Shown here one piece after another: positions 1 through 64,000 of a DNA stretch of 64,000 nucleotides. Position numbers and translations under genes: made by a program. The DNA is taken from positions 926,964-990,963 of the forward strand of contig NC_027865.1 in assembly GCF_000187245.1 (NCBI RefSeq), in the 5' to 3' direction. The notes below the pieces were generated by a model. The model ran no database searches. It was not told where the DNA came from and saw nothing but the letters and a program-made list of their open reading frames with translations. Within the stretch, counting starts at the first letter, position 1. The number at the start of each line of letters is the position of its first letter. The DNA is from Ogataea parapolymorpha DL-1. Taxonomy: Eukaryota; Ascomycota; Pichiomycetes; Pichiales; Pichiaceae.

Positions 1-94
1 AAGCCGCTATTCACATACTCAAAATACTATGTCAATGCGGACCACACCTACCACGCGATAGATCTGAACGAAAAAAATTAGAATTATTGAAAAT
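1..94 (+). other. GET2 upstream region, possible tail of an upstream gene
   Basis: Frame 1 is open from base 1 to a TAG at 79-81 (26 codons) and reads like plausible protein. A run of this length is expected by chance roughly a third of the time, and a real tail would leave only 13 bp before the GET2 ATG. I see no other feature; it may simply be the GET2 promoter. Confidence 0.25.
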
Positions 95-886
95 ATGTCT
101 GAGCTGACGGCGGCCGAAAAAAGACGTCTACTGAGGGAAAGACGGCAAGCCAAGCTTGCAGCCACATCTTCCGACAGACTGGGGAAAATTACTGGTACTG
201 TGGGATCTCATTTGCCGACAGAATCTCCGTTGTCTGCTGAAGATCCTGCCGTGTCAGACATAAGCGAGGCGATGACTCCTGCCATCGACGGAAGTAGCGG
301 CGACTCAGAGCCGTCGATGGACAAGATATTAGAAAATATACTAAGCCAAGGCCACGACCACAATGTGCCGTCAATTCTGCCTGAGGATTTCATGAAGACC
401 ATGTCGTCTATTCTCCCTTCAATGAACGATGAGTCCTCAAAGCCGACACCTGCATCACAGAAGAAGCCTTCAGAGTATGAGACGCAGCTTAATGAGTACA
501 ACAGGTACCAACTACGAAAGTTCAGACTTGGCTTTACGGTCCTCAGATTTGTGAGTGTGCTCACCCTGGTTTACTTCAAACTCGTGGGGTACACTTTGTT
601 CTACCCGTCATTTGAGCGTCTGGATCACGGGTATGGCAAAATCGATCTATGGAACTGGTTTACCATTCTCGAAGTCTTTTATTCTGTGGTCTACGTGCTC
701 GTTTACAGGTATCTTCCTCAAACACGGGAGAACTCTATTTTCAGCATCATCGAAGGGTTTGTGCCACAGCACTACCGTGGCCGGTTTGAGATGGTTGTCA
801 AGTACAGAGACATTGTTGTGTTTTGGATCAACGACTTGTCGGTCCTTATTTTAGCGCTGGGCTGTCTAGCGTGGCTCAATAATTAG
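95..886 (+). CDS. GET2: GET complex subunit Get2
   Basis: Encodes 263 aa resembling Get2, the ER membrane receptor subunit that with Get1 accepts tail-anchored proteins from the Get3 ATPase. Visible features: the characteristic N-terminus MSELTAAEKRRLLRERRQAK, whose positively charged RERR segment (residues 14-17) is the family's Get3-docking helix; a long acidic/serine-rich cytosolic linker (about 25-135); and three hydrophobic segments at about 146-168, 187-206 and 240-261, the family's topology. The start is the first ATG and gives the conserved N-terminus. The gene is convergent with the DHODH gene, with 30 bp between stops. Confidence rests on the N-terminal motif plus topology. Confidence 0.9.
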   Translation: MSELTAAEKRRLLRERRQAKLAATSSDRLGKITGTVGSHLPTESPLSAEDPAVSDISEAMTPAIDGSSGDSEPSMDKILENILSQGHDHNVPSILPEDFMKTMSSILPSMNDESSKPTPASQKKPSEYETQLNEYNRYQLRKFRLGFTVLRFVSVLTLVYFKLVGYTLFYPSFERLDHGYGKIDLWNWFTILEVFYSVVYVLVYRYLPQTRENSIFSIIEGFVPQHYRGRFEMVVKYRDIVVFWINDLSVLILALGCLAWLNN

Positions 887-916
887 AAAAGCACGAATTT
901 TAAAATTTATTAATGT

Positions 917-2245
917 CTATTTATCGTCCTCGCCAACTACTTGCATCCAAGTCTTGTTTTCTCTCTTCAGCTCTTCGGTGATCTCATCTTTGATCTTTCT
1001 GGCAAGGCCCGGGCCCTTGTAGGCAAAGGCAGTGTATAATTGGACAAAAGTAGCCCCTGCTCTGGCAAAATCCAGAGCGTCCTTTCCAGAGCTGATTCCT
1101 CCACATCCAACGAGAACGAGGTTACTGTCCTTTGTGTGCTTTCTAAGCAGTCTAAACGCCTTCAATGAGATCTCTTTTAATGGTCTACCAGATAATCCGC
1201 CAGCCTGGTTGATGAGGTTCTCGTCGGTGGTGAGCATTTTGTCCTTAGGTCTCTGGACCGTGGTGTTGGACATAATAATCCCATCAACCTTGGCCTGCTT
1301 CGCAGCCTTGGCAATGGACTCGATTTCTGGCTCTGTCAGGTCTGGTGCGATTTTCACCAACACGGGAGGCTTGGTAGCCCTGTCCGTGATTTTTCCCGGT
1401 AGCAGGTTTCTTTCTGCAACCACCTGAGTGAGCAAATTGGTCAATTTTGCCTCGTTCTGCAAATCACGCAAACCTGGCGTATTGGGCGACGACACGTTGA
1501 TCACCAGCACGTCCGCATACTCGCCAAACCGCTGCACGCCAGCCACATAGTCCTGAATCTCGTCGCCGGTCTTGTTCTTGCCAAGATTGATGCCTAGCAG
1601 CTTGTTGTCTCTAAACGAGTTGTTGGCGCAACTTGGGTTTTTCACAAATAGCTTCTCGTAGCGCTGGCGCAATCTGCCAAGCACGGACCAGTGACCCGAA
1701 GAATTGAACCCGTATCTGTTGATCACCGCGTCGTCCTTGCCCAGCCTGAAAAACCGAGGGGCAGGGTTACCCGGCTGAGGAAATGGGGTGACCGAGCCGA
1801 TCTCGACGTACGAGAAACCAAGGTCCAGCAGCGGGTCAATGGCTTCCCCCTCCTTGTCAAATCCCGCGGCCATCCCCAGAGGGTTGGAGAGTGTTTTTCC
1901 GAAGACCTGCACCTGCAGCACCGGATCGTCGACGTCAGCCAACAGTCTAGGAGAGAGGCCGTATTTGAGCATGAACACGCCTAATTTGTGGCCTGTTTCT
2001 GCGTCAGTAAGCAGCCGAATCAGTGGACACCACACGTACTCGTTGATGGCAGATCGGGCATCCAGAGAGTAGAGACCCAGGCCGATAGCCAGAACGATGG
2101 CTGTGTTTGGAATAAGACGGGCTTGTCTGGCCTGGCGGAACGACGATCTAGAGCTTGCCAGTCGGACTTGACATGCTGCTCGTGTGGAGACAGATGCCTT
2201 CAAAACGCCTGGGAAGTGGCTAAAGAGACCTGTTCGGGAAAACAT
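917..2245 (-). CDS. URA9: Dihydroorotate dehydrogenase, mitochondrial class 2
   Basis: Encodes 442 aa. It oxidises dihydroorotate to orotate in pyrimidine synthesis, passing electrons to ubiquinone. The first ~35 residues are rich in Arg and Ser with no acids (mitochondrial presequence), followed by a hydrophobic anchor at about 46-62. FMN-barrel motifs follow: [17 protein letters not shown], the class 2 block [11 protein letters not shown], the catalytic serine loop [28 protein letters not shown] and [12 protein letters not shown]. cerevisiae instead has a cytosolic fumarate-linked class 1 enzyme; the class 2 form ties pyrimidine synthesis to respiration. The symbol follows the Lachancea kluyveri name for the mitochondrial enzyme. 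The start ATG directly precedes the presequence. Confidence 0.95.
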
Positions 2246-2298
2246 AAGAGAATATTTACAGGACGAGATATTTAAATAATTGCACAGCCGGAGAAATG

Positions 2299-2961
2299 CT
2301 ATTTATTGGCATTGCGGACTCTTTCCCAGGCGGAGACAGGACGAGCTGGCTGCGATTGCGGAGACGGGTCCGCCAGGGGATCGGCGTCGAACGGCGAGTC
2401 GGCGGAGTTTGTTTCTGTGTAGACTGCGGCTGGCTGTTTGGTGTCGGTTTCGCCGTGTCTGAGCTTGGCCCAGGCGGAGTTCTCATCGCCCTGGTCGGCT
2501 AGCCGGCTCTGGACGTCTCGCGGATCCTTGATCCGCAGTTCGGGGTGTTTGGCGGTCTCTGCGAAGTAGGAGGACCAGAAAAAGCTCCGGAACACTCCGT
2601 GCGGTGTATGTTGAATAACGTTGTAGATTTTCGACTCTGAACCGTAGTCGTCCTTGGCTTTCTGTACTTCTCGCCGGTAGAGTGCTGGCGCGCCAATCCA
2701 GGTGGCGGCCATGCTGCCCAGCACGCCTCCCCAGCCCACTCGCATGGCATTAATCTTGTTCCCCTTGCGGAAGTAGACCGGCAGGCCCATGCCCGCCAGG
2801 AGACCCAATGTGGAGCATCCCATGACGAAGAACGCCGTTTTCTGGAAGAAGCGCTGCAATTGGTGTCGCTCGTCGACAGTCAGCTCGTGCTCCGCGTCGT
2901 AGAACTCAATGGCGCGATGCTGGGCCTCTTTGAATTCGGGCGAGTTGGTGTCGATATTCAT
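2299..2961 (-). CDS. Small membrane protein, probably mitochondrial, unknown function
   Basis: Encodes 220 aa. I do not recognise the family with certainty. Two hydrophobic segments, about 42-63 and 75-96, form a hairpin rich in small residues; the N-terminal 40 residues are acidic and helical. The C-terminal third is polar, with two short related tryptophan motifs (SAWAKLR near 152 and SAWERVR near 211). The layout resembles small inner-membrane proteins that associate with respiratory complexes, but that is inference. It shares a 108-bp divergent spacer with the DUF3237 gene and ends 53 bp from the DHODH start. GC-rich third positions and sustained coding character support a real gene. Confidence 0.7.
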
Positions 2962-3069
2962 TTAATGTGGCAAGATAAAAATCGCAGATGCGGGTGCGTC
3001 AAATATTTTTGCAGTTCCGAGCGGAGCACATTATATAAACCTGGCAGGTAGCCCTCCCGAAATTAAAAC

Positions 3070-3585
3070 ATGTCATTGCCAAAAGCCGACGTTCCAGCTC
3101 TGAAACCAGTTTTGTTCTTCGACCTCGACATCGCAGAGGCACAGCCTATCTTCAAGAACAAGGCCAGAGCGTACACCAAGGTGGACGTTCTTGGGGGCAC
3201 CATCAAGTCGCTCGACCCCACGCTGCCCTTCGATGCCAAGGTCATCAGCGGCTTCGATAACATCAGCGGCTACGAGACGGCTCCTTCGGTCGGCAATCTC
3301 GACTGCACCTTGTACGTGGATCTGGGAAACAACAACAAGGGCATTGTCCAGTACCTTGGCGTGGTGAGGTTTGAAGGAGAGACAAACAGAGTGCTCGGCA
3401 AGGAGACAACCAACATCAGTTTTTCGGACGGCTACGTCACGTGCCAGCCTCGGTTCGAGCTCGACGGCAACGCGTCCAAGGAGACGTGGGTGCACAATCA
3501 CATCTTCGTCGGCAAGGGCCGTTTCCACAGAGACGCAGACGGCGCTCTCAAGGTCCAGTACTACGTCTACACTTTTAAGGAGTAA
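3070..3585 (+). CDS. DUF3237-family protein
   Basis: Encodes 171 aa resembling DUF3237, a small all-beta family found in bacteria and fungi with no established biochemical role. Supporting features: an N-terminal strand before a GGTIKS turn (about 42-47), a central hydrophobic strand containing GIVQYLGVVRFEG, and the family-like C-terminal block with QPRFELDG followed by WVHNHIFVGKGR and a closing YYVYTF strand. There is no signal peptide or membrane segment. Codon use is strongly biased (GGC, AAG, CTC), suggesting good expression. Length is typical for the family. The ATG at 3070 is the first in frame. Confidence 0.75.
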   Translation: MSLPKADVPALKPVLFFDLDIAEAQPIFKNKARAYTKVDVLGGTIKSLDPTLPFDAKVISGFDNISGYETAPSVGNLDCTLYVDLGNNNKGIVQYLGVVRFEGETNRVLGKETTNISFSDGYVTCQPRFELDGNASKETWVHNHIFVGKGRFHRDADGALKVQYYVYTFKE

Positions 3586-3747
3586 ATGTAACGAAATGCT
3601 TTTTCTGGTTTTCTGCCATTTTAAAAACACGGGCGCTGTCGGACGTGTGACGCACACTAAAGACTCTAACGAGGTGTTTACCTTTGTTAGGTGCACAACT
3701 GTCTCCATCTTTGTAAAATACGACGCTACCACGCTGGTCCTGGTTAA

Positions 3748-5067
3748 ATGAACGACCAAGACTACTCGAGTCCGTCGCAGTTCGAAATGGGTCCCTACGA
3801 GCACTTCCCGGAGCCGGGAGGCTTCCATCTGGAGGACTCGGACACCCTCCGGTTGCCGCCCCAGACGGCCGATACCTCGACAGAAACAGACACAACGAAG
3901 AACGCAGACGACAATGGCGGCCAGACCCGGCGCTCGCGCGCCTCGGGCGAGATCCTGGCGCTGCTGGTGGCCGAATTCAACAAAAACTCAAACCCCAATA
4001 CCAACGTGCGGAAAGAAATCGCCCTTCGGACAGGAATGACTGAGAGGTCTGTCAGGATCTGGTTCCAGAATCGCCGCGCAAAGGCCCGCAAATTGGAGAA
4101 ACTACATCAGAGCAACGGGTCCGTCCGCGGGCCCCAACACCCCCTCCACACGTCCGAGGTGTACGAGTCGCAGAGCCGCGAGCCGTCGCTCAAGGACCTC
4201 GCCAACCACGCCAAAGTCGACACCGAGATTAACGAGAAGTACAGTCTCATCGACTGCATCTCTGTGTCTGTCGGTCCATGGCAGCGCATTAAGTCAGGCC
4301 ATCTGGACCCGGACGCTTTCAAAGACGTGCCAAATCTGAGTCCTCGCGTCGTGTATAAGCTCATGGCCACCACAGACCTGCTCATCATGCTCTCGAAAAA
4401 GGACCACGAGCTCAACTACTTTTTCTCGGGCGTGTTCCAGAACGAGAAAGTGCTCTTTAGAATCTTCTTCCCGCTTGCCACGGTGGTCACGTGCTCGCTG
4501 CTCAACTACAGAACGCAGAAACCGGAGCAGGACGACGTCTCGCGAGAAGCCTCTGCACAGCTGCAACTGCAGCTCGCGGCCCCGCCGAAGTTCGCGGTGC
4601 ATTTCCTCAAGGATCTCAACACAGGCAAGGAAAACCACAACCAATGGTCGGTTTGCGAGGACTTCTCGGAGGGCCAGCAGGTGGTGACGGCGTTTGTCGG
4701 CGAGGGGGGCACCGAAATCCCGCACATACTCACCGGAACGCTGGAGTGCTTGCAGTACCTCAACACATTTGTCGGCACGGCCACCAAGCTGGGTCGGCCC
4801 TCATCGTTCCCGGGACCCACCACAGAGCATCCGATTCTGATCTCGCCGTCTCCATTCAACGACGAGCCGTCTTTTGCGCCTCTACAGCAGGACGACCTGC
4901 GGCTACTCCGAATAGACGAGCCACCGCAGCTGGAGATGTTCGATGGTCACTATGACGACTCGGGGACGCCGCGGAACGACCTGCTGATAACCAAGCCGAA
5001 ACCCGAGGACGATAAGGAAGACTTCATCTACCTAGACCAGGGGAACGAATGGACAGACAATATATAG
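3748..5067 (+). CDS. PHO2: Homeodomain transcription factor Pho2/Grf10
   Basis: Encodes 439 aa. A homeodomain spans about residues 61-119, with recognition helix SVRIWFQNRRAKARKLEK and the invariant WFQNR at 105-109. Pho2 is a general cofactor that partners with Pho4, Bas1 or Swi5 on phosphate and purine promoters in S. cerevisiae; Candida calls it Grf10. The rest is low-complexity and acidic, with a conserved-looking segment at about 165-300. Identity is supported by synteny: NSE4 and QRI7 follow, as in S. cerevisiae (YDL106C-YDL105W-YDL104C), although PHO2 is inverted relative to that order. Its stop lies inside a longer NSE4 frame, which is one reason to start NSE4 further downstream. Confidence 0.85.
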   Translation: MNDQDYSSPSQFEMGPYEHFPEPGGFHLEDSDTLRLPPQTADTSTETDTTKNADDNGGQTRRSRASGEILALLVAEFNKNSNPNTNVRKEIALRTGMTERSVRIWFQNRRAKARKLEKLHQSNGSVRGPQHPLHTSEVYESQSREPSLKDLANHAKVDTEINEKYSLIDCISVSVGPWQRIKSGHLDPDAFKDVPNLSPRVVYKLMATTDLLIMLSKKDHELNYFFSGVFQNEKVLFRIFFPLATVVTCSLLNYRTQKPEQDDVSREASAQLQLQLAAPPKFAVHFLKDLNTGKENHNQWSVCEDFSEGQQVVTAFVGEGGTEIPHILTGTLECLQYLNTFVGTATKLGRPSSFPGPTTEHPILISPSPFNDEPSFAPLQQDDLRLLRIDEPPQLEMFDGHYDDSGTPRNDLLITKPKPEDDKEDFIYLDQGNEWTDNI

Positions 5068-5135
5068 CCAACTCTTTTCGATTACGTCAGCATCGACCAC
5101 TCAAGGGCACCTACCTAGTCGAAAAAATAAATTTA

Positions 5136-6194
5136 ATGAATACGAAAATAAAGCGGGAGAAGGAAAAGGAACACGAGCCTCCGGAGGCCACAGACGAAGA
5201 CGAGTACGATCCGGACGACTCGTCGGCCTCATCTTCAGACGAATCGTGTTCTGAGTCGTCGCAGGAGTCGGAGTCGGAGGTGTCAAAACGCGAAATGTCA
5301 GAGCGCGAGCAGTTTGAGCTGCAGGCCAAGTATCGGCGGCTGGACCGCGCGCTGGTGCAGCAGCGGACAGAGGTTGCGCGCGAGAACGGCATTCAGGTAG
5401 TGTCGACGTCTCTGGACATTGCGGATCAGCTTTTTTCAGAGACCAAGACGTCGATCCAGTCGAATATTGTGGCCAAGGACGCGGCCACTTTAAAGGAGAT
5501 CGGATTACAGGCGAAGCTAGCGACGCGGAACTTGAAGCTGGGACGGTCCGAGCGCGTTCTGAACTTCAACGAGTTCAGCAGCAATTTTCTGCGATTTTTC
5601 GCTGCCGAGGACGACGTGGTCGATGTAGACTCGCCGATCGACCGCGGGATGGCCCGTTTTGACTGGATCAAGGCTGGGCTGCTATATGCCAACTGCTCGC
5701 GGCGCGTGCCGAGCGCTGAGTTCCTGCTGGGACCGCTGGAGATTACGCGAAAGACGCGCGTCTCGCGGCCGCGACTTCAGGACGATTCCAAGAGTGGCGC
5801 GTCCAGGACGGCCAGCAAACGCAGTGCGTCCGAGCTGATGGAACAGGACCGTCAGGACGATACGACGGCGAACTCCGAGCGCTGTTTCCGTAAACTGCGC
5901 ACGCTCAACATGGCCCGCAAAAACCTGTTTGAGTTCTTTATCGACCCAAAGTCGTTCGCCAGGTCGGTCGAGAACCTGTTCTACACCAGCTTCCTCATCA
6001 ACCATGGCAAAATGATTCTGGGACGCGACGCGTCGGGCGTCCCGTACGTGCAGGAGGCAAACCCAGAAACTTTTAAAGACCTCCCCCGCTACGTCAACCG
6101 AGACGACTCCAAATCGCACATCATATTTAATCTTGATCACGTGACCTGGAGGGGCCTGATCGACCGGTTCAATATACAGGAAGCGTTTTTATAG
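5136..6194 (+). CDS. NSE4: Smc5/6 complex kleisin Nse4
   Basis: Encodes about 352 aa. Nse4 (Qri2) is the kleisin bridging the Smc5 and Smc6 heads in DNA repair. The N-terminus is highly acidic and serine-rich (ESESE-type runs), followed by a helical Smc6-binding region, and the C-terminus carries the family signature with FIDPKSFARSVENLFYTSFL and a terminal winged helix. An in-frame ATG at 5049 overlaps PHO2 by 19 bp; I prefer the ATG at 5136 because the family begins with the charged KREKEK segment and because this leaves a 68-bp spacer containing an A-rich leader. It is convergent with QRI7 with 6 bp between stops, the same arrangement as in S. cerevisiae. Confidence 0.87.
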   Translation: MNTKIKREKEKEHEPPEATDEDEYDPDDSSASSSDESCSESSQESESEVSKREMSEREQFELQAKYRRLDRALVQQRTEVARENGIQVVSTSLDIADQLFSETKTSIQSNIVAKDAATLKEIGLQAKLATRNLKLGRSERVLNFNEFSSNFLRFFAAEDDVVDVDSPIDRGMARFDWIKAGLLYANCSRRVPSAEFLLGPLEITRKTRVSRPRLQDDSKSGASRTASKRSASELMEQDRQDDTTANSERCFRKLRTLNMARKNLFEFFIDPKSFARSVENLFYTSFLINHGKMILGRDASGVPYVQEANPETFKDLPRYVNRDDSKSHIIFNLDHVTWRGLIDRFNIQEAFL

Positions 6195-6200
6195 ACACAA

Positions 6201-7331
6201 CTAGACTTTGTACTCGTCCAGCTCGCACAGGGGCCACTTGCGCACGACGCTTTTCCCGATCGGCGTCCTCACGCCGCTTTCGTACAGCTCGATGCCTGCC
6301 CAGCCAATCATCGTAGCGTTGTCTGTGCACAGCCGCGGCTCTGGGAAGTAGAAGTGCTTGATTTCCGGTAGCTCGGCACGGAGCATGGTTCGCAGCATCG
6401 TGTTTGCTGCGACACCGCCCGAGCACACAAAGCTGTCGACCTGGATGTTTTTGAGCCGCATCGCGAGCTTGATTTTGGTCACCATGTGCTGGAACACCGT
6501 CTGCGCGAGACGGTAGCCGGCGCGGGCTTTTTGGGCGTCCGTCAGCGTCCCGTCGGGATAATACTTCGACATATTGGTGCGCACCTGCGAGATAAACGAG
6601 CCAAATGAGTACGCCAGCATGTTCTTGCGGCCGGGGACGTTGAGCAGGGGCTCTTTGATGTCAAAGTCGACTGGCTGGCCCCATTCGTGGCTGTGCTGCT
6701 CCAAAAACGCTGCGAGCTCCTTGCCGATCATATTCCCGCGAAATCCCAGCTCACGGCCGCACTTGTCGAGCGCGTCGCCCGCAGCGATGTCAATCGTGTC
6801 GACGAGGATCTCGTGGTCCACCAGACTGCGGCTCAGGACGCACATTGTGTGGCCGCCGCTGGCCATGAGGCTGAGGAACGGAAACTGCGGTTCTTGCCCG
6901 TTCGACGCGAGTCGCGGCGTCAGCAGGTGCCCCAGCATGTGGTGGACGCCGACGAGCGGCACGCTCCATGCAATACTGAGCCCCTGCGCCAGCTGGTAGC
7001 CGCCGACGAGCGAGCCCACCATGCCGGGGCCACGGGTCGCGCAGACGAGATCTGGCCGATCCAGGCCAGTCCAGCCGTGTTTGGCAAGCAACTCGCTCGT
7101 GAGCACCGCCACCTGCGTCCTGTTGTGCACTGCCGCGTCCGTGGGGATCACTCCGCCGGCCTGCGCAGAGTCCAGCGTCTGCTTGCTCTCCTCGACGACA
7201 CGGGGCGGCTGTGCAGGATCAAACCTGTCAAGCAGCGTCACACACGCGTCGTCGCACGACGTCTCGATCGCCAGCACACGGTACGTCCGCGCCTGGTGCC
7301 AACATCGAGACACTGTCTTGATTCGTAGCAT
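6201..7331 (-). CDS. QRI7: Mitochondrial tRNA N6-threonylcarbamoyladenosine transferase Qri7
   Basis: Encodes 376 aa of the TsaD/Kae1/Qri7 family, which transfers threonylcarbamoyl to A37 of ANN-decoding tRNAs. A short basic presequence (1-17) precedes VLAIETSCDD, pointing to the mitochondrial paralogue (Qri7/OSGEPL1) and not Kae1. The metal-binding HHMLGH lies at 130-135; DIAAGDALDK and the C-terminal SGGVAANTMLR and DNATMIGWAG blocks complete the ASKHA fold. Length is usual for Qri7. It is divergent from MME1 across about 180 bp of AT-rich DNA. Confidence 0.95.
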   Translation of the reverse strand: MLRIKTVSRCWHQARTYRVLAIETSCDDACVTLLDRFDPAQPPRVVEESKQTLDSAQAGGVIPTDAAVHNRTQVAVLTSELLAKHGWTGLDRPDLVCATRGPGMVGSLVGGYQLAQGLSIAWSVPLVGVHHMLGHLLTPRLASNGQEPQFPFLSLMASGGHTMCVLSRSLVDHEILVDTIDIAAGDALDKCGRELGFRGNMIGKELAAFLEQHSHEWGQPVDFDIKEPLLNVPGRKNMLAYSFGSFISQVRTNMSKYYPDGTLTDAQKARAGYRLAQTVFQHMVTKIKLAMRLKNIQVDSFVCSGGVAANTMLRTMLRAELPEIKHFYFPEPRLCTDNATMIGWAGIELYESGVRTPIGKSVVRKWPLCELDEYKV

Positions 7332-7513
7332 GGCTGTGCAAGAGATGTAAATTTTTGCAACGTCGGGTAAATCACAAAATATTTAATTTATTTTATATTT
7401 TTGGTGTACATTGAGCCACATACCTTCTTCCCCGGTCGGCGCATAGTATCACGATTTGGACTGCACCGTGTATGAACAACTAGCTGGTGACATATAGAGC
7501 ACATCTACACTTC

Positions 7514-8554
7514 ATGTCCAACGTGCTGTCGACATCCAACATCGCTGTGCCGGACCTCGAGACCCACAACAGGCCGTTGTCTGCGGGAGGCCAGATTCCG
7601 CAGGACGCCCCCAGCAGGGCACCCGAAACGTACCATCCGCGTCTTCTGCACTGCTTTTTGGCGGGCGGGATTGGCGGAATGGTGGGGGACTCGCTGATGC
7701 ACTCGCTGGACACCGTCAAAACGCGGCAGCAGGGGGCCCCGAACGTGGCTCGGTACAAAAACACCATCCCGGCATATCTGACGCTTCTGCGCGAGGAGGG
7801 CCTGCTGAGAGGCCTCTACGGTGGGTACGGGGCGGCTATGCTGGGCAGTTTTCCCAGTGCGGCGTGTTTTTTCATCACTTACGAGTCCACCAAACGAATC
7901 GCGATAGACGAGTACGGTCTGAACGAGACCTTCACGTATTTGGGCGCGGGATTTCTGGGCGACTTTGTGTCGTCGATTTTCTACGTGCCGTCGGAGGTGC
8001 TCAAGACCAGACTCCAGCTACAGGGAAGATACAACAACACGGTCTTCCACTCTGGCTACAACTACACAGGAACGTTCAACGCCATCTCAACGATAATCCG
8101 CACAGAGGGATGGCAGACCCTTTTCTACGGATACAAGGCGACGCTAGTGCGAGATCTGCCCTTTTCGTCGCTCCAGTTTGTGTTTTACGAAAAGTTCCGA
8201 CAGTTCGCATACCAACTCTCTCACCGGTCCGCGGATCACGACCCGCTCTCGCTTTCCATGGAGTTGCTCACAGGTGCTGCCGCAGGCGGCCTTGCAGGGA
8301 CGTTGACCACGCCCCTCGATGTCATCAAGACGAGAATGCAGACACAGAACAAGAACGCCACGCCCAATGACCTGCTCACCTCCAACTCCATCCTCCGCGG
8401 CCTGTTCACCGTGTACCGCAACCAGGGCGTCGTGGGGCTGTTTAGCGGTGTGGGGCCCCGCTTTATCTGGACCAGTGTCCAGAGCAGCGTGATGCTGCTG
8501 CTATACCAATTCTGTCTCAGAGCGTTATCTACAGGCGAATTGACCTTCGCATGA
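7514..8554 (+). CDS. MME1: Mitochondrial inner-membrane carrier, Mme1-like magnesium exporter
   Basis: Encodes 346 aa of the SLC25 family. Three repeats are visible, each with a PX[DE]XX[KR]-type motif: [10 protein letters not shown] in repeat 1, [10 protein letters not shown] in repeat 2 and [10 protein letters not shown] in repeat 3. The degenerate first motif [16 protein letters not shown] and the ending [15 protein letters not shown] match S. cerevisiae YMR166C (Mme1), reported to export Mg2+ from mitochondria. I start at the ATG at 7514; the frame extends upstream only to a GTG. The next gene is MLH1, also its neighbour in S. cerevisiae, though the pair is convergent here and divergent there. 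Transport specificity is by orthology only. Confidence 0.88.
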
Positions 8555-8593
8555 CATAGATTGTACATAGAATAGACCATCTAGATTCCATTT

Positions 8594-10552
8594 CTAGCAC
8601 CGTTCAAACACCCGGTACAGGCCCGGTAGGTTGGCGATTTCCACCACGTCCCGCGCGAGCCCTGCGTGGGGGATGAGCCGTTTCTTTAACAGAGGGCAGA
8701 TCGTCGTCTCGAGCACCTCGCCGATATTGTCGTCGTTCTCGCTGGCGGCCGGTACGTATAGCAATGCCAGCTGCTGCAGCAGGCCACCAAGACACTTTTT
8801 CTCATCCTCCCAGTCTAGCTTCGTGCCACTTCTGTACAGGAACAGGGCCAATTTTGAGAGATCCGGCTCGTAGCCCTTCACCAGCAACGGCAGAGTTGCG
8901 ATTTTCGGATTTTGTGCGTCGTCGTCGATCTCAATAGAAAAATATTCCTTGAACATGTCCCTCATCTCTACGAAAATTTGCAAAACCTCGTCCATTTGGT
9001 CGGTGAGCCCGTTTTCCAGCAGCAGGTCTGCAATGCTGACGGGCTGAGAAAGTCGCAAACAGCCGAAGTTGCTGAAATCGGCAAGCCCGATCTGGTAAAA
9101 CAGCTCGTAGCACAGAGCACCGTAGTCCGCAATGTACAGCTTGACGTCATGCTGGAAACACATCAGCCGTTTCAGGGAGTCGACAACGCCGATAAACGTC
9201 AGCTTCGAAAACACCTCCGTTAGTCTGTCGTCTGCCGCCTGCTCCACCTCCTCTTTAAGCTCGAAAATGCTTTTGAGCTTCACTTTTGCGCGCTGTGTGG
9301 GACTAGCCGCGTTATCGACGTTGTCGACGCTGGTTTTTTGGCTCAGGTACGTCGTCAGCGTCGGCTGCGAGAAATCCGTCCGCACCAGCTTGTGTTCACT
9401 CGGTCGCTTGTACTGGCTGAACGACGGCAGCGGCCGTAATTTTTTCGGTGTCGAAATTGCAATGTCCGTGGTGGCAGAACGTTTGGGGCTCGGAAGTAGC
9501 TGCTGGGTCAGAAACGTGCGCGAAACGTCTGTGTTGGCAAGAACTTCCGCAATTTTTTGTGCAACATGGTCAACTATTTCGTCCTCAAACAAAAACCGCA
9601 CCTCCCGTTTCGTGGGATGGACGTTCACATCCACGTTCACCGAGTCCAGCTCCAGCGAAAGATACACAAACGGCTTGTGGCCCTTGGGAAGGAAGGTGCT
9701 GTATGTTTGAGCAATAGCTCTGCGCAGCGGGTCGCAGCTGACGAGACGGCCGTTGATGAAGAAGATCGGCGGCGTGCTCTTCTTGTTGTCGTAGTTGACA
9801 TTGGTGATTAGTCCGGTGCATTTCAAAAGACCATAGTCTGTGTGCGGCTCAACTTCAAGCTCCAGAAGCTGGCTGGCCACGGCAGAGCCGTAGATTGCAC
9901 GCACACGCTCTTTTTGGGACATGCCCGAGCGCAGGGCGATGTCGTTTGCTGCGGTGCCGTACTTCTTGCACGTGAACCCCACGTGCGTTGCGTGGATGGC
10001 ATACTTGCTCACAATGTCAACTATTTTGGCGTACTCCTCGGCTGGCGACCGCAATGAGTGGAGACGGGACGGGAAGTTGTAGAAAAGGTCTTCCACCACT
10101 AGCGTGGTGCCATCTGTGCCGGCGACAGGCTGCGGCTCGGGCGTGCGCGCGTCCAGACGGCCGGCGTCGTAGCGACACTTCCACGCACACGGACTGTCGC
10201 GGGTCTTGGTCACGAGCGACACATGCGCTATGTGGGAGATGCTCGCGAGGGCTTCCCCACGGAAGCCGTATGTGGCAATATGTTGGAGGTCTTCGAACTT
10301 GCGCAATTTGGACGTGGTGAACCGCTCACACACGATTGCGAGGTCGTCCTTCGCGATGCCGACGCCGTTGTCGGTGATCTGCAGCAGCTTGAGCCCGCCC
10401 TCTTTGCACGCGACGTCGATGGAGGTGGCCTGCGCGTCGATCGAGTTTTCCAGCAGCTCCTTGAGCGCGCTGTAAGGGGCAAGAACGATCTCGCCGGCGG
10501 CGATCCGGTTCACGACGGCCTCCTCTAACGGCCTGATGCGCGGAGTAGTCAT
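8594..10552 (-). CDS. MLH1: DNA mismatch repair protein Mlh1
   Basis: Encodes 652 aa, a MutL homologue that with Pms1 or Mlh3 acts after MutS recognition. The N-terminal GHKL ATPase shows KELLENSIDA (31-40), DNGVGI (61-66) and GFRGEAL (97-103). A variable, proline/serine-rich linker follows (about 340-430), then the C-terminal dimerisation domain ending in the Mlh1-specific FERC tetrapeptide at 649-652. The linker is short: S. cerevisiae Mlh1 is over 100 residues longer. Motif I reads IAAGEIVLAPYSALKE, slightly divergent from the common IAAGEVI-P form. Stops of MLH1 and MME1 are 39 bp apart. Confidence 0.96.
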   Translation of the reverse strand: MTTPRIRPLEEAVVNRIAAGEIVLAPYSALKELLENSIDAQATSIDVACKEGGLKLLQITDNGVGIAKDDLAIVCERFTTSKLRKFEDLQHIATYGFRGEALASISHIAHVSLVTKTRDSPCAWKCRYDAGRLDARTPEPQPVAGTDGTTLVVEDLFYNFPSRLHSLRSPAEEYAKIVDIVSKYAIHATHVGFTCKKYGTAANDIALRSGMSQKERVRAIYGSAVASQLLELEVEPHTDYGLLKCTGLITNVNYDNKKSTPPIFFINGRLVSCDPLRRAIAQTYSTFLPKGHKPFVYLSLELDSVNVDVNVHPTKREVRFLFEDEIVDHVAQKIAEVLANTDVSRTFLTQQLLPSPKRSATTDIAISTPKKLRPLPSFSQYKRPSEHKLVRTDFSQPTLTTYLSQKTSVDNVDNAASPTQRAKVKLKSIFELKEEVEQAADDRLTEVFSKLTFIGVVDSLKRLMCFQHDVKLYIADYGALCYELFYQIGLADFSNFGCLRLSQPVSIADLLLENGLTDQMDEVLQIFVEMRDMFKEYFSIEIDDDAQNPKIATLPLLVKGYEPDLSKLALFLYRSGTKLDWEDEKKCLGGLLQQLALLYVPAASENDDNIGEVLETTICPLLKKRLIPHAGLARDVVEIANLPGLYRVFERC

Positions 10553-10976
10553 AGATGCGTAATAAACTTTTTTTAATTATTTACGCGAGCCCAAGTCGAT
10601 CGGCTCTGTATCGTCGCACGGCCCGCATCGCCAACAGTGGCGCCACCCGCTGGCATTGCAAAGGACTAAGAAAGTGCTAGGCCGTTCTTTTTGTTCGCTG
10701 GAGCTATTATCAAGCGTCTGCAACAAAGAACACCTCTGTCTGGCCCTGTACGCACTTCACCAAACGTCACCAAAAGTTCCGAGTTGGGTAATAGTTGCAT
10801 GATGGTCCTTTTTAAAAATTTGCAACAGAGTGTTGTTTACTAATATTTGCCATCAGGTGCAATATTAACGCGAGCACGCCTAATAGCCTCGAGTCTGGTT
10901 AGCTGATCGGTCACTCGAAAGGTCTGTGTAAAATTCCATATTAGTTTGGTTGCTTTCGCTTGGTCATTACGTCATT
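10553..10976. promoter_or_regulatory. Divergent promoter region MLH1 / SKO1-like
   Basis: A 424-bp non-coding spacer between two divergent genes. No RNA gene is visible. ACGCGA hexamers occur near 10583 and 10869; they resemble part of the cell-cycle MCB element ACGCGT but are not full matches. The side near the bZIP gene is AT-rich and ends in a CRE-like octamer. Confidence 0.6.
10967..10974 (+). promoter_or_regulatory. CRE-like octamer TTACGTCA at the bZIP start codon
   Basis: TTACGTCA fits the ATF/CREB/Sko1 consensus TKACGTMA and lies 2 bp before the ATG of the bZIP gene. If bound by its own product it would be a negative-feedback site, but its position within the likely 5' leader makes this uncertain. 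Confidence 0.35.
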
Positions 10977-12113
10977 ATGACATCACTGCAAACTGAGGCC
11001 AAGGCATCCTCTGTGGGGTCACCCACGTCAAACGGGTCCGGATCCACGTCCGGCAGAAAGACGCTCGATTTGGAGCCAAACCCTTTTGAGCAATCATTTG
11101 CTGGCCCCACGGAACAGGGCTCGTTGGCAAAGCCGAAACAAGCAAACCGCAAGGATCCCAAGCTCCACACCGCCACCTCCCCTCCGGTGCTGACGCCGGG
11201 AGGCACCCGACGTACCACCACCTCCAACATGCTGCCCCCGCTACCAGGAATCATGTCACCCGGTGCGCCCTCTATTCCCGGCACCCCGGGCATGTGGTCC
11301 AGCATGTTCCAGGGCCCGTCCCAGCAAATGTTGCCATTTGCGTACCCAGTGGGGCCATCTGCAAATACAGGGTCTAATGGGGCACCGCCTACGTCATCTC
11401 AGCAACAACAGATGTACAACCAGATTATTGCTAACGCGAAAAGAACAGGTCTCACTCCAAACGAGAGCTCATTGCGAACAGGGCTCACCCCAGGAAGTAA
11501 CAACACTCTCGCAAACCACAACTATAACATGCTCATGTCGTCAGGTCCCTTCACACCTGGCGGTCTCTCATTCCTAAACATGCCCCCGGTAAAAACTGAG
11601 GACAAGCATGAACCACACGAGCCAGCTTCGCATGCCGCACCGTCTGCTCCCGCACCTGCCGCCACAGCCGCACCAGAGACGGCTGAGCCGAAACCAAAGA
11701 AACCAAAGACGAAGAAGACCAAGGAGTCCGCAGAACCCGCCTCTGAAAATGGCTCCAAGAACGACAGCCAGGACGAGGAAAAGAGAAAAAGCTTCCTGGA
11801 AAGAAACAGAATCGCTGCGTCCAAGTGCAGACAGCGAAAAAAACAGATGGTGCAGAAGATGCAACAGGAACTCAACTTCTATTCTGCGCAGTACGACACG
11901 CTGACCCAGCAGGTCGCCGCCCTGCAGGACCAGGTCAAGACGCTGCACTCCATACTGTACAGCCACAAGGACTGCCCGACGCTGACGGAACAGATGGGCG
12001 GCGTCGAGAATACCAACAACGTGCTCGGGGCGTTTGCGCCGGTCCACTTGGTGCCAGCGGTGCCGCAAATGATGCTCGTACAAGATACCTCTCGACAGGA
12101 GGGCCCCAAGTGA
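10977..12113 (+). CDS. SKO1: bZIP transcription factor, Sko1/Atf1-like
   Basis: Encodes 378 aa. The ATG at 10977 is used; the frame continues upstream only to TTG. Near the N-terminus LEPNPFEQSFA (32-42) matches the stress-response segment shared by fungal Atf1/Sko1 proteins. A Pro/Ser/Thr-rich middle and a Lys-Pro-rich linker (KPKKPKTKKTK) lead to a bZIP beginning near 269: FLERNRIAASKCRQRKKQ is the CREB/ATF basic region (Asn277), followed by a leucine-zipper-like helix to about 330. Sko1 acts below the Hog1 kinase in osmotic and oxidative stress. Synteny supports the name: FMP41 follows in tandem exactly as in S. cerevisiae (YNL167C then YNL168C). Confidence 0.85.
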   Translation: MTSLQTEAKASSVGSPTSNGSGSTSGRKTLDLEPNPFEQSFAGPTEQGSLAKPKQANRKDPKLHTATSPPVLTPGGTRRTTTSNMLPPLPGIMSPGAPSIPGTPGMWSSMFQGPSQQMLPFAYPVGPSANTGSNGAPPTSSQQQQMYNQIIANAKRTGLTPNESSLRTGLTPGSNNTLANHNYNMLMSSGPFTPGGLSFLNMPPVKTEDKHEPHEPASHAAPSAPAPAATAAPETAEPKPKKPKTKKTKESAEPASENGSKNDSQDEEKRKSFLERNRIAASKCRQRKKQMVQKMQQELNFYSAQYDTLTQQVAALQDQVKTLHSILYSHKDCPTLTEQMGGVENTNNVLGAFAPVHLVPAVPQMMLVQDTSRQEGPK

Positions 12114-12194
12114 GCGCGACACCCGTGCACCAGAAGGCGGTAAAAAAACCTATTTTTTTCGAAACCACCATCCACCTCCTTCTTATCGCTAGAA

Positions 12195-12899
12195 ATGTCG
12201 TTTAGCTACGTGAAGAACGCGGGCAAGTTTTTGTGCATTGGCCGCAACTACCTGGCCCACATCAAGGAGCTGAACAATGCCAAACCGTCCGAGCCGTTTT
12301 TTTTCCTCAAGCCAAAGTCGTCTGTGCTTCTTCCTAAACAGGGGCCGGTGCTAGTGCCTCGAGGCACCATTGTCCACCACGAGGTGGAGCTGGCCTGTGT
12401 TGTGGGCAAGACTCTCAGAGACCTTGACCCTGCTAGCTTCACGCCCTCGGACGCCCTAGATGCCATCAAGGGTTACGCCCTGGCAATTGACATGTCTGCA
12501 AGAAACGTCCAGGACGAGATGAAGAAGAAGGGGCTTCCCTGGACGATTCCAAAAGGGTTCGATACATTTTTGCCCTTATCTGGCTTCATAGGCAAAGACC
12601 AAATTGCAGACCCATACAACGTGGAGCTGAATCTGACGGTGAATGGCCAGACTCGTCAAAAAGACATGACAAATCTGATGATATTCCCTATCCACCGCAT
12701 TCTGACCACAATGTCGTCAATCATGACCATCGAGGAGGGCGATGTGATCCTCACAGGCACGCCAAAGGGCGTTGGGTCAATAGTTCCAGGAGACAAAATC
12801 GAGGCCTGGGCCGAGGTTGACGGCAAAAGATTACCGGAAAGTGTTTTGGAGTTGGACGTGGCCGAGAAGCCTGGCCCGTATTTCTACCAAGCTAAATAA
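12195..12899 (+). CDS. FMP41: Fumarylacetoacetate-hydrolase-family protein Fmp41 (FAHD1-like)
   Basis: Encodes 234 aa of the FAH fold. FAHD1-type members are acylpyruvases and oxaloacetate decarboxylases or tautomerases in mitochondria. Metal ligands are visible as HHEVE (Glu63 and Glu65) and Asp99, with the catalytic-lid lysine near 120 and the conserved VILTGTPKGVG block (about 191-201). The start CIGRNYLAHIKELNN closely matches S. cerevisiae YNL168C. Length is that of single-domain FAH proteins. It is convergent with the aminotransferase gene, with only 19 bp between stops. The exact reaction in yeast is not established by sequence. Confidence 0.92.
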   Translation: MSFSYVKNAGKFLCIGRNYLAHIKELNNAKPSEPFFFLKPKSSVLLPKQGPVLVPRGTIVHHEVELACVVGKTLRDLDPASFTPSDALDAIKGYALAIDMSARNVQDEMKKKGLPWTIPKGFDTFLPLSGFIGKDQIADPYNVELNLTVNGQTRQKDMTNLMIFPIHRILTTMSSIMTIEEGDVILTGTPKGVGSIVPGDKIEAWAEVDGKRLPESVLELDVAEKPGPYFYQAK

Positions 12900-12918
12900 T
12901 GTAACTGTATATCAAAAT

Positions 12919-14259
12919 CTAGTGTCCTAGAAAATGAAAGTCGCTGACTCCTGGGATATCCTGGGGCTGTAGCTTCAGCAGCGTCTGGCAGCATTGCTCA
13001 AACGACGAGATCATTGCGTCGATTTGGTCTCTTGTCACCGTGAGAGGGGGACAAAACCTGACCGTTCTGTCGTGAACCTGTTTGCAGGCAATGCCCATTG
13101 CGCGCATGAACATACACACGTGCCAGACGGACATGCTGTTCTGCGCTAGTAGCTCGACGTTGATGTCGACACCCGCAATCAGACCAACACCTCGCACCTG
13201 CTCGATGAGGTCGTACATGCAGCTGAGTCTTGCGAGCTCGGCGAGCATGTGGGGGCCCTGCTCGGCCACGTTGGCACCAAGATTCTCCTCTTCGTACACT
13301 TTGAGGGCCGCCAGTGTGGCAGCACACGCGATGGGCGAGCCGCTATAAGTGGCTCCGTGGGAGTTGGGAGCAATGGAGTCCATGATCTCACTGGAGCTGC
13401 ACACGACAGAGCACGGGTACAGGCCGCCGGAAATGGATTTAGCAGTGATGAGCACGTCCGGCTTTGATTTGCTCGTGTTTTCGTATCCCCACCGTTTAGT
13501 CCCGCAGCGATACGACCCCATCTGCACCTCGTCAGCACACCAGAGTATATTGTACTTATCGCATAGTGCTCTCACGCCGTCCAGATAGCCTGGATTAGGT
13601 GGGAAGATTCCGGCCTCACCCTGGATACTTTCGATAATTATTCCTGCGATTTTGTCTCCTTCCAGCTCGAAACACTCCTCGAGTGCTTCCAAATCGTTGA
13701 AAGGTAGCAGTTTCCCGTCGCCATATGCGGGACCCACTTTGGGGACAAACGGTCCGTAATTGACGCGTGCGGTCGGATTGGTAGAGCCGGAAGTAACGCC
13801 GAGCAGCCTGCCGTGGTAGTTTTTGGCCACCATCATCACCTTGGCCTCGTCTTGAGGAATCTTTTTTTTCACGTACCCCCACGCACGACACAGCTTGATG
13901 GCAAACTCAACGGCCTCCCCACCTCCGTTTAGCGTAAGCACGCGTTCAAAGCCAAAAGCCTTGCAAACTTCTTCACAGAATTGGGCATACAGCGAGTGTG
14001 TAAAGCCGCGTCCGACCAGGGAGCATTTTTCGTACTGGGCCCTAACGGCCTCCAGAATTTTGGGGTGGTTGTGGCCGGTGTTGACGGCCGAATAAGCGGC
14101 CCCAAAATCCAGGTACTCGTTTCCATCGACGTCGGTCACGTGGATGCCAGAGGCAGTGTCAAAGACGATCGGGACAGGAGTGTAGTTATGGGCCGAGTAG
14201 GTGCGCTCTTTCAGGAGCAATTCGAGCGATTTTGGCGACGCAGTGATCTTGAATGTCAT
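12919..14259 (-). CDS. Class III PLP aminotransferase, ornithine-aminotransferase-like
   Basis: Encodes 446 aa from the ATG at 14259 (the frame runs upstream to a TTG, but the leader there is purine-rich and non-conserved). The opening YSAHNYTPVPIVF and YLDFGAAYSAVNTGHNHP are ornithine aminotransferase (Car2) signatures; the Schiff-base lysine is in ITAKSISGG (Lys274) with the PLP aspartate in CADEVQ (Asp243). Several normally invariant Car2 motifs are altered: NGGGEA for NTGAEA, ESIQGEAG for EPIQGEAG, DEVQMGSYRCG for DEVQTGxGRTG and ATYSGSPIA for STYGGNPLA. It may be a diverged Car2 or a paralogue with another amino substrate, so no symbol is given. It is divergent from RVB1. Confidence 0.85.
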   Translation of the reverse strand: MTFKITASPKSLELLLKERTYSAHNYTPVPIVFDTASGIHVTDVDGNEYLDFGAAYSAVNTGHNHPKILEAVRAQYEKCSLVGRGFTHSLYAQFCEEVCKAFGFERVLTLNGGGEAVEFAIKLCRAWGYVKKKIPQDEAKVMMVAKNYHGRLLGVTSGSTNPTARVNYGPFVPKVGPAYGDGKLLPFNDLEALEECFELEGDKIAGIIIESIQGEAGIFPPNPGYLDGVRALCDKYNILWCADEVQMGSYRCGTKRWGYENTSKSKPDVLITAKSISGGLYPCSVVCSSSEIMDSIAPNSHGATYSGSPIACAATLAALKVYEEENLGANVAEQGPHMLAELARLSCMYDLIEQVRGVGLIAGVDINVELLAQNSMSVWHVCMFMRAMGIACKQVHDRTVRFCPPLTVTRDQIDAMISSFEQCCQTLLKLQPQDIPGVSDFHFLGH

Positions 14260-14461
14260 TGAGGAAAAAGAGGAACAAGAGAGGGGGGAGAGGATGGAAG
14301 ACTCATTTATAGAATACAGATCTCTTATCAAATGCTACTGCCCCATTAAGAAAGTTCCGATCTGATGATTAATGATTGGTAGGGTAAGCAGGCCAAGGGC
14401 AAGAAGAAAAATATACAAGTCTGGCTGTGCAGCGACTTTGCAAGTATTAAAATTTTCTTGA

Positions 14462-15868
<1,407 letters not shown>

Positions 15869-15870
15869 GG

Positions 15871-17832
15871 TTAGAGCTGCTTGCCCAGCTCTGAGCACTC
15901 TTTTAAGAACTTTTCTGCCGTGACGATTTCTGTAGACCCGTAGCACACCAGTTTCTGTGGTGCCCCGGAGATCCCTGCGGTTTCATTCACGCGGTTGCAC
16001 CAGTCTTGCAAGTTGGAATATTCGAGGTAGTTGCACCCGCCAACAATGAACACCATGGCCTCGTTGTAGCTGGACCTTTTTGGAGGCTTTGAGTGCGAGC
16101 CTCTGGTGAGATTAGGGTCGAAATATAAATAGTCGTCGGTCATTTTAAGTGACTCCTGGTTCGCATTGGCGGGACTCATGATGGACTCGACTATGTTGGT
16201 CACCGGAAGATTTTTCTTTTCTGGTAACAGATTTTTGAGTCCCGAAATCAGGCTTCCGAATCCCTCGCTCAGCTTGGACGATCCTTCTGTCAAACCCATT
16301 AATTTAGACGACAAATTACTGAACAGGGCGCCTTTGTTACCGCTGCTTGCCGAGGATTCGGTGTTCAGATAAGCCTCACTGAGGTTCATCGACGACAGCT
16401 TTGTAAGCTCCTTGACCTGCTTGATGTACTTGAGAGGAGTTAGGTCGCAATGAAGTTCCTCCAATGCTTTCTCACACTCGTCACAGAACGATTTTGGAAG
16501 GTCTGAGGTCAATGTGAGCATGATGTAGGTTCGCAACTTGTCCTCATGATTGTCACTTTTCGTCTGTGCTTTGAGAAGCTCCAGGAACCGTTTTTGTGTG
16601 GCTGGATTACCCACGTTCTGCTCAACTTCGAAGAAAGCATCCAGATTCTTCGAGTCGAGCTCCTTGATCAGTTCGGTGAGTACTGTCATATGCATATCGA
16701 TGATATTTTTGCGCTGCGTGAGCTCCGGAAGCGCCTTGATCGCTTCCTGGATGTGCAGAGTGTCTCTCTGGTCGGACGGGTCGATCTCCTTAATGGACGA
16801 GTACCCTGTCTTCGCAGTGATCTCGCGGGCCTCCTTGGTGTATTTAGACAGCTCGCTTTCGACGTTTTCGACGGCATCAGGGAACGGAAGCGAGGCGTTG
16901 TCGTTCCAGAAGAAATCCTTTGGATCGATGTCCAAGCGCTTGATCTCGGTCTTATCCCCGGCAAGAGTTTTTCTAATCTCAATGGTGTTCCTGTCTAGCT
17001 TGAACACGTCGCTCACCATGCACTGGTAAATCCAGGAGTGCGCAAACATAGAGGCCAGGTCTATGTTTCTGTCTAACAAAACCAGCACCATTCTATCTGC
17101 GGTGGAGTGCTGCAACGACGTGGACGCGCCTTGGCGGGTGTTTATCACGTGGTCTCGCAGTTTCTGGTCCAGTCGCTGCGAAATGAGCTCTGCGGGGCCG
17201 CCTCTATTGGATCTAATGATAGGCACCGAGCCCATCGTCAGCACGGCCGCAAACAGCCCGTTAGCAATTCTGTCTGCTATGGAGGTAATGTCGGACTCAG
17301 TTGTCTTTGGGTTGTTGAACTGAGAGTACACGTTGGGCAAATCCAGCGAAAACAGATTTGGCTCGGTAACCACAAAGTCCAGGTACTGGTCGAACACCTG
17401 TTTGATTCTGCCCGCCTTTCCGCTCAAAGCCACCTTTTTTGCAAACTCTTCCAGGAGCGACCGGCTCAGACTGGAGGTGAAATTGACGTAGTAGTCGGCA
17501 TAGTGCTCATTTTCGAGATCGGTAATGATTCGAGCAATATTCTCGGCAGACGGCTCCACAAAGTAGATCACCGGCACGTCGGGCAGCGCCGCGCGCTTCT
17601 GTGTAATTAGTGAGTGCATCGTAATGCCGTATTCCAGCAAATCGTTGACTCTAAGCACCGACGAGACAATTGCCGTCGACCTCTGGTCCAGCACCAGAAC
17701 CTTCCAAACAAGCTCCTCCTCATTCGTGGACGACACCAGGTCGATGTCGGACCTCACGTTCAAGTGGAGCATGCGCTTGAGGTTCGCAATCTGTCTCTCT
17801 CGGAGACTGCTGGGGGCCGTTTCCAAAGACAT
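15871..17832 (-). CDS. SLY1: Sec1/Munc18 protein Sly1
   Basis: Encodes 653 aa. Sly1 is the SM protein that binds the syntaxin Sed5 and promotes ER-Golgi SNARE assembly. Recognisable are the N-terminal block LRERQIANLKRMLHLN, VWKVLVLDQRSTAIVSSVLRVNDL, the domain-3a region with FAHSWIYQCMVSDVF, and the C-terminal block VFIVGGCNYLEYSNLQDW. Length matches the family. MAP1 lies upstream on the same strand with only 61 bp between the MAP1 stop and the SLY1 ATG, so the SLY1 promoter must be very small or overlap MAP1. Confidence 0.96.
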   Translation of the reverse strand: MSLETAPSSLRERQIANLKRMLHLNVRSDIDLVSSTNEEELVWKVLVLDQRSTAIVSSVLRVNDLLEYGITMHSLITQKRAALPDVPVIYFVEPSAENIARIITDLENEHYADYYVNFTSSLSRSLLEEFAKKVALSGKAGRIKQVFDQYLDFVVTEPNLFSLDLPNVYSQFNNPKTTESDITSIADRIANGLFAAVLTMGSVPIIRSNRGGPAELISQRLDQKLRDHVINTRQGASTSLQHSTADRMVLVLLDRNIDLASMFAHSWIYQCMVSDVFKLDRNTIEIRKTLAGDKTEIKRLDIDPKDFFWNDNASLPFPDAVENVESELSKYTKEAREITAKTGYSSIKEIDPSDQRDTLHIQEAIKALPELTQRKNIIDMHMTVLTELIKELDSKNLDAFFEVEQNVGNPATQKRFLELLKAQTKSDNHEDKLRTYIMLTLTSDLPKSFCDECEKALEELHCDLTPLKYIKQVKELTKLSSMNLSEAYLNTESSASSGNKGALFSNLSSKLMGLTEGSSKLSEGFGSLISGLKNLLPEKKNLPVTNIVESIMSPANANQESLKMTDDYLYFDPNLTRGSHSKPPKRSSYNEAMVFIVGGCNYLEYSNLQDWCNRVNETAGISGAPQKLVCYGSTEIVTAEKFLKECSELGKQL

Positions 17833-17893
17833 GGTTTGTTGTTAATTTTAAAAAAGCTTGGTGCAAGGATTAAGATTAAACTAACTAGTACAT

Positions 17894-19027
17894 CTATATT
17901 CTGGGGACGGGGCCACCAGGAGACTTTTTTGTGCGAGCGGTCAGAACCTCTACGCCGTCCTCGGTGACCAGCAGCGTGTGTTCAAATTGCGCGCTTGGTT
18001 TTCCGTCCGCGGTCGCGGCGGTCCAGTTGTCCGGCCACATGATGTCTCTATAAGTGCCCATGTTGATCATCGGCTCTATGGTGAATGTTATTCCCTTCTT
18101 GCAAGTGCCGACACCCTTGTTCTTGGCGTAGTGCAGCACGTCGGGCTGGCAGTGGAACAGAGTGTTGATTCCGTGGCCACAGTACGTTCTCACCACCGAA
18201 AGACCGTGCTTGGTAGCATGCTCCTCTATCACGTTGCCGATCTGTCTGAACGGCAGTCCAGGCTTAACCAGAGCAATCGCCTTGTCCAGACACTCTCTGG
18301 TGGTCTCGACCAAATTCACAAGCTCCGGGTTCGTCCTGGCTTTTTCTCCAACGTAGTACGTCTCGTTCAGATCGGCATGGAAGCCATTCTTGTAGATAGA
18401 AATGTCAAGGTTCACGATGTCGCCGTCCTCCAACGGTCTCTTGTCGGGGATGCCGTGACAAATGACCTCGTTCACAGACGTGCACACTGATTTCGGATAG
18501 TTGTAGTAGTTGTATGGCGACGGATAAGCTCTTCTCTTGAGCGTTTCCTCGTGGACAATACGGTCAATCTCGTCTGTGGTGATTCCAGGCCGAATATGGG
18601 CGGCTGCTGCGTCCAGAACCTCTCTGCCCAACTGGTTGACTATACGCATCTGTCGGATCTCATCCTCGTTGAGCACCCGGATCTGGTTTGTCTTGTCGTT
18701 CTTGATCTCGCTAAGGGGCTTTCCATTCTGGGCGTAGTCTGGTTTTTGAATCTTGTCTGGGATTCCTCTTGGCGGCGATAGAGGATAGGCGGGTCTCAGA
18801 GGGCCCGTGTACTCAAAGTTGGGAAACGGATCGTACACATCGACACCCTCTTTAGGATGAATAGCTTTGTGGATGTGGAAACTTCTTCTGTAGCATCCTG
18901 AATTGCAGAAATACATGGTGAGTCCGGCTTTTAAACAGATCGGACACTTCAGGTTCGAATTCGTCTCCTTGCCGCAATCTGGCGCGGCACAGCGTCTGGT
19001 TTCTTGTTCAGATGGAGCGGGATTCAT
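17894..19027 (-). CDS. MAP1: Methionine aminopeptidase 1
   Basis: Encodes 377 aa, the cytosolic enzyme removing initiator methionine from nascent chains. The N-terminal ribosome-binding zinc fingers (about 13-60) show the C-x4-C, C-x2-C and C-x3-C pairs with paired histidines (HIHKAIH). The catalytic pita-bread domain has HGIPDKRPLEDGDIVNLDIS (His and first Asp), FHADLNETYYVG (second Asp), CGHGI, TIEPM and QFEHTLL, giving all five metal ligands. The start is fixed by the finger domain. It is divergent from RRP7 with only 53 bp between the two ATGs. Confidence 0.97.
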   Translation of the reverse strand: MNPAPSEQETRRCAAPDCGKETNSNLKCPICLKAGLTMYFCNSGCYRRSFHIHKAIHPKEGVDVYDPFPNFEYTGPLRPAYPLSPPRGIPDKIQKPDYAQNGKPLSEIKNDKTNQIRVLNEDEIRQMRIVNQLGREVLDAAAAHIRPGITTDEIDRIVHEETLKRRAYPSPYNYYNYPKSVCTSVNEVICHGIPDKRPLEDGDIVNLDISIYKNGFHADLNETYYVGEKARTNPELVNLVETTRECLDKAIALVKPGLPFRQIGNVIEEHATKHGLSVVRTYCGHGINTLFHCQPDVLHYAKNKGVGTCKKGITFTIEPMINMGTYRDIMWPDNWTAATADGKPSAQFEHTLLVTEDGVEVLTARTKKSPGGPVPRI

Positions 19028-19080
19028 CGGTAAGAATATTTATTTTGTGGAAGAAAAAAATATTTTGAAAATTTTGTTTT
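19028..19080. promoter_or_regulatory. 53-bp bidirectional promoter between MAP1 and RRP7
   Basis: The two start codons face away from each other across 53 bp made almost wholly of A and T, including T-rich and A-rich tracts and one TGTGG. Both starts are anchored by conserved N-termini, so the spacer cannot be enlarged by moving a start far inward. It must carry both 5' leaders and initiation sequences, or promoter elements lie inside the coding regions. Confidence 0.7.
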
Positions 19081-19947
19081 ATGGCTCCACCACTCCAGAT
19101 CAAGGGATACACTGTTTTCCCTGTCGTTTTCGACGCCACAGCGCACACCAAGAAGACCCTGCACTACATGTTTGTGAAAAAACATGTCACTAAGTCGTTG
19201 CCGGAGTCGCAGTCCCGGTCTCTGTTCATAGTCAATATACCCGTGGGCACCACTGTGAAGGCCGTGCGAAGTGTCTTCAGCACGATTGCCATGGGCGCCA
19301 TTGTGGAGTCGTTGGCCACGAACGAGCACTATAGCGAGCGGAACATGATAAATTACGACTACGAGATCAATCTTACCAAACTCACCAACGAGGAGATGAC
19401 GCACGAAGAAGAGCACCCTCAGATCCCTGTTGGGTGCGCGGTGGTGACATTTGTGGATAAAAATGCGTTGAATTTGGCCTTTGGGGCGATCAAGAAACTC
19501 GTGAATGCCTCGAGCGCAAAGTACCCGATGTGGAAGTCAGAGCTCGTCACTGGCTACAAACGGTACACGGCTTCTAAAAAACTGGACTCGGAGCAGCTGG
19601 CGGCCCAGGTGGCACAGGTGATGTCTGATTTCCAGCAGCGCGAACAGCAGCTCAAGGAAGAGCTGACAAATATGCAATCGATGGTGGACGAGGACGGGTT
19701 CACGTTGGTTGTTGGATCGCACAGAAAAACGAAAAACGGCATTCTCGGGTCGCTGAAACGCGCTGCAGACCTGGAGCAGGACGAAAAGGTGGTGAAGAAG
19801 ATGAAAAAGAAGGAGAAACAGGACTTCTACAAGTTCCAGATCAGAGAGCGCAAAAAGCAGGAGATGAATGAGTTGCTCAATAAATTCAAAGAGGACCAGG
19901 AACGCGTGCGCCAGATGAAGGAAAAACGGCAGTTCAAGCCTTTCTAG
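19081..19947 (+). CDS. RRP7: Ribosomal RNA processing protein Rrp7
   Basis: Encodes 288 aa. Rrp7 works in the UTP-C/CURI complex in early 40S assembly in the nucleolus. An RRM-like N-terminal half contains SRSLFIVNIPVG (about 56-67) and VGCAVVTFVDKNAL; the family's most conserved part is the C-terminus, with MVDEDGFTLVVGSHRK and then FYKFQIRERKKQEMNELLNK, KFKEDQERVRQMK and RQFKPF at the end. Strong coiled-coil character from about 178 to 205. It is convergent with STE50, 19 bp between stops, as in S. cerevisiae (YCL031C/YCL032W). Confidence 0.94.
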   Translation: MAPPLQIKGYTVFPVVFDATAHTKKTLHYMFVKKHVTKSLPESQSRSLFIVNIPVGTTVKAVRSVFSTIAMGAIVESLATNEHYSERNMINYDYEINLTKLTNEEMTHEEEHPQIPVGCAVVTFVDKNALNLAFGAIKKLVNASSAKYPMWKSELVTGYKRYTASKKLDSEQLAAQVAQVMSDFQQREQQLKEELTNMQSMVDEDGFTLVVGSHRKTKNGILGSLKRAADLEQDEKVVKKMKKKEKQDFYKFQIRERKKQEMNELLNKFKEDQERVRQMKEKRQFKPF

Positions 19948-19966
19948 ACTATGTAACAATAATCAG

Positions 19967-21121
19967 CTACAGTCTTCCGCCCGGAGTCTCGTAGTTCATC
20001 GAGTCAAGGTCGTCTGACTCTTCCACCTGTCGCAACATAATGGAAGGGTTCAGCCCGAGCTCCTGAAGCTCCCGATACACCACCACTGGTTTTTCGTCGT
20101 ATCCAAGCACTCTCTCCTGGTCTCCGCCGTACACAATCACCAGAGCGTACTTTTTCCAGTCTGAGACGTGCAAGTTGTGTCTTTTCATGGCTGCCTGGAG
20201 TATTTTGTGACAAGGGTCTTCCGTTTTGGCACGCAGCTGTTTCAGGGGTTCAGACGCCGCGCTGGTGCTGCCCATCGTTGGCAACGTTCCCATCGACTGC
20301 GACATCGAAAGTCTGTTAGGCTTGTGGTATCTCGGCACGCTTTGCGAAGAGCCAGACTTGGATGGTGAGCGCGGCGATTGAGTAACAGAAAGGTTTGACT
20401 GCGAGGCTAGGTTGGGGTTGGAACCGGTGAATTGGCTCTGTTCTGGCAGAATCGGCGATATGATTGGCGGCGACGTGATGGATCTGCGCAGGCCCGACGT
20501 GTTGGGAGCAGAGTGCTGTTTCTTCAGAGCTGCCTGGGCTGGGATCGACTGCGGGACGATCGTGGTCTGTAGTTGGTTCTGGTGGTGCGAGAGCTGAGTA
20601 GGCGACATTCTGTCGGGAGTCGGGAGCGGTTTCTTGTCCTTGATCTCTTTGAGAACAGGCAGCAGATCTTCCTTGAGTTTGTTGAACTGTTCCGTTAATT
20701 TGCGGCTCGTGCCTCCGTTGGACGAAAGTAGGCCCTCAGTGACGGAGTTGGCGATTGTCGACACCAAATTCGTGGACACCACGAGCGTTTGCAGCTCTGC
20801 AGCCAGCGGATCGGTGTTGAACTTGAGCAGATTCATGTTCTTCTTCATAAGCAGATCGCTGATATCAGACATCAGCTGCAGCCGAAGACTGAGCTGCTGA
20901 ATGCCCATGTCGCGCAGCTCCTCGGTGTTCAAAAACGGCAATGTCATGCCCGTGATGTTGTGAAGTTTGAACAGATCAATCACATCGATCGAGTAGTCCT
21001 TGTTTCTCAACCACAGCAGGATCTGGTCGTTATTCCAGGAAACAATATCGTTCGACGTGATATCTTTATTGGAATGCGCAAGGACTATCGAAGTTGGCCG
21101 TGGACGTTGGACATTTGACAT
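19967..21121 (-). CDS. STE50: SAM/RA-domain MAPK adaptor Ste50
   Basis: Encodes 384 aa from the ATG at 21121; the upstream extension begins with GTG. Ste50 links the MAPKKK Ste11 to Cdc42 and membrane sensors in mating, filamentation and osmotic signalling. The SAM domain lies at about 25-92 (SWNNDQILLWLRNKDYSIDV, then FLNTEELRDMGIQQLSLRL); a Ser/Pro-rich linker with many SP sites (about 165-280) suggests MAPK phosphorylation; the C-terminal RA domain (about 290-365) contains YALVIVYGGDQERVLGYDEKP. The name is supported by RRP7 as convergent neighbour. URH1 ends 92 bp upstream on the same strand; that spacer includes a poly-T run. Confidence 0.92.
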   Translation of the reverse strand: MSNVQRPRPTSIVLAHSNKDITSNDIVSWNNDQILLWLRNKDYSIDVIDLFKLHNITGMTLPFLNTEELRDMGIQQLSLRLQLMSDISDLLMKKNMNLLKFNTDPLAAELQTLVVSTNLVSTIANSVTEGLLSSNGGTSRKLTEQFNKLKEDLLPVLKEIKDKKPLPTPDRMSPTQLSHHQNQLQTTIVPQSIPAQAALKKQHSAPNTSGLRRSITSPPIISPILPEQSQFTGSNPNLASQSNLSVTQSPRSPSKSGSSQSVPRYHKPNRLSMSQSMGTLPTMGSTSAASEPLKQLRAKTEDPCHKILQAAMKRHNLHVSDWKKYALVIVYGGDQERVLGYDEKPVVVYRELQELGLNPSIMLRQVEESDDLDSMNYETPGGRL

Positions 21122-21213
21122 GGGAAAATAAATCAAGTACACTAAAAATACAATTTATTTACGTATTTAATTTTTTTTTTTGATTCTAGCCCATGACATA
21201 AGCTGCCAAGGAT

Positions 21214-22188
21214 CTATGTTTCTCTATACTTCTCGTCAACCCTGTCGTACGCCTTGAGTAGAACGTTCCAGAAAACTTCCCTATTGACATCGTACAACAC
21301 TTTGACGCCGTGATCGGCCTCGGTGAACTCTAGCTTGCCGTCTTCCTCCCCTCCGAGATGAACGTCCAAATAGCCCATTTTCCACTTGTACCCTAAGTCT
21401 TCTACCCCACAATACTGCAAAATTGCCGCTATGGCCACCGGATCGTGCACGCTCGGCCCAATGTAGCCCTCTCCCTGTCTGGCCTTGACCATGTGGTAGA
21501 AGTACTGCACCAGATCGTACATCATCTTGCGGAACTCTGTAGCTGTAGCAGGATCGCCCTGAATCCGCTGGCGGATTTCGAACGAGGCCCGGATTGTAGA
21601 CGTCAAGTCCAAAGGAGCAAGAATCATGCGCTCGCTCAACACGGGGTCGGAGAGAACAGTCTTCGCAGCCTTGGGGTCGCAAAAAACATTAAATTCAGAA
21701 CACCCGTTCTTGTTAAATTTGGCCAGACCCCCACCCATGATGCTCAGACACCGGATTTTGCTTCTCAGCTCCGGGTACTTTTCGAAAAATAGACATATAT
21801 TGGTCAGCGGACCGATCGCGGCAAGAGCGAGCTCGCCTGGCCGGGTCTCGATGAAATTTTTCAGATAAGGAAAGAACTCCTCGGGCTTTCTGGCGGCGAT
21901 CTTTGGAACTGGGAGCTTGTCGCTCCCGTTCAGACCGGTGGGACCGTGGACTTCAGGACAATACTCTGGCTCGCGGTCCAACGGCCGTGCAGCGCCAGGA
22001 AACACAGGCACATCCTGTCTTTTAATCACAGTGAGAAATTTCAGTGCGTTCATGGTCACGTTCTCCATCGAAGCGTTTCCGTGCACGGTAGACACACCAA
22101 CAAGATCAAAGTGCGGATCGTGCGCGCCGAGCGTGATCGCCACAACGTCGTCCTGGCCAGGATCACAGTCTATCCAGAGAGGAATCAT
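21214..22188 (-). CDS. URH1: Uridine/inosine nucleoside hydrolase Urh1
   Basis: Encodes 324 aa from the ATG at 22188 (an upstream TTG-initiated extension is not family-like). It is an inosine-uridine-preferring N-ribohydrolase, releasing base and ribose in pyrimidine salvage and nicotinamide riboside metabolism. The calcium-binding signature IDCDPGQDD opens the protein (about 6-14); VSTVHGNASMENVTMNAL, the GPTGLNG loop, CLSIMGGGL, EFNVFCDPKAA and VHDPVAIAAI follow, the last providing the second aspartate ligand. The length of 324 is usual. It is the last strongly core-type gene before the accessory half of the window. Confidence 0.93.
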   Translation of the reverse strand: MIPLWIDCDPGQDDVVAITLGAHDPHFDLVGVSTVHGNASMENVTMNALKFLTVIKRQDVPVFPGAARPLDREPEYCPEVHGPTGLNGSDKLPVPKIAARKPEEFFPYLKNFIETRPGELALAAIGPLTNICLFFEKYPELRSKIRCLSIMGGGLAKFNKNGCSEFNVFCDPKAAKTVLSDPVLSERMILAPLDLTSTIRASFEIRQRIQGDPATATEFRKMMYDLVQYFYHMVKARQGEGYIGPSVHDPVAIAAILQYCGVEDLGYKWKMGYLDVHLGGEEDGKLEFTEADHGVKVLYDVNREVFWNVLLKAYDRVDEKYRET

Positions 22189-22411
22189 TGTGTAAGTTAT
22201 TCCGCGAAATCTCGGCCGAGGTAATGAAAACAAGGCAGTGCAAAAACGGGCAATCTGAGAGCAAAGCAGCTTTGAGTCACAGCGTGTGTACTAGTCTTGG
22301 TTTGTGGACTCGGCGGATTCGGTGCGGACTTTGGTGCCCATGTGACCTGTTGCATGAAATATATTATTTGTACATACAAAAATCAGTAAACATTATTTTA
22401 TCCCCCTTTTC

Positions 22412-23836
22412 ATGCCCAAACAACCCATTCCCGGGGTAGGCAAATTCAAAGTTACCGGAAACAGCAGACAACCGCTAGCAATACGCCAGGAAAACAAGAA
22501 TATAAACACTCCGTCAGCGCAAGTAAAGGATTTACTAGCAGCTCATGATTACCCAACACCCAATACCTCCTCTGAGGACCTAGAGAAAAAATCCCACAAG
22601 CCCACAAGCACGTTCCAGTTGCCAGAAGAGTTCTCAAGAGCAAAGTGCGATGAACTCCTGTCCAAGTATTCGGAAGCAGTTCATCCGTTTGTTCCTGTTA
22701 TTGATATCCGTCACTTCTGCTCTGTGTATGAGAAACCGTGGCCAAATAATGACCATTTCGTGCTCGAACTACTCACAATAGTTTATTCAGCCACGATAAT
22801 CACCAAGATGCCATCACAGGCGCTGATAGACCTGGTGTTCAGGTATCTGAGCATTGTGCCTCCTTTACAAAAGTGCAAGTCCCTGATAATTCTGCTGTTT
22901 GTTCAGCCTAAAAACCCATTTGGATCGATATCGACGTTACTAAATATTTCGAACTTGCTCGAGCTACAGAGAGATCCAGTTTCGTACCACCAGATTCAAG
23001 ATGCTGGAGAGATCCAACTTCGTAGAACACTTTGGTGGCTGCTTGTGCAGCTGGATTGTTTTTCTTCCCTGAGAAACGATTTTCCACCTGCTACATCAAG
23101 AAATCTGGTCGACACAAAAATGCCAAGCGAAAATTGGTCCGCCGATGGGGCCTCAATTAATCCGAGCATGGCTCTACTCTGCGGCGTCTCTCACTGGTGT
23201 ATGTGTTGTAACGAGGTTTGGGAGGGAAAACACAGCCACCAGCCGACCAGTTCAGGCCAAGCGGCAAAATTCAAAATGGATGTCGAAAACCTTGCAATCG
23301 CCTGCTCCGCTACAATCCAGAAATTAGCAAACTCCGCTACCTCGCAAAAAGAAAGCGACTTTATACAGCTCGCAATTGCAGTGCTTGCTTCCTTGCCTGA
23401 CAGGCTAAAACTCATCATCGAATTGGCAACAGATAAGGTGGGGTTGGTTGCGTTTTATCGGACTGACCATTATCTTATACAATCTTTGCTAATTCCCTCA
23501 TATTCCAATTTTGCTTGGTACTCGTTCTTTGAGCCACTACAAATTTGCATCAACTTGTTCCGTTCGATCCTGAACCAGATCCGCTACCAGCATAGCAAAT
23601 CGTCGATTGTCTCGAGTGCCAATTTCAGATTGTTGCAAAAAGCTATACAATGTAGCTCCCGCCCCCAGCTGAAAATATTGTTCAATGAATTGTGGAGTCA
23701 ATTTTTCATTTCCCAACTGGGAGGCTTACAAATCAATAAGCTTCACGGGATGCATAGAAACGTGACTGCCCTTAAACTCCGATACTTCGACCAAGAATTG
23801 CTAGCTATTACTAATTACTCGGGTGGATTTTTTTGA
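22412..23836 (+). CDS. Fungal transcription-factor-like protein without a zinc cluster
   Basis: Encodes 474 aa resembling the middle homology region of fungal Zn2Cys6 regulators: a helix with HPFVPVIDIRHFCSVYEKPW (about 92-111) and QLRRTLWWLLVQLDCFSSLR (about 204-223), the usual core of the Fungal_trans domain. No cysteine cluster precedes it. The N-terminal 60 residues are polar and Lys/Pro-rich, and none of the three frames in the 223-bp spacer back to URH1 shows a C-x2-C-x6-C pattern that splicing could add. It may be a truncated regulator or a DNA-binding-deficient modulator. It sits directly upstream, same strand, of the JLP1-like gene, so a link to sulfur control is possible but unproven. 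Confidence 0.7.
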   Translation: MPKQPIPGVGKFKVTGNSRQPLAIRQENKNINTPSAQVKDLLAAHDYPTPNTSSEDLEKKSHKPTSTFQLPEEFSRAKCDELLSKYSEAVHPFVPVIDIRHFCSVYEKPWPNNDHFVLELLTIVYSATIITKMPSQALIDLVFRYLSIVPPLQKCKSLIILLFVQPKNPFGSISTLLNISNLLELQRDPVSYHQIQDAGEIQLRRTLWWLLVQLDCFSSLRNDFPPATSRNLVDTKMPSENWSADGASINPSMALLCGVSHWCMCCNEVWEGKHSHQPTSSGQAAKFKMDVENLAIACSATIQKLANSATSQKESDFIQLAIAVLASLPDRLKLIIELATDKVGLVAFYRTDHYLIQSLLIPSYSNFAWYSFFEPLQICINLFRSILNQIRYQHSKSSIVSSANFRLLQKAIQCSSRPQLKILFNELWSQFFISQLGGLQINKLHGMHRNVTALKLRYFDQELLAITNYSGGFF

Positions 23837-23895
23837 CCTTGTGCGGCGAGGCGGCTTGCGCCACAGAAATTATCACTCTATAAAAGTCATGTGGG

Positions 23896-23918
23896 TGGTA
23901 GCCACATACTCTGTGGAG
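23896..23918. promoter_or_regulatory. Sulfur-type promoter element upstream of JLP1-like gene
   Basis: TGGTAGCCACA at 23896-23906 is the reverse complement of TGTGGCTACCA, found upstream of three other genes here; a second TGTGGAG follows at 23912-23918. The TGTGG core matches the Met31/Met32 site core. It lies 59 bp before the ATG, with a TATA-like ATATAAAA just downstream. Confidence 0.55.
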
Positions 23919-23964
23919 TAATATAAAAGCGGTGGCTGCTCTAATTCGAAACCAACATCAAAAA

Positions 23965-25254
23965 ATGTCTTCTACCACAACACTCAAACTCCAGGCTATT
24001 CCAGTTGATAAGGAAATTGAGAATCTTATCAGATCTTCCAAGGAGATCGCTATTGGTCTCAATGCAAATGACACTCGTCACTTTGGACCTGATCCTGACG
24101 GATTGAAGATTCTTCCTGAATCCACTAGAAAGCGTCTTGTTGATGCTGGCATTGACATTTCTGAGGGCTACCCTTCGAGACCAGACAAGTCTCTTATTCC
24201 AGTCTATGTCGACGAGGCTGCTGCAATCCGTGACGACGATTACGAGTACGTTGAGCGTGCCAAGAGAGCCGACCCTGAGAAGAAGGCTCTTCTTGGTGCT
24301 GCCAAACAGGTGATTCACTTGACCAACCACATCGGTACCGAGATTGTTGGTTTGCAACTTGAGGACCTGACTGACCAGCAAAAAGACGAGCTGGCCTTGT
24401 TGGTTGCTGAGAGAGTTGTTGTTTTCTTCAGAGACCAGAAACTCTCCCCTCAAAAGCAATTGGAGCTTGGTGAGTACTGGGGACGTGTTGAGAAGCACCC
24501 TCAAGCTTCCCAGGTGAACGGCTTGCCAGGTGTTTCTGTTATCTGGCAAGACTACTTCCAGAAGTCCCTTGGCGTTGGTCTGACTTTCAAGAACAACAAC
24601 CTGGGTAACTTTGATGCTACCAAGAATGCCGTTAGAGGTACTCAGGTCTGGCACACTGACTTGGTGCATGAGAAGCGTCCAGCTGGGCTGACTCACTTGC
24701 ATTTGGATGCCATCCCTGAGTTTGGTGGTGACACCCTGTGGGCATCTGGTTATGCTGCTTACGACAAGCTGTCTGAGGAGTTCAAGAAATTCCTTGACGG
24801 CAAACAAGCTGTCTACGTTTCTGCTCACGGATACTTGGACAGAAAGAATCCATTCTCTGGTCCAAAGAAAATTGAGAGAGTTCACCCTATCATCAGAACT
24901 CACCCAGCTACCGGTTGGAAGTCCTTGTTTGTGAACAGAGGAATGACCAAGAGAATTGTTGGTCTCTCTTCTGTTGAGTCTGACTTGATCCTGAACTACT
25001 TGTTTGAAGTTTTCGAGAAGAACGCAGACATTCAGGTCAGATTCAAGTGGACTCCTTCCAAGCCAGGCTACGGTACCTCTGCTATCTGGGACAACAGAGT
25101 GTCTCAGCACAGATCTACTTGGGACCACGAGGGCAAGGAGTCTCGTCACGGAACTAGAGTCACCTCTTTGGCTGAACTGCCATACTTTGACCCAGAGTCA
25201 AAGTCTCAAAGAGAGGCTCTTGGATTGCCATTGGACGAAAAGGATTTCTTCTAA
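23965..25254 (+). CDS. JLP1: Fe(II)/2-oxoglutarate sulfonate dioxygenase, Jlp1/TauD-like
   Basis: Encodes 429 aa from the ATG at 23965 (the frame extends upstream only to a GTG). TauD-type enzymes oxidise the carbon next to a sulfonate, releasing sulfite for assimilation; S. cerevisiae Jlp1 does this for sulfonates and sulfate esters. The metal triad is His230-x-Asp232 (VWHTD) and His395 (SRHGTR), with the 2-oxoglutarate arginine in HGTRVTSLAE. Length is close to that of Jlp1. Codon choice is strikingly biased (GGT, GCT, AAG, AAC, TTG, GTT), unlike most genes in the accessory half, suggesting very high induced expression. The promoter carries the shared TGTGGC-type element. The actual sulfonate range is unknown. 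Confidence 0.88.
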   Translation: MSSTTTLKLQAIPVDKEIENLIRSSKEIAIGLNANDTRHFGPDPDGLKILPESTRKRLVDAGIDISEGYPSRPDKSLIPVYVDEAAAIRDDDYEYVERAKRADPEKKALLGAAKQVIHLTNHIGTEIVGLQLEDLTDQQKDELALLVAERVVVFFRDQKLSPQKQLELGEYWGRVEKHPQASQVNGLPGVSVIWQDYFQKSLGVGLTFKNNNLGNFDATKNAVRGTQVWHTDLVHEKRPAGLTHLHLDAIPEFGGDTLWASGYAAYDKLSEEFKKFLDGKQAVYVSAHGYLDRKNPFSGPKKIERVHPIIRTHPATGWKSLFVNRGMTKRIVGLSSVESDLILNYLFEVFEKNADIQVRFKWTPSKPGYGTSAIWDNRVSQHRSTWDHEGKESRHGTRVTSLAELPYFDPESKSQREALGLPLDEKDFF

Positions 25255-25539
25255 GCTTTGTGCGTAGTGAGGTAAGATTTGTAATCTGAAAAAAATGAAT
25301 GCAACCAATACACAATAATATGTGAATTAGTAATACCAGCCAGTTGAGGCTTTCTGATTAGGCAGCTCTTGAGGCAGCTCTTGATAGCTGCCACAGGCAG
25401 GGTTGCATACTGATGCAGTTTTTCTTAAACAGTGGTTTCTGTGGCTACCATTGTGGCTCGCAGGCTTTGCGGCTCAGAAGCCATAACTAATTTTTTTTGC
25501 AACTAGATAAAGGGTGAATGATCTGTCTGTTGATCCAGC
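25255..25539. promoter_or_regulatory. Promoter region of ACS permease with TGTGGCTACCA
   Basis: TGTGGCTACCA lies at 25440-25450, 89 bp before the permease ATG, with another TGTGGC at 25452-25457 and an inverted GCCACA at 25390-25395. A near match to AAACTGTGG (AAACAGTGG) starts near 25427. A 12-bp unit is repeated in tandem at 25361-25384. Confidence 0.5.
25361..25384 (+). repeat. Two perfect tandem copies of GGCAGCTCTTGA
   Basis: The 12-bp unit occurs at 25361-25372 and again at 25373-25384, followed by an inverted AGCTGCC. It looks like a small replication-slippage duplication in the promoter; no function is implied. Confidence 0.8.
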
Positions 25540-27066
25540 ATGTCCATCAAAAAAGACGACTTCGTTACCACCAGTGAACTTGACAGCGCTAGCTCTCAGA
25601 AGATTGACTTGTCTGTTGACAAGCCTCTCTCCAGAAAGGACAGACTTTTGTCCCTTATTTGGGACGGCTACAAAAAAGACCCGAGGGAGCAACGCTTCTT
25701 GTTGAAGCTGGACTTCTTCCTGATGTCCAGTTCCATGCTGGGATACTTTATCAAGAATTTGAACCAGTCGAATGTGACCACCGCCTACGTTAATGGTATG
25801 AAGGAGTACTATACCATGGACAAGAACCAGTATAACTACATGATCACTCTGTGGACCGTTGGATACACCGTTGGTGCCATTCCATCCAACATTATTCTAC
25901 ACAGAGTTTCTGCTCGTTACTACCTCGGAGGACTGGAGCTTATTTGGTCCGCGCTGACCCTTTTGATGGTTGCGTGCGGACCAGAAAAAATCAACGGTAT
26001 CTACGCCCTCCGGTTCTTAATGGGATTCTTGGAGGCAGGATACTTCCCTGGTCTGGAATATCTGCTTGGTTCGTGGTACAGTCCAAGTGAACTTTCGAAA
26101 AGATCGTCCTACTTTGCGTGCTCCGGTATTGCTGCCAGTATGATTTCCGGCCCTCTTCAGGAAGCTATCTTGAGAGGCTTTTCAAAGTCCAAGTTGCAGC
26201 CATTTAAGTGGATGTTTGTGTTTGACGCCGTGATTTCGATTCCGGTTGGAATCTACACCATGTTTGTGGACCCTAACACTCCTTCCACGACAACTGCATT
26301 CTACTTGAACGAGACAGACAAACAGGTTGCAGTGGAAAGACGTCGCCAGGTGAAGGCCGAGCTCAAGACCAGACACAGGTACAGCTGGGCTCGTCTCAAG
26401 GAGTTCTTTGGAACCTGGCACATCTACGTGTTCCCAGTTCTGTTTTTGTGCTACAACAACACCTGTGCTGCCATCAGTCAGCCTACATTCACCACCTGGA
26501 TGAAACAAGACCTCAAGTTGCCATCCAGCCAATATAACACTTATCCGTCCATCTTGTATGGTGCTGGTATTGGGCTTACCTTGGTGTTCTCGCACGTGCA
26601 CGATTACTTTGGTGGAACTTATAACTACGTTCTGGTTGGCCTCTACTTTGTGCTAATGATCATCGGCAGCTCCATGCTGGCAGCGTGGGACATTGCGCGT
26701 CCTGCTCATTGGGCAGCTTACTTTATTGTCGGTATACCGACCGCTTGGGGACAGCCTCAGATTTTCTCGTGGGTGAACCGGCTGCTATTCGGCAACGATA
26801 TGAAGAGAAACTTCACAGTGGTGTGCACCAACACTCTGGCGTACGTGACGGCTGCTTGGGTGCCTATTCTCGTTTGGAATGCTCAGGACGCCCCAAGATA
26901 CCCGATCGGTTTTAGATATAACGCCGGCCTGGCAAGTCTGGGACTTGTGATGACAATTACTGCCTGGTTCCTCACCAGGAGAGACGCTAAGAGAAAGGCG
27001 TTGCTGGAGGCACAGCAAGACGAAGTTGAAGCCGCTGCCCACTTCGTCTCGTCAAGCTCCCTTTAA
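25540..27066 (+). CDS. MFS permease, anion:cation symporter (Dal5/Seo1-like) family
   Basis: Encodes 508 aa with about 12 membrane segments and a large central cytosolic loop (about 250-290). Family marks: the first-segment motif [18 protein letters not shown], the R-F-x-x-G-x-x-E-A helix [14 protein letters not shown], and a hydrophilic C-terminus. The Dal5 family imports organic anions and amides such as allantoate, pantothenate, nicotinate and sulfur compounds. It lies between JLP1-like and flavin-monooxygenase genes on the same strand and carries the same promoter element, so uptake of a sulfur source is the favoured role. Codon bias is nearly as strong as in the JLP1-like gene. Confidence 0.85.
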
Positions 27067-27514
27067 AAATACTATTTAACGCTATAGAGTCGACTGACCT
27101 AGATCGAGCGAAATAAAAATAGACTAGTGCTGTCTGAAGTAACTGAAAACGCTAATTGAAGACCTTGTATGAGGAGCTGAGGTGCTCAGGTCAAAGCTGG
27201 ACTACGGTTGACCGGGTGCGTACGCTTAGCCAAATGGGGATGGAATTAATAAGCTGCAATATGACTGGTCGTCCACAGCTGTCATTCACGCTCACGTGCG
27301 ATTGTTCGTGCTTGACACCCACAGCGTGCATGAAATGCATGGGGAAATTATATCCCTTTCCATGGCGCAACTCCTGCATTGCAAATACCGATTGATACAG
27401 ATCACGTGACATATAAGATTATTGCTGTTGGTGGTAGCCACAGATCCATAACCTGATTTGTGGAGAGCCACTGTATGTATATATATTGAAGAGCTAGATT
27501 TCTCATTGTAAGGC
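27067..27514. promoter_or_regulatory. FMO promoter with Cbf1-type and Met31/32-type sites
   Basis: This 448-bp non-coding spacer holds CACGTG at 27293-27298, a full ATCACGTGA at 27401-27409 (Cbf1 consensus RTCACGTG), TGGTAGCCACA at 27432-27442 and TGTGGAG at 27459-27465. Together they reproduce the site combination known at S. cerevisiae MET promoters. A TATA-like stretch lies near 27475. Confidence 0.6.
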
Positions 27515-29056
27515 ATGACAAACTCGATAAATAAAGTGGCTATCATTGGTGGAGGTGCTGGAGGACTTGTCACGTTGAACGAGTTTCTTCATACGTCGAA
27601 GTCAGGTAGATCCACAATCACCAAAGACGAAGAGCACCATGAGCTTCCGGACGAGCCTGCTTTCGAGGAGATTGTGGTTTTCGAACAAAACGATTCTATT
27701 GGTGGAGTCTGGAACTACACCAAAAAGGCTGACGAGGGCTTCCCCACAGATGTTGAGAACTACTATTCTCCTCTAGGGATTCGTCCACCAAGGGATCCTC
27801 CAACCGATCTGGAGAACACAGACAGCACAAAGCCGGTCGAAGTTGAAGCCAAGCAGACTCATAGATGGAATACGAGTGGCGTGTATGACGGGCTGTACAC
27901 AAACGTTCCAATCCCGGTCATGAGGTTCTCCTCAGGTCCACCGGTGAAAAGTGGTGTCGATTGCGATTTCCATCCGTTTGTGATGCACCATCATGTGTTG
28001 GATTATCTCAAAGATTTTGCCAGGATCAACGATCTAGAGAAGTACATCAGATTCAACTCGTCGATCGAGCAGATGTACAAGGATGAGGCTTCTGGCAAGT
28101 GGGTTTTGACTGTCGTCAACACTGAGAACGGCGTGGAAAGATGGTATCGAGAGACATTTGACGCGGTCGTCGTTGCTGTTGGGAAGTTCAATATTCCATA
28201 CTTCCCCAAGATCCCCGGACTTCCCGAATATTCCAGTAGAAACGGCAATGTCAGACATGCAAAGAGCTACAGAAATGCCAGAGACTATAAGGATAAGAAG
28301 GTGTTGATTGTTGGAAGCAACGTGAGTGCCGTTGACATGATGCAATACCTTGTGCCTGTGTGCAAGGAAATACACGTGAGCATGAACGTGTCAAGGATTG
28401 AGGACTTCAACCTCGAGAAGAGTCCTGCCAAAAATTGGATAGAAGAAGTGCTCAAGAATCCAGAATTTGGCATTAAGCTACACCCGAAAATACACCACTT
28501 TTCCCAGACTTATGTCAGGTTCCATGACGGAAAACAAGAGCATTTTGATGAGGTGATTCTGGCTACTGGATACCACACCTACTATCCGTTTTTGAATGTG
28601 CCTCAGAACGAGGGAAAAGAATACGCAAAGATACTTCCAAGCTCCGAGAAGGACAGAGAAGGACAGCTGAACATAGTGCGGAACCTATACCTATATACTT
28701 TTGCAGTTGGTGATCCTACATTATGCCATATAGGACTTCCAATGACGCCCCTGTTTTTCCTACTCTCTGAAGTCAGTGCAATAGCAATAGCAGGTGTTTG
28801 GACCAACGCTAAGAAACTTCCTCCGCCTGAGAAGCAACGGGAATGGATCGAACACTACGAGGAACTGAAGAGGAATGGTGCTTCTTTATTGATGCCGGAC
28901 TTTGCTCTGAATCTCTACAACGAAATCCACAGCTATAGTCCTAAAGATAGGTACAACTTTTTTGATACGAATGGCAGTGTCGACATAGCTGCCATTAAAA
29001 AGGCCTCTAGAGAATACTTCTACAAAGTTATATCTGGGAAACTCCAGCCAGTGTGA
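27515..29056 (+). CDS. Flavin-containing monooxygenase (FMO family)
   Basis: Encodes 513 aa. The FAD-binding glycine motif is VAIIGGGAGGL (8-18), followed by a flavin-linked FEQNDSIGGVWNY (about 68-80, the GGVW block of FMOs). The NADPH-binding motif is VLIVGSNVSAVDM (about 265-277), preceded by an FMO-identifying-like histidine segment HAKSYRN; the C-terminal ATGY motif is VILATGYHTYYPF. FMOs oxygenate soft nucleophiles such as thiols, sulfides and amines. Yeast Fmo1 acts on biological thiols, but this protein is longer and differs in the second nucleotide motif. The promoter with Cbf1- and Met31/32-type sites suggests a place in sulfur acquisition. Confidence 0.87.
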   Translation: MTNSINKVAIIGGGAGGLVTLNEFLHTSKSGRSTITKDEEHHELPDEPAFEEIVVFEQNDSIGGVWNYTKKADEGFPTDVENYYSPLGIRPPRDPPTDLENTDSTKPVEVEAKQTHRWNTSGVYDGLYTNVPIPVMRFSSGPPVKSGVDCDFHPFVMHHHVLDYLKDFARINDLEKYIRFNSSIEQMYKDEASGKWVLTVVNTENGVERWYRETFDAVVVAVGKFNIPYFPKIPGLPEYSSRNGNVRHAKSYRNARDYKDKKVLIVGSNVSAVDMMQYLVPVCKEIHVSMNVSRIEDFNLEKSPAKNWIEEVLKNPEFGIKLHPKIHHFSQTYVRFHDGKQEHFDEVILATGYHTYYPFLNVPQNEGKEYAKILPSSEKDREGQLNIVRNLYLYTFAVGDPTLCHIGLPMTPLFFLLSEVSAIAIAGVWTNAKKLPPPEKQREWIEHYEELKRNGASLLMPDFALNLYNEIHSYSPKDRYNFFDTNGSVDIAAIKKASREYFYKVISGKLQPV

Positions 29057-30719
29057 GATGCTATAAATAGGATAGAATAGAGACAATACTAGTATTAGAC
29101 AAAACTGCATGACTCTAAAAAATAGAGATTTCAATCTGTAAGGCCGTAAAGTGTCGATCGTGACTCAAATCGCATTTTATCAGTACCAGTCTGGGAAAAA
29201 ATATAGATAAGATATTTGCATATTTAAAAAATTCCAATCTAGCCGCACAAGTAGAATACACGATAATAAAAAATGGAAGAGGCAATAAGAGCTAATGGAG
29301 CCGCCAACTTTGAAGGAATGTTTACGGCATGATAATTAAGGCAATGGTAGACAAAATGGGTTTCTATGCTGCAACGATTGAGATTTCTACAGTTAGGTGG
29401 ACTAGACGCGAATGGAGTCTCATAATTCAGTAATCTTGAGGATCCTGATCGTGATTAGAAGAGATTGGGCAGTTTAAAGCTATTGAGTAGCCAAATGTAA
29501 TTCTGTCTATTACATTTTGACCGCTTCTCGTCAAATAAAGCTTTGCGAGAGCTGGGGTTGTCAATATAGGCCTTTTCCCAATAAATAGGAGCAGTCCAAT
29601 ATAGCAATCCTTTGTAAATCCCCAGAGATTTGAGTAGACCTACTATTAACCGCAAACCCCAGCTTGGTCAAGTTTCACATGAACTTGTTTGCATGTCCTG
29701 CTACATCGTGGTCCATAAAACCTTTGATCCAACTCAGAGCGACAATATTTTCCAGTGCGATATCTAATGGTATCTGGTAGATGTCGATTGTCTAATTGCA
29801 GTAAAAACTGATGACCAGTGGATAATATGTGCTTCGTTGAAATAAGAGACAAAGACGACATCAAATATGCTTATTTCGAGAAAAGAGTGCAATCTAACCT
29901 CTCAATTGGAGCACTAAATTCAGGCTGAATCGGAGAGAATATAAAAATGTGACTCAGCACATCGAAGGCTGCGATTTTAAAGCCCAGAATTGACTGAAGC
30001 TGCTGGATGCGGGATATGGGAGCCATTAAAAGAGTACCTTCAGAAGCCATTGATTTGCAAGAGAAGTACTTCGCAAACTGCTTTCGTGATATATTTATAC
30101 TGATGTGGTTGCAAATTGCAAATTCAATTATTTTGAAGGCGTGTATTCATAGAGTGCAGTTGCTTTGGATCTTGCTCTTTTCAATATCAAGATCTGACTA
30201 AATGTCTCTGGGTGGTACAGCTTTGGGCCTCAGCTGCAGGAGAGATCAGTCAAATCATTTGAAATGTAATTTCGCTTTCTCGAGGTAGTATTACATAGAA
30301 CAAGTACGCAGCATATAGACTTGCTGAAGACAGGATGCTGGATTGAAAGTACCGTTGACTGCCTCTTCCTCTTTCCATTATTTCGAGATCGCTTATGTAT
30401 GGTCTGCATTCAAAGCGATGACTTCCAAAACTTTGGAGAATATTGTGCGAAGAAACCTCCGGAGAGGCCCACTTTTGGCATTTCTACATGACTTCAAGTG
30501 TTTGATACTTTCAGAACTCTAGTCTTGTAATTGTCATAAGAGAGAAAAGTCAGACTAAAACATAGACCAAAAATCGTATCAAGAGCTAATTATCCCTGCT
30601 GCGTTGCAAATTTAGAATCTTTCCAAAGTGTGGGGAAAACACAACATTTTTATTGTTGTGCTGGAGCGCTTTGAGATATATCGCAAGTAATTTATTTTAA
30701 CCCCATTATCTCCTCAAGT
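29057..30719. other. 1.66-kb gene-poor, AT-rich spacer
   Basis: No convincing gene. The open frames present (the longest about 70 codons, both strands) match no family I know and lack sustained coding character. No tRNA, repeat array or transposon end is visible. It holds the FMO 3' region and the beta-glucosidase promoter, and may include decayed gene remnants too far gone to identify. Confidence 0.5.
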
Positions 30720-33230
30720 ATGAGCACATTTGACGTGGATGACATATTGAGCCAATTACATGTGAAAGAAAAGGTCCAGCTACTTTCATTGAAAGATTTC
30801 TGGCACACAGCAAACATCGATCGGCTGAACATCCCCTCTGTCAGACTCAGCGATGGTCCTAACGGTGTGAGAGGAACCAAGTTTTTCAGATCCGTGCCCT
30901 CCGCTTGCTTCAGTTCTGGCACTGCCCTGGCAGCGACCTTTAACATGCCACTTCTGGAGCAATTAGGCAAATTAATGGCCGAAGAAGCTCGTCACAAGGG
31001 TGCCCATGTTATTCTGGGACCAACTTGTAATATTGCTAGGGGACCTTTGGGGGGTCGGGGTTTTGAATCCTTCAGCGAAGATCCATATCTTTCCGGAATT
31101 GCTGCAGCAGCAATTATCAAAGGTATTGAATCACAGGGCATTGGAGCTACTCTCAAACATTTCGTTTGTAACGATCTTGAGGACGAGAGAAACTCAATTG
31201 ACGTGATACTTTCGGATCGAGCATTGAGAGAGATTTATTTGCTACCGTTCCAGATTGCAATTAAGGAAGCCAATCCCAAATGTGTTATGAGCTCATACAA
31301 CAAGGTGATGGGAGAGCATGTTTCGCAGTCAAAAAAGCTTCTTACCGACATCCTTCGAAAAGAATGGGGATGGGATGGTCTTACCATGTCTGACTGGTTT
31401 GGAGTCTACTCCATCAAAAGCTCCTTGGACGCTGGACTAGATCTTGAGTGTCCCGGGTATCCTCTCATGCGTAAACACGACGCTTTAATACATGCGATAT
31501 CTTCAAGAGAAATCAACATGGACGTGATTGATATTCGTGTTAGAAATATTTTGAAGCTTGTTCAACATGCCTTGAAGTCCAGCATACCGCAAAATGCTCC
31601 TGAAGATTCTGAGAACAACACTCCTGAGACCTCTGCTTTGTTGAGAAAAGCAGCTTCCGAAGCTATCGTCTTGCTAAAAAATGAAAGTTCGATCCTGCCA
31701 CTCAAGCCTTCGGATGAAATTGCTGTTATTGGACCAAATGCAAGAATCCCACGAATGTATGGAGGAGGGTCAGCCTCGGTCAATTGTTATTATGGGATTT
31801 CTGTTTATGATGGAATCTCGAATAAAATTGGCTCGCAGCCGCCATACTCTATGGGATGTGACATTGCTCGCAATATGTTTGATTTGGGTAAATTGGCTTC
31901 ATACAAGGGAGAACCAGGAGTGCGGATCAAGGTATACAAGGAAGCTCCTGGTACACCTGACCGGAGCCTTATTGAAGAGTTCAGATATGACTCCTTGCAA
32001 CTACTGCTGTTCGACTACAATCACGAAAAGCTTGACTCTTCACTATTTTATTTTGACATTGAAGGAGAATTCACTTCTGATAAGGATATGAGTTACGATA
32101 TACATTTATCCTGTTTGGGAACAGCATTGCTTTACATCAATGGGGAGTTATTTATTGATGATAAAACCAATCAAAAGATGGGCTTTGCTGCCATTGGTGC
32201 TAGCTCACTAGGTGACACCAAGACAATCCACATGAAAAAGGATGAAAGAATTGAATTCAAAATTGAGTTTGGGTCCGCTCCAACTTTCACCTTGGAGACG
32301 CTGGATTTAGTAGCCTCAAACGGAGGTGGATCACTTACGGTCGCTATCGGGGAAAAAATTACAGATCAAAACAGAATCAATGACGCTGTGGAGCTTGCAA
32401 AGACAGCGGACAAAGTGATTCTTTGTGTTGGGACTTCCAGTGATTGGGAAAGTGAGGGTTTCGACCGACCACATATGGACTTGCCCAAATCTCAAGGCAT
32501 CCTTATCGAGGAGATTCTGAAGGTTAACAAAAATATCATTCTGGTAAACTTATCAGGTACCCCAGTCACTCTCCCATGGATAGATGAAATTCCAGCTGTT
32601 GTTCATGGCTGGTTCAATGGTATGGAGTCCGGAAATGCTATGGCGGATGTTCTCTATGGGGACGTAAATGCATCTGGTAAACTATCTCTTTCTTGGCCAA
32701 AACGATGCGAAGACAACCCATCATTCTTGAATTTCAAATCTGACAAGGGAAAAGTGGTTTATGGCGAGGATGTCTTTGTTGGGTACCGCTATTACGAAAA
32801 AGTTTGCCGCGAGCCTCTTTTTGCATTTGGTTACGGATTATCCTACACAGCTTTCAATTTTGATGGCCTGGATGTAAAGGTAGCAGCGGACAACTTGGTT
32901 TGCACCTTGAATATCAAAAATATTGGCAAATTGAGGGGGGCTGAAGTTGTACAGTTGTACGTGATTCCCCCTTTGACCACCACTACTGTCTCTCGCCCAC
33001 TGAAGGAGTTTAAAGGCTGTCAAAAGGTGTTCTTGGAACCTGGCCAAAAGATCACAACTACCATTTCCGTCCCAATCAAGTACGCCTGCTCTTATTTTGA
33101 TGTAGAGAGACAAAAATGGTCGATTGAAAGCGGAGAATATGGCGTGTTTATTGGAAACTCCTCTGATGCTATGGATGCCCTCATTGGAAAGTTTGTTATT
33201 CAGAAGCCTCTGCTCTGGAGTGGTCTTTAG
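30720..33230 (+). CDS. Glycoside hydrolase family 3 beta-glucosidase with PA14 insert
   Basis: Encodes 836 aa. Order: GH3 N-terminal barrel (about 1-300) with SVRLSDGPNGVRG, LKHFVCNDLEDER and the nucleophile Asp225 in LTMSDWFG; a GH3 C-terminal sandwich starting near 320 (EAIVLLKNE, VIGPNA); an inserted PA14 domain (about 390-530); and a fibronectin-III-like tail (about 690-830). This matches the Kluyveromyces-type intracellular beta-glucosidase. No signal peptide is present, so an imported glycoside or disaccharide is the likely substrate. No TGTGGC-type site lies near the start, unlike the flanking sulfur-type genes. Confidence 0.92.
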   Translation: MSTFDVDDILSQLHVKEKVQLLSLKDFWHTANIDRLNIPSVRLSDGPNGVRGTKFFRSVPSACFSSGTALAATFNMPLLEQLGKLMAEEARHKGAHVILGPTCNIARGPLGGRGFESFSEDPYLSGIAAAAIIKGIESQGIGATLKHFVCNDLEDERNSIDVILSDRALREIYLLPFQIAIKEANPKCVMSSYNKVMGEHVSQSKKLLTDILRKEWGWDGLTMSDWFGVYSIKSSLDAGLDLECPGYPLMRKHDALIHAISSREINMDVIDIRVRNILKLVQHALKSSIPQNAPEDSENNTPETSALLRKAASEAIVLLKNESSILPLKPSDEIAVIGPNARIPRMYGGGSASVNCYYGISVYDGISNKIGSQPPYSMGCDIARNMFDLGKLASYKGEPGVRIKVYKEAPGTPDRSLIEEFRYDSLQLLLFDYNHEKLDSSLFYFDIEGEFTSDKDMSYDIHLSCLGTALLYINGELFIDDKTNQKMGFAAIGASSLGDTKTIHMKKDERIEFKIEFGSAPTFTLETLDLVASNGGGSLTVAIGEKITDQNRINDAVELAKTADKVILCVGTSSDWESEGFDRPHMDLPKSQGILIEEILKVNKNIILVNLSGTPVTLPWIDEIPAVVHGWFNGMESGNAMADVLYGDVNASGKLSLSWPKRCEDNPSFLNFKSDKGKVVYGEDVFVGYRYYEKVCREPLFAFGYGLSYTAFNFDGLDVKVAADNLVCTLNIKNIGKLRGAEVVQLYVIPPLTTTTVSRPLKEFKGCQKVFLEPGQKITTTISVPIKYACSYFDVERQKWSIESGEYGVFIGNSSDAMDALIGKFVIQKPLLWSGL

Positions 33231-34524
33231 GATAAACACATAAAAGACATGATTCGTGTGCTTTTATTTTCGCGTAGATTATAGCTATCCAATTAAGGCT
33301 CTGCTACCGTCCATCTAATTTTGATACAAGGACAATTTTAATGGTGTAGCTTTGTATTTACGGGCTTAAATTGTGTACTAACGACCCCAGAAAAAGATTA
33401 GCTGACTGATAATCATGCACTGATTCAAGAATGGTTTAATCATTGCATTGGTATGCTACTCAATAATCTGCCGAAATGAACACCAGGTAACATGCAGCGT
33501 AGCCGTCGGAAGCACTTATAAGTCTATTGATGCTTTTATTCATATTACTGTACAGGCATAGGTGCTGTCTCTAGAGCCTCTTATAGACTATGGCCAAGAA
33601 CTTAAAAGGTCGTATGAATAAGACTGGAATAATTTTCCGATAGGTTGCAAATGGCGGTGACCGAGCAAAACATTAGTTGCTCAGACGCTTCTCTTGAATA
33701 GTCTTTGTTGTAGCCAATCGTAGGTTTTTGTCCCATAAACTGATATGCCCTTTTCATATTTGCATCCCCATGGAAGGTAAGACCGGTGTCCATGGCTTGC
33801 GTTCATGATGAAAATTTCAGCGATGTCGTTGTCTATTTTCGGACAAGATACTCCGCAGAGCCAGATTTGCAAGAATCTCATCAGCCGTCAGTGAAGTAAG
33901 AACAGGCCAACGGCAAAGAAGTCTCCACGGAGCCTGCAGCTTTTGCCATGCTAAAGTGTCAAAGAAACCTACAAAGACCTCCTCATTAAGCCAGCTCTTT
34001 TTTGAACCCTGCAATAATGTAGCTGTCAGAAAATGTCGTTTCTTTTTTTATTGTCTAATTTTTGGACCCGCAACCAGTTTCTGATAAACAGATGCTATGA
34101 CACTCAAATCACACTTTTCCCTATTACTCGCGAAAAGCGATGACTCGTGATAGAGGCTGAAGGGTACCCCAAAAGTACCAACTTTATGCGACAAACCTGC
34201 CTGTGACAAACAGCGACTCGGAGTAAATGGTGCATGTTCACATTGTAGAATCAATTGTCAAAGAATAACCTGTTATCTCTGACAATCTCGGAAACAGCAG
34301 TCGGCACAAGCTGAAGATTTGGTTGGCTGGACAGCAGCAGTGGCATTACAGAGGAGATAAGCCTTGAGTGAAATGAGGAAGAGATTTGAGAATGCCGAAC
34401 GACCAAAAAGTCGTTCTATTGTTGAATATGCAAAATTTCACCTTTCCCTTCCTAAAAAGTAAGTCAAACGGCATCCGTCAAAAAATCTTCAGATAAGTAA
34501 AAAAAAAGTCCTCCAGCATTCTTC
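33231..34524. other. 1.3-kb spacer with GATAAG sites before the permease
   Basis: No gene can be supported. Two overlapping minus-strand frames (33817-34014 and 33681-33881) look mildly protein-like and could be one decayed gene broken by a frameshift, but I cannot name a family. GATAAG occurs at 34356-34361 and 34492-34497, 164 and 28 bp before the permease ATG; it is the binding core of nitrogen-regulated GATA factors. Confidence 0.45.
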
Positions 34525-36237
34525 ATGGATCGTCTAAGAAGGCTGGAGCAGTTGATCTCTATCAGAGACGACTCAGAAAATGACCCGGATCAGTTACGTT
34601 CTAACCATGATTTGAACCCGACTCCGCCAAAGGAGAGAACTTGGGAGATGTACAACTACTTCATTGTCTGGTTTCAAAATTCTCTCACAGTTACAGCATG
34701 GAACACAGGCCCCTCCTTGGTGTTGTCGACAGGACTTGACTACCGCCAGGTCATTTATGCTTCTCTTATTGCCAGCTTCTGGGCTGCTCTGATGGTGACA
34801 GCCAGTGCTTGGCCCGGTGCGTCCTACCACATTGGATACCCTGTTCTGGCCAGAAGTGTGTTTGGTCCTAGACTTGCAAAGTTCTTTGTTTTGGCCCGTA
34901 TGTTTGTGGCTGCTATGTGGTTCAGTGTCAATACTTATAACGGCGCAATGTGCTTTGTTGTCTGCTTCCGCTGTGTTTTCGGCCATCGCTTTGTGAATCT
35001 CCATAACGGCCTACCTGCCAGCGCTGACATCACCACTGCCCAGATGGTTGTCTTCTTGGTCTTTTGGCTGGGACAATTTTCTCTTATGTTTTTACATCCA
35101 CGTCAAATCAGATGGTTTTTCACGGTGAAGGGATTTTTGAGTCCCATCGCGTGCTTTGGAATTTTTATCTTCTGCATGGTGAAGGCAGGCGGAGCTGGAA
35201 ACTTTGAGATCGAAAAAGGAACTTTCAACACTTCAACCGGAAACAAGTGGATGTATGTCTTCAATTCTGTTGCTGGTGCGCTTTCTCCTATGATTGTGAA
35301 TCAGCCAGATGTTGCTCGTTACGCTAAAAGAAAATCTCATGTGTTAATTCCTCAGGCTGTTGGTGTGATCCTCACCACCATGCTCGTTCTGATTTTGGGT
35401 ATGGCTTGCAACTCTGCATTGAAAAAAGTTTATGGCGAGTCTTACTGGAGTATTTGGGATATGTTTAACGCAATTCTGGATCACGAGTGGTCCGCAAAAA
35501 CCCGTACTGCCATCTTCCTGTGCGCTTTGGTATTCTCGCTCTCTGCTGCTGGTACTAACGTGTTTGCCAACTCCATTCCGTTTGCTGCAGATATTGCCTT
35601 TTTGGTTCCTAGATATTTCTCTATTGTCCGGGGGCAAATCTTCATTGGTTTGCTGACATGGGCTCTGGTTCCATGGAAAACAGTCAATTCTGCTGAAACG
35701 CTCTTGAACTTCCTGAGTTCCTATTCCATCTTCATGGGTCCGCTTCTGGGATGCATTCTCGCGGACTTTTTTGTGCTCAGAAAGGGCAACTTGCACGTTC
35801 CGTCTCTTTATTCGGCCAAGCCAGGATCACTGTACTGGAAATGGCACGGTTGCAACATGTGGGGATTATTCGCATGGATCATTTCTCCGGTGATTGCCCT
35901 CCCTGGGTTTGTCCGACTTTATCACCCAAACATTTTAAATGAGACGGTGAGTGATATCTTCAACTGTGGTTGGCTGTACACGTTCCTCATCGGGTTCACA
36001 ACATACATCATTCTTGGCCTCATTTTCAAGCCAAAAATATATCCAGACAACCATGCTGATACGCCAACCACCTTTGAATATATGGTGCCGTATAACGGAT
36101 TCTTTGAGGACGACGCTCCTATAAATGGAGTTGGCAATCCAGCGGTCACACCTCCGGAAGCCAGCGATGTGGAAAGCGGCAGGGTGGAGGAAATCAAGGA
36201 CGACCAGATCCTTCTGCGCGAAAAAACCATCGACTAG
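34525..36237 (+). CDS. NCS1-family nucleobase/allantoin permease (Fur4/Fui1/Dal4-like)
   Basis: Encodes 570 aa with about 12 membrane segments. Family marks include the first helix region FIVWFQNSLTVTAWNTGPS, the conserved GASYHIGYPVLARSVFG (about 98-114), VNQPDVARYAK (about 259-269) and FMGPLLGCILADFFVLRKG (about 401-419). NCS1 members import uracil, uridine, cytosine, allantoin or thiamine. Substrate cannot be fixed from sequence. GATAAG sites in the promoter and an M20 ureido-amidase 2 kb downstream make a pyrimidine- or purine-breakdown compound the best guess. There is no TGTGGC-type element here. Confidence 0.88.
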   Translation: MDRLRRLEQLISIRDDSENDPDQLRSNHDLNPTPPKERTWEMYNYFIVWFQNSLTVTAWNTGPSLVLSTGLDYRQVIYASLIASFWAALMVTASAWPGASYHIGYPVLARSVFGPRLAKFFVLARMFVAAMWFSVNTYNGAMCFVVCFRCVFGHRFVNLHNGLPASADITTAQMVVFLVFWLGQFSLMFLHPRQIRWFFTVKGFLSPIACFGIFIFCMVKAGGAGNFEIEKGTFNTSTGNKWMYVFNSVAGALSPMIVNQPDVARYAKRKSHVLIPQAVGVILTTMLVLILGMACNSALKKVYGESYWSIWDMFNAILDHEWSAKTRTAIFLCALVFSLSAAGTNVFANSIPFAADIAFLVPRYFSIVRGQIFIGLLTWALVPWKTVNSAETLLNFLSSYSIFMGPLLGCILADFFVLRKGNLHVPSLYSAKPGSLYWKWHGCNMWGLFAWIISPVIALPGFVRLYHPNILNETVSDIFNCGWLYTFLIGFTTYIILGLIFKPKIYPDNHADTPTTFEYMVPYNGFFEDDAPINGVGNPAVTPPEASDVESGRVEEIKDDQILLREKTID

Positions 36238-36444
36238 AATGCCTAATGATACTCGTTTTACTCTAATGTAGACCTTCTGACATGATCCAGTGTACGAGAC
36301 CTTTTATTTCGCTTTGACTCGGTACGTGCTGTGCACTTCTTTTTCCGTGGTTTCCGTGCTACTTTTTATTTAATATTAAACCGTAAATTTTGTTTTAGGT
36401 AATCAAATGTACTATTGTTTATCTTGAATAAAATTCCCCAGTCA

Positions 36445-37494
36445 ATGAGAGAAACTTATAGAGATATCATTGAGGTTGATAAAAAACGCCAGCTAGTGGA
36501 TCTGGACTACGCGAAAGCAGTGTGTGCCAAACCGGGTTTTTACCTATTTGATGAAAGGTTTCGTTCGGTTTTGGGCTTATCTCCTGAATTGACCTGCCTC
36601 GAGACGCGGGATTTTCGATTTGCTCACGAAGCTGGAGTTTACCACAAGGAGACAAACTCAATATATTTCACATCAAATTACAGCTCTGGTAGTCCCATCA
36701 AACTTTACAGGGTCCATTGTGAATCCCACGAGGTTGAGGAACTTGATTATCCTGAAGTGATTCAAGCAAATGGCGCTTGTCAGCACAAAGGCAACATTCT
36801 CTATTGTGCTCAGGGTGACTTGACACATCCCTCATCACTGATTGAGGTCAATCCTGTCACAGGTGACACTAAAACACTCATCAATAATTTCTTTGGGAGG
36901 GAATTCTCTTCGATAAATGACGTTGTGGTGCATCATGGAACCGGTGATATATGGTTTACGGATCCGACCTACGGATTCGAGCAAGGATTCAGAAAGGAAG
37001 CTATGCTCCCAAATCAAGTGTACAGATTCAATCCTGAGACCGGTGAACTTTGCGTGGTCGCAGACCAGTTTGATATGTGCAACGGACTCTGTTTCAATCA
37101 TGATTATACAAAAATGTATGTTACCGACACTGGAGCCCTGAAGATGAGCAAAACAGCTGGATCTTTTGTTCATAATCCCAAAAGCCCAAGCGTAATTTAC
37201 GAATATGACGTTGTTGATAAAAAACGCCTATTCAACAAGCGTGTCTTTGCGTTCTGTGATGATGGAATTCCAGACGGCATTAAATGCGACATCCATGGAA
37301 ACGTGTACTCAGGTTGTGGGCATGGCATTCATGTTTGGAATCCTGATGGGATTCTCATAGGGAAAATCATTACTGGAGAGGTCTGTGCTAACTTCTGTTT
37401 TTCTGCAAGCGGGATGTGGATATTTTCAGAGTTCCACTTGTTTTTCTGCAGCTTGGGTACCAAAGGGGCCTTAGTGAATGTGGAGTGCTATTGA
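36445..37494 (+). CDS. SMP-30/gluconolactonase-like beta-propeller lactonase
   Basis: Encodes about 349 aa from the ATG at 36445; the frame extends 10 codons upstream to a TTG. The family hydrolyses sugar or other lactones with a divalent metal at the centre of a six-bladed propeller. The four usual metal ligands can be placed: Glu in RFAHEAGV, Asn in SSINDVVV, Asn in DMCNGLCF and Asp in GIPDGIKCD. DIWFTDPTYGFEQGF is a typical fungal gluconolactonase blade. No signal peptide is seen, suggesting a cytosolic enzyme. Substrate is unknown; the neighbours are a permease and an amidase. Confidence 0.82.
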   Translation: MRETYRDIIEVDKKRQLVDLDYAKAVCAKPGFYLFDERFRSVLGLSPELTCLETRDFRFAHEAGVYHKETNSIYFTSNYSSGSPIKLYRVHCESHEVEELDYPEVIQANGACQHKGNILYCAQGDLTHPSSLIEVNPVTGDTKTLINNFFGREFSSINDVVVHHGTGDIWFTDPTYGFEQGFRKEAMLPNQVYRFNPETGELCVVADQFDMCNGLCFNHDYTKMYVTDTGALKMSKTAGSFVHNPKSPSVIYEYDVVDKKRLFNKRVFAFCDDGIPDGIKCDIHGNVYSGCGHGIHVWNPDGILIGKIITGEVCANFCFSASGMWIFSEFHLFFCSLGTKGALVNVECY

Positions 37495-38558
37495 ATGCAG
37501 ATATTTATTTATGTCCTCACTAAGCTTGACAAAGACTACACTGTGCTCACAATCTGATTATGACCTCCACCTGGCAAGTGCTGATCTGGAAATTTAGTTC
37601 AACACTGTTTGCACCTCTCCTTAGCCCTTTTAGCTATGCATGTAATCGCCATGCAGAGATCAAGGGATCGATATCGCTAAGCTCGATGCATGTACAATAA
37701 AGACAACATAATCAGTCACGGTGGCCACATTAGATGTTACGAAAAACTAACTAGCTCTTTTAATCCGTCTATAGTCCAAGTTTGTAATTGCTTAATTAGA
37801 AAATGACCATTACTAAACTTATAAAGTCAGTTAATGCTGGAACTTGATCGCACGATGAGTCTGACAACATTATCTTCCAAGGGCTGCTCACTGATCAACT
37901 CATTCTCAATCAGCAGAGATACAAATCATGATAAGATTATCGTATATTCCCAAACAATGTCGACGGCAGCATCAAGATGACAAAGTTAGACTGAATTTTT
38001 GGGAGAGGCGTATTAAGAAAAAAGTCTCTCTACAATCACTATTGCATTGCAGATATCACAATGACGAAGAAATCCTTCCATCAGTTTTTGTACCATCAAT
38101 GGCAAGAATAGAATGAACTCAATGGGGCTCTGAAATTATCACCCGTCAACATTTTTGAGGAAACTGTTTTTCTCTGGCTACCACAACGAAAAGAAGCGCT
38201 GGAGATATGCCAAAGACCCAACTGATAGCCTGACAGTGCCGCCAGCGGGCAGATATTTACAGTTTTGAAGCAAGATACTAAGACAGCTACAACCTCGTGA
38301 GTCATGCTCATTGCTCAAAAATGCCAGTAATGATGATGGTCGAGCGGACATTTGAGGCGTAATTACAGATGTTGTAGCAAGTAACTTTTCATAGATTGCA
38401 TGCTAGAAGGCCCTAAGAACTCTTCATTCCAGCTTGATGCCTGCTCTTTTGGGTTATTAAGCTTCTACAGAAGACTTGGGAAAAGAGCCTGTTCATAGAA
38501 ACTTTTCGCATATGCTGATCCATTAAAGGTTGATGTCTCGAAAAAAAATATCAAAGCA
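37495..38558. other. 1.06-kb spacer without a supported gene
   Basis: This is a convergent 3' spacer between the lactonase-like and amidase genes, unusually long for a place needing no promoter. Only short, non-family open frames are present. GGTGGCCACA near 37719 resembles the TGTGGC-type element but has no gene close by, and may mark a lost gene. Confidence 0.45.
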
Positions 38559-39872
38559 TCAATTAGGTTGAAGCTCGCTCAAGCGATCAGCATCGTACCG
38601 CAAGATTGTTTCGAGCAGAACTTTGAACCCTATAAATATCTCTTCTGGCTTGGTGTATTCCTTAGGGTTATGACTGATGCCGTCCTTGCTAGGGACAAAT
38701 ATCATGGCAGTTGGTACAATATGGTTGGTATTACAGGAATCATGGCCTGCACCGCTGACAATTTCGTGGGTTAAGGTATCGCCAACAATGCTCGAAGCAG
38801 AATCTTTGATGATTCCAAGCATTTTTTTGTCAAAATGCGATGCAGGGGAATGGATAAGCAGGTTTGTGGAGTACTTCAATGGTCGACCATTTCCTAGCGC
38901 ATTTTTGGAAGCTTGCTCAATAATATCGAAAACTTCTGACTCCATCGCTTTGTGTACATTGTCGTCACAATGTCTAAAATCAATTACAAAGGAAACTTTC
39001 TCGGGGATGACATTGACAACATCTGGCCCTATTGAGATCTTGCCAACTGTCGCCAATCCCCCATGGGTTTTGGCCATTTCGTTAAGCTTCCAGATCACTT
39101 GTGAAGCTGCAAGCAACGCATCTTGACGAAATTCCAATGGCGTGGTTCCAGTATGTTGTGCGGTACCTTCAAAAGTAACCTCAATCCACGAAAATGCTTG
39201 GGCTCCTGTGACCACACCAACTTTTTTGTCCAAAGCCTCAAGAATTGGCCCCTGCTCTATATGAATTTCAAAATGACATTTTAAACGATTGAAACGGTGA
39301 CTGCATTCGACTTCACCAAGATAGCCAATTCGCTTTAGCTCATCTTTAACAGTTATACTGCTATCAAACACATCTTGTAGTTTGTACACGTCCTCTTTCG
39401 TAGTTAGACCAGCCCATACAGATGAGGCCATCATACTCATTGGAAAACGTGCACCTTCCTCATTGCACCAGTTGACAAGAGTAATGGGGAAATTTGGAAT
39501 ATAGCCGTTACTCTTAAGCGTTCTCAAAACTTGTAGACCGGAAAGAACACCGTAGATACCATCGTACCTTCCTCCTGTTGGCTGCGTATCCAGATGAGAC
39601 CCAATCCCGGTCGCAAGATGATCATTGTGCTTTCCAGGGAACGTTGCAAAAATATTACCAACGTTGTCAACTTTTATAGTGCATCCTAGCGACTTGGTCT
39701 CTTCAATAAACCAATCTTTAATTTGTCTGTCAAGATCCGTCAAAGCAAGCCTACAAACTCCTGTTTCTGTGGGATCGTCTCCCCATACTCCATGTGCTCC
39801 AAACTTCTGAGCTGTGGAATGTATGGTTTGTATTAGCTCTGACTCTTGAATCTTGAAGTTTTCGGATATCAT
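38559..39872 (-). CDS. M20-family ureido-amidase (beta-alanine synthase / N-carbamoyl-amino-acid hydrolase type)
   Basis: Encodes 437 aa from the ATG at 39872. Motifs: IGSHLDTQPTGGRYDGIYGV (metal His93 and Asp104), NWCNEEGARFP (Glu138/139), the dimerisation-domain HIEQGP, the substrate block GTAQHTGTTPLEFRQDAL, and GAGHDS with the final ligand HNPKEYT. The family includes yeast Pyd3 (beta-ureidopropionase, last step of uracil breakdown), allantoate amidohydrolase and bacterial hydantoinase partners; Pyd3 is the closest by general look. A GATAAG at 39947-39952 lies 75 bp upstream. With the nearby NCS1 permease it suggests use of a ureido or pyrimidine nitrogen source. Confidence 0.85.
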   Translation of the reverse strand: MISENFKIQESELIQTIHSTAQKFGAHGVWGDDPTETGVCRLALTDLDRQIKDWFIEETKSLGCTIKVDNVGNIFATFPGKHNDHLATGIGSHLDTQPTGGRYDGIYGVLSGLQVLRTLKSNGYIPNFPITLVNWCNEEGARFPMSMMASSVWAGLTTKEDVYKLQDVFDSSITVKDELKRIGYLGEVECSHRFNRLKCHFEIHIEQGPILEALDKKVGVVTGAQAFSWIEVTFEGTAQHTGTTPLEFRQDALLAASQVIWKLNEMAKTHGGLATVGKISIGPDVVNVIPEKVSFVIDFRHCDDNVHKAMESEVFDIIEQASKNALGNGRPLKYSTNLLIHSPASHFDKKMLGIIKDSASSIVGDTLTHEIVSGAGHDSCNTNHIVPTAMIFVPSKDGISHNPKEYTKPEEIFIGFKVLLETILRYDADRLSELQPN

Positions 39873-39946
39873 TCTGAAGATAATTTGCAATGAAGAATGT
39901 CAATTTTCCGATCCTTCTTATATATAGAGTTCGGCATTCTTAAACA

Positions 39947-39952
39947 GATAAG
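39947..39952 (+). promoter_or_regulatory. GATAAG site upstream of M20 amidase
   Basis: GATAAG, the core of Gln3/Gat1-type sites, lies 75 bp before the amidase ATG in a 181-bp spacer that also has a TATATATA-like box near 39920. Confidence 0.4.
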
Positions 39953-40053
39953 ACATTTGCAAGAGATTAGATATGTTATGTGAGCACGACCATCCCAAAA
40001 AAGAAAATAATCTCGGAGAAAAAATAGTCGGAAACGGCTCAAGCGGCAGCGGG

Positions 40054-41746
40054 CTAAAGAAATGTATTTCGAAGGTATTCCTTATCGAGGAGGACATCCC
40101 ATCCTGGGCCAGGGTCAGTGTCACTGCCCCAGGTAGTGAACAAAAAGCGCATGACACTCATCAGACCACTAGATTTCTTCATGACCCCAAAAGTCCTTAT
40201 CCGCTCTATCAAGTAGAGTCTTTGGTCTTCCTTTATTACTGCAGAACCTGCAACAGCGAAAGGCCACGAGCACAGTCCAGATGATTGAGCATGTGGACTC
40301 AGTTTGCGTAAATTTGAAAAAAATATGTCGATCTCCTCCTGTATTTCAGGGGCATCAGGTTGTAATCTTGGGTTGAGCAACTTGGATAACAAGATGGTGC
40401 AAGCCTTTGCCACGATATTGCCTATCAAACAACTCTCCATCAGCCGCCTTTGAACAAAGTCAGATTCATGAAACCTTACGTTTTCCGGAAGTACTGGAGG
40501 GAGGTAGTATTTCGACAAGGTCAGTAGTTTTTCTGCAACCATTTTATTCTTGGCATTTAAGGGGAAAAACAGCGATAGCCAATTTGTTTTTGCTGCGAGC
40601 TCGAATGCAGATAGCGCTGCACCCATAATCGGATTGTTCATCCACCAAGCAGGACAATGATATAGTGGAGGCAAAAGATACGGTTTGAGCTCGGCATAGA
40701 CTTGGAAAGGTGATTTGATATAGTCAACAACTGAAGCCTCACATGCAAACAATGTAACCGAGTAATTATACAAGAAGCTCTCCAGGATAGTCCTTTCTAG
40801 ATTAGTGACATCACCTTCGCGAAGCATATATGAAAGCTCGTCTGTCCAGTAAGTAGCATCGTTGATTTCAGGATCTGTTCTAACCATGGGAAGCATTTTG
40901 AAATTTGTCTTGTTGAGGACCAAAGCGTCCAGTAATTGATTAAAAGACTCAAAAGGCAAACTCTTGTTGAGCAGCCAGCATTCTATGATTTGCAAAGAGG
41001 CTATCAGGAAAAAAGCGTTTCTGGCTGTGTTTTCACATTGATACTTCTCGCGAAGACATAAAGTGACCATGCAAATAAGCAGCCAGTCCTCGTTACCGAC
41101 CAAAGAATTCTGGTTTAAAAACCATTGCATTTCTTTCATACACTGCAGGAATTTCTGCTCAGCAAACTCACGGTATTCAGGCCGCTTCCACGACAGGTAT
41201 GTGGCACCACAGGCATAGAAAACGTGTCTCAAGGTCGGATTGTGAAGGCCGCGAGGAATAACGACCGATGAAGGCTGCAAGCTCTCGTGAGCCAGTTGGG
41301 GCGATATGGCAACCATGAACCCTTTTACAAAGGCATCGTATAAAAGTGCATCATTAGCGGAGAAATCGACCCCTAACATCCATGAGGACCATCCACCGAG
41401 ATGCCACCCCAAAGTTTCAAGATATTTTCTATACAATGCATCTTCCCTGGCTTCCTTGGTTGATTCGAGCTCTAGGGTAGCGGGCTCGGTGAGTAATATG
41501 ACGGGCTTGCGAAAATTGATGGAATTGGGGTCCACAAACCGAATTGGTTTTTTGGCCAATTTGCGAAGCTTGAAATCTTTTGGGATAGCCTGTACCCCGT
41601 AGACGCACTCATAAGACGACCGCAAGCAATTGCTGCAGGTAGGCTTTGAAAGGTCGCACTTAATCTTGCGTTTGCGGCCTACAAAATTAGTAGGTCAACT
41701 ATTGGGACTTACAGCAAAAACAGCCTTGTCTCCTGGGATTGGCCAT
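40054..41746 (-). CDS. Zn2Cys6 transcription factor with a predicted 34-nt intron
   Basis: The minus-strand frame ending at 40054 is open up to about 41690 but has no ATG before the second half of a zinc cluster. An ATG at 41744-41746 opens an 11-codon exon (41713-41746). Removing 41679-41712 (5' GTAAGT, branch-like TACTAAT, 3' TAG) joins it in frame and yields a perfect C-x2-C-x6-C-x6-C-x2-C-x6-C cluster at residues 9-36, about 552 aa in all. Without splicing, translation meets TAG five codons after exon 1. The rest is the fungal-specific regulatory region (Uga3-like helices, FYACGATYLSWKRPEYREFA). It lies 61 bp behind an aldolase-like gene and next to the M20 amidase, so it may control this block. 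Confidence 0.8.
41679..41712 (-). other. Predicted 34-nt spliceosomal intron in the Zn2Cys6 gene
   Basis: On the minus strand it begins GTAAGT, has TACTAAT with the presumed branch A at position 26, and ends TTTTGTAG. The branch point would be only 25 nt from the 5' site and 8 nt from the 3' end, shorter than ordinary yeast introns. Its removal restores both the frame and the zinc cluster. Confidence 0.7.
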
Positions 41747-41807
41747 GAAGTCTCAGTAATTGAGATAACGTTGAAATATTCTTAAAACTGTTTTTGGATT
41801 ATATAAT

Positions 41808-42701
41808 CTATTCATGATAAGAAGTCATGGATTTTAGAGCTCCCGCAGACAGCCGAACCTCAAGTTCGTAATCGCTACAAAAAGACGCATAAAGGTTCGC
41901 AGAGGTGGCTGTTATACTGTAGGTGAAGGATGCCTCTTTATCGGGGATGACAATTCTGTCATACAGTCCCGAGGCGTAGACCGAGTCTGTCTTGATCTGG
42001 GTCTCACATATTTTGTCCATCAAGCACAGCAAATAACAGGCTTCACCAACAATGGACCCGGCTGTGATGAGTCCATGATTTTGTAAGATCAGAGCTCTAT
42101 TGGTAGGCCCGAAAGCCTTGGCAATGTTTTCTCCCTCTTCCGTTTCCACTGCCACCCCGCCAAAGTTCCGATAGACATCGTGGTTGTTATAGAAAATACA
42201 TGCGTCTTGATTCAGCATGTCGAGTCTGCGTCCCAGTGCAGAAAACGCTTTTCCCCAGACAGAATGAACATGGCATGCAACGTTTAAATCTGGCCGCGCC
42301 TTGTGAACAGCAGAGTGAATCTTGAAGCCAGCAAGATTGATTGGAGCTTTGTTTCCGCCAACATAATTACCGTGCTCGTCAACTCTTACCATGTCTTCAG
42401 CAGTCAGAAGAGAGAAATGAACTCCAAGGGGATTTATCCAAAACGTTCTTGGCTCAATTGGATCTCTAACGGATATATGACCTGCAGGGCCTTCGTTGAA
42501 GCCTTTTCTCGCGAATATCCTGAAGGCGCCAGCCATCTGGTTCAACAACCAGTCTCTCTTGATGTGAGGATCTTTGATCTCTGGTACCCGATACGGATAT
42601 TCAAAGTCCCCCATAGCAATGGCGGTCGAATGCTCAGAAGTTTGGAGCTGAAGTGAAACAGAGCGTGAGGAATTGTTTGTTGTTTCAATAGTGGTGGTCA
42701 T
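41808..42701 (-). CDS. Class II aldolase/adducin-domain protein
   Basis: Encodes 297 aa. The fold's zinc histidines are His144 and His146 (ACHVHSVWG) and His209 (LQNHGLITAG), and GPAGHISVRD is the family's substrate loop. The usual catalytic glutamate in the P-S-S-E segment is replaced: the equivalent here reads NLAGFKIHSAVHKARPD. That variant looks typical of a fungal subfamily whose reaction is unknown, so it may be an epimerase- or decarboxylase-like or non-aldolase enzyme. A TAGCCACA lies about 310 bp upstream. It precedes the Zn2Cys6 gene on the same strand by 61 bp. Confidence 0.82.
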   Translation of the reverse strand: MTTTIETTNNSSRSVSLQLQTSEHSTAIAMGDFEYPYRVPEIKDPHIKRDWLLNQMAGAFRIFARKGFNEGPAGHISVRDPIEPRTFWINPLGVHFSLLTAEDMVRVDEHGNYVGGNKAPINLAGFKIHSAVHKARPDLNVACHVHSVWGKAFSALGRRLDMLNQDACIFYNNHDVYRNFGGVAVETEEGENIAKAFGPTNRALILQNHGLITAGSIVGEACYLLCLMDKICETQIKTDSVYASGLYDRIVIPDKEASFTYSITATSANLYASFCSDYELEVRLSAGALKSMTSYHE

Positions 42702-43880
42702 TCTGAGGTACAGTTTTGAAAAATCACAACTACGGAGGATGTTTATATACTTCCGACGTAGTCATAGAGGCTCAGAAAAGACTGGATTGGCCACTTGGGC
42801 AATGTTTCTCAGCCATTTTGCGTTCTCCGAGGTTTATTTCTCATTTCGATTTCCGGCCTCAAACCGGCCAAAATTCATGCACCTCGATAAGGTGCAATAA
42901 CTTTTATTTTGAACTTCGCGTTTTTCGTCAGTCCTGACTCTATATATGCAAATATTTGAGGACAAAGAGATATTCTAGTATAGACTGAAGACCATAGAGT
43001 TTCAAAGTGTAGCCACATAAAAAATTCTGCATATATTTCATATTTTATGAGGTGATAATATGCTTTGGCATTATATGCTTAGAGGTCCCAGCTCGTTCTA
43101 TGTTTACAGGTCATCTGGTGTGTACTGAAACTTGAGGACATGCAATATTAGAGATTTTACTCCCCTTCACCAGTCTATGATGAAAGCATATTCATCTTTT
43201 GATACCCCATGCGGATAACGTCTGCGGAACATCCAACCTGCGCTAGGTTTCGTAGTGGAAACCTACGTCTCAAATGTTTCAGACGTCCATCACTGAGCAA
43301 TTTCCAGTCACCTATTGTGTGCAGTTTCTAGGATCTGAGATTTTGTTCGATTGGAAATCGTTTTTGAAGATATGCTTTGACAAAACCAAAATCCTATTTC
43401 AATTAAGAAGCGAAAACGCTTTGACTGTGTTCAAGCTAGACAATCCATTGCAGCTAAACAAAACGCTTTGTACAAAGAAAAGTACTTTATAGTACCAGAA
43501 GCTAAGATAGTAGAAATTGGAAAACTATACCAAATGAAATGTGCAAGAAAATCATGGCTTCCGAAAAAAAGAATATTTGAGTCAAGACAAGAATAATGTT
43601 TAGCCAAAGTATTCCCCGCGCTCAAGATTGTTTTCCGATAAGATACTGCAGCTTACAAATCTCGGCGCCGGTAGACGACGCTTGGATTTTGTGGCGTATT
43701 ACGTATATGGAAGAGAATTCTCTCCTCATGCAGGCTTGATCAGCTGAAATCATTTGTGGCTACCATTTTTTTGTCGAAAATTAATTATGGCGCAAAAGGA
43801 GGCTCTCGGTGAATGGAGACCAAGTTTGCAGCATTCGCTTATATAAAAAGGTGGACAATGACTGCGTTTAAAGGGAAATA
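42702..43880. other. 1.18-kb divergent spacer with sulfur-type elements
   Basis: TAGCCACA at 43010-43017 and TGTGGCTACCA at 43755-43765 occur; the latter is 115 bp before the SOA1-like ATG. A small inverted repeat (AGGTTT/AAACCT) lies at 43245-43264. A basic, lysine-rich frame is open at 43381-43596 on the plus strand without a good start and overlaps another open frame (43274-43492), possibly remnants of one decayed gene. Confidence 0.45.
43755..43765 (+). promoter_or_regulatory. TGTGGCTACCA element upstream of SOA1-like permease
   Basis: Identical 11-mer to those before the JLP1-like, ACS permease and FMO genes, 115 bp from the ATG, in the same orientation as at 25440-25450. Confidence 0.55.
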
Positions 43881-45629
43881 ATGAAGTCCGACACTGAAGA
43901 ACGGAAAGGTGTTGTCGTCGAGGAGGTACAGCTCCACCCTAGTCAGAACGACTCAACAGAAAGTATCGAAGTTATCGAGTATAGGCCAACAGATATTGAC
44001 GAACTTGCTGATGTGCCGATCGTGACTGATCAGTTACTCCCTAAGCTAAAAAACCTTGCAAAAGTGTTTAAAAGAAAAAACGATGGCCACCTGATCGCCA
44101 CCAGAAAGTCGTATTTTGAGGACCCTGACTTTGAGGTGGCTAGACAATACTACCCTCCTCCAACTTACGAGAACTACAATAGCTTTGATCCCTATTTCAG
44201 GTGGACGTATGATCAGGAGCGTAAGCTTACCAGGAAGATTGATCTTCGCATTCTGACTATGGTCTGTCTACTATTTTTCGCTCTCAATCTGGACCGAGGA
44301 AACTTGAGCTCTGCTGTTGCTGGAGGACTTCTTAAAGATCTCAACCTTTCCACGGATGACTACAATAATGGCAATACTTTGAGATCTGTTGGATTTATTA
44401 TCTCTGAGATTCCTTCTCAGTTGATTGGAAAACGTTTTGGACCTGACTGGTGGATTCCAATTCAGGTGACGGCTTGGAGCCTGGTTGCCCTGTTCCAATT
44501 TTTCATAAGTGGGACAAAATCGTACCTGGCAACTCGATTTCTGCTAGGTATTGCTCAAGGTGGATTTATTGCAGATGCTGTGCAGTATCTCTCGTACTTC
44601 TACACACGTGATCAGATGGGATTACGGTTATCGCTGTTTTGGTTAACTGACGCTGCCTCTGGTATTATCAGTAACTTGCTTTCAATTGGGTTCTTGAAAA
44701 TCAATCTCAATGGTCAAGAGGGATGGAGATGGCTTTTCCTTTTTGATGGCTTGATCACACTAGTGTTAGGTCTTGCCTCGTTTTTCTTTATGGTTCCGGG
44801 CCCTACTCAAACAAAAACTAAATTTAATCCTAAGGGCATTTTCACAAGAACTGAGGAGAAGATCATTACAAATAGATTACTTAGAGACGATCCGTCTAAA
44901 TCGGGTATGCACAATAGGGAAGCAATCACTTTCAAACAGTTCCTGAGAAGTCTGTCAGACTTCGATTTGTGGCCTGTTTTGATTTTGTCGTTCGTGTTCC
45001 AGATTCCCCAAAATCCTATTAAGGCATACCTGAACATCAATCTTAAAGCCCTTGGTTTTGGAAAGGATCCAATTATCTATCTGAACATTCCCATTGAGTT
45101 GATGACCAGTATCACAATCGTTTTGATTACGGTACTGTCTGAAGTGCTTGACGAGAGATCTCTCGTCTGTTCGTTGCAACAAGTTTGGATTTTGATAGTG
45201 GTGGTTGTGGAGTATGTTCATGCTGATACTTTGAGTCCGTGGGCTCAGTACGCAATTATGTTTTTTGCAATTGGAAATCCGTCTGCTCAGGCAATCATCG
45301 TGTCTTGGTGTTCGCGTTTGTCATATTCGGTGAGAACAAGAGCAATTTCTGCACCGATGTCAAACATTGGAATCCAGCTAGCAGGAATAGCTGGGAGCTA
45401 CATTTACCGCAGCGACGATGCTCCGAAGTATCATAGGGGAAACCAGGTGATCATTGGATTATGTTGTCTGAACATTTCGCTTTTCGTGCTGACCAAGTTC
45501 TACTACATCAGCAGAAATAATTACAAAAGATCGAGGTGGAATAAAATGTCTAAATTGGAAAAGGAGGAGTACTTGGCTACTCATAGAAATGCCGGAAACA
45601 AAAGACTGGATTACTTATTTGAGCACTAA
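43881..45629 (+). CDS. ACS-family MFS permease, Soa1-like sulfonate transporter candidate
   Basis: Encodes 582 aa. A long hydrophilic N-terminus (about 1-125) leads into PPPTYENYNSFDPYFRWTYDQE and then 12 membrane segments, including FFALNLDRGNLSSAVAGG, the GNTLRSVGFIISEIPSQLIGK block and LGIAQGGFIADAVQYLSYFY. These blocks characterise the branch containing S. cerevisiae YIL166C (Soa1), reported as a sulfonate and inorganic sulfur transporter. It lies 237 bp upstream, same strand, of a second TauD-type dioxygenase and has the shared TGTGGCTACCA element: an uptake plus cleavage pair. Substrate is inferred. Confidence 0.85.
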   Translation: MKSDTEERKGVVVEEVQLHPSQNDSTESIEVIEYRPTDIDELADVPIVTDQLLPKLKNLAKVFKRKNDGHLIATRKSYFEDPDFEVARQYYPPPTYENYNSFDPYFRWTYDQERKLTRKIDLRILTMVCLLFFALNLDRGNLSSAVAGGLLKDLNLSTDDYNNGNTLRSVGFIISEIPSQLIGKRFGPDWWIPIQVTAWSLVALFQFFISGTKSYLATRFLLGIAQGGFIADAVQYLSYFYTRDQMGLRLSLFWLTDAASGIISNLLSIGFLKINLNGQEGWRWLFLFDGLITLVLGLASFFFMVPGPTQTKTKFNPKGIFTRTEEKIITNRLLRDDPSKSGMHNREAITFKQFLRSLSDFDLWPVLILSFVFQIPQNPIKAYLNINLKALGFGKDPIIYLNIPIELMTSITIVLITVLSEVLDERSLVCSLQQVWILIVVVVEYVHADTLSPWAQYAIMFFAIGNPSAQAIIVSWCSRLSYSVRTRAISAPMSNIGIQLAGIAGSYIYRSDDAPKYHRGNQVIIGLCCLNISLFVLTKFYYISRNNYKRSRWNKMSKLEKEEYLATHRNAGNKRLDYLFEH

Positions 45630-45677
45630 ATATGTTTATATCCGAGATAGCCAAATAAAAAAGGAAAATGATATCTG

Positions 45678-45685
45678 ATCACGTG
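45678..45685 (+). promoter_or_regulatory. Cbf1-type ATCACGTG upstream of TauD-like gene
   Basis: ATCACGTG fits RTCACGTG and lies about 180 bp before the preferred ATG at 45867. No TGTGGC element is found in this 237-bp spacer, so control could rest on the E-box or on the upstream permease promoter. Confidence 0.5.
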
Positions 45686-45866
45686 CCGTCAGCTGACTTA
45701 CATTACAAAATTATTGCTTTGCACATTACAGCAGATTTCTTGCCACGACTAAAAACAGGCATGGTTCGCGCAATTCTAAGTGATACATGCATGCATATGC
45801 ACTCGTATCTGATAGAGCGTCCGGACATAAATGTTGGGGGATCGGGAGTTTTCAAGTTCGTTAGGA

Positions 45867-47048
45867 ATGAGTACCAAAACGAACGAAGAGATTGCAAAAT
45901 CTGCTACTGCAAGCGGAACGCTCAGATTACGCTCTGAAAACCCCACCTCTTTTGACTTCTCCATTCCAGAAGGCTTGCAAAACCTTTTCCCAAATTATCG
46001 GACACCGGATAATGTCTCTCCGTACTTGTATGCTAAGGAACAGGGTGTCCAATATCCCAACTATACTCAATGGGAAATGGAACCTTACAAAGAGAGAACA
46101 GATTATATCGATCGTGGTTCCTTATCGGATCCTAAGAAAAAGTCGCTTTTCGAAGCAGCTACAAAAGTCCGGCATCTCACTCCTTACTGTGGAACAGAGC
46201 TGGTTGGAATCAAGCTTACGGAGCTTACTGACGAGCAAAAAAACGAGCTCGCACGATTAGCTTCTGAGCGAGGTGTCGTCGTTGTCAGGAACCAAGATGA
46301 CCTCGACATCAGAAAACAGATTCAATTTACCTCATACTTTGGCGAACCCCACATCCACCATCAAAGCGGAATTATTCCTGACCTTCCTTGGGTGCATCCA
46401 GTCTACAAAGATGAAACATCAACCGGGGGTCTGAGATCTCAAGTTTGGCACTCAGATGTCCCCTATGAGATAAATAGTGCTGGAATTTCCACACTGAGAT
46501 TTGATGTTTTGCCGCGCTCAGAAAATGGTGAGCTTATCGGAGGGGATACCCTTTTTGCTAATGGCTATTTGATCTATGAGTCCTTGGATCCCAAATTTCG
46601 CGCTTTTCTTGAAACTCTTTCTGCTGAGAGTAGTGGATTTGGACAAGCGGCTATTGCCGCAGAATCAGGCTACAAAACGAGGAGACCTCCTATTGCAACC
46701 GTTCACCCTTTGGTGAGAACCAACCCCACTACCGGCCTGAAATCCCTATATGTTGCTGAGAACTTCACCACCAAAATTGTGGGTCTTGAAGAGCGCTTGA
46801 GCAACACCATTCTTCAGTACTTGTTTGACCATATACGGAGATCTTTGCAATACCAGTGTCGTGTGCAATGGACTGAAAATGACATTGCGATTTGGGATAA
46901 CCGTTCTCATTTCCATACCGGTATCTTTGATTACTATCCAAAAACCAGACATGGTACTAGGGTCATTGCACAAGCCGAAAGGCCATATTTTGATCCGGAT
47001 TCCAAACTTTACAGTGAGGTTAGTTTTGAGGGTTATAGTGTTTTATGA
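45867..47048 (+). CDS. Second TauD/Jlp1-type 2-oxoglutarate dioxygenase
   Basis: Encodes 393 aa from the ATG at 45867; an in-frame ATG at 45831 would add 12 residues. The metal triad is His195-x-Asp197 (VWHSD) and His362 (TRHGTR), followed by the 2-oxoglutarate arginine context RVIAQAERPYFD. The domain order parallels the JLP1-like protein of this window, including the shared ending PYFDPDSK, but overall identity is low and codon bias is ordinary. A distinct sulfonate or sulfate-ester range is plausible. It follows the SOA1-like permease and is convergent with the oxidoreductase gene, 19 bp between stops. Confidence 0.87.
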   Translation: MSTKTNEEIAKSATASGTLRLRSENPTSFDFSIPEGLQNLFPNYRTPDNVSPYLYAKEQGVQYPNYTQWEMEPYKERTDYIDRGSLSDPKKKSLFEAATKVRHLTPYCGTELVGIKLTELTDEQKNELARLASERGVVVVRNQDDLDIRKQIQFTSYFGEPHIHHQSGIIPDLPWVHPVYKDETSTGGLRSQVWHSDVPYEINSAGISTLRFDVLPRSENGELIGGDTLFANGYLIYESLDPKFRAFLETLSAESSGFGQAAIAAESGYKTRRPPIATVHPLVRTNPTTGLKSLYVAENFTTKIVGLEERLSNTILQYLFDHIRRSLQYQCRVQWTENDIAIWDNRSHFHTGIFDYYPKTRHGTRVIAQAERPYFDPDSKLYSEVSFEGYSVL

Positions 47049-47067
47049 TTAAATAAAGAATAAGCTC

Positions 47068-48147
47068 TCATAGATCTTCCACTGACTCTGGAAATGCAAT
47101 CCCGTTGTCCAATCTGCATTGATCAAATATCTGTAGGATTCTGATGGTGTCTTTCAATGGATACTCTGTCAGATCATTCTGCTTATTCCCAATGGCAATG
47201 GCAGCAGCATTAGCCTCGTAATAATACCCTATTCCCTCAATAACGGGCAACTCAAGCTGCTCTTCCTGGCCGTCACTAGAAATAAAAGTTGCATATGATG
47301 GTCTTGATGTACGCCCAGCCTTAATGTACCCTTTATCGCCTTCAATCAGTACACTTTCTCTTGGCGACTCGATAAGGAACGACCCAGTTGCCGTTCCCGA
47401 TGCAAGTGAGTCGTCAAACAACAAAGTGATTGATGTGGAAACATCAATTTCTGGTACTTCTTTGGATTTGATAGACCAAGAGTAAATTTTTGGACTTGTG
47501 GCCGTCTTTGATAACAAAAGCAGATCCGTCCACGTGATCGAGTATATCAGGTTATCCAACAGAACTCCCGCTCCTAGTTCTGGATTGAAGAGCCGGCTGT
47601 TGCTGTCATATGAACAGTTGTGACTAAGATCTGCGTGAACACGACGTACGTTTCCCACCTTTCCGTTTTCCACCACCTCCACCAGTTTTTTTGTAGTAGG
47701 AAGGAACCTTGTCCAAACGCCATGGACAACTAAGAGGTTCTTTCTTGCGGAAATCTCTTGTAGTCGGAGTGCCTGCTGATAATTTATGGTAAATGTTTTC
47801 TCCACTAAGATGTGTTTTCCAGCTTCTAGAGCTTGTTTAGCCAATTTATAGTGGAACGCATTTGGAGCAGCAATATACACGATGTCAATCTCGTCATCCT
47901 CTAGAAACTTTTGATAAGAGTCGTAGAGTACTGGCTGTTTGTCTGTACCGTTTAGTAGGCTGACAAATTGCTGAGCTTTGGATAGTGAACTGGTGGAAAC
48001 AACAGCTCTTAATTCATGTGTCACGTGCTGCCCATGAACAGAGTCCTTTCGGTAGTTGGAGAAAACATCGTTCGCCCATTTTGCGGCGAACTGCCCCAAT
48101 CCCACTATACCCCATCTGAGGTGGATCTTTGAACTTTTATCGGTCAT
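47068..48147 (-). CDS. Gfo/Idh/MocA-family NAD(P)-dependent oxidoreductase
   Basis: Encodes 359 aa. The Rossmann motif GIVGLGQFAAKWA lies at 13-25, AAPNAFHYKLAKQALEAGKHILVEKTFTIN supplies the usual catalytic-lysine region (EKT in place of the commoner EKP), and a C-terminal alpha/beta domain contains GAGVLLDNLIY. The closest type is dimeric dihydrodiol/xylose dehydrogenase-like proteins acting on cyclic polyols, diols or sugars. It shares a 172-bp divergent promoter with a TauD-fold dioxygenase, and that spacer holds an exact AAACTGTGGC, so it probably reduces or oxidises a carbonyl left by oxygenation; this is inference. Confidence 0.83.
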   Translation of the reverse strand: MTDKSSKIHLRWGIVGLGQFAAKWANDVFSNYRKDSVHGQHVTHELRAVVSTSSLSKAQQFVSLLNGTDKQPVLYDSYQKFLEDDEIDIVYIAAPNAFHYKLAKQALEAGKHILVEKTFTINYQQALRLQEISARKNLLVVHGVWTRFLPTTKKLVEVVENGKVGNVRRVHADLSHNCSYDSNSRLFNPELGAGVLLDNLIYSITWTDLLLLSKTATSPKIYSWSIKSKEVPEIDVSTSITLLFDDSLASGTATGSFLIESPRESVLIEGDKGYIKAGRTSRPSYATFISSDGQEEQLELPVIEGIGYYYEANAAAIAIGNKQNDLTEYPLKDTIRILQIFDQCRLDNGIAFPESVEDL

Positions 48148-48206
48148 TTCGCGTATAAAGGCTCCTAAAACCGTTTGAACTCAACGTATTTTTTTGCATC
48201 GCAGAA

Positions 48207-48262
48207 AAACTGTGGCCACCGGAAATAACCGATTAGGACTGACCGTAAACTGAAAGCCACAG
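48207..48262. promoter_or_regulatory. Divergent sulfur-type promoter: AAACTGTGGC plus inverted CTGTGGC
   Basis: AAACTGTGGC at 48207-48216 is an exact match to the S. cerevisiae Met31/Met32 consensus, and GCCACAG at 48256-48262 is the core in reverse. Both are placed between divergent oxidoreductase and dioxygenase genes, 60 bp from one ATG and 58 bp from the other. Confidence 0.6.
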
Positions 48263-48319
48263 GGGTACTTCTCATTTAAATACAGCGTTGAATCATATAG
48301 AGTGGAAAGTTTAGTATCA

Positions 48320-49504
48320 ATGACCCTCACTGATACTTGGTTGCCACAAATCAGTGGAGTATTCAATGGAGCTCGTGTCTCACTAGTAAAAAAGCCACTT
48401 GCTAAGGGGAGGATAGTAAGAGGAAAAGAGTATCCGATAGCATTTGACTTAGTGGTCGAAGGAAGCAGTAGTTACCAGGAAGCTGTTAATGACTTCTTTG
48501 AGGAGCTGTCGCAAAAAGGGGTTTTACTGGACCTTGTGAAAGATCACGGACTTGTCATCATTCAAAACTTGAAATCCACCAACCCCGAGCATTATTCACA
48601 AATTGTCAATCGCTTTTTCCATTCATCGAATTACCAGGAGTTTGATCAAGTGGGTTTGCTGGCAACAAGACAAAAGATTGACAATGCAGTCAGCTCCGTC
48701 GGAAACGATGATGAGCTGGGCAAAAATGTTAACAAGTTACATGCACATCAGGAGTTTTCCAGATATTTAGAGTACCCACACATTCTCACATTTTTTGCTC
48801 AACAAGCTTCAGTTCTGGGCGGTGGTGAATCAACGACAACACATGCTACTGAATTGTTTGATGTAGTAAACTCAAAATATCCAGAATTTATCAAGGATCT
48901 CTATGAAAAAAATGGTAACCATGTTTATCAAAAGTTCAGCTACGAAGTTTCTACAGACTCAAAATTCAAAATTTCTTGGACAGACAAAGGAGCGTTTGGC
49001 AGATACATTACCGATGAAGACTTGAAGACCAAAAATTTGGAGTCCATGAAAGTCAAGGCTATCAAGCTCGCACATGAAAAAGTGAGTAAAAACGTTGAGT
49101 TTGATGATAATCATGACTTAATTGTACACCAGCAAACAAGCATTGTGAATATACATCCTCACACTGGGCTTCCTATTATTTTCAGCAGTTTACCGACCTA
49201 CTACTCTGGCTATTATCAAGCCAAACTCAGGGGAGAAAAGGCTACCTTGCCACCTCTTAGGTACGGAAATGGCGACCCAATTCCTGAGAATTATCTAGAT
49301 TATCTTTTTGAGCAATCAGTGAAGTTGGAGTATTCGCATCGTTTTGAAGACGGTGATTTATTGTTCCTAGACAACTTTGCTGTTTATCATGGACGGAACC
49401 CTTATACTGCAGGAGATCGTAAAATCTTGGCAAGTTTCTGGGAACCAAGCACTGACCGCAGAAAGCCATATAGACCATCGGACTTTACTGAACTTTTTGC
49501 ATAG
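48320..49504 (+). CDS. TauD/clavaminate-synthase-fold 2-oxoglutarate dioxygenase
   Basis: Encodes 394 aa from the ATG at 48320 (the frame extends upstream to a GTG). The metal-binding pair is most likely His143-x-Glu145 (LHAHQEFSR), the H-x-E variant seen in clavaminate-synthase-like enzymes, not the H-x-D of TauD; the distal histidine is His357 in FAVYHGRNPY and the 2-oxoglutarate arginine follows in the R-K segment near the end. LGGGESTTTHATELFD is the usual strand after the first motif. Substrate is unknown. The adjacent Met31/32-type sites argue for control with sulfur genes. Confidence 0.82.
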   Translation: MTLTDTWLPQISGVFNGARVSLVKKPLAKGRIVRGKEYPIAFDLVVEGSSSYQEAVNDFFEELSQKGVLLDLVKDHGLVIIQNLKSTNPEHYSQIVNRFFHSSNYQEFDQVGLLATRQKIDNAVSSVGNDDELGKNVNKLHAHQEFSRYLEYPHILTFFAQQASVLGGGESTTTHATELFDVVNSKYPEFIKDLYEKNGNHVYQKFSYEVSTDSKFKISWTDKGAFGRYITDEDLKTKNLESMKVKAIKLAHEKVSKNVEFDDNHDLIVHQQTSIVNIHPHTGLPIIFSSLPTYYSGYYQAKLRGEKATLPPLRYGNGDPIPENYLDYLFEQSVKLEYSHRFEDGDLLFLDNFAVYHGRNPYTAGDRKILASFWEPSTDRRKPYRPSDFTELFA

Positions 49505-49627
49505 GCCTATAGTACTCCACTCAAAATTTAAAACAATCTGAAAATTAATTACAAGATCTCAAGCTTATCTTAACTATTTCTGAATTTGGTAACTAAATAA
49601 AACAACCTAATAAATTTTGAATTTGGT

Positions 49628-50710
49628 TCAGTTGTCCAGCTCGACAATATAACGCTCTGCTTGGGCACCCTTGCTTTTCAAAAGATTGAGAGCATCAATA
49701 ACTGACCATATACCACCTCTGAACACCTTAGTCCTGACGGCCTTGATTTTACCGTTTTCAAAAAGTTTTGATGTCTCTCTCACAATCTGATGGCCAAATT
49801 CAATGTCCTCATGGAATCTTTTTATTCTCACTTCTCGTTTTTCAACCAGATCTGATGCCGGTTCGTGAGATGAAACAATGGAAGCATACTTAGCTTTTAA
49901 GCTCTTGCCGTTGACTTCTGATAATATTTGAACGAGCTTTTCGGTGCTTTCCCTTGAAGCACAATCAACCCCAAAGTCCACATGAGTAGTCGCTTTCGAA
50001 ACTTTGTCAATAATTTGCCCAACTGGCAAGTTTCTATCTATCACTGTATGAGCTCCCAGCTCTTGCAAATAGGCTTGATTTTGCAGACTCGCAATACCAA
50101 TCACTTTAAATCCAAGATATTTCGCAAGCTGAGTCAGATATAAACCCACGACAGTCGCTCCGCCCCATATAAGCAGCGTTTTTCCATGCTGAGAGTTCTC
50201 AGCCAAACTAAGTCTAAAAGAGTCCAATAAAATCACCGTGGCAGTTACCAGTCCCACCCCTATACCAGCACCTTGGCTGAATCCTATACTCTCTGGAAGT
50301 TTCCAAACAAGACGCGAGTCCATTGCAACATACTCCTGAAATGTACTGGTTCTATTATCACGATACATTGTACTGACAATGAACACCTTTGAACCTTTTT
50401 CAAACTCTCTGACCTCTTCCCCAGCATCTTCAACTATACCACTGCTTTCTCTGCCGTTAATCCAGGGAAAATGATAAATCCCAAACCTGAATTGGTGGCA
50501 CTTCCAGTCAACAGGATTAATTCCGATAGACTTGTTCTTGATGATAAGCTCATGTGGATGCGTTATTCTGGGTTTTGGGTACTCAGTGAGTACCGTTAGT
50601 GGCTCATCATATCCAACAATCGCAACCGCAGTCTGATGCTGCTTACTGCTACTTATAGGTTTCCCCAAAGCAAAGGTGTCTTTGGTCCGTCTATCAACTA
50701 ACAAGCTCAT
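49628..50710 (-). CDS. Zinc-independent MDR oxidoreductase (quinone/enoyl reductase-like)
   Basis: Encodes 360 aa from the ATG at 50710. A GroES-like N-terminal domain has KSIGINPVDWKC (about 60-71) and GRESSGIVEDAGEEV; the nucleotide-binding motif is WGGATVVGLYLTQLAKYLG, a variant of the AxxGxxG loop. The cysteine and histidine zinc ligands of true alcohol dehydrogenases are absent, as in the S. cerevisiae YCR102C/YLR460C group. These reduce activated double bonds or quinones with NADPH. It shares a 601-bp divergent region with the cysteine-synthase-like gene, which contains three GCCACA sites. Confidence 0.84.
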   Translation of the reverse strand: MSLLVDRRTKDTFALGKPISSSKQHQTAVAIVGYDEPLTVLTEYPKPRITHPHELIIKNKSIGINPVDWKCHQFRFGIYHFPWINGRESSGIVEDAGEEVREFEKGSKVFIVSTMYRDNRTSTFQEYVAMDSRLVWKLPESIGFSQGAGIGVGLVTATVILLDSFRLSLAENSQHGKTLLIWGGATVVGLYLTQLAKYLGFKVIGIASLQNQAYLQELGAHTVIDRNLPVGQIIDKVSKATTHVDFGVDCASRESTEKLVQILSEVNGKSLKAKYASIVSSHEPASDLVEKREVRIKRFHEDIEFGHQIVRETSKLFENGKIKAVRTKVFRGGIWSVIDALNLLKSKGAQAERYIVELDN

Positions 50711-51311
50711 CAATGCCACGTTTCCTACCAAAGCGGAGCTTCATCCATCTCGGCACAATATATACGGACCAGGTCTTATCTAGCTGAGTAACTTGCATAT
50801 GTTTGCATCTAGGCCACAATAAGGAACAGTTGGAGAAGCACATGCGGTTGCGATTCAAAGTCAGACATAGCGAAATATTACGCTTGTATGACTAAATCAC
50901 ACAAACATATCTACGCGGGGATCTTGACCGAAAACTAGATTTGAGAAGATGTCGAGTTAGGTCTTGGTATGATATTACCTAACAATGAAGCAGTTCTTGG
51001 CTTTCTTAGCCTTTACTCTCAAGGCCACTAGCCGGCTGAAACTTATAAACTACAATAGTAGAGTAGATAGTGGCTTGACCCTGTACTCCTCGTTCGAAGG
51101 TCCCAAACTCCTTATAGGCAATGCATATGTGTCGGAGTTTTCAGCCAGTGATCTGCGCAATTGCCCGACAATCCATTCGACGCAATGCTAGCCACAGCAA
51201 ATTCGGAGCACAGTCCTATTATCAGGAGATGCTGACCAAATAAAGTTGCACGCCACAATACAATTTATAAGAATTCGTTTTGGACGAATTTAGTGCAAAT
51301 TGATTAGTAAT
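50711..51311. promoter_or_regulatory. Divergent promoter MDR / cysteine-synthase-like
   Basis: A 601-bp spacer with GCCACA at 50813-50818, TAGCCACA ending at 51196 and GCCACA at 51252-51257, the last 55 bp before the ATG. A 68-codon frame at 50985-51191 begins with a hydrophobic segment but has no recognisable family and probably occurs by chance. Confidence 0.5.
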
Positions 51312-52340
51312 ATGAGCTTCCCTACTACCAGCCCAGAGTTCTTCGCGAAAGTCGGCAAAACACCATTGGTATTACTCAAAAGCATTTCCAGCTCGATCGG
51401 CAGAAATATTTTTGTCAAGTTGGAATATCATAACCCGACAGGCTCGGTCAAAGACCGTGCAGCTGTGAAATTATTGCAAGATTCAATTGAAAGAGGGTTG
51501 AAACCAGGAGGGACTCTGGTGGAGGCTACCGCAGGCAACACTGGTATATCGCTGGCTGTGCTCAGTAGATTAGCTGGCTACAGATTAGTTTTATTTGTTC
51601 CTGAAACCCTTATTCAAGCCAAAATAGACAAGCTGACCGGATTGGGAGCGGTAGTTTTCAAGGCTGAAAACTATCCTGATAACCATCCAAAGCACATGAA
51701 CAGTCTGGCAGCTATATATGCGAAGGAACACGATAATACGATCCATGTGAATCAAATGAATAATCTGGTCAATCAACAGGCACATTTCGAGACGACGGGA
51801 CCTGAAATTTGGGAGCAGCTTGAAGGATCCGTTGATGCTTTTGTGTCTGGTGCCGGAACAGGGGGAACGTTTTCTGGGGTTTCCAAATATTTGAAGAAAG
51901 TGTCTGACGGAAGAGTAAAAGCTATTATTGCCGACAAGCAGGGCTCAGGTTTGCACCACTATATCCAAACCAATGGTGAATCTTTTGATGCCGAAGGTGA
52001 GTCATTTGTTGAAGGTATTGGAAAATTGGGATTGATTGATAACATTAGAGATGTGCTTACCCTGGCTAACGATTCTTTGCAAATCTCGGATATTGAAGCT
52101 CTGAATACTATCTACCGTCTGATTGAGGAGGAAGATTTGCGTGTGGGTGCCAGCGCTGGAGTCAACGTTGCCGCCGCCATTAAGGTTGCTAAATCTCTTC
52201 CTCCAGGCTCCAATGTTGTTACAATCATTCCAGATGCAGTGGACATCTATGCCAAGAAGGTGTTCTCCAAGCAGTGGCTCATTGAGCAAGATCATTGGGA
52301 CAAAATTCCTGATGAGTACAGAAAGTATGCTACGTTATAG
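51312..52340 (+). CDS. Cysteine-synthase-family PLP enzyme
   Basis: Encodes 342 aa from the ATG at 51312. The PLP lysine is Lys47 in NPTGSVKDRAA, the phosphate/substrate loop reads EATAGNTGIS (71-80), and GAGTGGTF binds the PLP phosphate. Canonical O-acetylserine sulfhydrylases have TSGNTG; the A in the second position is seen in CS26- or Mcy1-like relatives. There is no mitochondrial presequence or C-terminal anchor. It could make cysteine from O-acetylserine and sulfide, or use a related activated substrate. Several GCCACA sites upstream and sulfur-type neighbours fit sulfide capture at the end of the island's pathway. Confidence 0.86.
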   Translation: MSFPTTSPEFFAKVGKTPLVLLKSISSSIGRNIFVKLEYHNPTGSVKDRAAVKLLQDSIERGLKPGGTLVEATAGNTGISLAVLSRLAGYRLVLFVPETLIQAKIDKLTGLGAVVFKAENYPDNHPKHMNSLAAIYAKEHDNTIHVNQMNNLVNQQAHFETTGPEIWEQLEGSVDAFVSGAGTGGTFSGVSKYLKKVSDGRVKAIIADKQGSGLHHYIQTNGESFDAEGESFVEGIGKLGLIDNIRDVLTLANDSLQISDIEALNTIYRLIEEEDLRVGASAGVNVAAAIKVAKSLPPGSNVVTIIPDAVDIYAKKVFSKQWLIEQDHWDKIPDEYRKYATL

Positions 52341-52449
52341 AGAAGTTTATAGATTTGTATGGAGAGCTCAATGTGACTGAGCCTTAGCATAATGAAAGAC
52401 ACGACCGACACCGTATTTTAACCTTCAATAAAAGTCAGCTAGTTGCTAT

Positions 52450-53736
52450 TCATGTATATATTTTGAGGAAGTGCTCGTCTCTAACCTTTTGATACTCTAG
52501 CTCTACGTTATGCTCTTTCACCCAATCTAAGCCTCCCAGAGTGTTAAGAAGTCGCCGTTGCCAGTCTGAATCATCTTTGGCAAGGTTAAGATACTTTTTC
52601 TTGACTTCGCCGTCAATGAAGGTTTGACGCTCGACCCTCTGGAGGAAATGTTTTCTAGTCTCATTGAATAAAAATAAGGATAAGGGCAGATTGTACTTCG
52701 TTTGTTCGTCCGGATCGCCATTAGTGGATTTTGTGGACGTCTCAGAAAGAGCCCGGTATAGCGCCCATATATCGTCAAATCCCATGGACGATCCCACAGC
52801 GTATACACCTGAAGTTGGGTGAGCTGCATCTCCAGCAAAAGCTATCCTGTCCCCAATGATCAAATCTTGGAGCCATGGTGCTCTTTCCAAAGGAAAAGCC
52901 AGAATGTCAGGAAGAACTTTGATGATCTTGGTGATTAATGGGTCCCATTCCTGGAAGAACTCTAGCAGATGTGATATTCCCCATTGACCAGCACTTCTAT
53001 TCCATGTCAGATCCGATGCAACATTTGGAGGTTCAGGAATTAAAGCCACAAATCCGTATTTTCCAAGACCAACTTTTCCAAGGAAAACCCAGGTACCATC
53101 TCTTCCCATCCATGCTGAGGTATCGTCCAACACTCCGTCAACGTCTTTGAGTAGCTTTTCATCAAAGACATATCTATAGGCAACTATCCCTTTGTATTCC
53201 AACTTTTCGTTCACACGAAACTGTCTTCGGATCCTGGAATAAATACCGTCAGCTGCAACAACTAGATCGGCACGGACAGGATCTTGATTCTCAAAGTGTA
53301 GAATTGCTCCAGAGCTATCCACATCAACCTTGACGGCAGCATGATTATACTTTATTACGCCTTCGGGGACATGCTTCAAAACAAAGTTATGAAGCGGCAC
53401 TCTATGCGTTCTCGCTTGCACGAAATTGTCTGGTCTCGGAAATGAGGACGTGTCGTACTTTAAGACCTCGCCGGTCTTCCAATGACGTCTTGCAAGCGGC
53501 GCTGGCTTACCTCTATAAACAAACTCTTGCACCTCTTCGATATTGGCAATTCGTGAGAGAGTGAGAAGAGCAGCTTCAGTAAGTGCGATCCAGGCACCTG
53601 CTTCTCGCGGCCCCTCTGACTTTTCATACAGCGTGACTCTTGAGTTGGGGAGCCTCGAGAGGGTTGCAGCTGCAAATGCTCCAACGATTCCACCTCCGAC
53701 AATGGCGATCTCTAATGGTTTCGTGACGTCCGTCAT
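52450..53736 (-). CDS. FAD-dependent aromatic-type monooxygenase, copy A (salicylate hydroxylase-like)
   Basis: Encodes 428 aa. FAD Rossmann motif IAIVGGGIVGAFAA (10-23), the DG motif VVAADGIYSRIRRQF (near 160-175) and the GD motif IAFAGDAAHPTSGVYAVGSSMG (near 290) define group A flavoprotein hydroxylases. It is a clear paralogue of the gene at 58785-60041, sharing long identical stretches such as GAFAA-TLSRLPN and FPLERAPWL. Unlike that copy, I see no TGTGGC element near its start, only GCCACC. The substrate may not be aromatic; NADH-dependent oxygenation of an activated carbon is all the motifs allow. Confidence 0.87.
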   Translation of the reverse strand: MTDVTKPLEIAIVGGGIVGAFAAATLSRLPNSRVTLYEKSEGPREAGAWIALTEAALLTLSRIANIEEVQEFVYRGKPAPLARRHWKTGEVLKYDTSSFPRPDNFVQARTHRVPLHNFVLKHVPEGVIKYNHAAVKVDVDSSGAILHFENQDPVRADLVVAADGIYSRIRRQFRVNEKLEYKGIVAYRYVFDEKLLKDVDGVLDDTSAWMGRDGTWVFLGKVGLGKYGFVALIPEPPNVASDLTWNRSAGQWGISHLLEFFQEWDPLITKIIKVLPDILAFPLERAPWLQDLIIGDRIAFAGDAAHPTSGVYAVGSSMGFDDIWALYRALSETSTKSTNGDPDEQTKYNLPLSLFLFNETRKHFLQRVERQTFIDGEVKKKYLNLAKDDSDWQRRLLNTLGGLDWVKEHNVELEYQKVRDEHFLKIYT

Positions 53737-54070
53737 TAGTTTTCAGTTAATCTTCGTTTGATGCCACCATGCTTATATAAAATTTTATTCAAGTGAGCTA
53801 ATCAGCTATGGAGATTGCGCAACTAGGTCGATCTTATTACCTTTTTTGGCAACTCCACCATCTACGTATTCCAATCGAGAATCTTAAAAGTATTGACTCT
53901 AGGTATTAATCAAATGCTTGGAGAATTGACTGCCTCCTACTCGGACTAAAGTTAACATGTCCACGCTCCCGTAAATACTATGAGTGTCATTAGACGAACA
54001 GAGTTGACGATCTATTTTCAAAATCTCCAATAGAATAATAATAGGACGCTGCAGTAGTCACTAGAATAGC
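53737..54070. other. 334-bp spacer between FAD monooxygenase A and ACS permease
   Basis: It holds the promoter of monooxygenase A (a TATATAA-like box near 53775) and the permease 3' end. No other feature is evident. Confidence 0.5.
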
Positions 54071-55555
54071 TCATCTAGAGCTTCCTGTAGAACTATTGGC
54101 CGGTAGAGTCTCTTCCGAATCGAATTTTGACTCCATTTTTCTGATGCTTCTTTTGTAAGCCAAGAAGTAAAACAAAACTATTCCCACAGATGAAGCTCCA
54201 GTCAGTCCGCATGTAACCTTGTAACCATACTTGTATTCAGGAGCTTCATTCGCAGGGTACAAAAACAATGGTAACCAGGCATTGTTGGCATAAACCATGA
54301 CAACCGTGACACCTGTTATTATGGCTCTTAGGTCAGGAGCCGTTGCCCAAATCTCAGGCAAGAAGGATATGAGAATTGGAGTATTTGCTCCTTGAGCATA
54401 AAGAAGAAAATAGCCAAAGTAATTGACACCGATGCTTTTTGGACGCGTAGCCAGGATGATGGTGCCCACAAGCTGGGTGATGTTTTCGGCCACAAGCACA
54501 ATGAATCGAGCATTTGCAAAATCAGCCAGCTTCGAAAGGGTGACGATGGTGACTAGTTGAACAGCAGAGCCAGCAATAGGAATCAAGTTGAGTTGTTCGA
54601 CGGAATAGCGCAAGCTTCCATCGTCGGTTTTTAGACTTTTAAGCCACAAATTGAAATACGCAACAGAGGTGGTCCAAACCGCCGGCACGTATGCCAGAAG
54701 GAACAGCCAGACACGGTAATCCAAAGGAATTTTCAGCACTTTCTTCACGTTTAATTGCCGTTTAGTTTCTCGTCCAATGTTGAACATTCTCTGGTTTGCG
54801 ATAGCAAGATCATCTGCAGTCATCCATTTGGCACCACCATTTTGGGGAGAATCAGGAACAATATAGAATCCAACTGAGGCAATGGCAACTGTCATCAGAC
54901 CATTAATCACAAATAGCCATTTCCATCCTGCAAGACCTCCGTGCCCGTTCAAAGTTTTATAGATAGCAGCCTGCATGAATCCCGTGAACATACTTCCAGC
55001 ATAGTATGAGCCAGTAAACAGTGCAGCACGTGTAGCTAGCTCTTTTTTTGTATAGTAGTTGTAAAAGATGGTCATCATTCCCGGCCACGCACTGCTTTCG
55101 AAAAGCCCGATTAGGAACCGGAGTGGAAATAGAACATGAACCGACTTGACAAAAGCACACGACAGTGTCAGGATACCCCAGATAAACTCACATGAGCTTA
55201 ACCAGTAAGGTGTGCTTATCCTTGTCATTGACACCTGAGAGGGTATTAGCCCGACAGCGTAGCCAATATTAAAATAGGTGCTAATCCAGTTATACTCTTT
55301 TCCAACAATATTGAGATCCTCTTTCATTCCACTAACGTACGCATTAGAGTAGTTGCTCTGATCAATAGATTTGATCAGATACGCTATGCAGCCCCAAGTA
55401 AGCAGATACAAGTCCAGCTTTCTAACAAACTTGGTCTCCTCGCTGCTTCTCAAAACTCCTGTGCGGAATAATTTAGTGAACCAATTTCCTTCGTGATCAT
55501 TAGGCACCTCTTCGACAATTTCAGTAACCTCCTCGACTTTATTTGGGGGAGACAT
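54071..55555 (-). CDS. MFS permease, ACS/Dal5-like family
   Basis: Encodes 494 aa from the ATG at 55555 (GTG-initiated extension ignored). Twelve membrane segments; diagnostic blocks are IKSIDQSNYSNAYVSGMKED, LRFLIGLFESSAWPGMM and the central-loop MTADDLAIANQRM. It shows the Dal5/Fen2/Seo1-type arrangement with a short C-terminal tail. It shares a 387-bp divergent promoter with the NtaA/DszA-type monooxygenase, suggesting that the pair imports and oxidises one compound. The overall pattern differs from the SOA1-like member at 43881. Confidence 0.86.
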   Translation of the reverse strand: MSPPNKVEEVTEIVEEVPNDHEGNWFTKLFRTGVLRSSEETKFVRKLDLYLLTWGCIAYLIKSIDQSNYSNAYVSGMKEDLNIVGKEYNWISTYFNIGYAVGLIPSQVSMTRISTPYWLSSCEFIWGILTLSCAFVKSVHVLFPLRFLIGLFESSAWPGMMTIFYNYYTKKELATRAALFTGSYYAGSMFTGFMQAAIYKTLNGHGGLAGWKWLFVINGLMTVAIASVGFYIVPDSPQNGGAKWMTADDLAIANQRMFNIGRETKRQLNVKKVLKIPLDYRVWLFLLAYVPAVWTTSVAYFNLWLKSLKTDDGSLRYSVEQLNLIPIAGSAVQLVTIVTLSKLADFANARFIVLVAENITQLVGTIILATRPKSIGVNYFGYFLLYAQGANTPILISFLPEIWATAPDLRAIITGVTVVMVYANNAWLPLFLYPANEAPEYKYGYKVTCGLTGASSVGIVLFYFLAYKRSIRKMESKFDSEETLPANSSTGSSR

Positions 55556-55942
55556 GTTAAGATATGTGGGTTCTGATTGCACACTCTGCTAAAACATGAT
55601 GCTCTTATATATAAATTTGGTAGCAAGGTGAACAGTGTACGTGCAGCTCCGTAAGTGTGGAGTAGCAGTCGGACATAGTTTTGCACATGCATAGCAGGGC
55701 TGTGGCTCAATGATGCAGGATATGTGAGATTTTGCGTTTTAGCGGAGAAAGCCAAGTAGCTTGGGCTGTGGTGGTGTACCGTACCTGCGTCGTTGTACTA
55801 TTTTGGTAACAAATAAAAGCGGGAAATGTAGCTTTTAGAGTGAGGCTCAAAAATGGTTGCAAAAAGCAAAAAGTGTGGATTCCACCGGCTTTCGGTATAA
55901 AGCACTACAACTCTGGCACACAGACTATCATCGTTTGTCTAA
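55556..55942. promoter_or_regulatory. Divergent promoter permease / FMN monooxygenase
   Basis: CTGTGGC at 55700-55706 is flanked by weaker TGTGG sites near 55767 and 55874; the last, AAGTGTGG, is about 65 bp before the monooxygenase ATG. TATA-like sequences lie on both sides. Confidence 0.5.
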
Positions 55943-57382
55943 ATGACTAAGTCACTTATTATCACTGCTTTTATCACTGGAGGAACCACTGAGTGGCGTT
56001 ATCCGGGAGATACTTCGTATAGGTTTGCTTCCGATTTGGATGCCTGGGTGGAAATAGCAAAGCTATTGGAGAAGGGCAAAATCTATGCCCTGTTCATTGC
56101 AGACCACTTAACCCTATTTGATGTCTACAAGGGCCCGAACAACTATAGGGACGCAGTGAAGACCGGACTGAATGTTCCAAAGGCTGATCCAAGCCATGCA
56201 ATTATCACTGCTGCAAGGGAAACAAAAAACATATCTTTTGGAGTCACTTTCAGCACTGTCAGTGAACACCCATACCTGTTTGCTAGAAGGCTTGCAACTC
56301 TTGATCATTTCACCAAAGGTAGAGTGGGATGGAATGTTGTTACATCTTATCTCAACAGTATCGGCACCCAGCTTCTAAATGGAGAACCATTTCCTGAGCA
56401 TGACGAACGGTATAATAGGGCAACTGAGTACGTCGATGTCGTGACTGGCCTTCTCTTATCTACTTGGAGAGATGACGCTCTGATTCGCGACACGGAAACC
56501 GGTGTGTTCATTGATCCAGATAGAGTTCGCGAGATCAACCATAATGGAAAGTACTTCAAAGTTGCCGGACCAGCTATCACACAGCCCTCAGTTCAAAGGA
56601 TCCCGCTCTTGATTCAAGCAGGAACATCAAAAAAGGGCCAGGAGCTGGCTGCCGAGTTTGCAGAGTTTGTGTACGTCTTGGGTGGGACTGAAGAGCTGGC
56701 TCCGAAGATCAAGTACATCAGAACAATTGCAAAGGAGAAATTTGGTCGAGACCCCAAAAACATCAAGGTGATTTACTCTGCTAGAGTGATACTGGGCCGC
56801 ACTCATGAGGAAGCTGTTGAAAAAGAGGCATCTTACAAAAAGTATGAGGTGCCAGATCGGAATGCAGTGAACTTTGGAGGTGTGACTGGTATTGACTTGA
56901 ACGAATATGATAGCGAAGAGGAGATTGACACTAAAAACGTCAATGGTGTTAAAACCACTGCTGAAGTCTACTTCAAAAAAGCAAAAAGACCAACCAAGAA
57001 TGCGCTTCTGAATAAGGCTCCTGGCGTTGGACCATTAACTGGCACTCCTGAAGAGGTTGCCGATAAGCTCGAAAAGTTGGTTGAGGAGCTTGACCTTGAT
57101 GGCTTCAATTTTAACTCTGCTGTTCTTCCTGCATCTGTTGAAGACTTGGTTGAGCTGCTAATTCCCGAACTCCAAAGAAGAGGTCTATTTTGGGAAGACT
57201 ATGCTGTTCCTGGAGGCACGTTCCGGGAGAACGTGTATGGGGTCAAGGGACAAACATTCCTTCCTCCAGATCATCCATTGTATGAGACACGGTGGACGCC
57301 GGACGTTGACAAGGAGGAATTTGACAAAATTTTTGAGCAAAATCTAGAGAGACGTAAACAAGCTAGAGCATCTTTGAATTAA
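55943..57382 (+). CDS. FMN-dependent monooxygenase, NtaA/SnaA/DszA (luciferase-like) family
   Basis: Encodes 479 aa. The luciferase-like barrel shows ALFIADHLTLFD (about 49-60), TLDHFTKGRVGWNVVTSYL (about 118-136), the family block ERYNRATEYVDVVTGLL and PLLIQAGTSKKGQELAAEFAEFVYV (about 222-246). NtaA, SnaA and DszA use FMNH2 from a separate reductase to break C-N or C-S bonds; DszA acts on dibenzothiophene sulfone. Such enzymes are common in bacteria and scattered in fungi, so horizontal origin is plausible. No flavin reductase domain is fused. Promoter TGTGG sites and the divergent ACS permease favour a sulfur or amine source. Confidence 0.9.
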   Translation: MTKSLIITAFITGGTTEWRYPGDTSYRFASDLDAWVEIAKLLEKGKIYALFIADHLTLFDVYKGPNNYRDAVKTGLNVPKADPSHAIITAARETKNISFGVTFSTVSEHPYLFARRLATLDHFTKGRVGWNVVTSYLNSIGTQLLNGEPFPEHDERYNRATEYVDVVTGLLLSTWRDDALIRDTETGVFIDPDRVREINHNGKYFKVAGPAITQPSVQRIPLLIQAGTSKKGQELAAEFAEFVYVLGGTEELAPKIKYIRTIAKEKFGRDPKNIKVIYSARVILGRTHEEAVEKEASYKKYEVPDRNAVNFGGVTGIDLNEYDSEEEIDTKNVNGVKTTAEVYFKKAKRPTKNALLNKAPGVGPLTGTPEEVADKLEKLVEELDLDGFNFNSAVLPASVEDLVELLIPELQRRGLFWEDYAVPGGTFRENVYGVKGQTFLPPDHPLYETRWTPDVDKEEFDKIFEQNLERRKQARASLN

Positions 57383-58784
57383 AACGTTCTTCTTTTTCTG
57401 AGTATTTGTAGAAGGTTAAAGCTTGTATATGTAATAGTTAGTCTTGAAGAATAAATCTCAATTTTCCAAGGCTGTAAGGGTTTAGTTGTTGATACCAGAT
57501 AATTGTATGATTTTCTCCTATGCCTGAAGTTTCCGAGTACGTGGCTGAGAATTTCATGTAGCCTTCAACTTCTGAAACGTATTTGCAATGGGAAATAGTC
57601 GTGTCCTTGGATAAGCTCTCATGTCACTCTTGCTAACAAATCTTCAACTTCATAATCTTGAAACTTGATACCACCAATATAGACATGATTCGTGTACTGG
57701 TGACCTCACCCCAAGATTCTCCTTGTTTGGGAAAACTAACACGGAGATAGGGAAACATTATGATTGTATGAGAGGCTTGAATGCATTTAACGATCCAAGC
57801 GAGTGGGAATACGAATCTGAGAAATTGATCTGATACCCAGTGATAGCCGTATTGTTTCTATAAATTGTTCAAAAAGAGGCAGCAGTATCTCAACAAGCTG
57901 AAAGATACAGGGCAAAAATAGAGTCGTTTAAGGTTCCGGCAATGCAGACCCATTTATCACATCACAACATTAGCATTGATGGTTCTCAAAAACATGCTTA
58001 TCGTGCTTGAAGTAGATCCTTGGCCATATGACACACTTTTCTTTTTCAGAGGATTTTTGATTGTTCTTTGAGATATGGAAATCTATGTTATCCTGGAGTT
58101 TAAACGTAATTGACATCAATTGACCAGTGTATCGAAGGGGAAAATGGGTATATCTTCGGCAAGATAGTGATGGCTCCACAGAAAGTGAACTTTCTTTGCT
58201 CTTGAACTTACGATTTTTTAACGTCAGGAAAACCATGTATCTGGGTTGCGGTATTGGCAGAATAAGTACAGTGTAAATCATGAAGTTGTAACCACTTGAT
58301 TCCACAAACTTATGCTAATTGTGGGTTCTAGCAAGAACCTATACCACGGTCAGCGCACCACCATAACTTCTTGGCTGACAGAACTTGCCAATACTCCTCC
58401 GGCATCTTAGCTTCAACGTTTTGAGCCCAGAGTTTGATACATCCCTGTTAAAATATTGTGCTCAAATTGATGAAAAAGATAACGAGTGCAAAGTATCGAA
58501 GATAATTTTGTTCTGGCCTGCAGTCCACTCTATAATTTCTCACCACCCGGCAAACCTATACTAGTACTAGCATACTTAGTTATAGATCTGTTTGTATCGT
58601 CAACATTTTGCCGTGCCGAGGTGCTTCAAAAATTGCCTCTGTACCCGGGATTTCGATGCCACAGTGCGGCTTGTTTCTCTTGCCACAATTGATAAGAATT
58701 TCTGTGTCGTGCCACATTTAGGATATATAAATCAGACAATACTCATAAAAACTGCCAAATCTCAATCACCGAGAAACGATTGCC
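57383..58784. other. 1.4-kb spacer; GCCACA cluster before FAD monooxygenase B
   Basis: The only long frame (57970-58305, minus) has no recognisable family and its first ATG is at 58281; I do not call it. Near the downstream gene there are three GCCACA sites at 58658-58663, 58682-58687 and 58711-58716, followed by a TATATAA box near 58724. The rest shows nothing I can name. Confidence 0.5.
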
Positions 58785-60041
58785 ATGACAGCCGAGGAAG
58801 AGGTCAAACCACTTAAAATTGCAATTATTGGCGGTGGACTGGTGGGAGCATTTGCTGCAGTTACCTTGTCCAGGCTACCAAATGTTTCGGTTACTGCGTA
58901 CGAAAAGAGCGACAAGGTTCGTGAGGTTGGAGCAGCCATCACTCTTACCGAGGGAGGCCTTGTGACTCTTGAACAGGTTTTCGATCTGGATGAGCTAGAA
59001 AAAATACTTTATAGAACCCCCAATAACGGGCATATCACTAGACGTCATTGGAAAACTGGGGAATACCTCAATGAGCCTCACTCGAAGTCACCAAAGTATC
59101 CCAAATACAACCACGCCAAGGCACAGAGAGTTCTTTTGCTGGACTTCATTTTGAAACATGTTCCCGAAGGAACCATTAAGTACGGCCAAGAGGTGAAAAG
59201 CGTTAATGTGAGACAAGATGGTGTTGCCATCCATTTTGCAAATGGGAATGTGACAAAAGCTGACCTGGTGATTGCTGCTGATGGCATATACTCAAAAATT
59301 CGTCGCCAATTCACCAATGATGCCATCGTCTACAAGGGAGCAGTTGCATATAGGAATGTTTTTGACGATAAAATCGTGGAACATATTCCTGGATTGCCAG
59401 ATGATGTTACAGTCTGGATTGGCAAGGGATCTGCTATGTTTATGACTAGACTAACGCCTGGAAAGTTCAACGTTGCAGCCCACTTGAGAGACCCACCAGA
59501 AGTTGCTGCCAACCTGCGGTGGAACAAGACCACAGGTGATTGGGGTAAGAAGCGCTTGATTGAGCACTTCAAAGACTGGGATCCACTTATCGGTCAGATT
59601 CTTGAAGTTATGCCGGAGTCGATTGCTTTCCCGCTGGAACGGGCACCTTGGCTGGAGAACCTGGTTGTTGGAGACCGGATTGCGTTTGTCGGCGATGCTG
59701 CTCATCCAACCTCCGGTGTTTACGGGGCTGGTGCAAATATGGGATTTGATGATGTCTGGGCCTTGTACAGGTCCTTGTTGGAGACCAAGTATAATTTGAA
59801 AAAAGCTTTGTTTCTTTTCAATGAGACCAGAGCCCCATTTTTGAAGCGCGTTGAAAAACAAATTGAAATAGATCAACAAATTGGTGCCAAATACATCGGC
59901 ACTGCCGAAACTGATGAGGAGTGGAAAAGAAGAGTGGAGCATAGGGGTCTGTCAGCAAAGTGGATCACCGACCATAGTGTGGACAATGAGTTCGAGCAGG
60001 TTAGAGATCAAAACTTCCTACAGCTATTTGTAGATGAATAA
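58785..60041 (+). CDS. FAD-dependent aromatic-type monooxygenase, copy B
   Basis: Encodes 418 aa, a paralogue of the product of 52450-53736. FAD motif IAIIGGGLVGAFAA (10-23), DG motif VIAADGIYSKIRRQF, GD motif IAFVGDAAHPTSGVYGAGANMGFDDVW. The two copies diverge most between about 70 and 105 and at the C-terminus, so they may differ in substrate. Unlike copy A, this gene has three GCCACA sites within 130 bp of its ATG. It lies head-on against the IPNS-like oxygenase gene, 56 bp between stops. The reaction is a group A flavin hydroxylation; substrate is not determinable. Confidence 0.87.
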   Translation: MTAEEEVKPLKIAIIGGGLVGAFAAVTLSRLPNVSVTAYEKSDKVREVGAAITLTEGGLVTLEQVFDLDELEKILYRTPNNGHITRRHWKTGEYLNEPHSKSPKYPKYNHAKAQRVLLLDFILKHVPEGTIKYGQEVKSVNVRQDGVAIHFANGNVTKADLVIAADGIYSKIRRQFTNDAIVYKGAVAYRNVFDDKIVEHIPGLPDDVTVWIGKGSAMFMTRLTPGKFNVAAHLRDPPEVAANLRWNKTTGDWGKKRLIEHFKDWDPLIGQILEVMPESIAFPLERAPWLENLVVGDRIAFVGDAAHPTSGVYGAGANMGFDDVWALYRSLLETKYNLKKALFLFNETRAPFLKRVEKQIEIDQQIGAKYIGTAETDEEWKRRVEHRGLSAKWITDHSVDNEFEQVRDQNFLQLFVDE

Positions 60042-60097
60042 AAGAACTTTTATAGCCTGATATATACTCCTAGTTTGGTACGATTATACTTCAGGCT

Positions 60098-61198
60098 TTA
60101 GGCATCGACAGTTTCGCCAATAAGGGATCCAAGGGACTTTCTGCCCAAAATTGTGATACCCTTTGTTTGGTTCGAGCTTGTGTTGTTGAAAAACGCGCCT
60201 TTTGCAATATCCCACTCGCCTTGAGTTATGCGCTGCAAACTGTTGTCGGCATAAATTCCCAAACGCTTAAGTTTTGGAGAATTCAAGGAATCAGGGTCCA
60301 AATATGTCGCAGAAGTTGGGGTGCAGAAATAAATCGTGCTGGACCGCTTTTGGTGGTTAGGGGGCGAGGCAACTCTGTGGACACTGGATCTGAAGTAATC
60401 ACCGGTCCAAAACTGAAGCGCGTCTCCAACGTTCACGACTAGGGCGCCTTGTTTGTGCTTAACAAATCCCCAAGTGTTTTCAGTATCTGGGAGCCTGATC
60501 TGGAGTGCCTGAACAGGATCGGATAGGATGAATGTTAGTGCACTAGCATCTGTGTGGCCTCGAAGCAGCGTGTTTCCTGTCTTCGAATTATACGAATCAT
60601 CAGCCTCGTGGTATAACAAGAATCTACCGTAACCAGTGGCAGACTCCTTAATGTTATTTTCGACCACCCTAAAGTGGTTGTTGTAAAGCGTTCCGTCAGG
60701 AAGCTCCAGAATGATGTCAATCAACGAGAGCAATTTGCGTAAAACGTTGTTATGAAGCTCATTAAAATAAGAGGTGATCTCAGGCAAGTTTTTCTCAACG
60801 GAAGGAGGATAGCTGGCGGCCTTGACATATTCTGGGTGTGCGAAGTGGCGCAGGTTGAAAAATTCAACTCTATCCTTCTGGTCATTTATGTAAGTCCAGT
60901 AACCTCTTGGCTTGTAACCGCTCCCTCTAACAACACCCAATTGCTTATAGCTCTCTTCTGGTAGATCATTCTGGCCGGCAATGTGCTTAGCTTTCACTTC
61001 ATCTGGCTCTTCAAAGACCTGACGGCCAATTGAGGATAGATGATCGGTCACGAGCCCGTGATTCACAAGCTGGAAAAAACCGTGGTCTGTAAGGGCTTTT
61101 TCAAGACGCTCAGCAAGGGCCTGGCGGACCTCTGGGCCTTCATCAAATAAAGAGAGGTCAATTTCCTCTAATTGCACAATAGGGGTGGAGGACGACAT
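60098..61198 (-). CDS. Isopenicillin-N-synthase-like 2OG-Fe(II) oxygenase
   Basis: Encodes 366 aa. The N-terminal DIOX_N domain has ALTDHGFFQLVNHG (35-48); the double-stranded beta-helix carries His215-x-Asp217 (GHTDASALTF) and His274 (SSVHRVASPP), with the 2-oxoglutarate-binding R-x-S at Arg285/Ser287. These plant- and fungus-type enzymes hydroxylate, desaturate or cyclise small molecules. It is the fourth 2OG oxygenase in the accessory half and the only one of IPNS type. Three TGTGGC/GCCACA sites lie within 80 bp upstream, linking it to the same regulon. Confidence 0.88.
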   Translation of the reverse strand: MSSSTPIVQLEEIDLSLFDEGPEVRQALAERLEKALTDHGFFQLVNHGLVTDHLSSIGRQVFEEPDEVKAKHIAGQNDLPEESYKQLGVVRGSGYKPRGYWTYINDQKDRVEFFNLRHFAHPEYVKAASYPPSVEKNLPEITSYFNELHNNVLRKLLSLIDIILELPDGTLYNNHFRVVENNIKESATGYGRFLLYHEADDSYNSKTGNTLLRGHTDASALTFILSDPVQALQIRLPDTENTWGFVKHKQGALVVNVGDALQFWTGDYFRSSVHRVASPPNHQKRSSTIYFCTPTSATYLDPDSLNSPKLKRLGIYADNSLQRITQGEWDIAKGAFFNNTSSNQTKGITILGRKSLGSLIGETVDA

Positions 61199-61996
61199 GA
61201 TGATAGACGATAATGCTGGAGATTAATATAGAGACTAGCTGTGGCGCGAGTGTGGCAGTAGCAAGTGCGCCACATTGTAACCATCTAACTAAACAGGAAA
61301 CTAGCGCGGGGTTTTGCGAAATGAAGTCCTCGAGAGTCTTGAGTCCACTTCTGCATTTGAACAAGATCTAATAATTAGTGTTTTGAGAAATCCTAGTTGT
61401 TTCGAACCATATTGCCAGTTTATGTTTTTAGTGATTTTTGGGTAACGGATCAAACCGAAACGTACTAAGCAGTCTGATGTCATTAAGGAAGAATTACGTT
61501 CAACAATTAGATGATGTATAAATCTCTATAAAGGTATTAGTATCGGCTCTTAATCGCGTATTCCCCCCGTACGGGAGCCGCGTATCTCCGACAATGCATC
61601 ATGCAGGATCTTATTGTCTGATAAGTTGTGCTTCATAATAACCGACAATCAACTCATAGTCACGCCGATATACGTGAATATGGTCTACTTTCGCCAAAGC
61701 ACGGAATTCGGGCCTGAGTTCATGCTGTAGTCCATTACGGGATCTTCAATGATGATGAATGACTCTTTGGCCCAGGTGATCATGAAGTTTAACCCTAATT
61801 ATTATCGCTTGCTCTTGGTGGTCGAATCGTTCGTGGATGACATGATATTTTTACTTTAGATTGTTTGATAGTGAAAAATATTCTTCTCCAACAGGTGACT
61901 AGTTAGATACGCATCGTTGAATTTTTTCAGATAAGAAAAACAAAACTTTTATTGGATCGATAGAATCTTCCTCAATTATAACCTAGTAGGCCTTCG
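61199..61996. promoter_or_regulatory. IPNS-like gene promoter with TGTGGC cluster and CCCGTACGGG palindrome
   Basis: TGTGGC at 61240-61245 and 61251-61256 and GCCACA at 61269-61274 lie 42-76 bp upstream of the oxygenase ATG. Further away a perfect 10-bp palindrome CCCGTACGGG sits at 61566-61575 in an otherwise AT-rich stretch; CCG/CGG half-sites are typical of Zn2Cys6 dimers. CGACAAT is repeated and inverted around 61588-61650. No gene is seen. Confidence 0.5.
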
Positions 61997-63610
61997 TCAC
62001 TTCTCACTAGGGGAAATAGACTCCCTGTGCACGTGAACATCATTTTCAGCCCCTTCTGGAATTTCACCAGTTTTGCTATTGTAAATATAGATACCATTTT
62101 CAATAGCGTGCTCCCGCTCCTCCTTTTTGTAAAAGAAGTAGTCAATGGATAGCAAAAAGATGAAACCGATACTGAACACAGCACATGTTGTGAAACCTTT
62201 TTCAAATCTTGGACTGTCAACAGTTGGCCAGATTAACCTGTTAATCCACACACTAGACTGCAAGCCCATAATATAGATTATCATCCACGCAATGGCTCTG
62301 ACATTGTTGTCCCTGCGGAAAAGATCACTCACCAGCGGATTGAACACTGACGATTGCGACCAAGACCAGTATGCAAAACAGAACGCAAACCATTTGGCAC
62401 CGTAAGACACATCCCATACCGCAAGTATCACATTGCCAATAAATGTCATAAGGAACGAAAACATGATAAAGAGATACCGCTTTCCAGTAAGGTCCGCACC
62501 ACCACATATGATGAAAACGTACAGAATTCCAAGTGCAGGTGGAATTGTTGACCAGTTATTGATTTTACCAATGTCAATATTAAGCGATTTGAGCCACAAA
62601 GTGAAAGTTCCAGCAGAAGTGTTGTTGGTGTTGAATCCCATCATGTTTGCAATACCCAAAATGTAAACGTGTGGGCTTTTAAGTGCCTTGGACCAGCTTT
62701 CCTTGGAAAAGAAACTGCTGATCTCTTGTCTTGGATCTGTGCCGTTTTCCTTCATGCGCTTACGGGCTAGCTTAATCTCATCGTCGGACAAAAAGATTGA
62801 GTAACAGTGGGTAGGTGTGCCCGGGAGAGAAAAAAGAGCTAGAATGGCAACAGCAAAAGAGATACACCCGTCAATAATGAACATCCAACGCCATCCAGCA
62901 AGGTTGTGGTGACCATCAAGGTTTCTGAAGGCAGCCGATTGAAGCAGTCCGGATGTAAGGACTCCCAGAAACTGTCCTGCGTAGAAAAGCGCACCCCTTC
63001 TGCCCACTTCGGTAGGTTTGTACCAACTGGCAAGAGTGTAGTGGATACATGGGAAATAGGCAGCCTCAAAGGCTCCAACAAAAAAGCGCATAGCCTGCAA
63101 AGAACTCACATTGTTGACTCTGTATGTTCCTAGAGTGAAAGCTGCCCACCCAAACTCAGAAATAAATAGTGCATAGTTGATTGGCACTCTAGGCAGCAAA
63201 TACAGCCAAGGAAGCTCCAGTAAAATATTTCCTATGTTGAAGATTAACTGGGTATTGATAAGATCATTGCCTTTCATACCAAGGTCCTCCTTCATGTTCG
63301 AAACATAGGCATTGTTGAGATTGGAACTGTCAATGTACTTGATCCAGTAGCCGACAAAAGAGTAGAAGGCAATTAGAATGTCCAGCTTGCACAGAAGCTT
63401 CACTTCCTGGGCAGAAGTCCCCTCTGGGAACCATCTGTACCACTTCCGGCGAGAAGCTTCTTCACTGGACTGACGATACTCGAACTCATCAAAGAATTTC
63501 CACCATGGACGGTTAGCTTCGTCGCGGTAGGTGTACGTGATAGGCTCAGAGGAGGAATCTAAAGATTCCTTTTCATCCTCCACATGGCGAAGGCGTGGTA
63601 GAAAACTCAT
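61997..63610 (-). CDS. MFS permease, ACS/Dal5-like family
   Basis: Encodes 537 aa with 12 membrane segments after a charged N-terminal stretch of about 75 residues. Blocks: GYWIKYIDSSNLNNAYVSN, MRFFVGAFEAAYFPCIHYTL, SWYKPTEVGRRGALFYAGQ and LAGWRWMFIIDGCIS. It is closest in style to the Seo1/Fen2 branch. Its promoter holds GCCACA at 63656-63661 and CTGTGGC at 63667-63673, within 65 bp of the ATG. It follows the IPNS-like gene on the same strand. It may import an organosulfur compound or a pantothenate-like acid. Confidence 0.86.
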   Translation of the reverse strand: MSFLPRLRHVEDEKESLDSSSEPITYTYRDEANRPWWKFFDEFEYRQSSEEASRRKWYRWFPEGTSAQEVKLLCKLDILIAFYSFVGYWIKYIDSSNLNNAYVSNMKEDLGMKGNDLINTQLIFNIGNILLELPWLYLLPRVPINYALFISEFGWAAFTLGTYRVNNVSSLQAMRFFVGAFEAAYFPCIHYTLASWYKPTEVGRRGALFYAGQFLGVLTSGLLQSAAFRNLDGHHNLAGWRWMFIIDGCISFAVAILALFSLPGTPTHCYSIFLSDDEIKLARKRMKENGTDPRQEISSFFSKESWSKALKSPHVYILGIANMMGFNTNNTSAGTFTLWLKSLNIDIGKINNWSTIPPALGILYVFIICGGADLTGKRYLFIMFSFLMTFIGNVILAVWDVSYGAKWFAFCFAYWSWSQSSVFNPLVSDLFRRDNNVRAIAWMIIYIMGLQSSVWINRLIWPTVDSPRFEKGFTTCAVFSIGFIFLLSIDYFFYKKEEREHAIENGIYIYNSKTGEIPEGAENDVHVHRESISPSEK

Positions 63611-64000
63611 AGATGAATACGGGCCACTAACGGGCTATAAGTAGTTCGCCTTGAAGCCACAATTGGCTGTGGCTGCGTGGATTTAAAGAAACGGACTAAA
63701 AAATTTTTAGACAAATTAGGACTTCCGGGGCTACTAACTGCAATTCATAATGATAATTGGGGCGTTCTCGAGGATCTAGCCGAAAATCAATATGCAACTT
63801 GAATAATAATGCTCAGCAAATTTATCTTTGGGCGCTGGGAAAAAGTGTGGAATGCTAAGTGCGGCTATCGCTTAAATTTCCTATCCAAGAAACAAGGTTT
63901 CGAATCGAACACATTATTGTTTTCGAAATGATTGAGGCTGCAATCTGGTGACGACATGTGGCAATTGAGATATTCATAACGAGGCAGTGGGTTTGCACTG
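63611..64000. promoter_or_regulatory. Permease promoter and end of window
   Basis: GCCACA at 63656-63661 and CTGTGGC at 63667-63673 flank a short AATTG. Beyond about 63700 the sequence is AT-rich with no supported gene. No telomeric repeats are present, so the chromosome end, if near, lies outside the window. Confidence 0.45.

Follow-up and report, generated by a model that had tools for sequence, protein, structure and literature searches.

TGTGGC-marked gene blocks with a likely role in organosulfur scavenging at a chromosome end of Ogataea parapolymorpha

One chromosome end of Ogataea parapolymorpha DL-1 carries an accumulation of oxygenases, flavin enzymes and permeases that a preliminary description interpreted as a single 40-kb island for scavenging organic sulfur. 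Do these genes belong together, and is sulfur what they have in common? The window (the whole stretch analysed, 64,000 nucleotides) ends at the last base of the contig (990,963), which confirms the subtelomeric position suspected before. All enzyme families named in that description are present, as judged by Pfam and NCBIfam profile matches.

Gene content of the chromosome end

The 15 candidate sulfur genes are split over two blocks, at 23.9-29.1 and 43.9-63.6 kb. The segment between them (29-43 kb) holds six carbon/nitrogen genes missing from the earlier list, which were set apart by their Pfam content before any motif was counted. Because these unrelated genes intervene, only one of them with TGTGGC upstream, the locus consists of two blocks and not of one island. 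Features are listed below; genes are designated in the text by their first coordinate.

22412..23836, + strand: fungal-TF-like protein of 474 aa, boundary gene (no Pfam match, Zn2Cys6 included; no TGTGGC upstream)
23860..23906, - strand: two TGTGGC sites, at -105 and -64 from gene 23965
23965..25254, + strand: TauD/Jlp1-type 2OG-Fe dioxygenase (Pfam TauD, 184.8 bits; PDB matches PlaO1 and TauD)
25390..25457: three TGTGGC sites upstream of 25540
25540..27066, + strand: MFS permease (MFS_1, 109 bits)
27401..27442: ATCACGTG (27401) and TGTGGC (27437) upstream of 27515
27515..29056, + strand: FMO-type flavin monooxygenase (PF00743, 92.5 bits)
30720..33230, + strand: GH3 glycosidase (Pfam; no TGTGGC within 600 bp upstream)
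34525..36237, + strand: NCS1 nucleobase/allantoin-type permease (Pfam/NCBIfam; no TGTGGC within 600 bp upstream)
36445..37494, + strand: SMP30/gluconolactonase-like protein (Pfam; upstream 207 bp without TGTGGC)
38559..39872, - strand: hydantoinase/carbamoylase-type M20 amidase (TIGR01879, 362 bits, cut-off 204; upstream 181 bp without TGTGGC)
40054..41379, - strand: Fungal_trans_2 protein (Pfam; upstream 428 bp without TGTGGC)
41808..42701, - strand: class II aldolase-family protein (Pfam; one TGTGGC, at 43012, ~310 bp upstream)
43690..43760, + strand: two TGTGGC sites upstream of 43881
43881..45629, + strand: MFS permease (MFS_1, 72 bits)
45831..47048, + strand: TauD/Jlp1-type 2OG-Fe dioxygenase (TauD, 172 bits; ATCACGTG at 45678, no TGTGGC)
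47068..48147, - strand: Gfo/Idh/MocA dehydrogenase (Pfam)
48148..48319: divergent promoter common to 47068 and 48320, with AAACTGTGGC (48207) and a second TGTGGC
48320..49504, + strand: clavaminate-synthase-like TauD-family oxygenase (TauD, 77 bits, weaker than the other two)
49628..50710, - strand: MDR-family zinc-type reductase (Pfam)
50813: TGTGGC in the promoter region common to 49628 and 51312
51312..52340, + strand: cysteine-synthase-like PLP enzyme (PALP, 222 bits; best PDB match cysteine synthase A; TGTGGC at -60 and -121)
52450..53736, - strand: salicylate-hydroxylase-type FAD monooxygenase (FAD_binding_3; upstream 334 bp without TGTGGC)
54071..55555, - strand: MFS permease (MFS_1, 93.6 bits)
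55701: one TGTGGC in the promoter common to 54071 and 55943
55943..57382, + strand: NtaA/DmoA-family FMN-dependent monooxygenase (TIGR03860, 398 bits, cut-off 279.7)
58658..58716, - strand: three TGTGGC sites upstream of 58785
58785..60041, + strand: salicylate-hydroxylase-type FAD monooxygenase (FAD_binding_3)
60098..61198, - strand: IPNS-like 2OG-Fe oxygenase (DIOX_N and 2OG-FeII_Oxy)
61240..61274: three TGTGGC sites upstream of 60098
61997..63610, - strand: MFS permease (MFS_1, 102 bits)
63656..63962: three TGTGGC sites upstream of 61997 (63656 and 63668 form an inverted pair)

The products of 23965 and 45831 score above the PF02668 cut-off and retain the Fe triad HxD...H and the 2OG-binding Arg. 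In 23965, H230, D232, H382 and R394/R398 are conserved among three aligned paralogues; in 45831 the HxD, the distal His and the pocket His align with TauD of the PDB. They are relatives of bacterial TauD and not its equivalogs (NCBIfam scores of 173 and 155 bits against 313). By its family, the 23965 product would be an alkanesulfonate or sulfate-ester oxygenase. In the 48320 protein, residues H143, E145, H357 and R367 do not vary among three paralogues. PF02668 is found at nine places in the genome, at least one of which probably belongs to a carnitine pathway. The 60098 protein belongs to a small, yeast-centred family (59 homologues found) with H215, D217, H274 and R285 invariant across 31 aligned sequences; its predicted model has a pLDDT of 88.5. 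It is not isopenicillin N synthase itself: chains named IPNS reach E values of only 3e-6 to 1e-4 and rank below 2OG oxygenases from plants, fungi and bacteria, and the fold match obtained in this comparison has a TM of 0.65-0.67 at 17-19% identity.

Among the flavin enzymes, the 55943 monooxygenase is the only PF00296 place found in the genome and matches LadA and dimethyl-sulfide monooxygenase in the PDB. A flavin reductase partner was not seen among the Pfam results of the 15 genes, nor was an arylsulfatase found among them. The 27515 FMO would act in S-oxygenation. The two FAD hydroxylases are 50% identical to each other and conserve the FAD motifs GxGxxG and GD. The 58785 model (pLDDT 89.8) has salicylate hydroxylase 6bz5 as best Foldseek match (TM 0.81), yet its TIGR03219 score of 101.5 bits (cut-off 446) rejects an assignment as salicylate 1-monooxygenase proper. 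The cysteine-synthase-like enzyme has two paralogues (45% and 37% identical). All four permeases score above the MFS_1 cut-off, an assignment at superfamily level only; we take the 25540 permease to be Dal5/Soa1-like. In PMC5303821, each of the 15 sulfur sources tried was transported by the Soa1 orthologue of O. parapolymorpha.

Distribution of TGTGGC and other promoter motifs

A de novo comparison of 6-mers in the sulfur blocks ranks TGTGGC first, with 24 intergenic sites against 1.66 expected from intergenic DNA of the same genome without the paralogous clusters described below (P ~6e-20). The word forms the core of the Met31/Met32 site, on which other yeasts rely under sulfur shortage. It remains first when these clusters are kept in the background (3.35 expected, P ~3e-13), and 500 shuffles gave 2.62 +/- 1.55 sites with a maximum of 9. 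The start codon is less than 250 bp away for 22 of the 24 sites. Thirteen of the 15 sulfur-block genes have the motif upstream (the exceptions are 45831 and 52450), as compared with 9 of a further 129 ORFs (Fisher P 4e-11) or, paralogous clusters included, with 18 of 138 ORFs outside the window's blocks and the middle block (P 7e-9). The boundary is sharp also within the window, where one of the six middle genes has it (P 0.0055); these genes are not part of the proposed sulfur regulon. Note that same-orientation pairs of TGTGGC are common elsewhere in the genome (82 of 86 lie outside the blocks).

The preliminary description attributed sulfur motifs of several kinds to most promoters of the locus. 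This holds for TGTGGC but not for AAACTGTGGC, which occurs once in the window, or for ATCACGTG, present in just two promoters of the locus (27401 and 45678). Its claim of Cbf1 sites is not borne out, as CACGTG shows no enrichment (2/15 sulfur-block genes, 12/129 others). In C. parapsilosis, as far as the available extracts of the published work go, Cbf1-type sites accompany Met28-controlled genes instead, and CACGTG therefore does not define the organosulfur branch. GATAAG, a nitrogen-type site, is not enriched either (5/15 and 33/129).

Paralogous TauD/FMO/MFS clusters were identified near other chromosome ends, at C6:1.482-1.493 Mb and C2:43.5-50 kb. The C6 cluster includes paralogues of 23965 (88% identical) and 27515 (57% identical), and paralogues of 48320 sit in both the C6 and the C2-left clusters. 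TGTGGC is found in 6/6 C6-cluster and 3/3 C2-cluster promoters, in gene sets picked once the counts were known; it is absent from a TauD and MFS pair at C3:1.248-1.251 Mb. Seven core sulfur loci (MET3, MET16, two of three sulfate-transporter places and three of five PF01053 places) have no TGTGGC between the called start and the next ORF upstream. MET3 has one GCCACA at -238, past the neighbouring ORF, and one sulfate-transporter ORF has two TGTGGC within its own 5' part. The tie of the motif to sulfur inside this genome is thus made only through the gene families of the locus.

Proposed function and alternatives

An organosulfur-scavenging function is the best reading of the two blocks since gene content, motif and published parallels concur; it does not extend to the whole interval first proposed, which includes the six middle genes. 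We consider it likely that the two blocks are a physically clustered Met4/Met32-type sulfur-limitation regulon for organic sulfur. The factor, substrates, induction and accessory roles are inferred as follows. Shortage of sulfate, methionine or cysteine would lead the Met4/Met32 system to act through TGTGGC, mostly 40-250 bp before start codons, and to turn on the sulfur-block genes. Dal5/Soa1-type MFS proton symporters would import sulfonates, sulfate esters or sulfones. The FMO and the NtaA/DmoA-type monooxygenase would oxidise sulfides and sulfones or cleave C-S bonds with reduced FMN, while the TauD/Jlp1-type dioxygenases would hydroxylate the sulfur-adjacent carbon, releasing sulfite (or sulfate) and an aldehyde. 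Sulfite would follow the normal reduction route to cysteine, with the cysteine-synthase-like enzyme as a possible local sulfide acceptor, and the MDR and Gfo/Idh enzymes may deal with carbonyl by-products.

It is unlikely, though not negligibly so, that only a core (three TauD-family enzymes, the NtaA-type enzyme, the FMO and one or two permeases) scavenges sulfur, the Gfo/Idh, MDR, PALP and FAD hydroxylase genes being passengers or detoxification genes that ended up at a chromosome end undergoing recombination. Beyond the core set, the C6 and C2-left clusters hold only regulators and a transporter, one FAD hydroxylase gene lacks TGTGGC, and the middle block shows that unrelated genes do intervene. 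The proximal TGTGGC sites of the Gfo/Idh, MDR, PALP and one FAD gene argue against passengers, with the caveat that the Gfo/Idh promoter is common with a TauD-family gene and that MDR and PALP share theirs. There is a slim chance that TGTGGC is instead bound by a different regulator, such as a cluster-adjacent fungal-type factor responding to an aromatic or xenobiotic carbon or nitrogen source. A fungal-TF-type gene does lie beside each of the three TGTGGC clusters: 22412, without Zn2Cys6; C6:1488501-1490534, with a Zn_clus match just below the Pfam cut-off; and C2:48003-49916, above it. The last one encodes a Zn2Cys6/Fungal_trans protein, adjoins another TGTGGC-marked MFS and TauD pair and is 28% identical over 443 aa to the 22412 protein, itself a possible regulator. 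The missing TGTGGC at the core sulfate loci examined also favours such a factor. On the other side, the motif is the Met31/32 core, with which these enzyme families are also marked in C. parapsilosis; GATAAG is unenriched; and an enrichment of sulfur motifs in the promoters of TauD and PF00296 genes of yeasts had been noted earlier (Linder 2012, as related in PMC5857272).

The base composition of the segment could suggest a recently gained foreign (bacterial) island: near 22.4 kb the G+C content falls from ~0.53 to 0.43, and GC3 is 0.63 in the gene preceding 22412 but 0.49 in 22412 itself. A comparable G+C fall is however seen at the C6 end (0.52 to 0.40-0.45) and in part at the C3 end, and two internal stretches of the genome go as low as 0.44. 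The three proteins searched have other Ogataea and yeasts as best homologues, and a scan of bacterial genomes with six PALP words returned one relative, 29% identical. We regard such an origin as very improbable.

Relation to known systems

Bacterial tau/ssu/dsz/sfn operons also unite TauD and NtaA/DmoA/DszA-type enzymes with uptake in one locus, though their transporters are of the ABC type and they have a dedicated flavin reductase; the present locus has MFS permeases, and no flavin reductase was seen in its 15 genes. In S. cerevisiae, several sulfur-limitation genes lie near an end of chromosome XII. The JLP1/SOA1/BDS1/YCT1/HSU1 set likewise comprises a Jlp1-type dioxygenase and ACS-type transporters co-up-regulated under sulfur limitation, but its enzyme complement is much smaller: PMC5857272 describes JLP1 as the sole alpha-ketoglutarate dioxygenase gene of this yeast, against the nine PF02668 places here. 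The IFH2.4-IFH2.3 pair of Scheffersomyces (Pichia) stipitis, labelled 'taurine catabolism', is clustered too but appears, in the extracts of PMC2784038, as a two-gene tandem and not as a multi-enzyme cluster with a common promoter motif.

The nearest parallel is the Met4/Met32 regulon of Candida parapsilosis and C. albicans, which in the available extracts of PMC11502921 and PMC13170222 has the same TauD-type, FMN-monooxygenase and Dal5/Soa1-type MFS families and the same promoter core (CTGTGGY there, TGTGGC here). Met32 occupies the promoters of C. albicans JLP11 and JLP12 (extracts of PMC13170222), and some of these enzymes are reported to be under Met4 control in O. parapolymorpha (extracts of PMC11502921). 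To judge from locus tags of C. metapsilosis, an NtaA homologue (I9W82_002864) adjoins a homologue of the 60098 oxygenase (I9W82_002865) in that yeast. In these extracts the Candida regulon is defined by RNA-seq and mutants and is not a single cluster, while the present locus gathers ~15 genes at one chromosome end, without an arylsulfatase among them, and adds the IPNS-like oxygenase, FAD hydroxylases, MDR, Gfo/Idh and PALP. The kind of system, thought undescribed as a unit in yeasts in the preliminary description, has been published (PMC5857272; PMC11502921; PMC13170222; PMC5303821), and the clustering is new relative to the available parts of these sources. The locus is a large, compact instance of it, plus a few enzymes without an assigned job. 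Besides the clustering, its novelty lies in the sharp motif boundary and in the IPNS-like oxygenase and two FAD hydroxylases as candidates for orphan desulfonation.

Desulfurisation of sulfamate and aromatic sulfonates is unsolved in fungi (Linder 2018). That these three proteins are the missing yeast enzymes for such 'orphan' sulfur sources is a proposal that we consider quite unlikely. The FAD enzymes would exchange an aromatic sulfonate for a hydroxyl and expel sulfite by the ipso chemistry that salicylate hydroxylase uses to eliminate CO2, and the IPNS-like oxygenase would release sulfur from, e.g., sulfamates or branched sulfate esters.

Two gene blocks at a contig end

Fifteen genes of the window, arranged in two blocks separated by six others, are best read in our view as an alternative-sulfur regulon of the Met4/Met32 type. 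Numbers such as 23965 designate gene starts in the window. The genes are, in order:

Gene content of the blocks
23.9-29.1 kb, block 1: TauD-type oxygenase, MFS permease, FMO
30.7-42.7 kb, middle block: GH3, NCS1 permease, SMP30-like, hydantoinase/carbamoylase M20, Fungal_trans_2 protein, class II aldolase
43.9-63.6 kb in all, block 2, first half: MFS, TauD-type, Gfo/Idh, clavaminate-like TauD, MDR, PALP
block 2, second half, same order: FAD hydroxylase, MFS, NtaA/DmoA-type, FAD hydroxylase, IPNS-like 2OG oxygenase, MFS

The preliminary description presented a single 40-kb organosulfur island. The genes that it named are right, but all six genes of the middle block were missing from its list. 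A single unit is rejected because the 29-43 kb block is nearly free of the TGTGGC motif analyzed below and carries carbon and nitrogen genes. The middle block had been labelled “not obviously sulfur” from Pfam before the motif counts were known.

The stretch 29057-42701, with its GH3 glucosidase, NCS1 permease, SMP30-like protein, hydantoinase/carbamoylase M20 amidase and class II aldolase and almost no sulfur motif, looks like a set for carbon and ureide/hydantoin scavenging. Its GH3 gene (30720) has a 65% identical relative at C6:1504386-1506896 (C1, C2, C3, C6 and C7 are contigs of this genome), so the C6 end holds a relative of the middle block as well. No Zn2Cys6 domain was found by Pfam in the 441 aa Fungal_trans_2 protein (40054-41379). 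The boundary gene 22412-23836, Fungal-TF-like, also lacks a Zn2Cys6 match, while its 28% identical paralogue C2:48003-49916 has one; its product could be a regulator without a DNA-binding domain of its own.

The window (926,964-990,963) runs to the end of a contig of 990,963 bases, in a genome of 8.87 Mb and 7 contigs. The sequence GGGTGGCG, which we take to be the telomere unit of Ogataea, was not found in the last 3 kb of the window and the assembly may therefore stop short of the telomere. Eighteen ORFs precede position 22.4 kb; the eight that were scanned are mostly ordinary core genes (RRP7, an M24 protein of the methionine-aminopeptidase type, a Sec1-family protein, a TIP49 helicase and others). 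GC3 is 0.54-0.81 in the ORFs before 22.4 kb and 0.39-0.61 from there on. A foreign origin of the island was considered and rejected: the C6 end has a comparable G+C drop (0.52 to 0.40-0.45), the C3 end shows it in part, some internal stretches of the genome are also low (0.44), and the three proteins searched have their homologues in yeasts, the closest belonging to O. angusta (97%) and O. haglerorum (93-94%). A scan of bacterial genomes with the PALP protein gave one match, 29% identical. Nothing relevant came from searching three stretches for repeats or from Rfam at its gathering thresholds, and ARAGORN found no tRNA.

TGTGGC in the promoters of the sulfur blocks

The 6.6 kb of intergenic DNA of the two sulfur blocks was compared with 34 kb of intergenic background from the same genome (window core and other stretches), which excluded the regions of two paralogous clusters, on C6 and at the left of C2, and a stretch upstream of one TauD gene of C3. 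With no motif supplied, GCCACA/TGTGGC, the core of the Met31/Met32 site, came top of the 1,820 strand-collapsed 6-mers present (24 sites versus 1.66 expected, P about 6e-20). It was still top when the excluded regions (4.6 kb, 11 sites) were restored to the background (24 versus 3.35 expected, P about 3e-13), and 500 shuffles of the sulfur-block intergenic DNA gave 2.62 ± 1.55 sites with a maximum of 9. The 4.8 kb of intergenic DNA of the middle block has one site. Of the 24 sites, 22 are no more than 250 bp away from a start codon, and the promoter of 58785 alone holds three; the site at 43012 falls in the gap that separates the middle block from block 2, closer to the aldolase gene of the former.

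Genes were counted over 264 kb, in which 159 ORFs of 120 aa or longer had been called mechanically. TGTGGC is present upstream of 13/15 genes of the sulfur blocks, 1/6 of the middle block and 9/129 other ORFs, counts that are not fully independent as divergent promoters were scored for both genes. When the paralogous clusters are counted among the other ORFs the comparison is 13/15 versus 18/138 (P 7e-9). Control by Cbf1, proposed earlier from sites in these promoters, is not borne out: CACGTG precedes 2/15 sulfur-block genes versus 12/129 others, without enrichment. The nitrogen-type site GATAAG (5/15 versus 33/129) is not enriched either and nitrogen control was discarded. The longer motif strings of the preliminary description are scarce, AAACTGTGGC occurring once in the window and ATCACGTG in two promoters. 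Genome-wide, the 10-mer AAACTGTGGC is found at 23 places versus 25 for its reversed control, and the long form is thus uninformative as a marker; the 6-mer core carries the signal. Close pairs of TGTGGC occur at 86 places versus 43 for the reversed control (4/86 in the sulfur blocks), and inverted pairs, each counted once, at 27 versus 11 (1 in the sulfur blocks), which is consistent with the motif signal but weak.

Upstream of the called start, as far as the next ORF, TGTGGC is absent from MET3, MET16 (a stretch of 135 bp only), two of three sulfate-transporter places and three of five PF01053 places. MET3 has one GCCACA at −238, past its upstream neighbour, and the sulfate-transporter ORF of C7 carries two TGTGGC within its 5′ part. 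CACGTG is found at −84 of MET3 and at −145 of one sulfate transporter. Since the core sulfur loci examined lack TGTGGC in these stretches, within this genome alone the motif is tied to sulfur by gene content only. Met4 of O. parapolymorpha reportedly works without DNA-binding cofactors, as the title of Yoo 2020 has it, so that Met32 is here only a candidate for the protein that reads TGTGGC. PMC11502921 places some organic-sulfur enzymes under the control of O. parapolymorpha Met4 and gives SAM2, MET13, MET3 and MET5 as its targets. The same paper associates Met32-type motifs with Met4-controlled organosulfur genes of C. parapsilosis and Cbf1 motifs with Met28-controlled genes, a split resembling the one here between the marked blocks and the core sulfur genes, which have no TGTGGC in the stretches examined and of which MET3 and one sulfate transporter carry CACGTG.

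Enzymes of the sulfur blocks

The TauD-type genes keep the HxD, the distal His and the two Arg in the alignment, and 45831 has a histidine aligned with the one by which TauD contacts the sulfonate. The products of 23965 and 45831 fall below the NCBIfam equivalog cut-off for bacterial taurine dioxygenase. The 55943 product is above the NtaA/DmoA cut-off and represents the sole PF00296 place found in the genome. The PALP gene 51312 is cysteine-synthase-like and has two paralogues in the genome.

The oxygenase 60098 belongs to a small family (59 matches). Organism names accompany 25 of them, which we group presumptively as 15 budding yeasts, 6 Microbotryomycetes-type yeasts, 3 filamentous ascomycetes and 1 plant. 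H215, D217, H274 and R285 are kept in 31/31 aligned sequences (30 of the 59 homologues plus the window sequence). By fold, the structure model (pLDDT 88.5) resembles HSL1, thymine hydroxylase, anthocyanidin synthase and IPNS, with TM 0.6-0.7 and about 20% identity, and on these fold matches the predicted protein is like IPNS without being IPNS itself. In Candida metapsilosis, I9W82_002864 is an NtaA homologue, and I9W82_002865 and _002872 are homologues of 60098; linkage of the two genes is probably found also in this distant yeast because the locus tags are neighbouring and the contig is of the same size.

The model of the FAD hydroxylase 58785 (pLDDT 89.8) matches salicylate hydroxylase (TM 0.81), NicC, TropB and the decarboxylative vanillate and 4-hydroxybenzoate 1-hydroxylases, as well as non-decarboxylating relatives, among them 3-hydroxybenzoate 6-hydroxylase, urate hydroxylase and tetracycline destructases. 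In several of these cases the hydroxyl group is placed on a ring carbon that carries a leaving group, which suggests, speculatively, that this enzyme type might carry out aromatic desulfonation; the fold matches do not settle the point, and 58785 reached no NCBIfam cut-off among the 25 (of 52) families listed.

Related clusters and known sulfur systems

PF02668 is found at nine places in the genome, seven of them less than 50 kb from a contig end. The C6 cluster (C6:1,482,430-1,492,603) contains counterparts of 23965 (a TauD gene, 88% identical) and 27515 (an FMO, 57% identical), together with an MFS, a clavaminate-like TauD, an amino-acid transporter and a Fungal_trans protein whose Zn cluster match is slightly below the Pfam cut-off. 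TGTGGC is present in 6/6 of its promoters; the left flanking ORF has one site and the right one none. At C2:43,549-49,916 an MFS, a clavaminate-like TauD and a Zn2Cys6 factor are marked in 3/3, the single site of the factor falling within an overlapping DAO-family ORF of opposite orientation (C2:46,375-48,156), in its 5′ part; this ORF itself is without TGTGGC and was tallied among the other ORFs. The borders of both clusters were drawn after the counts were seen. Counter to this pattern, no TGTGGC was found at the TauD+MFS pair C3:1,248,060-1,250,735.

An alternative organic-sulfur system of this kind is already known in yeasts, as described in Linder 2018 (PMC5857272), Lombardi 2024 (PMC11502921) and the accounts of C. 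albicans Met32 (PMC13170222) and Soa1 (PMC5303821); other papers report sulfur-limitation markers in Pichia pastoris (PMC5504661) and sulfur-limitation genes of S. cerevisiae (PMC9757880). Among the listed literature matches no paper on this cluster was found; Linder 2012 and Yoo 2020 may contain a prior description, and part of these observations may be in print because the species of Yoo 2020 is probably the present one. As far as the listed matches show, the tight grouping of the genes at a chromosome end, the almost unmarked block that interrupts it and the paralogous clusters with factor genes beside them are new, as are three oxygenases without a prior tie to sulfur in the literature consulted. 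Were induction confirmed, the division known from C. parapsilosis, with one branch of Met32 type for organosulfur and another of Cbf1 type for sulfate, would extend to Pichiaceae, and an easily manipulated methylotrophic yeast would offer a compact, deletable chromosome-end cluster for matching each enzyme to the soil compound whose sulfur it releases, an assignment presented as open in PMC5857272.

Near the left end of C1, a divergent gene pair (C1:14428-17481) has two TGTGGC sites in common and its genes are possibly further regulon members. Copies of one gene, about 96% identical (268 aa), stand at two chromosome ends (C3:1272542-1273366 and C1:178-996), which suggests a recent subtelomeric duplication.
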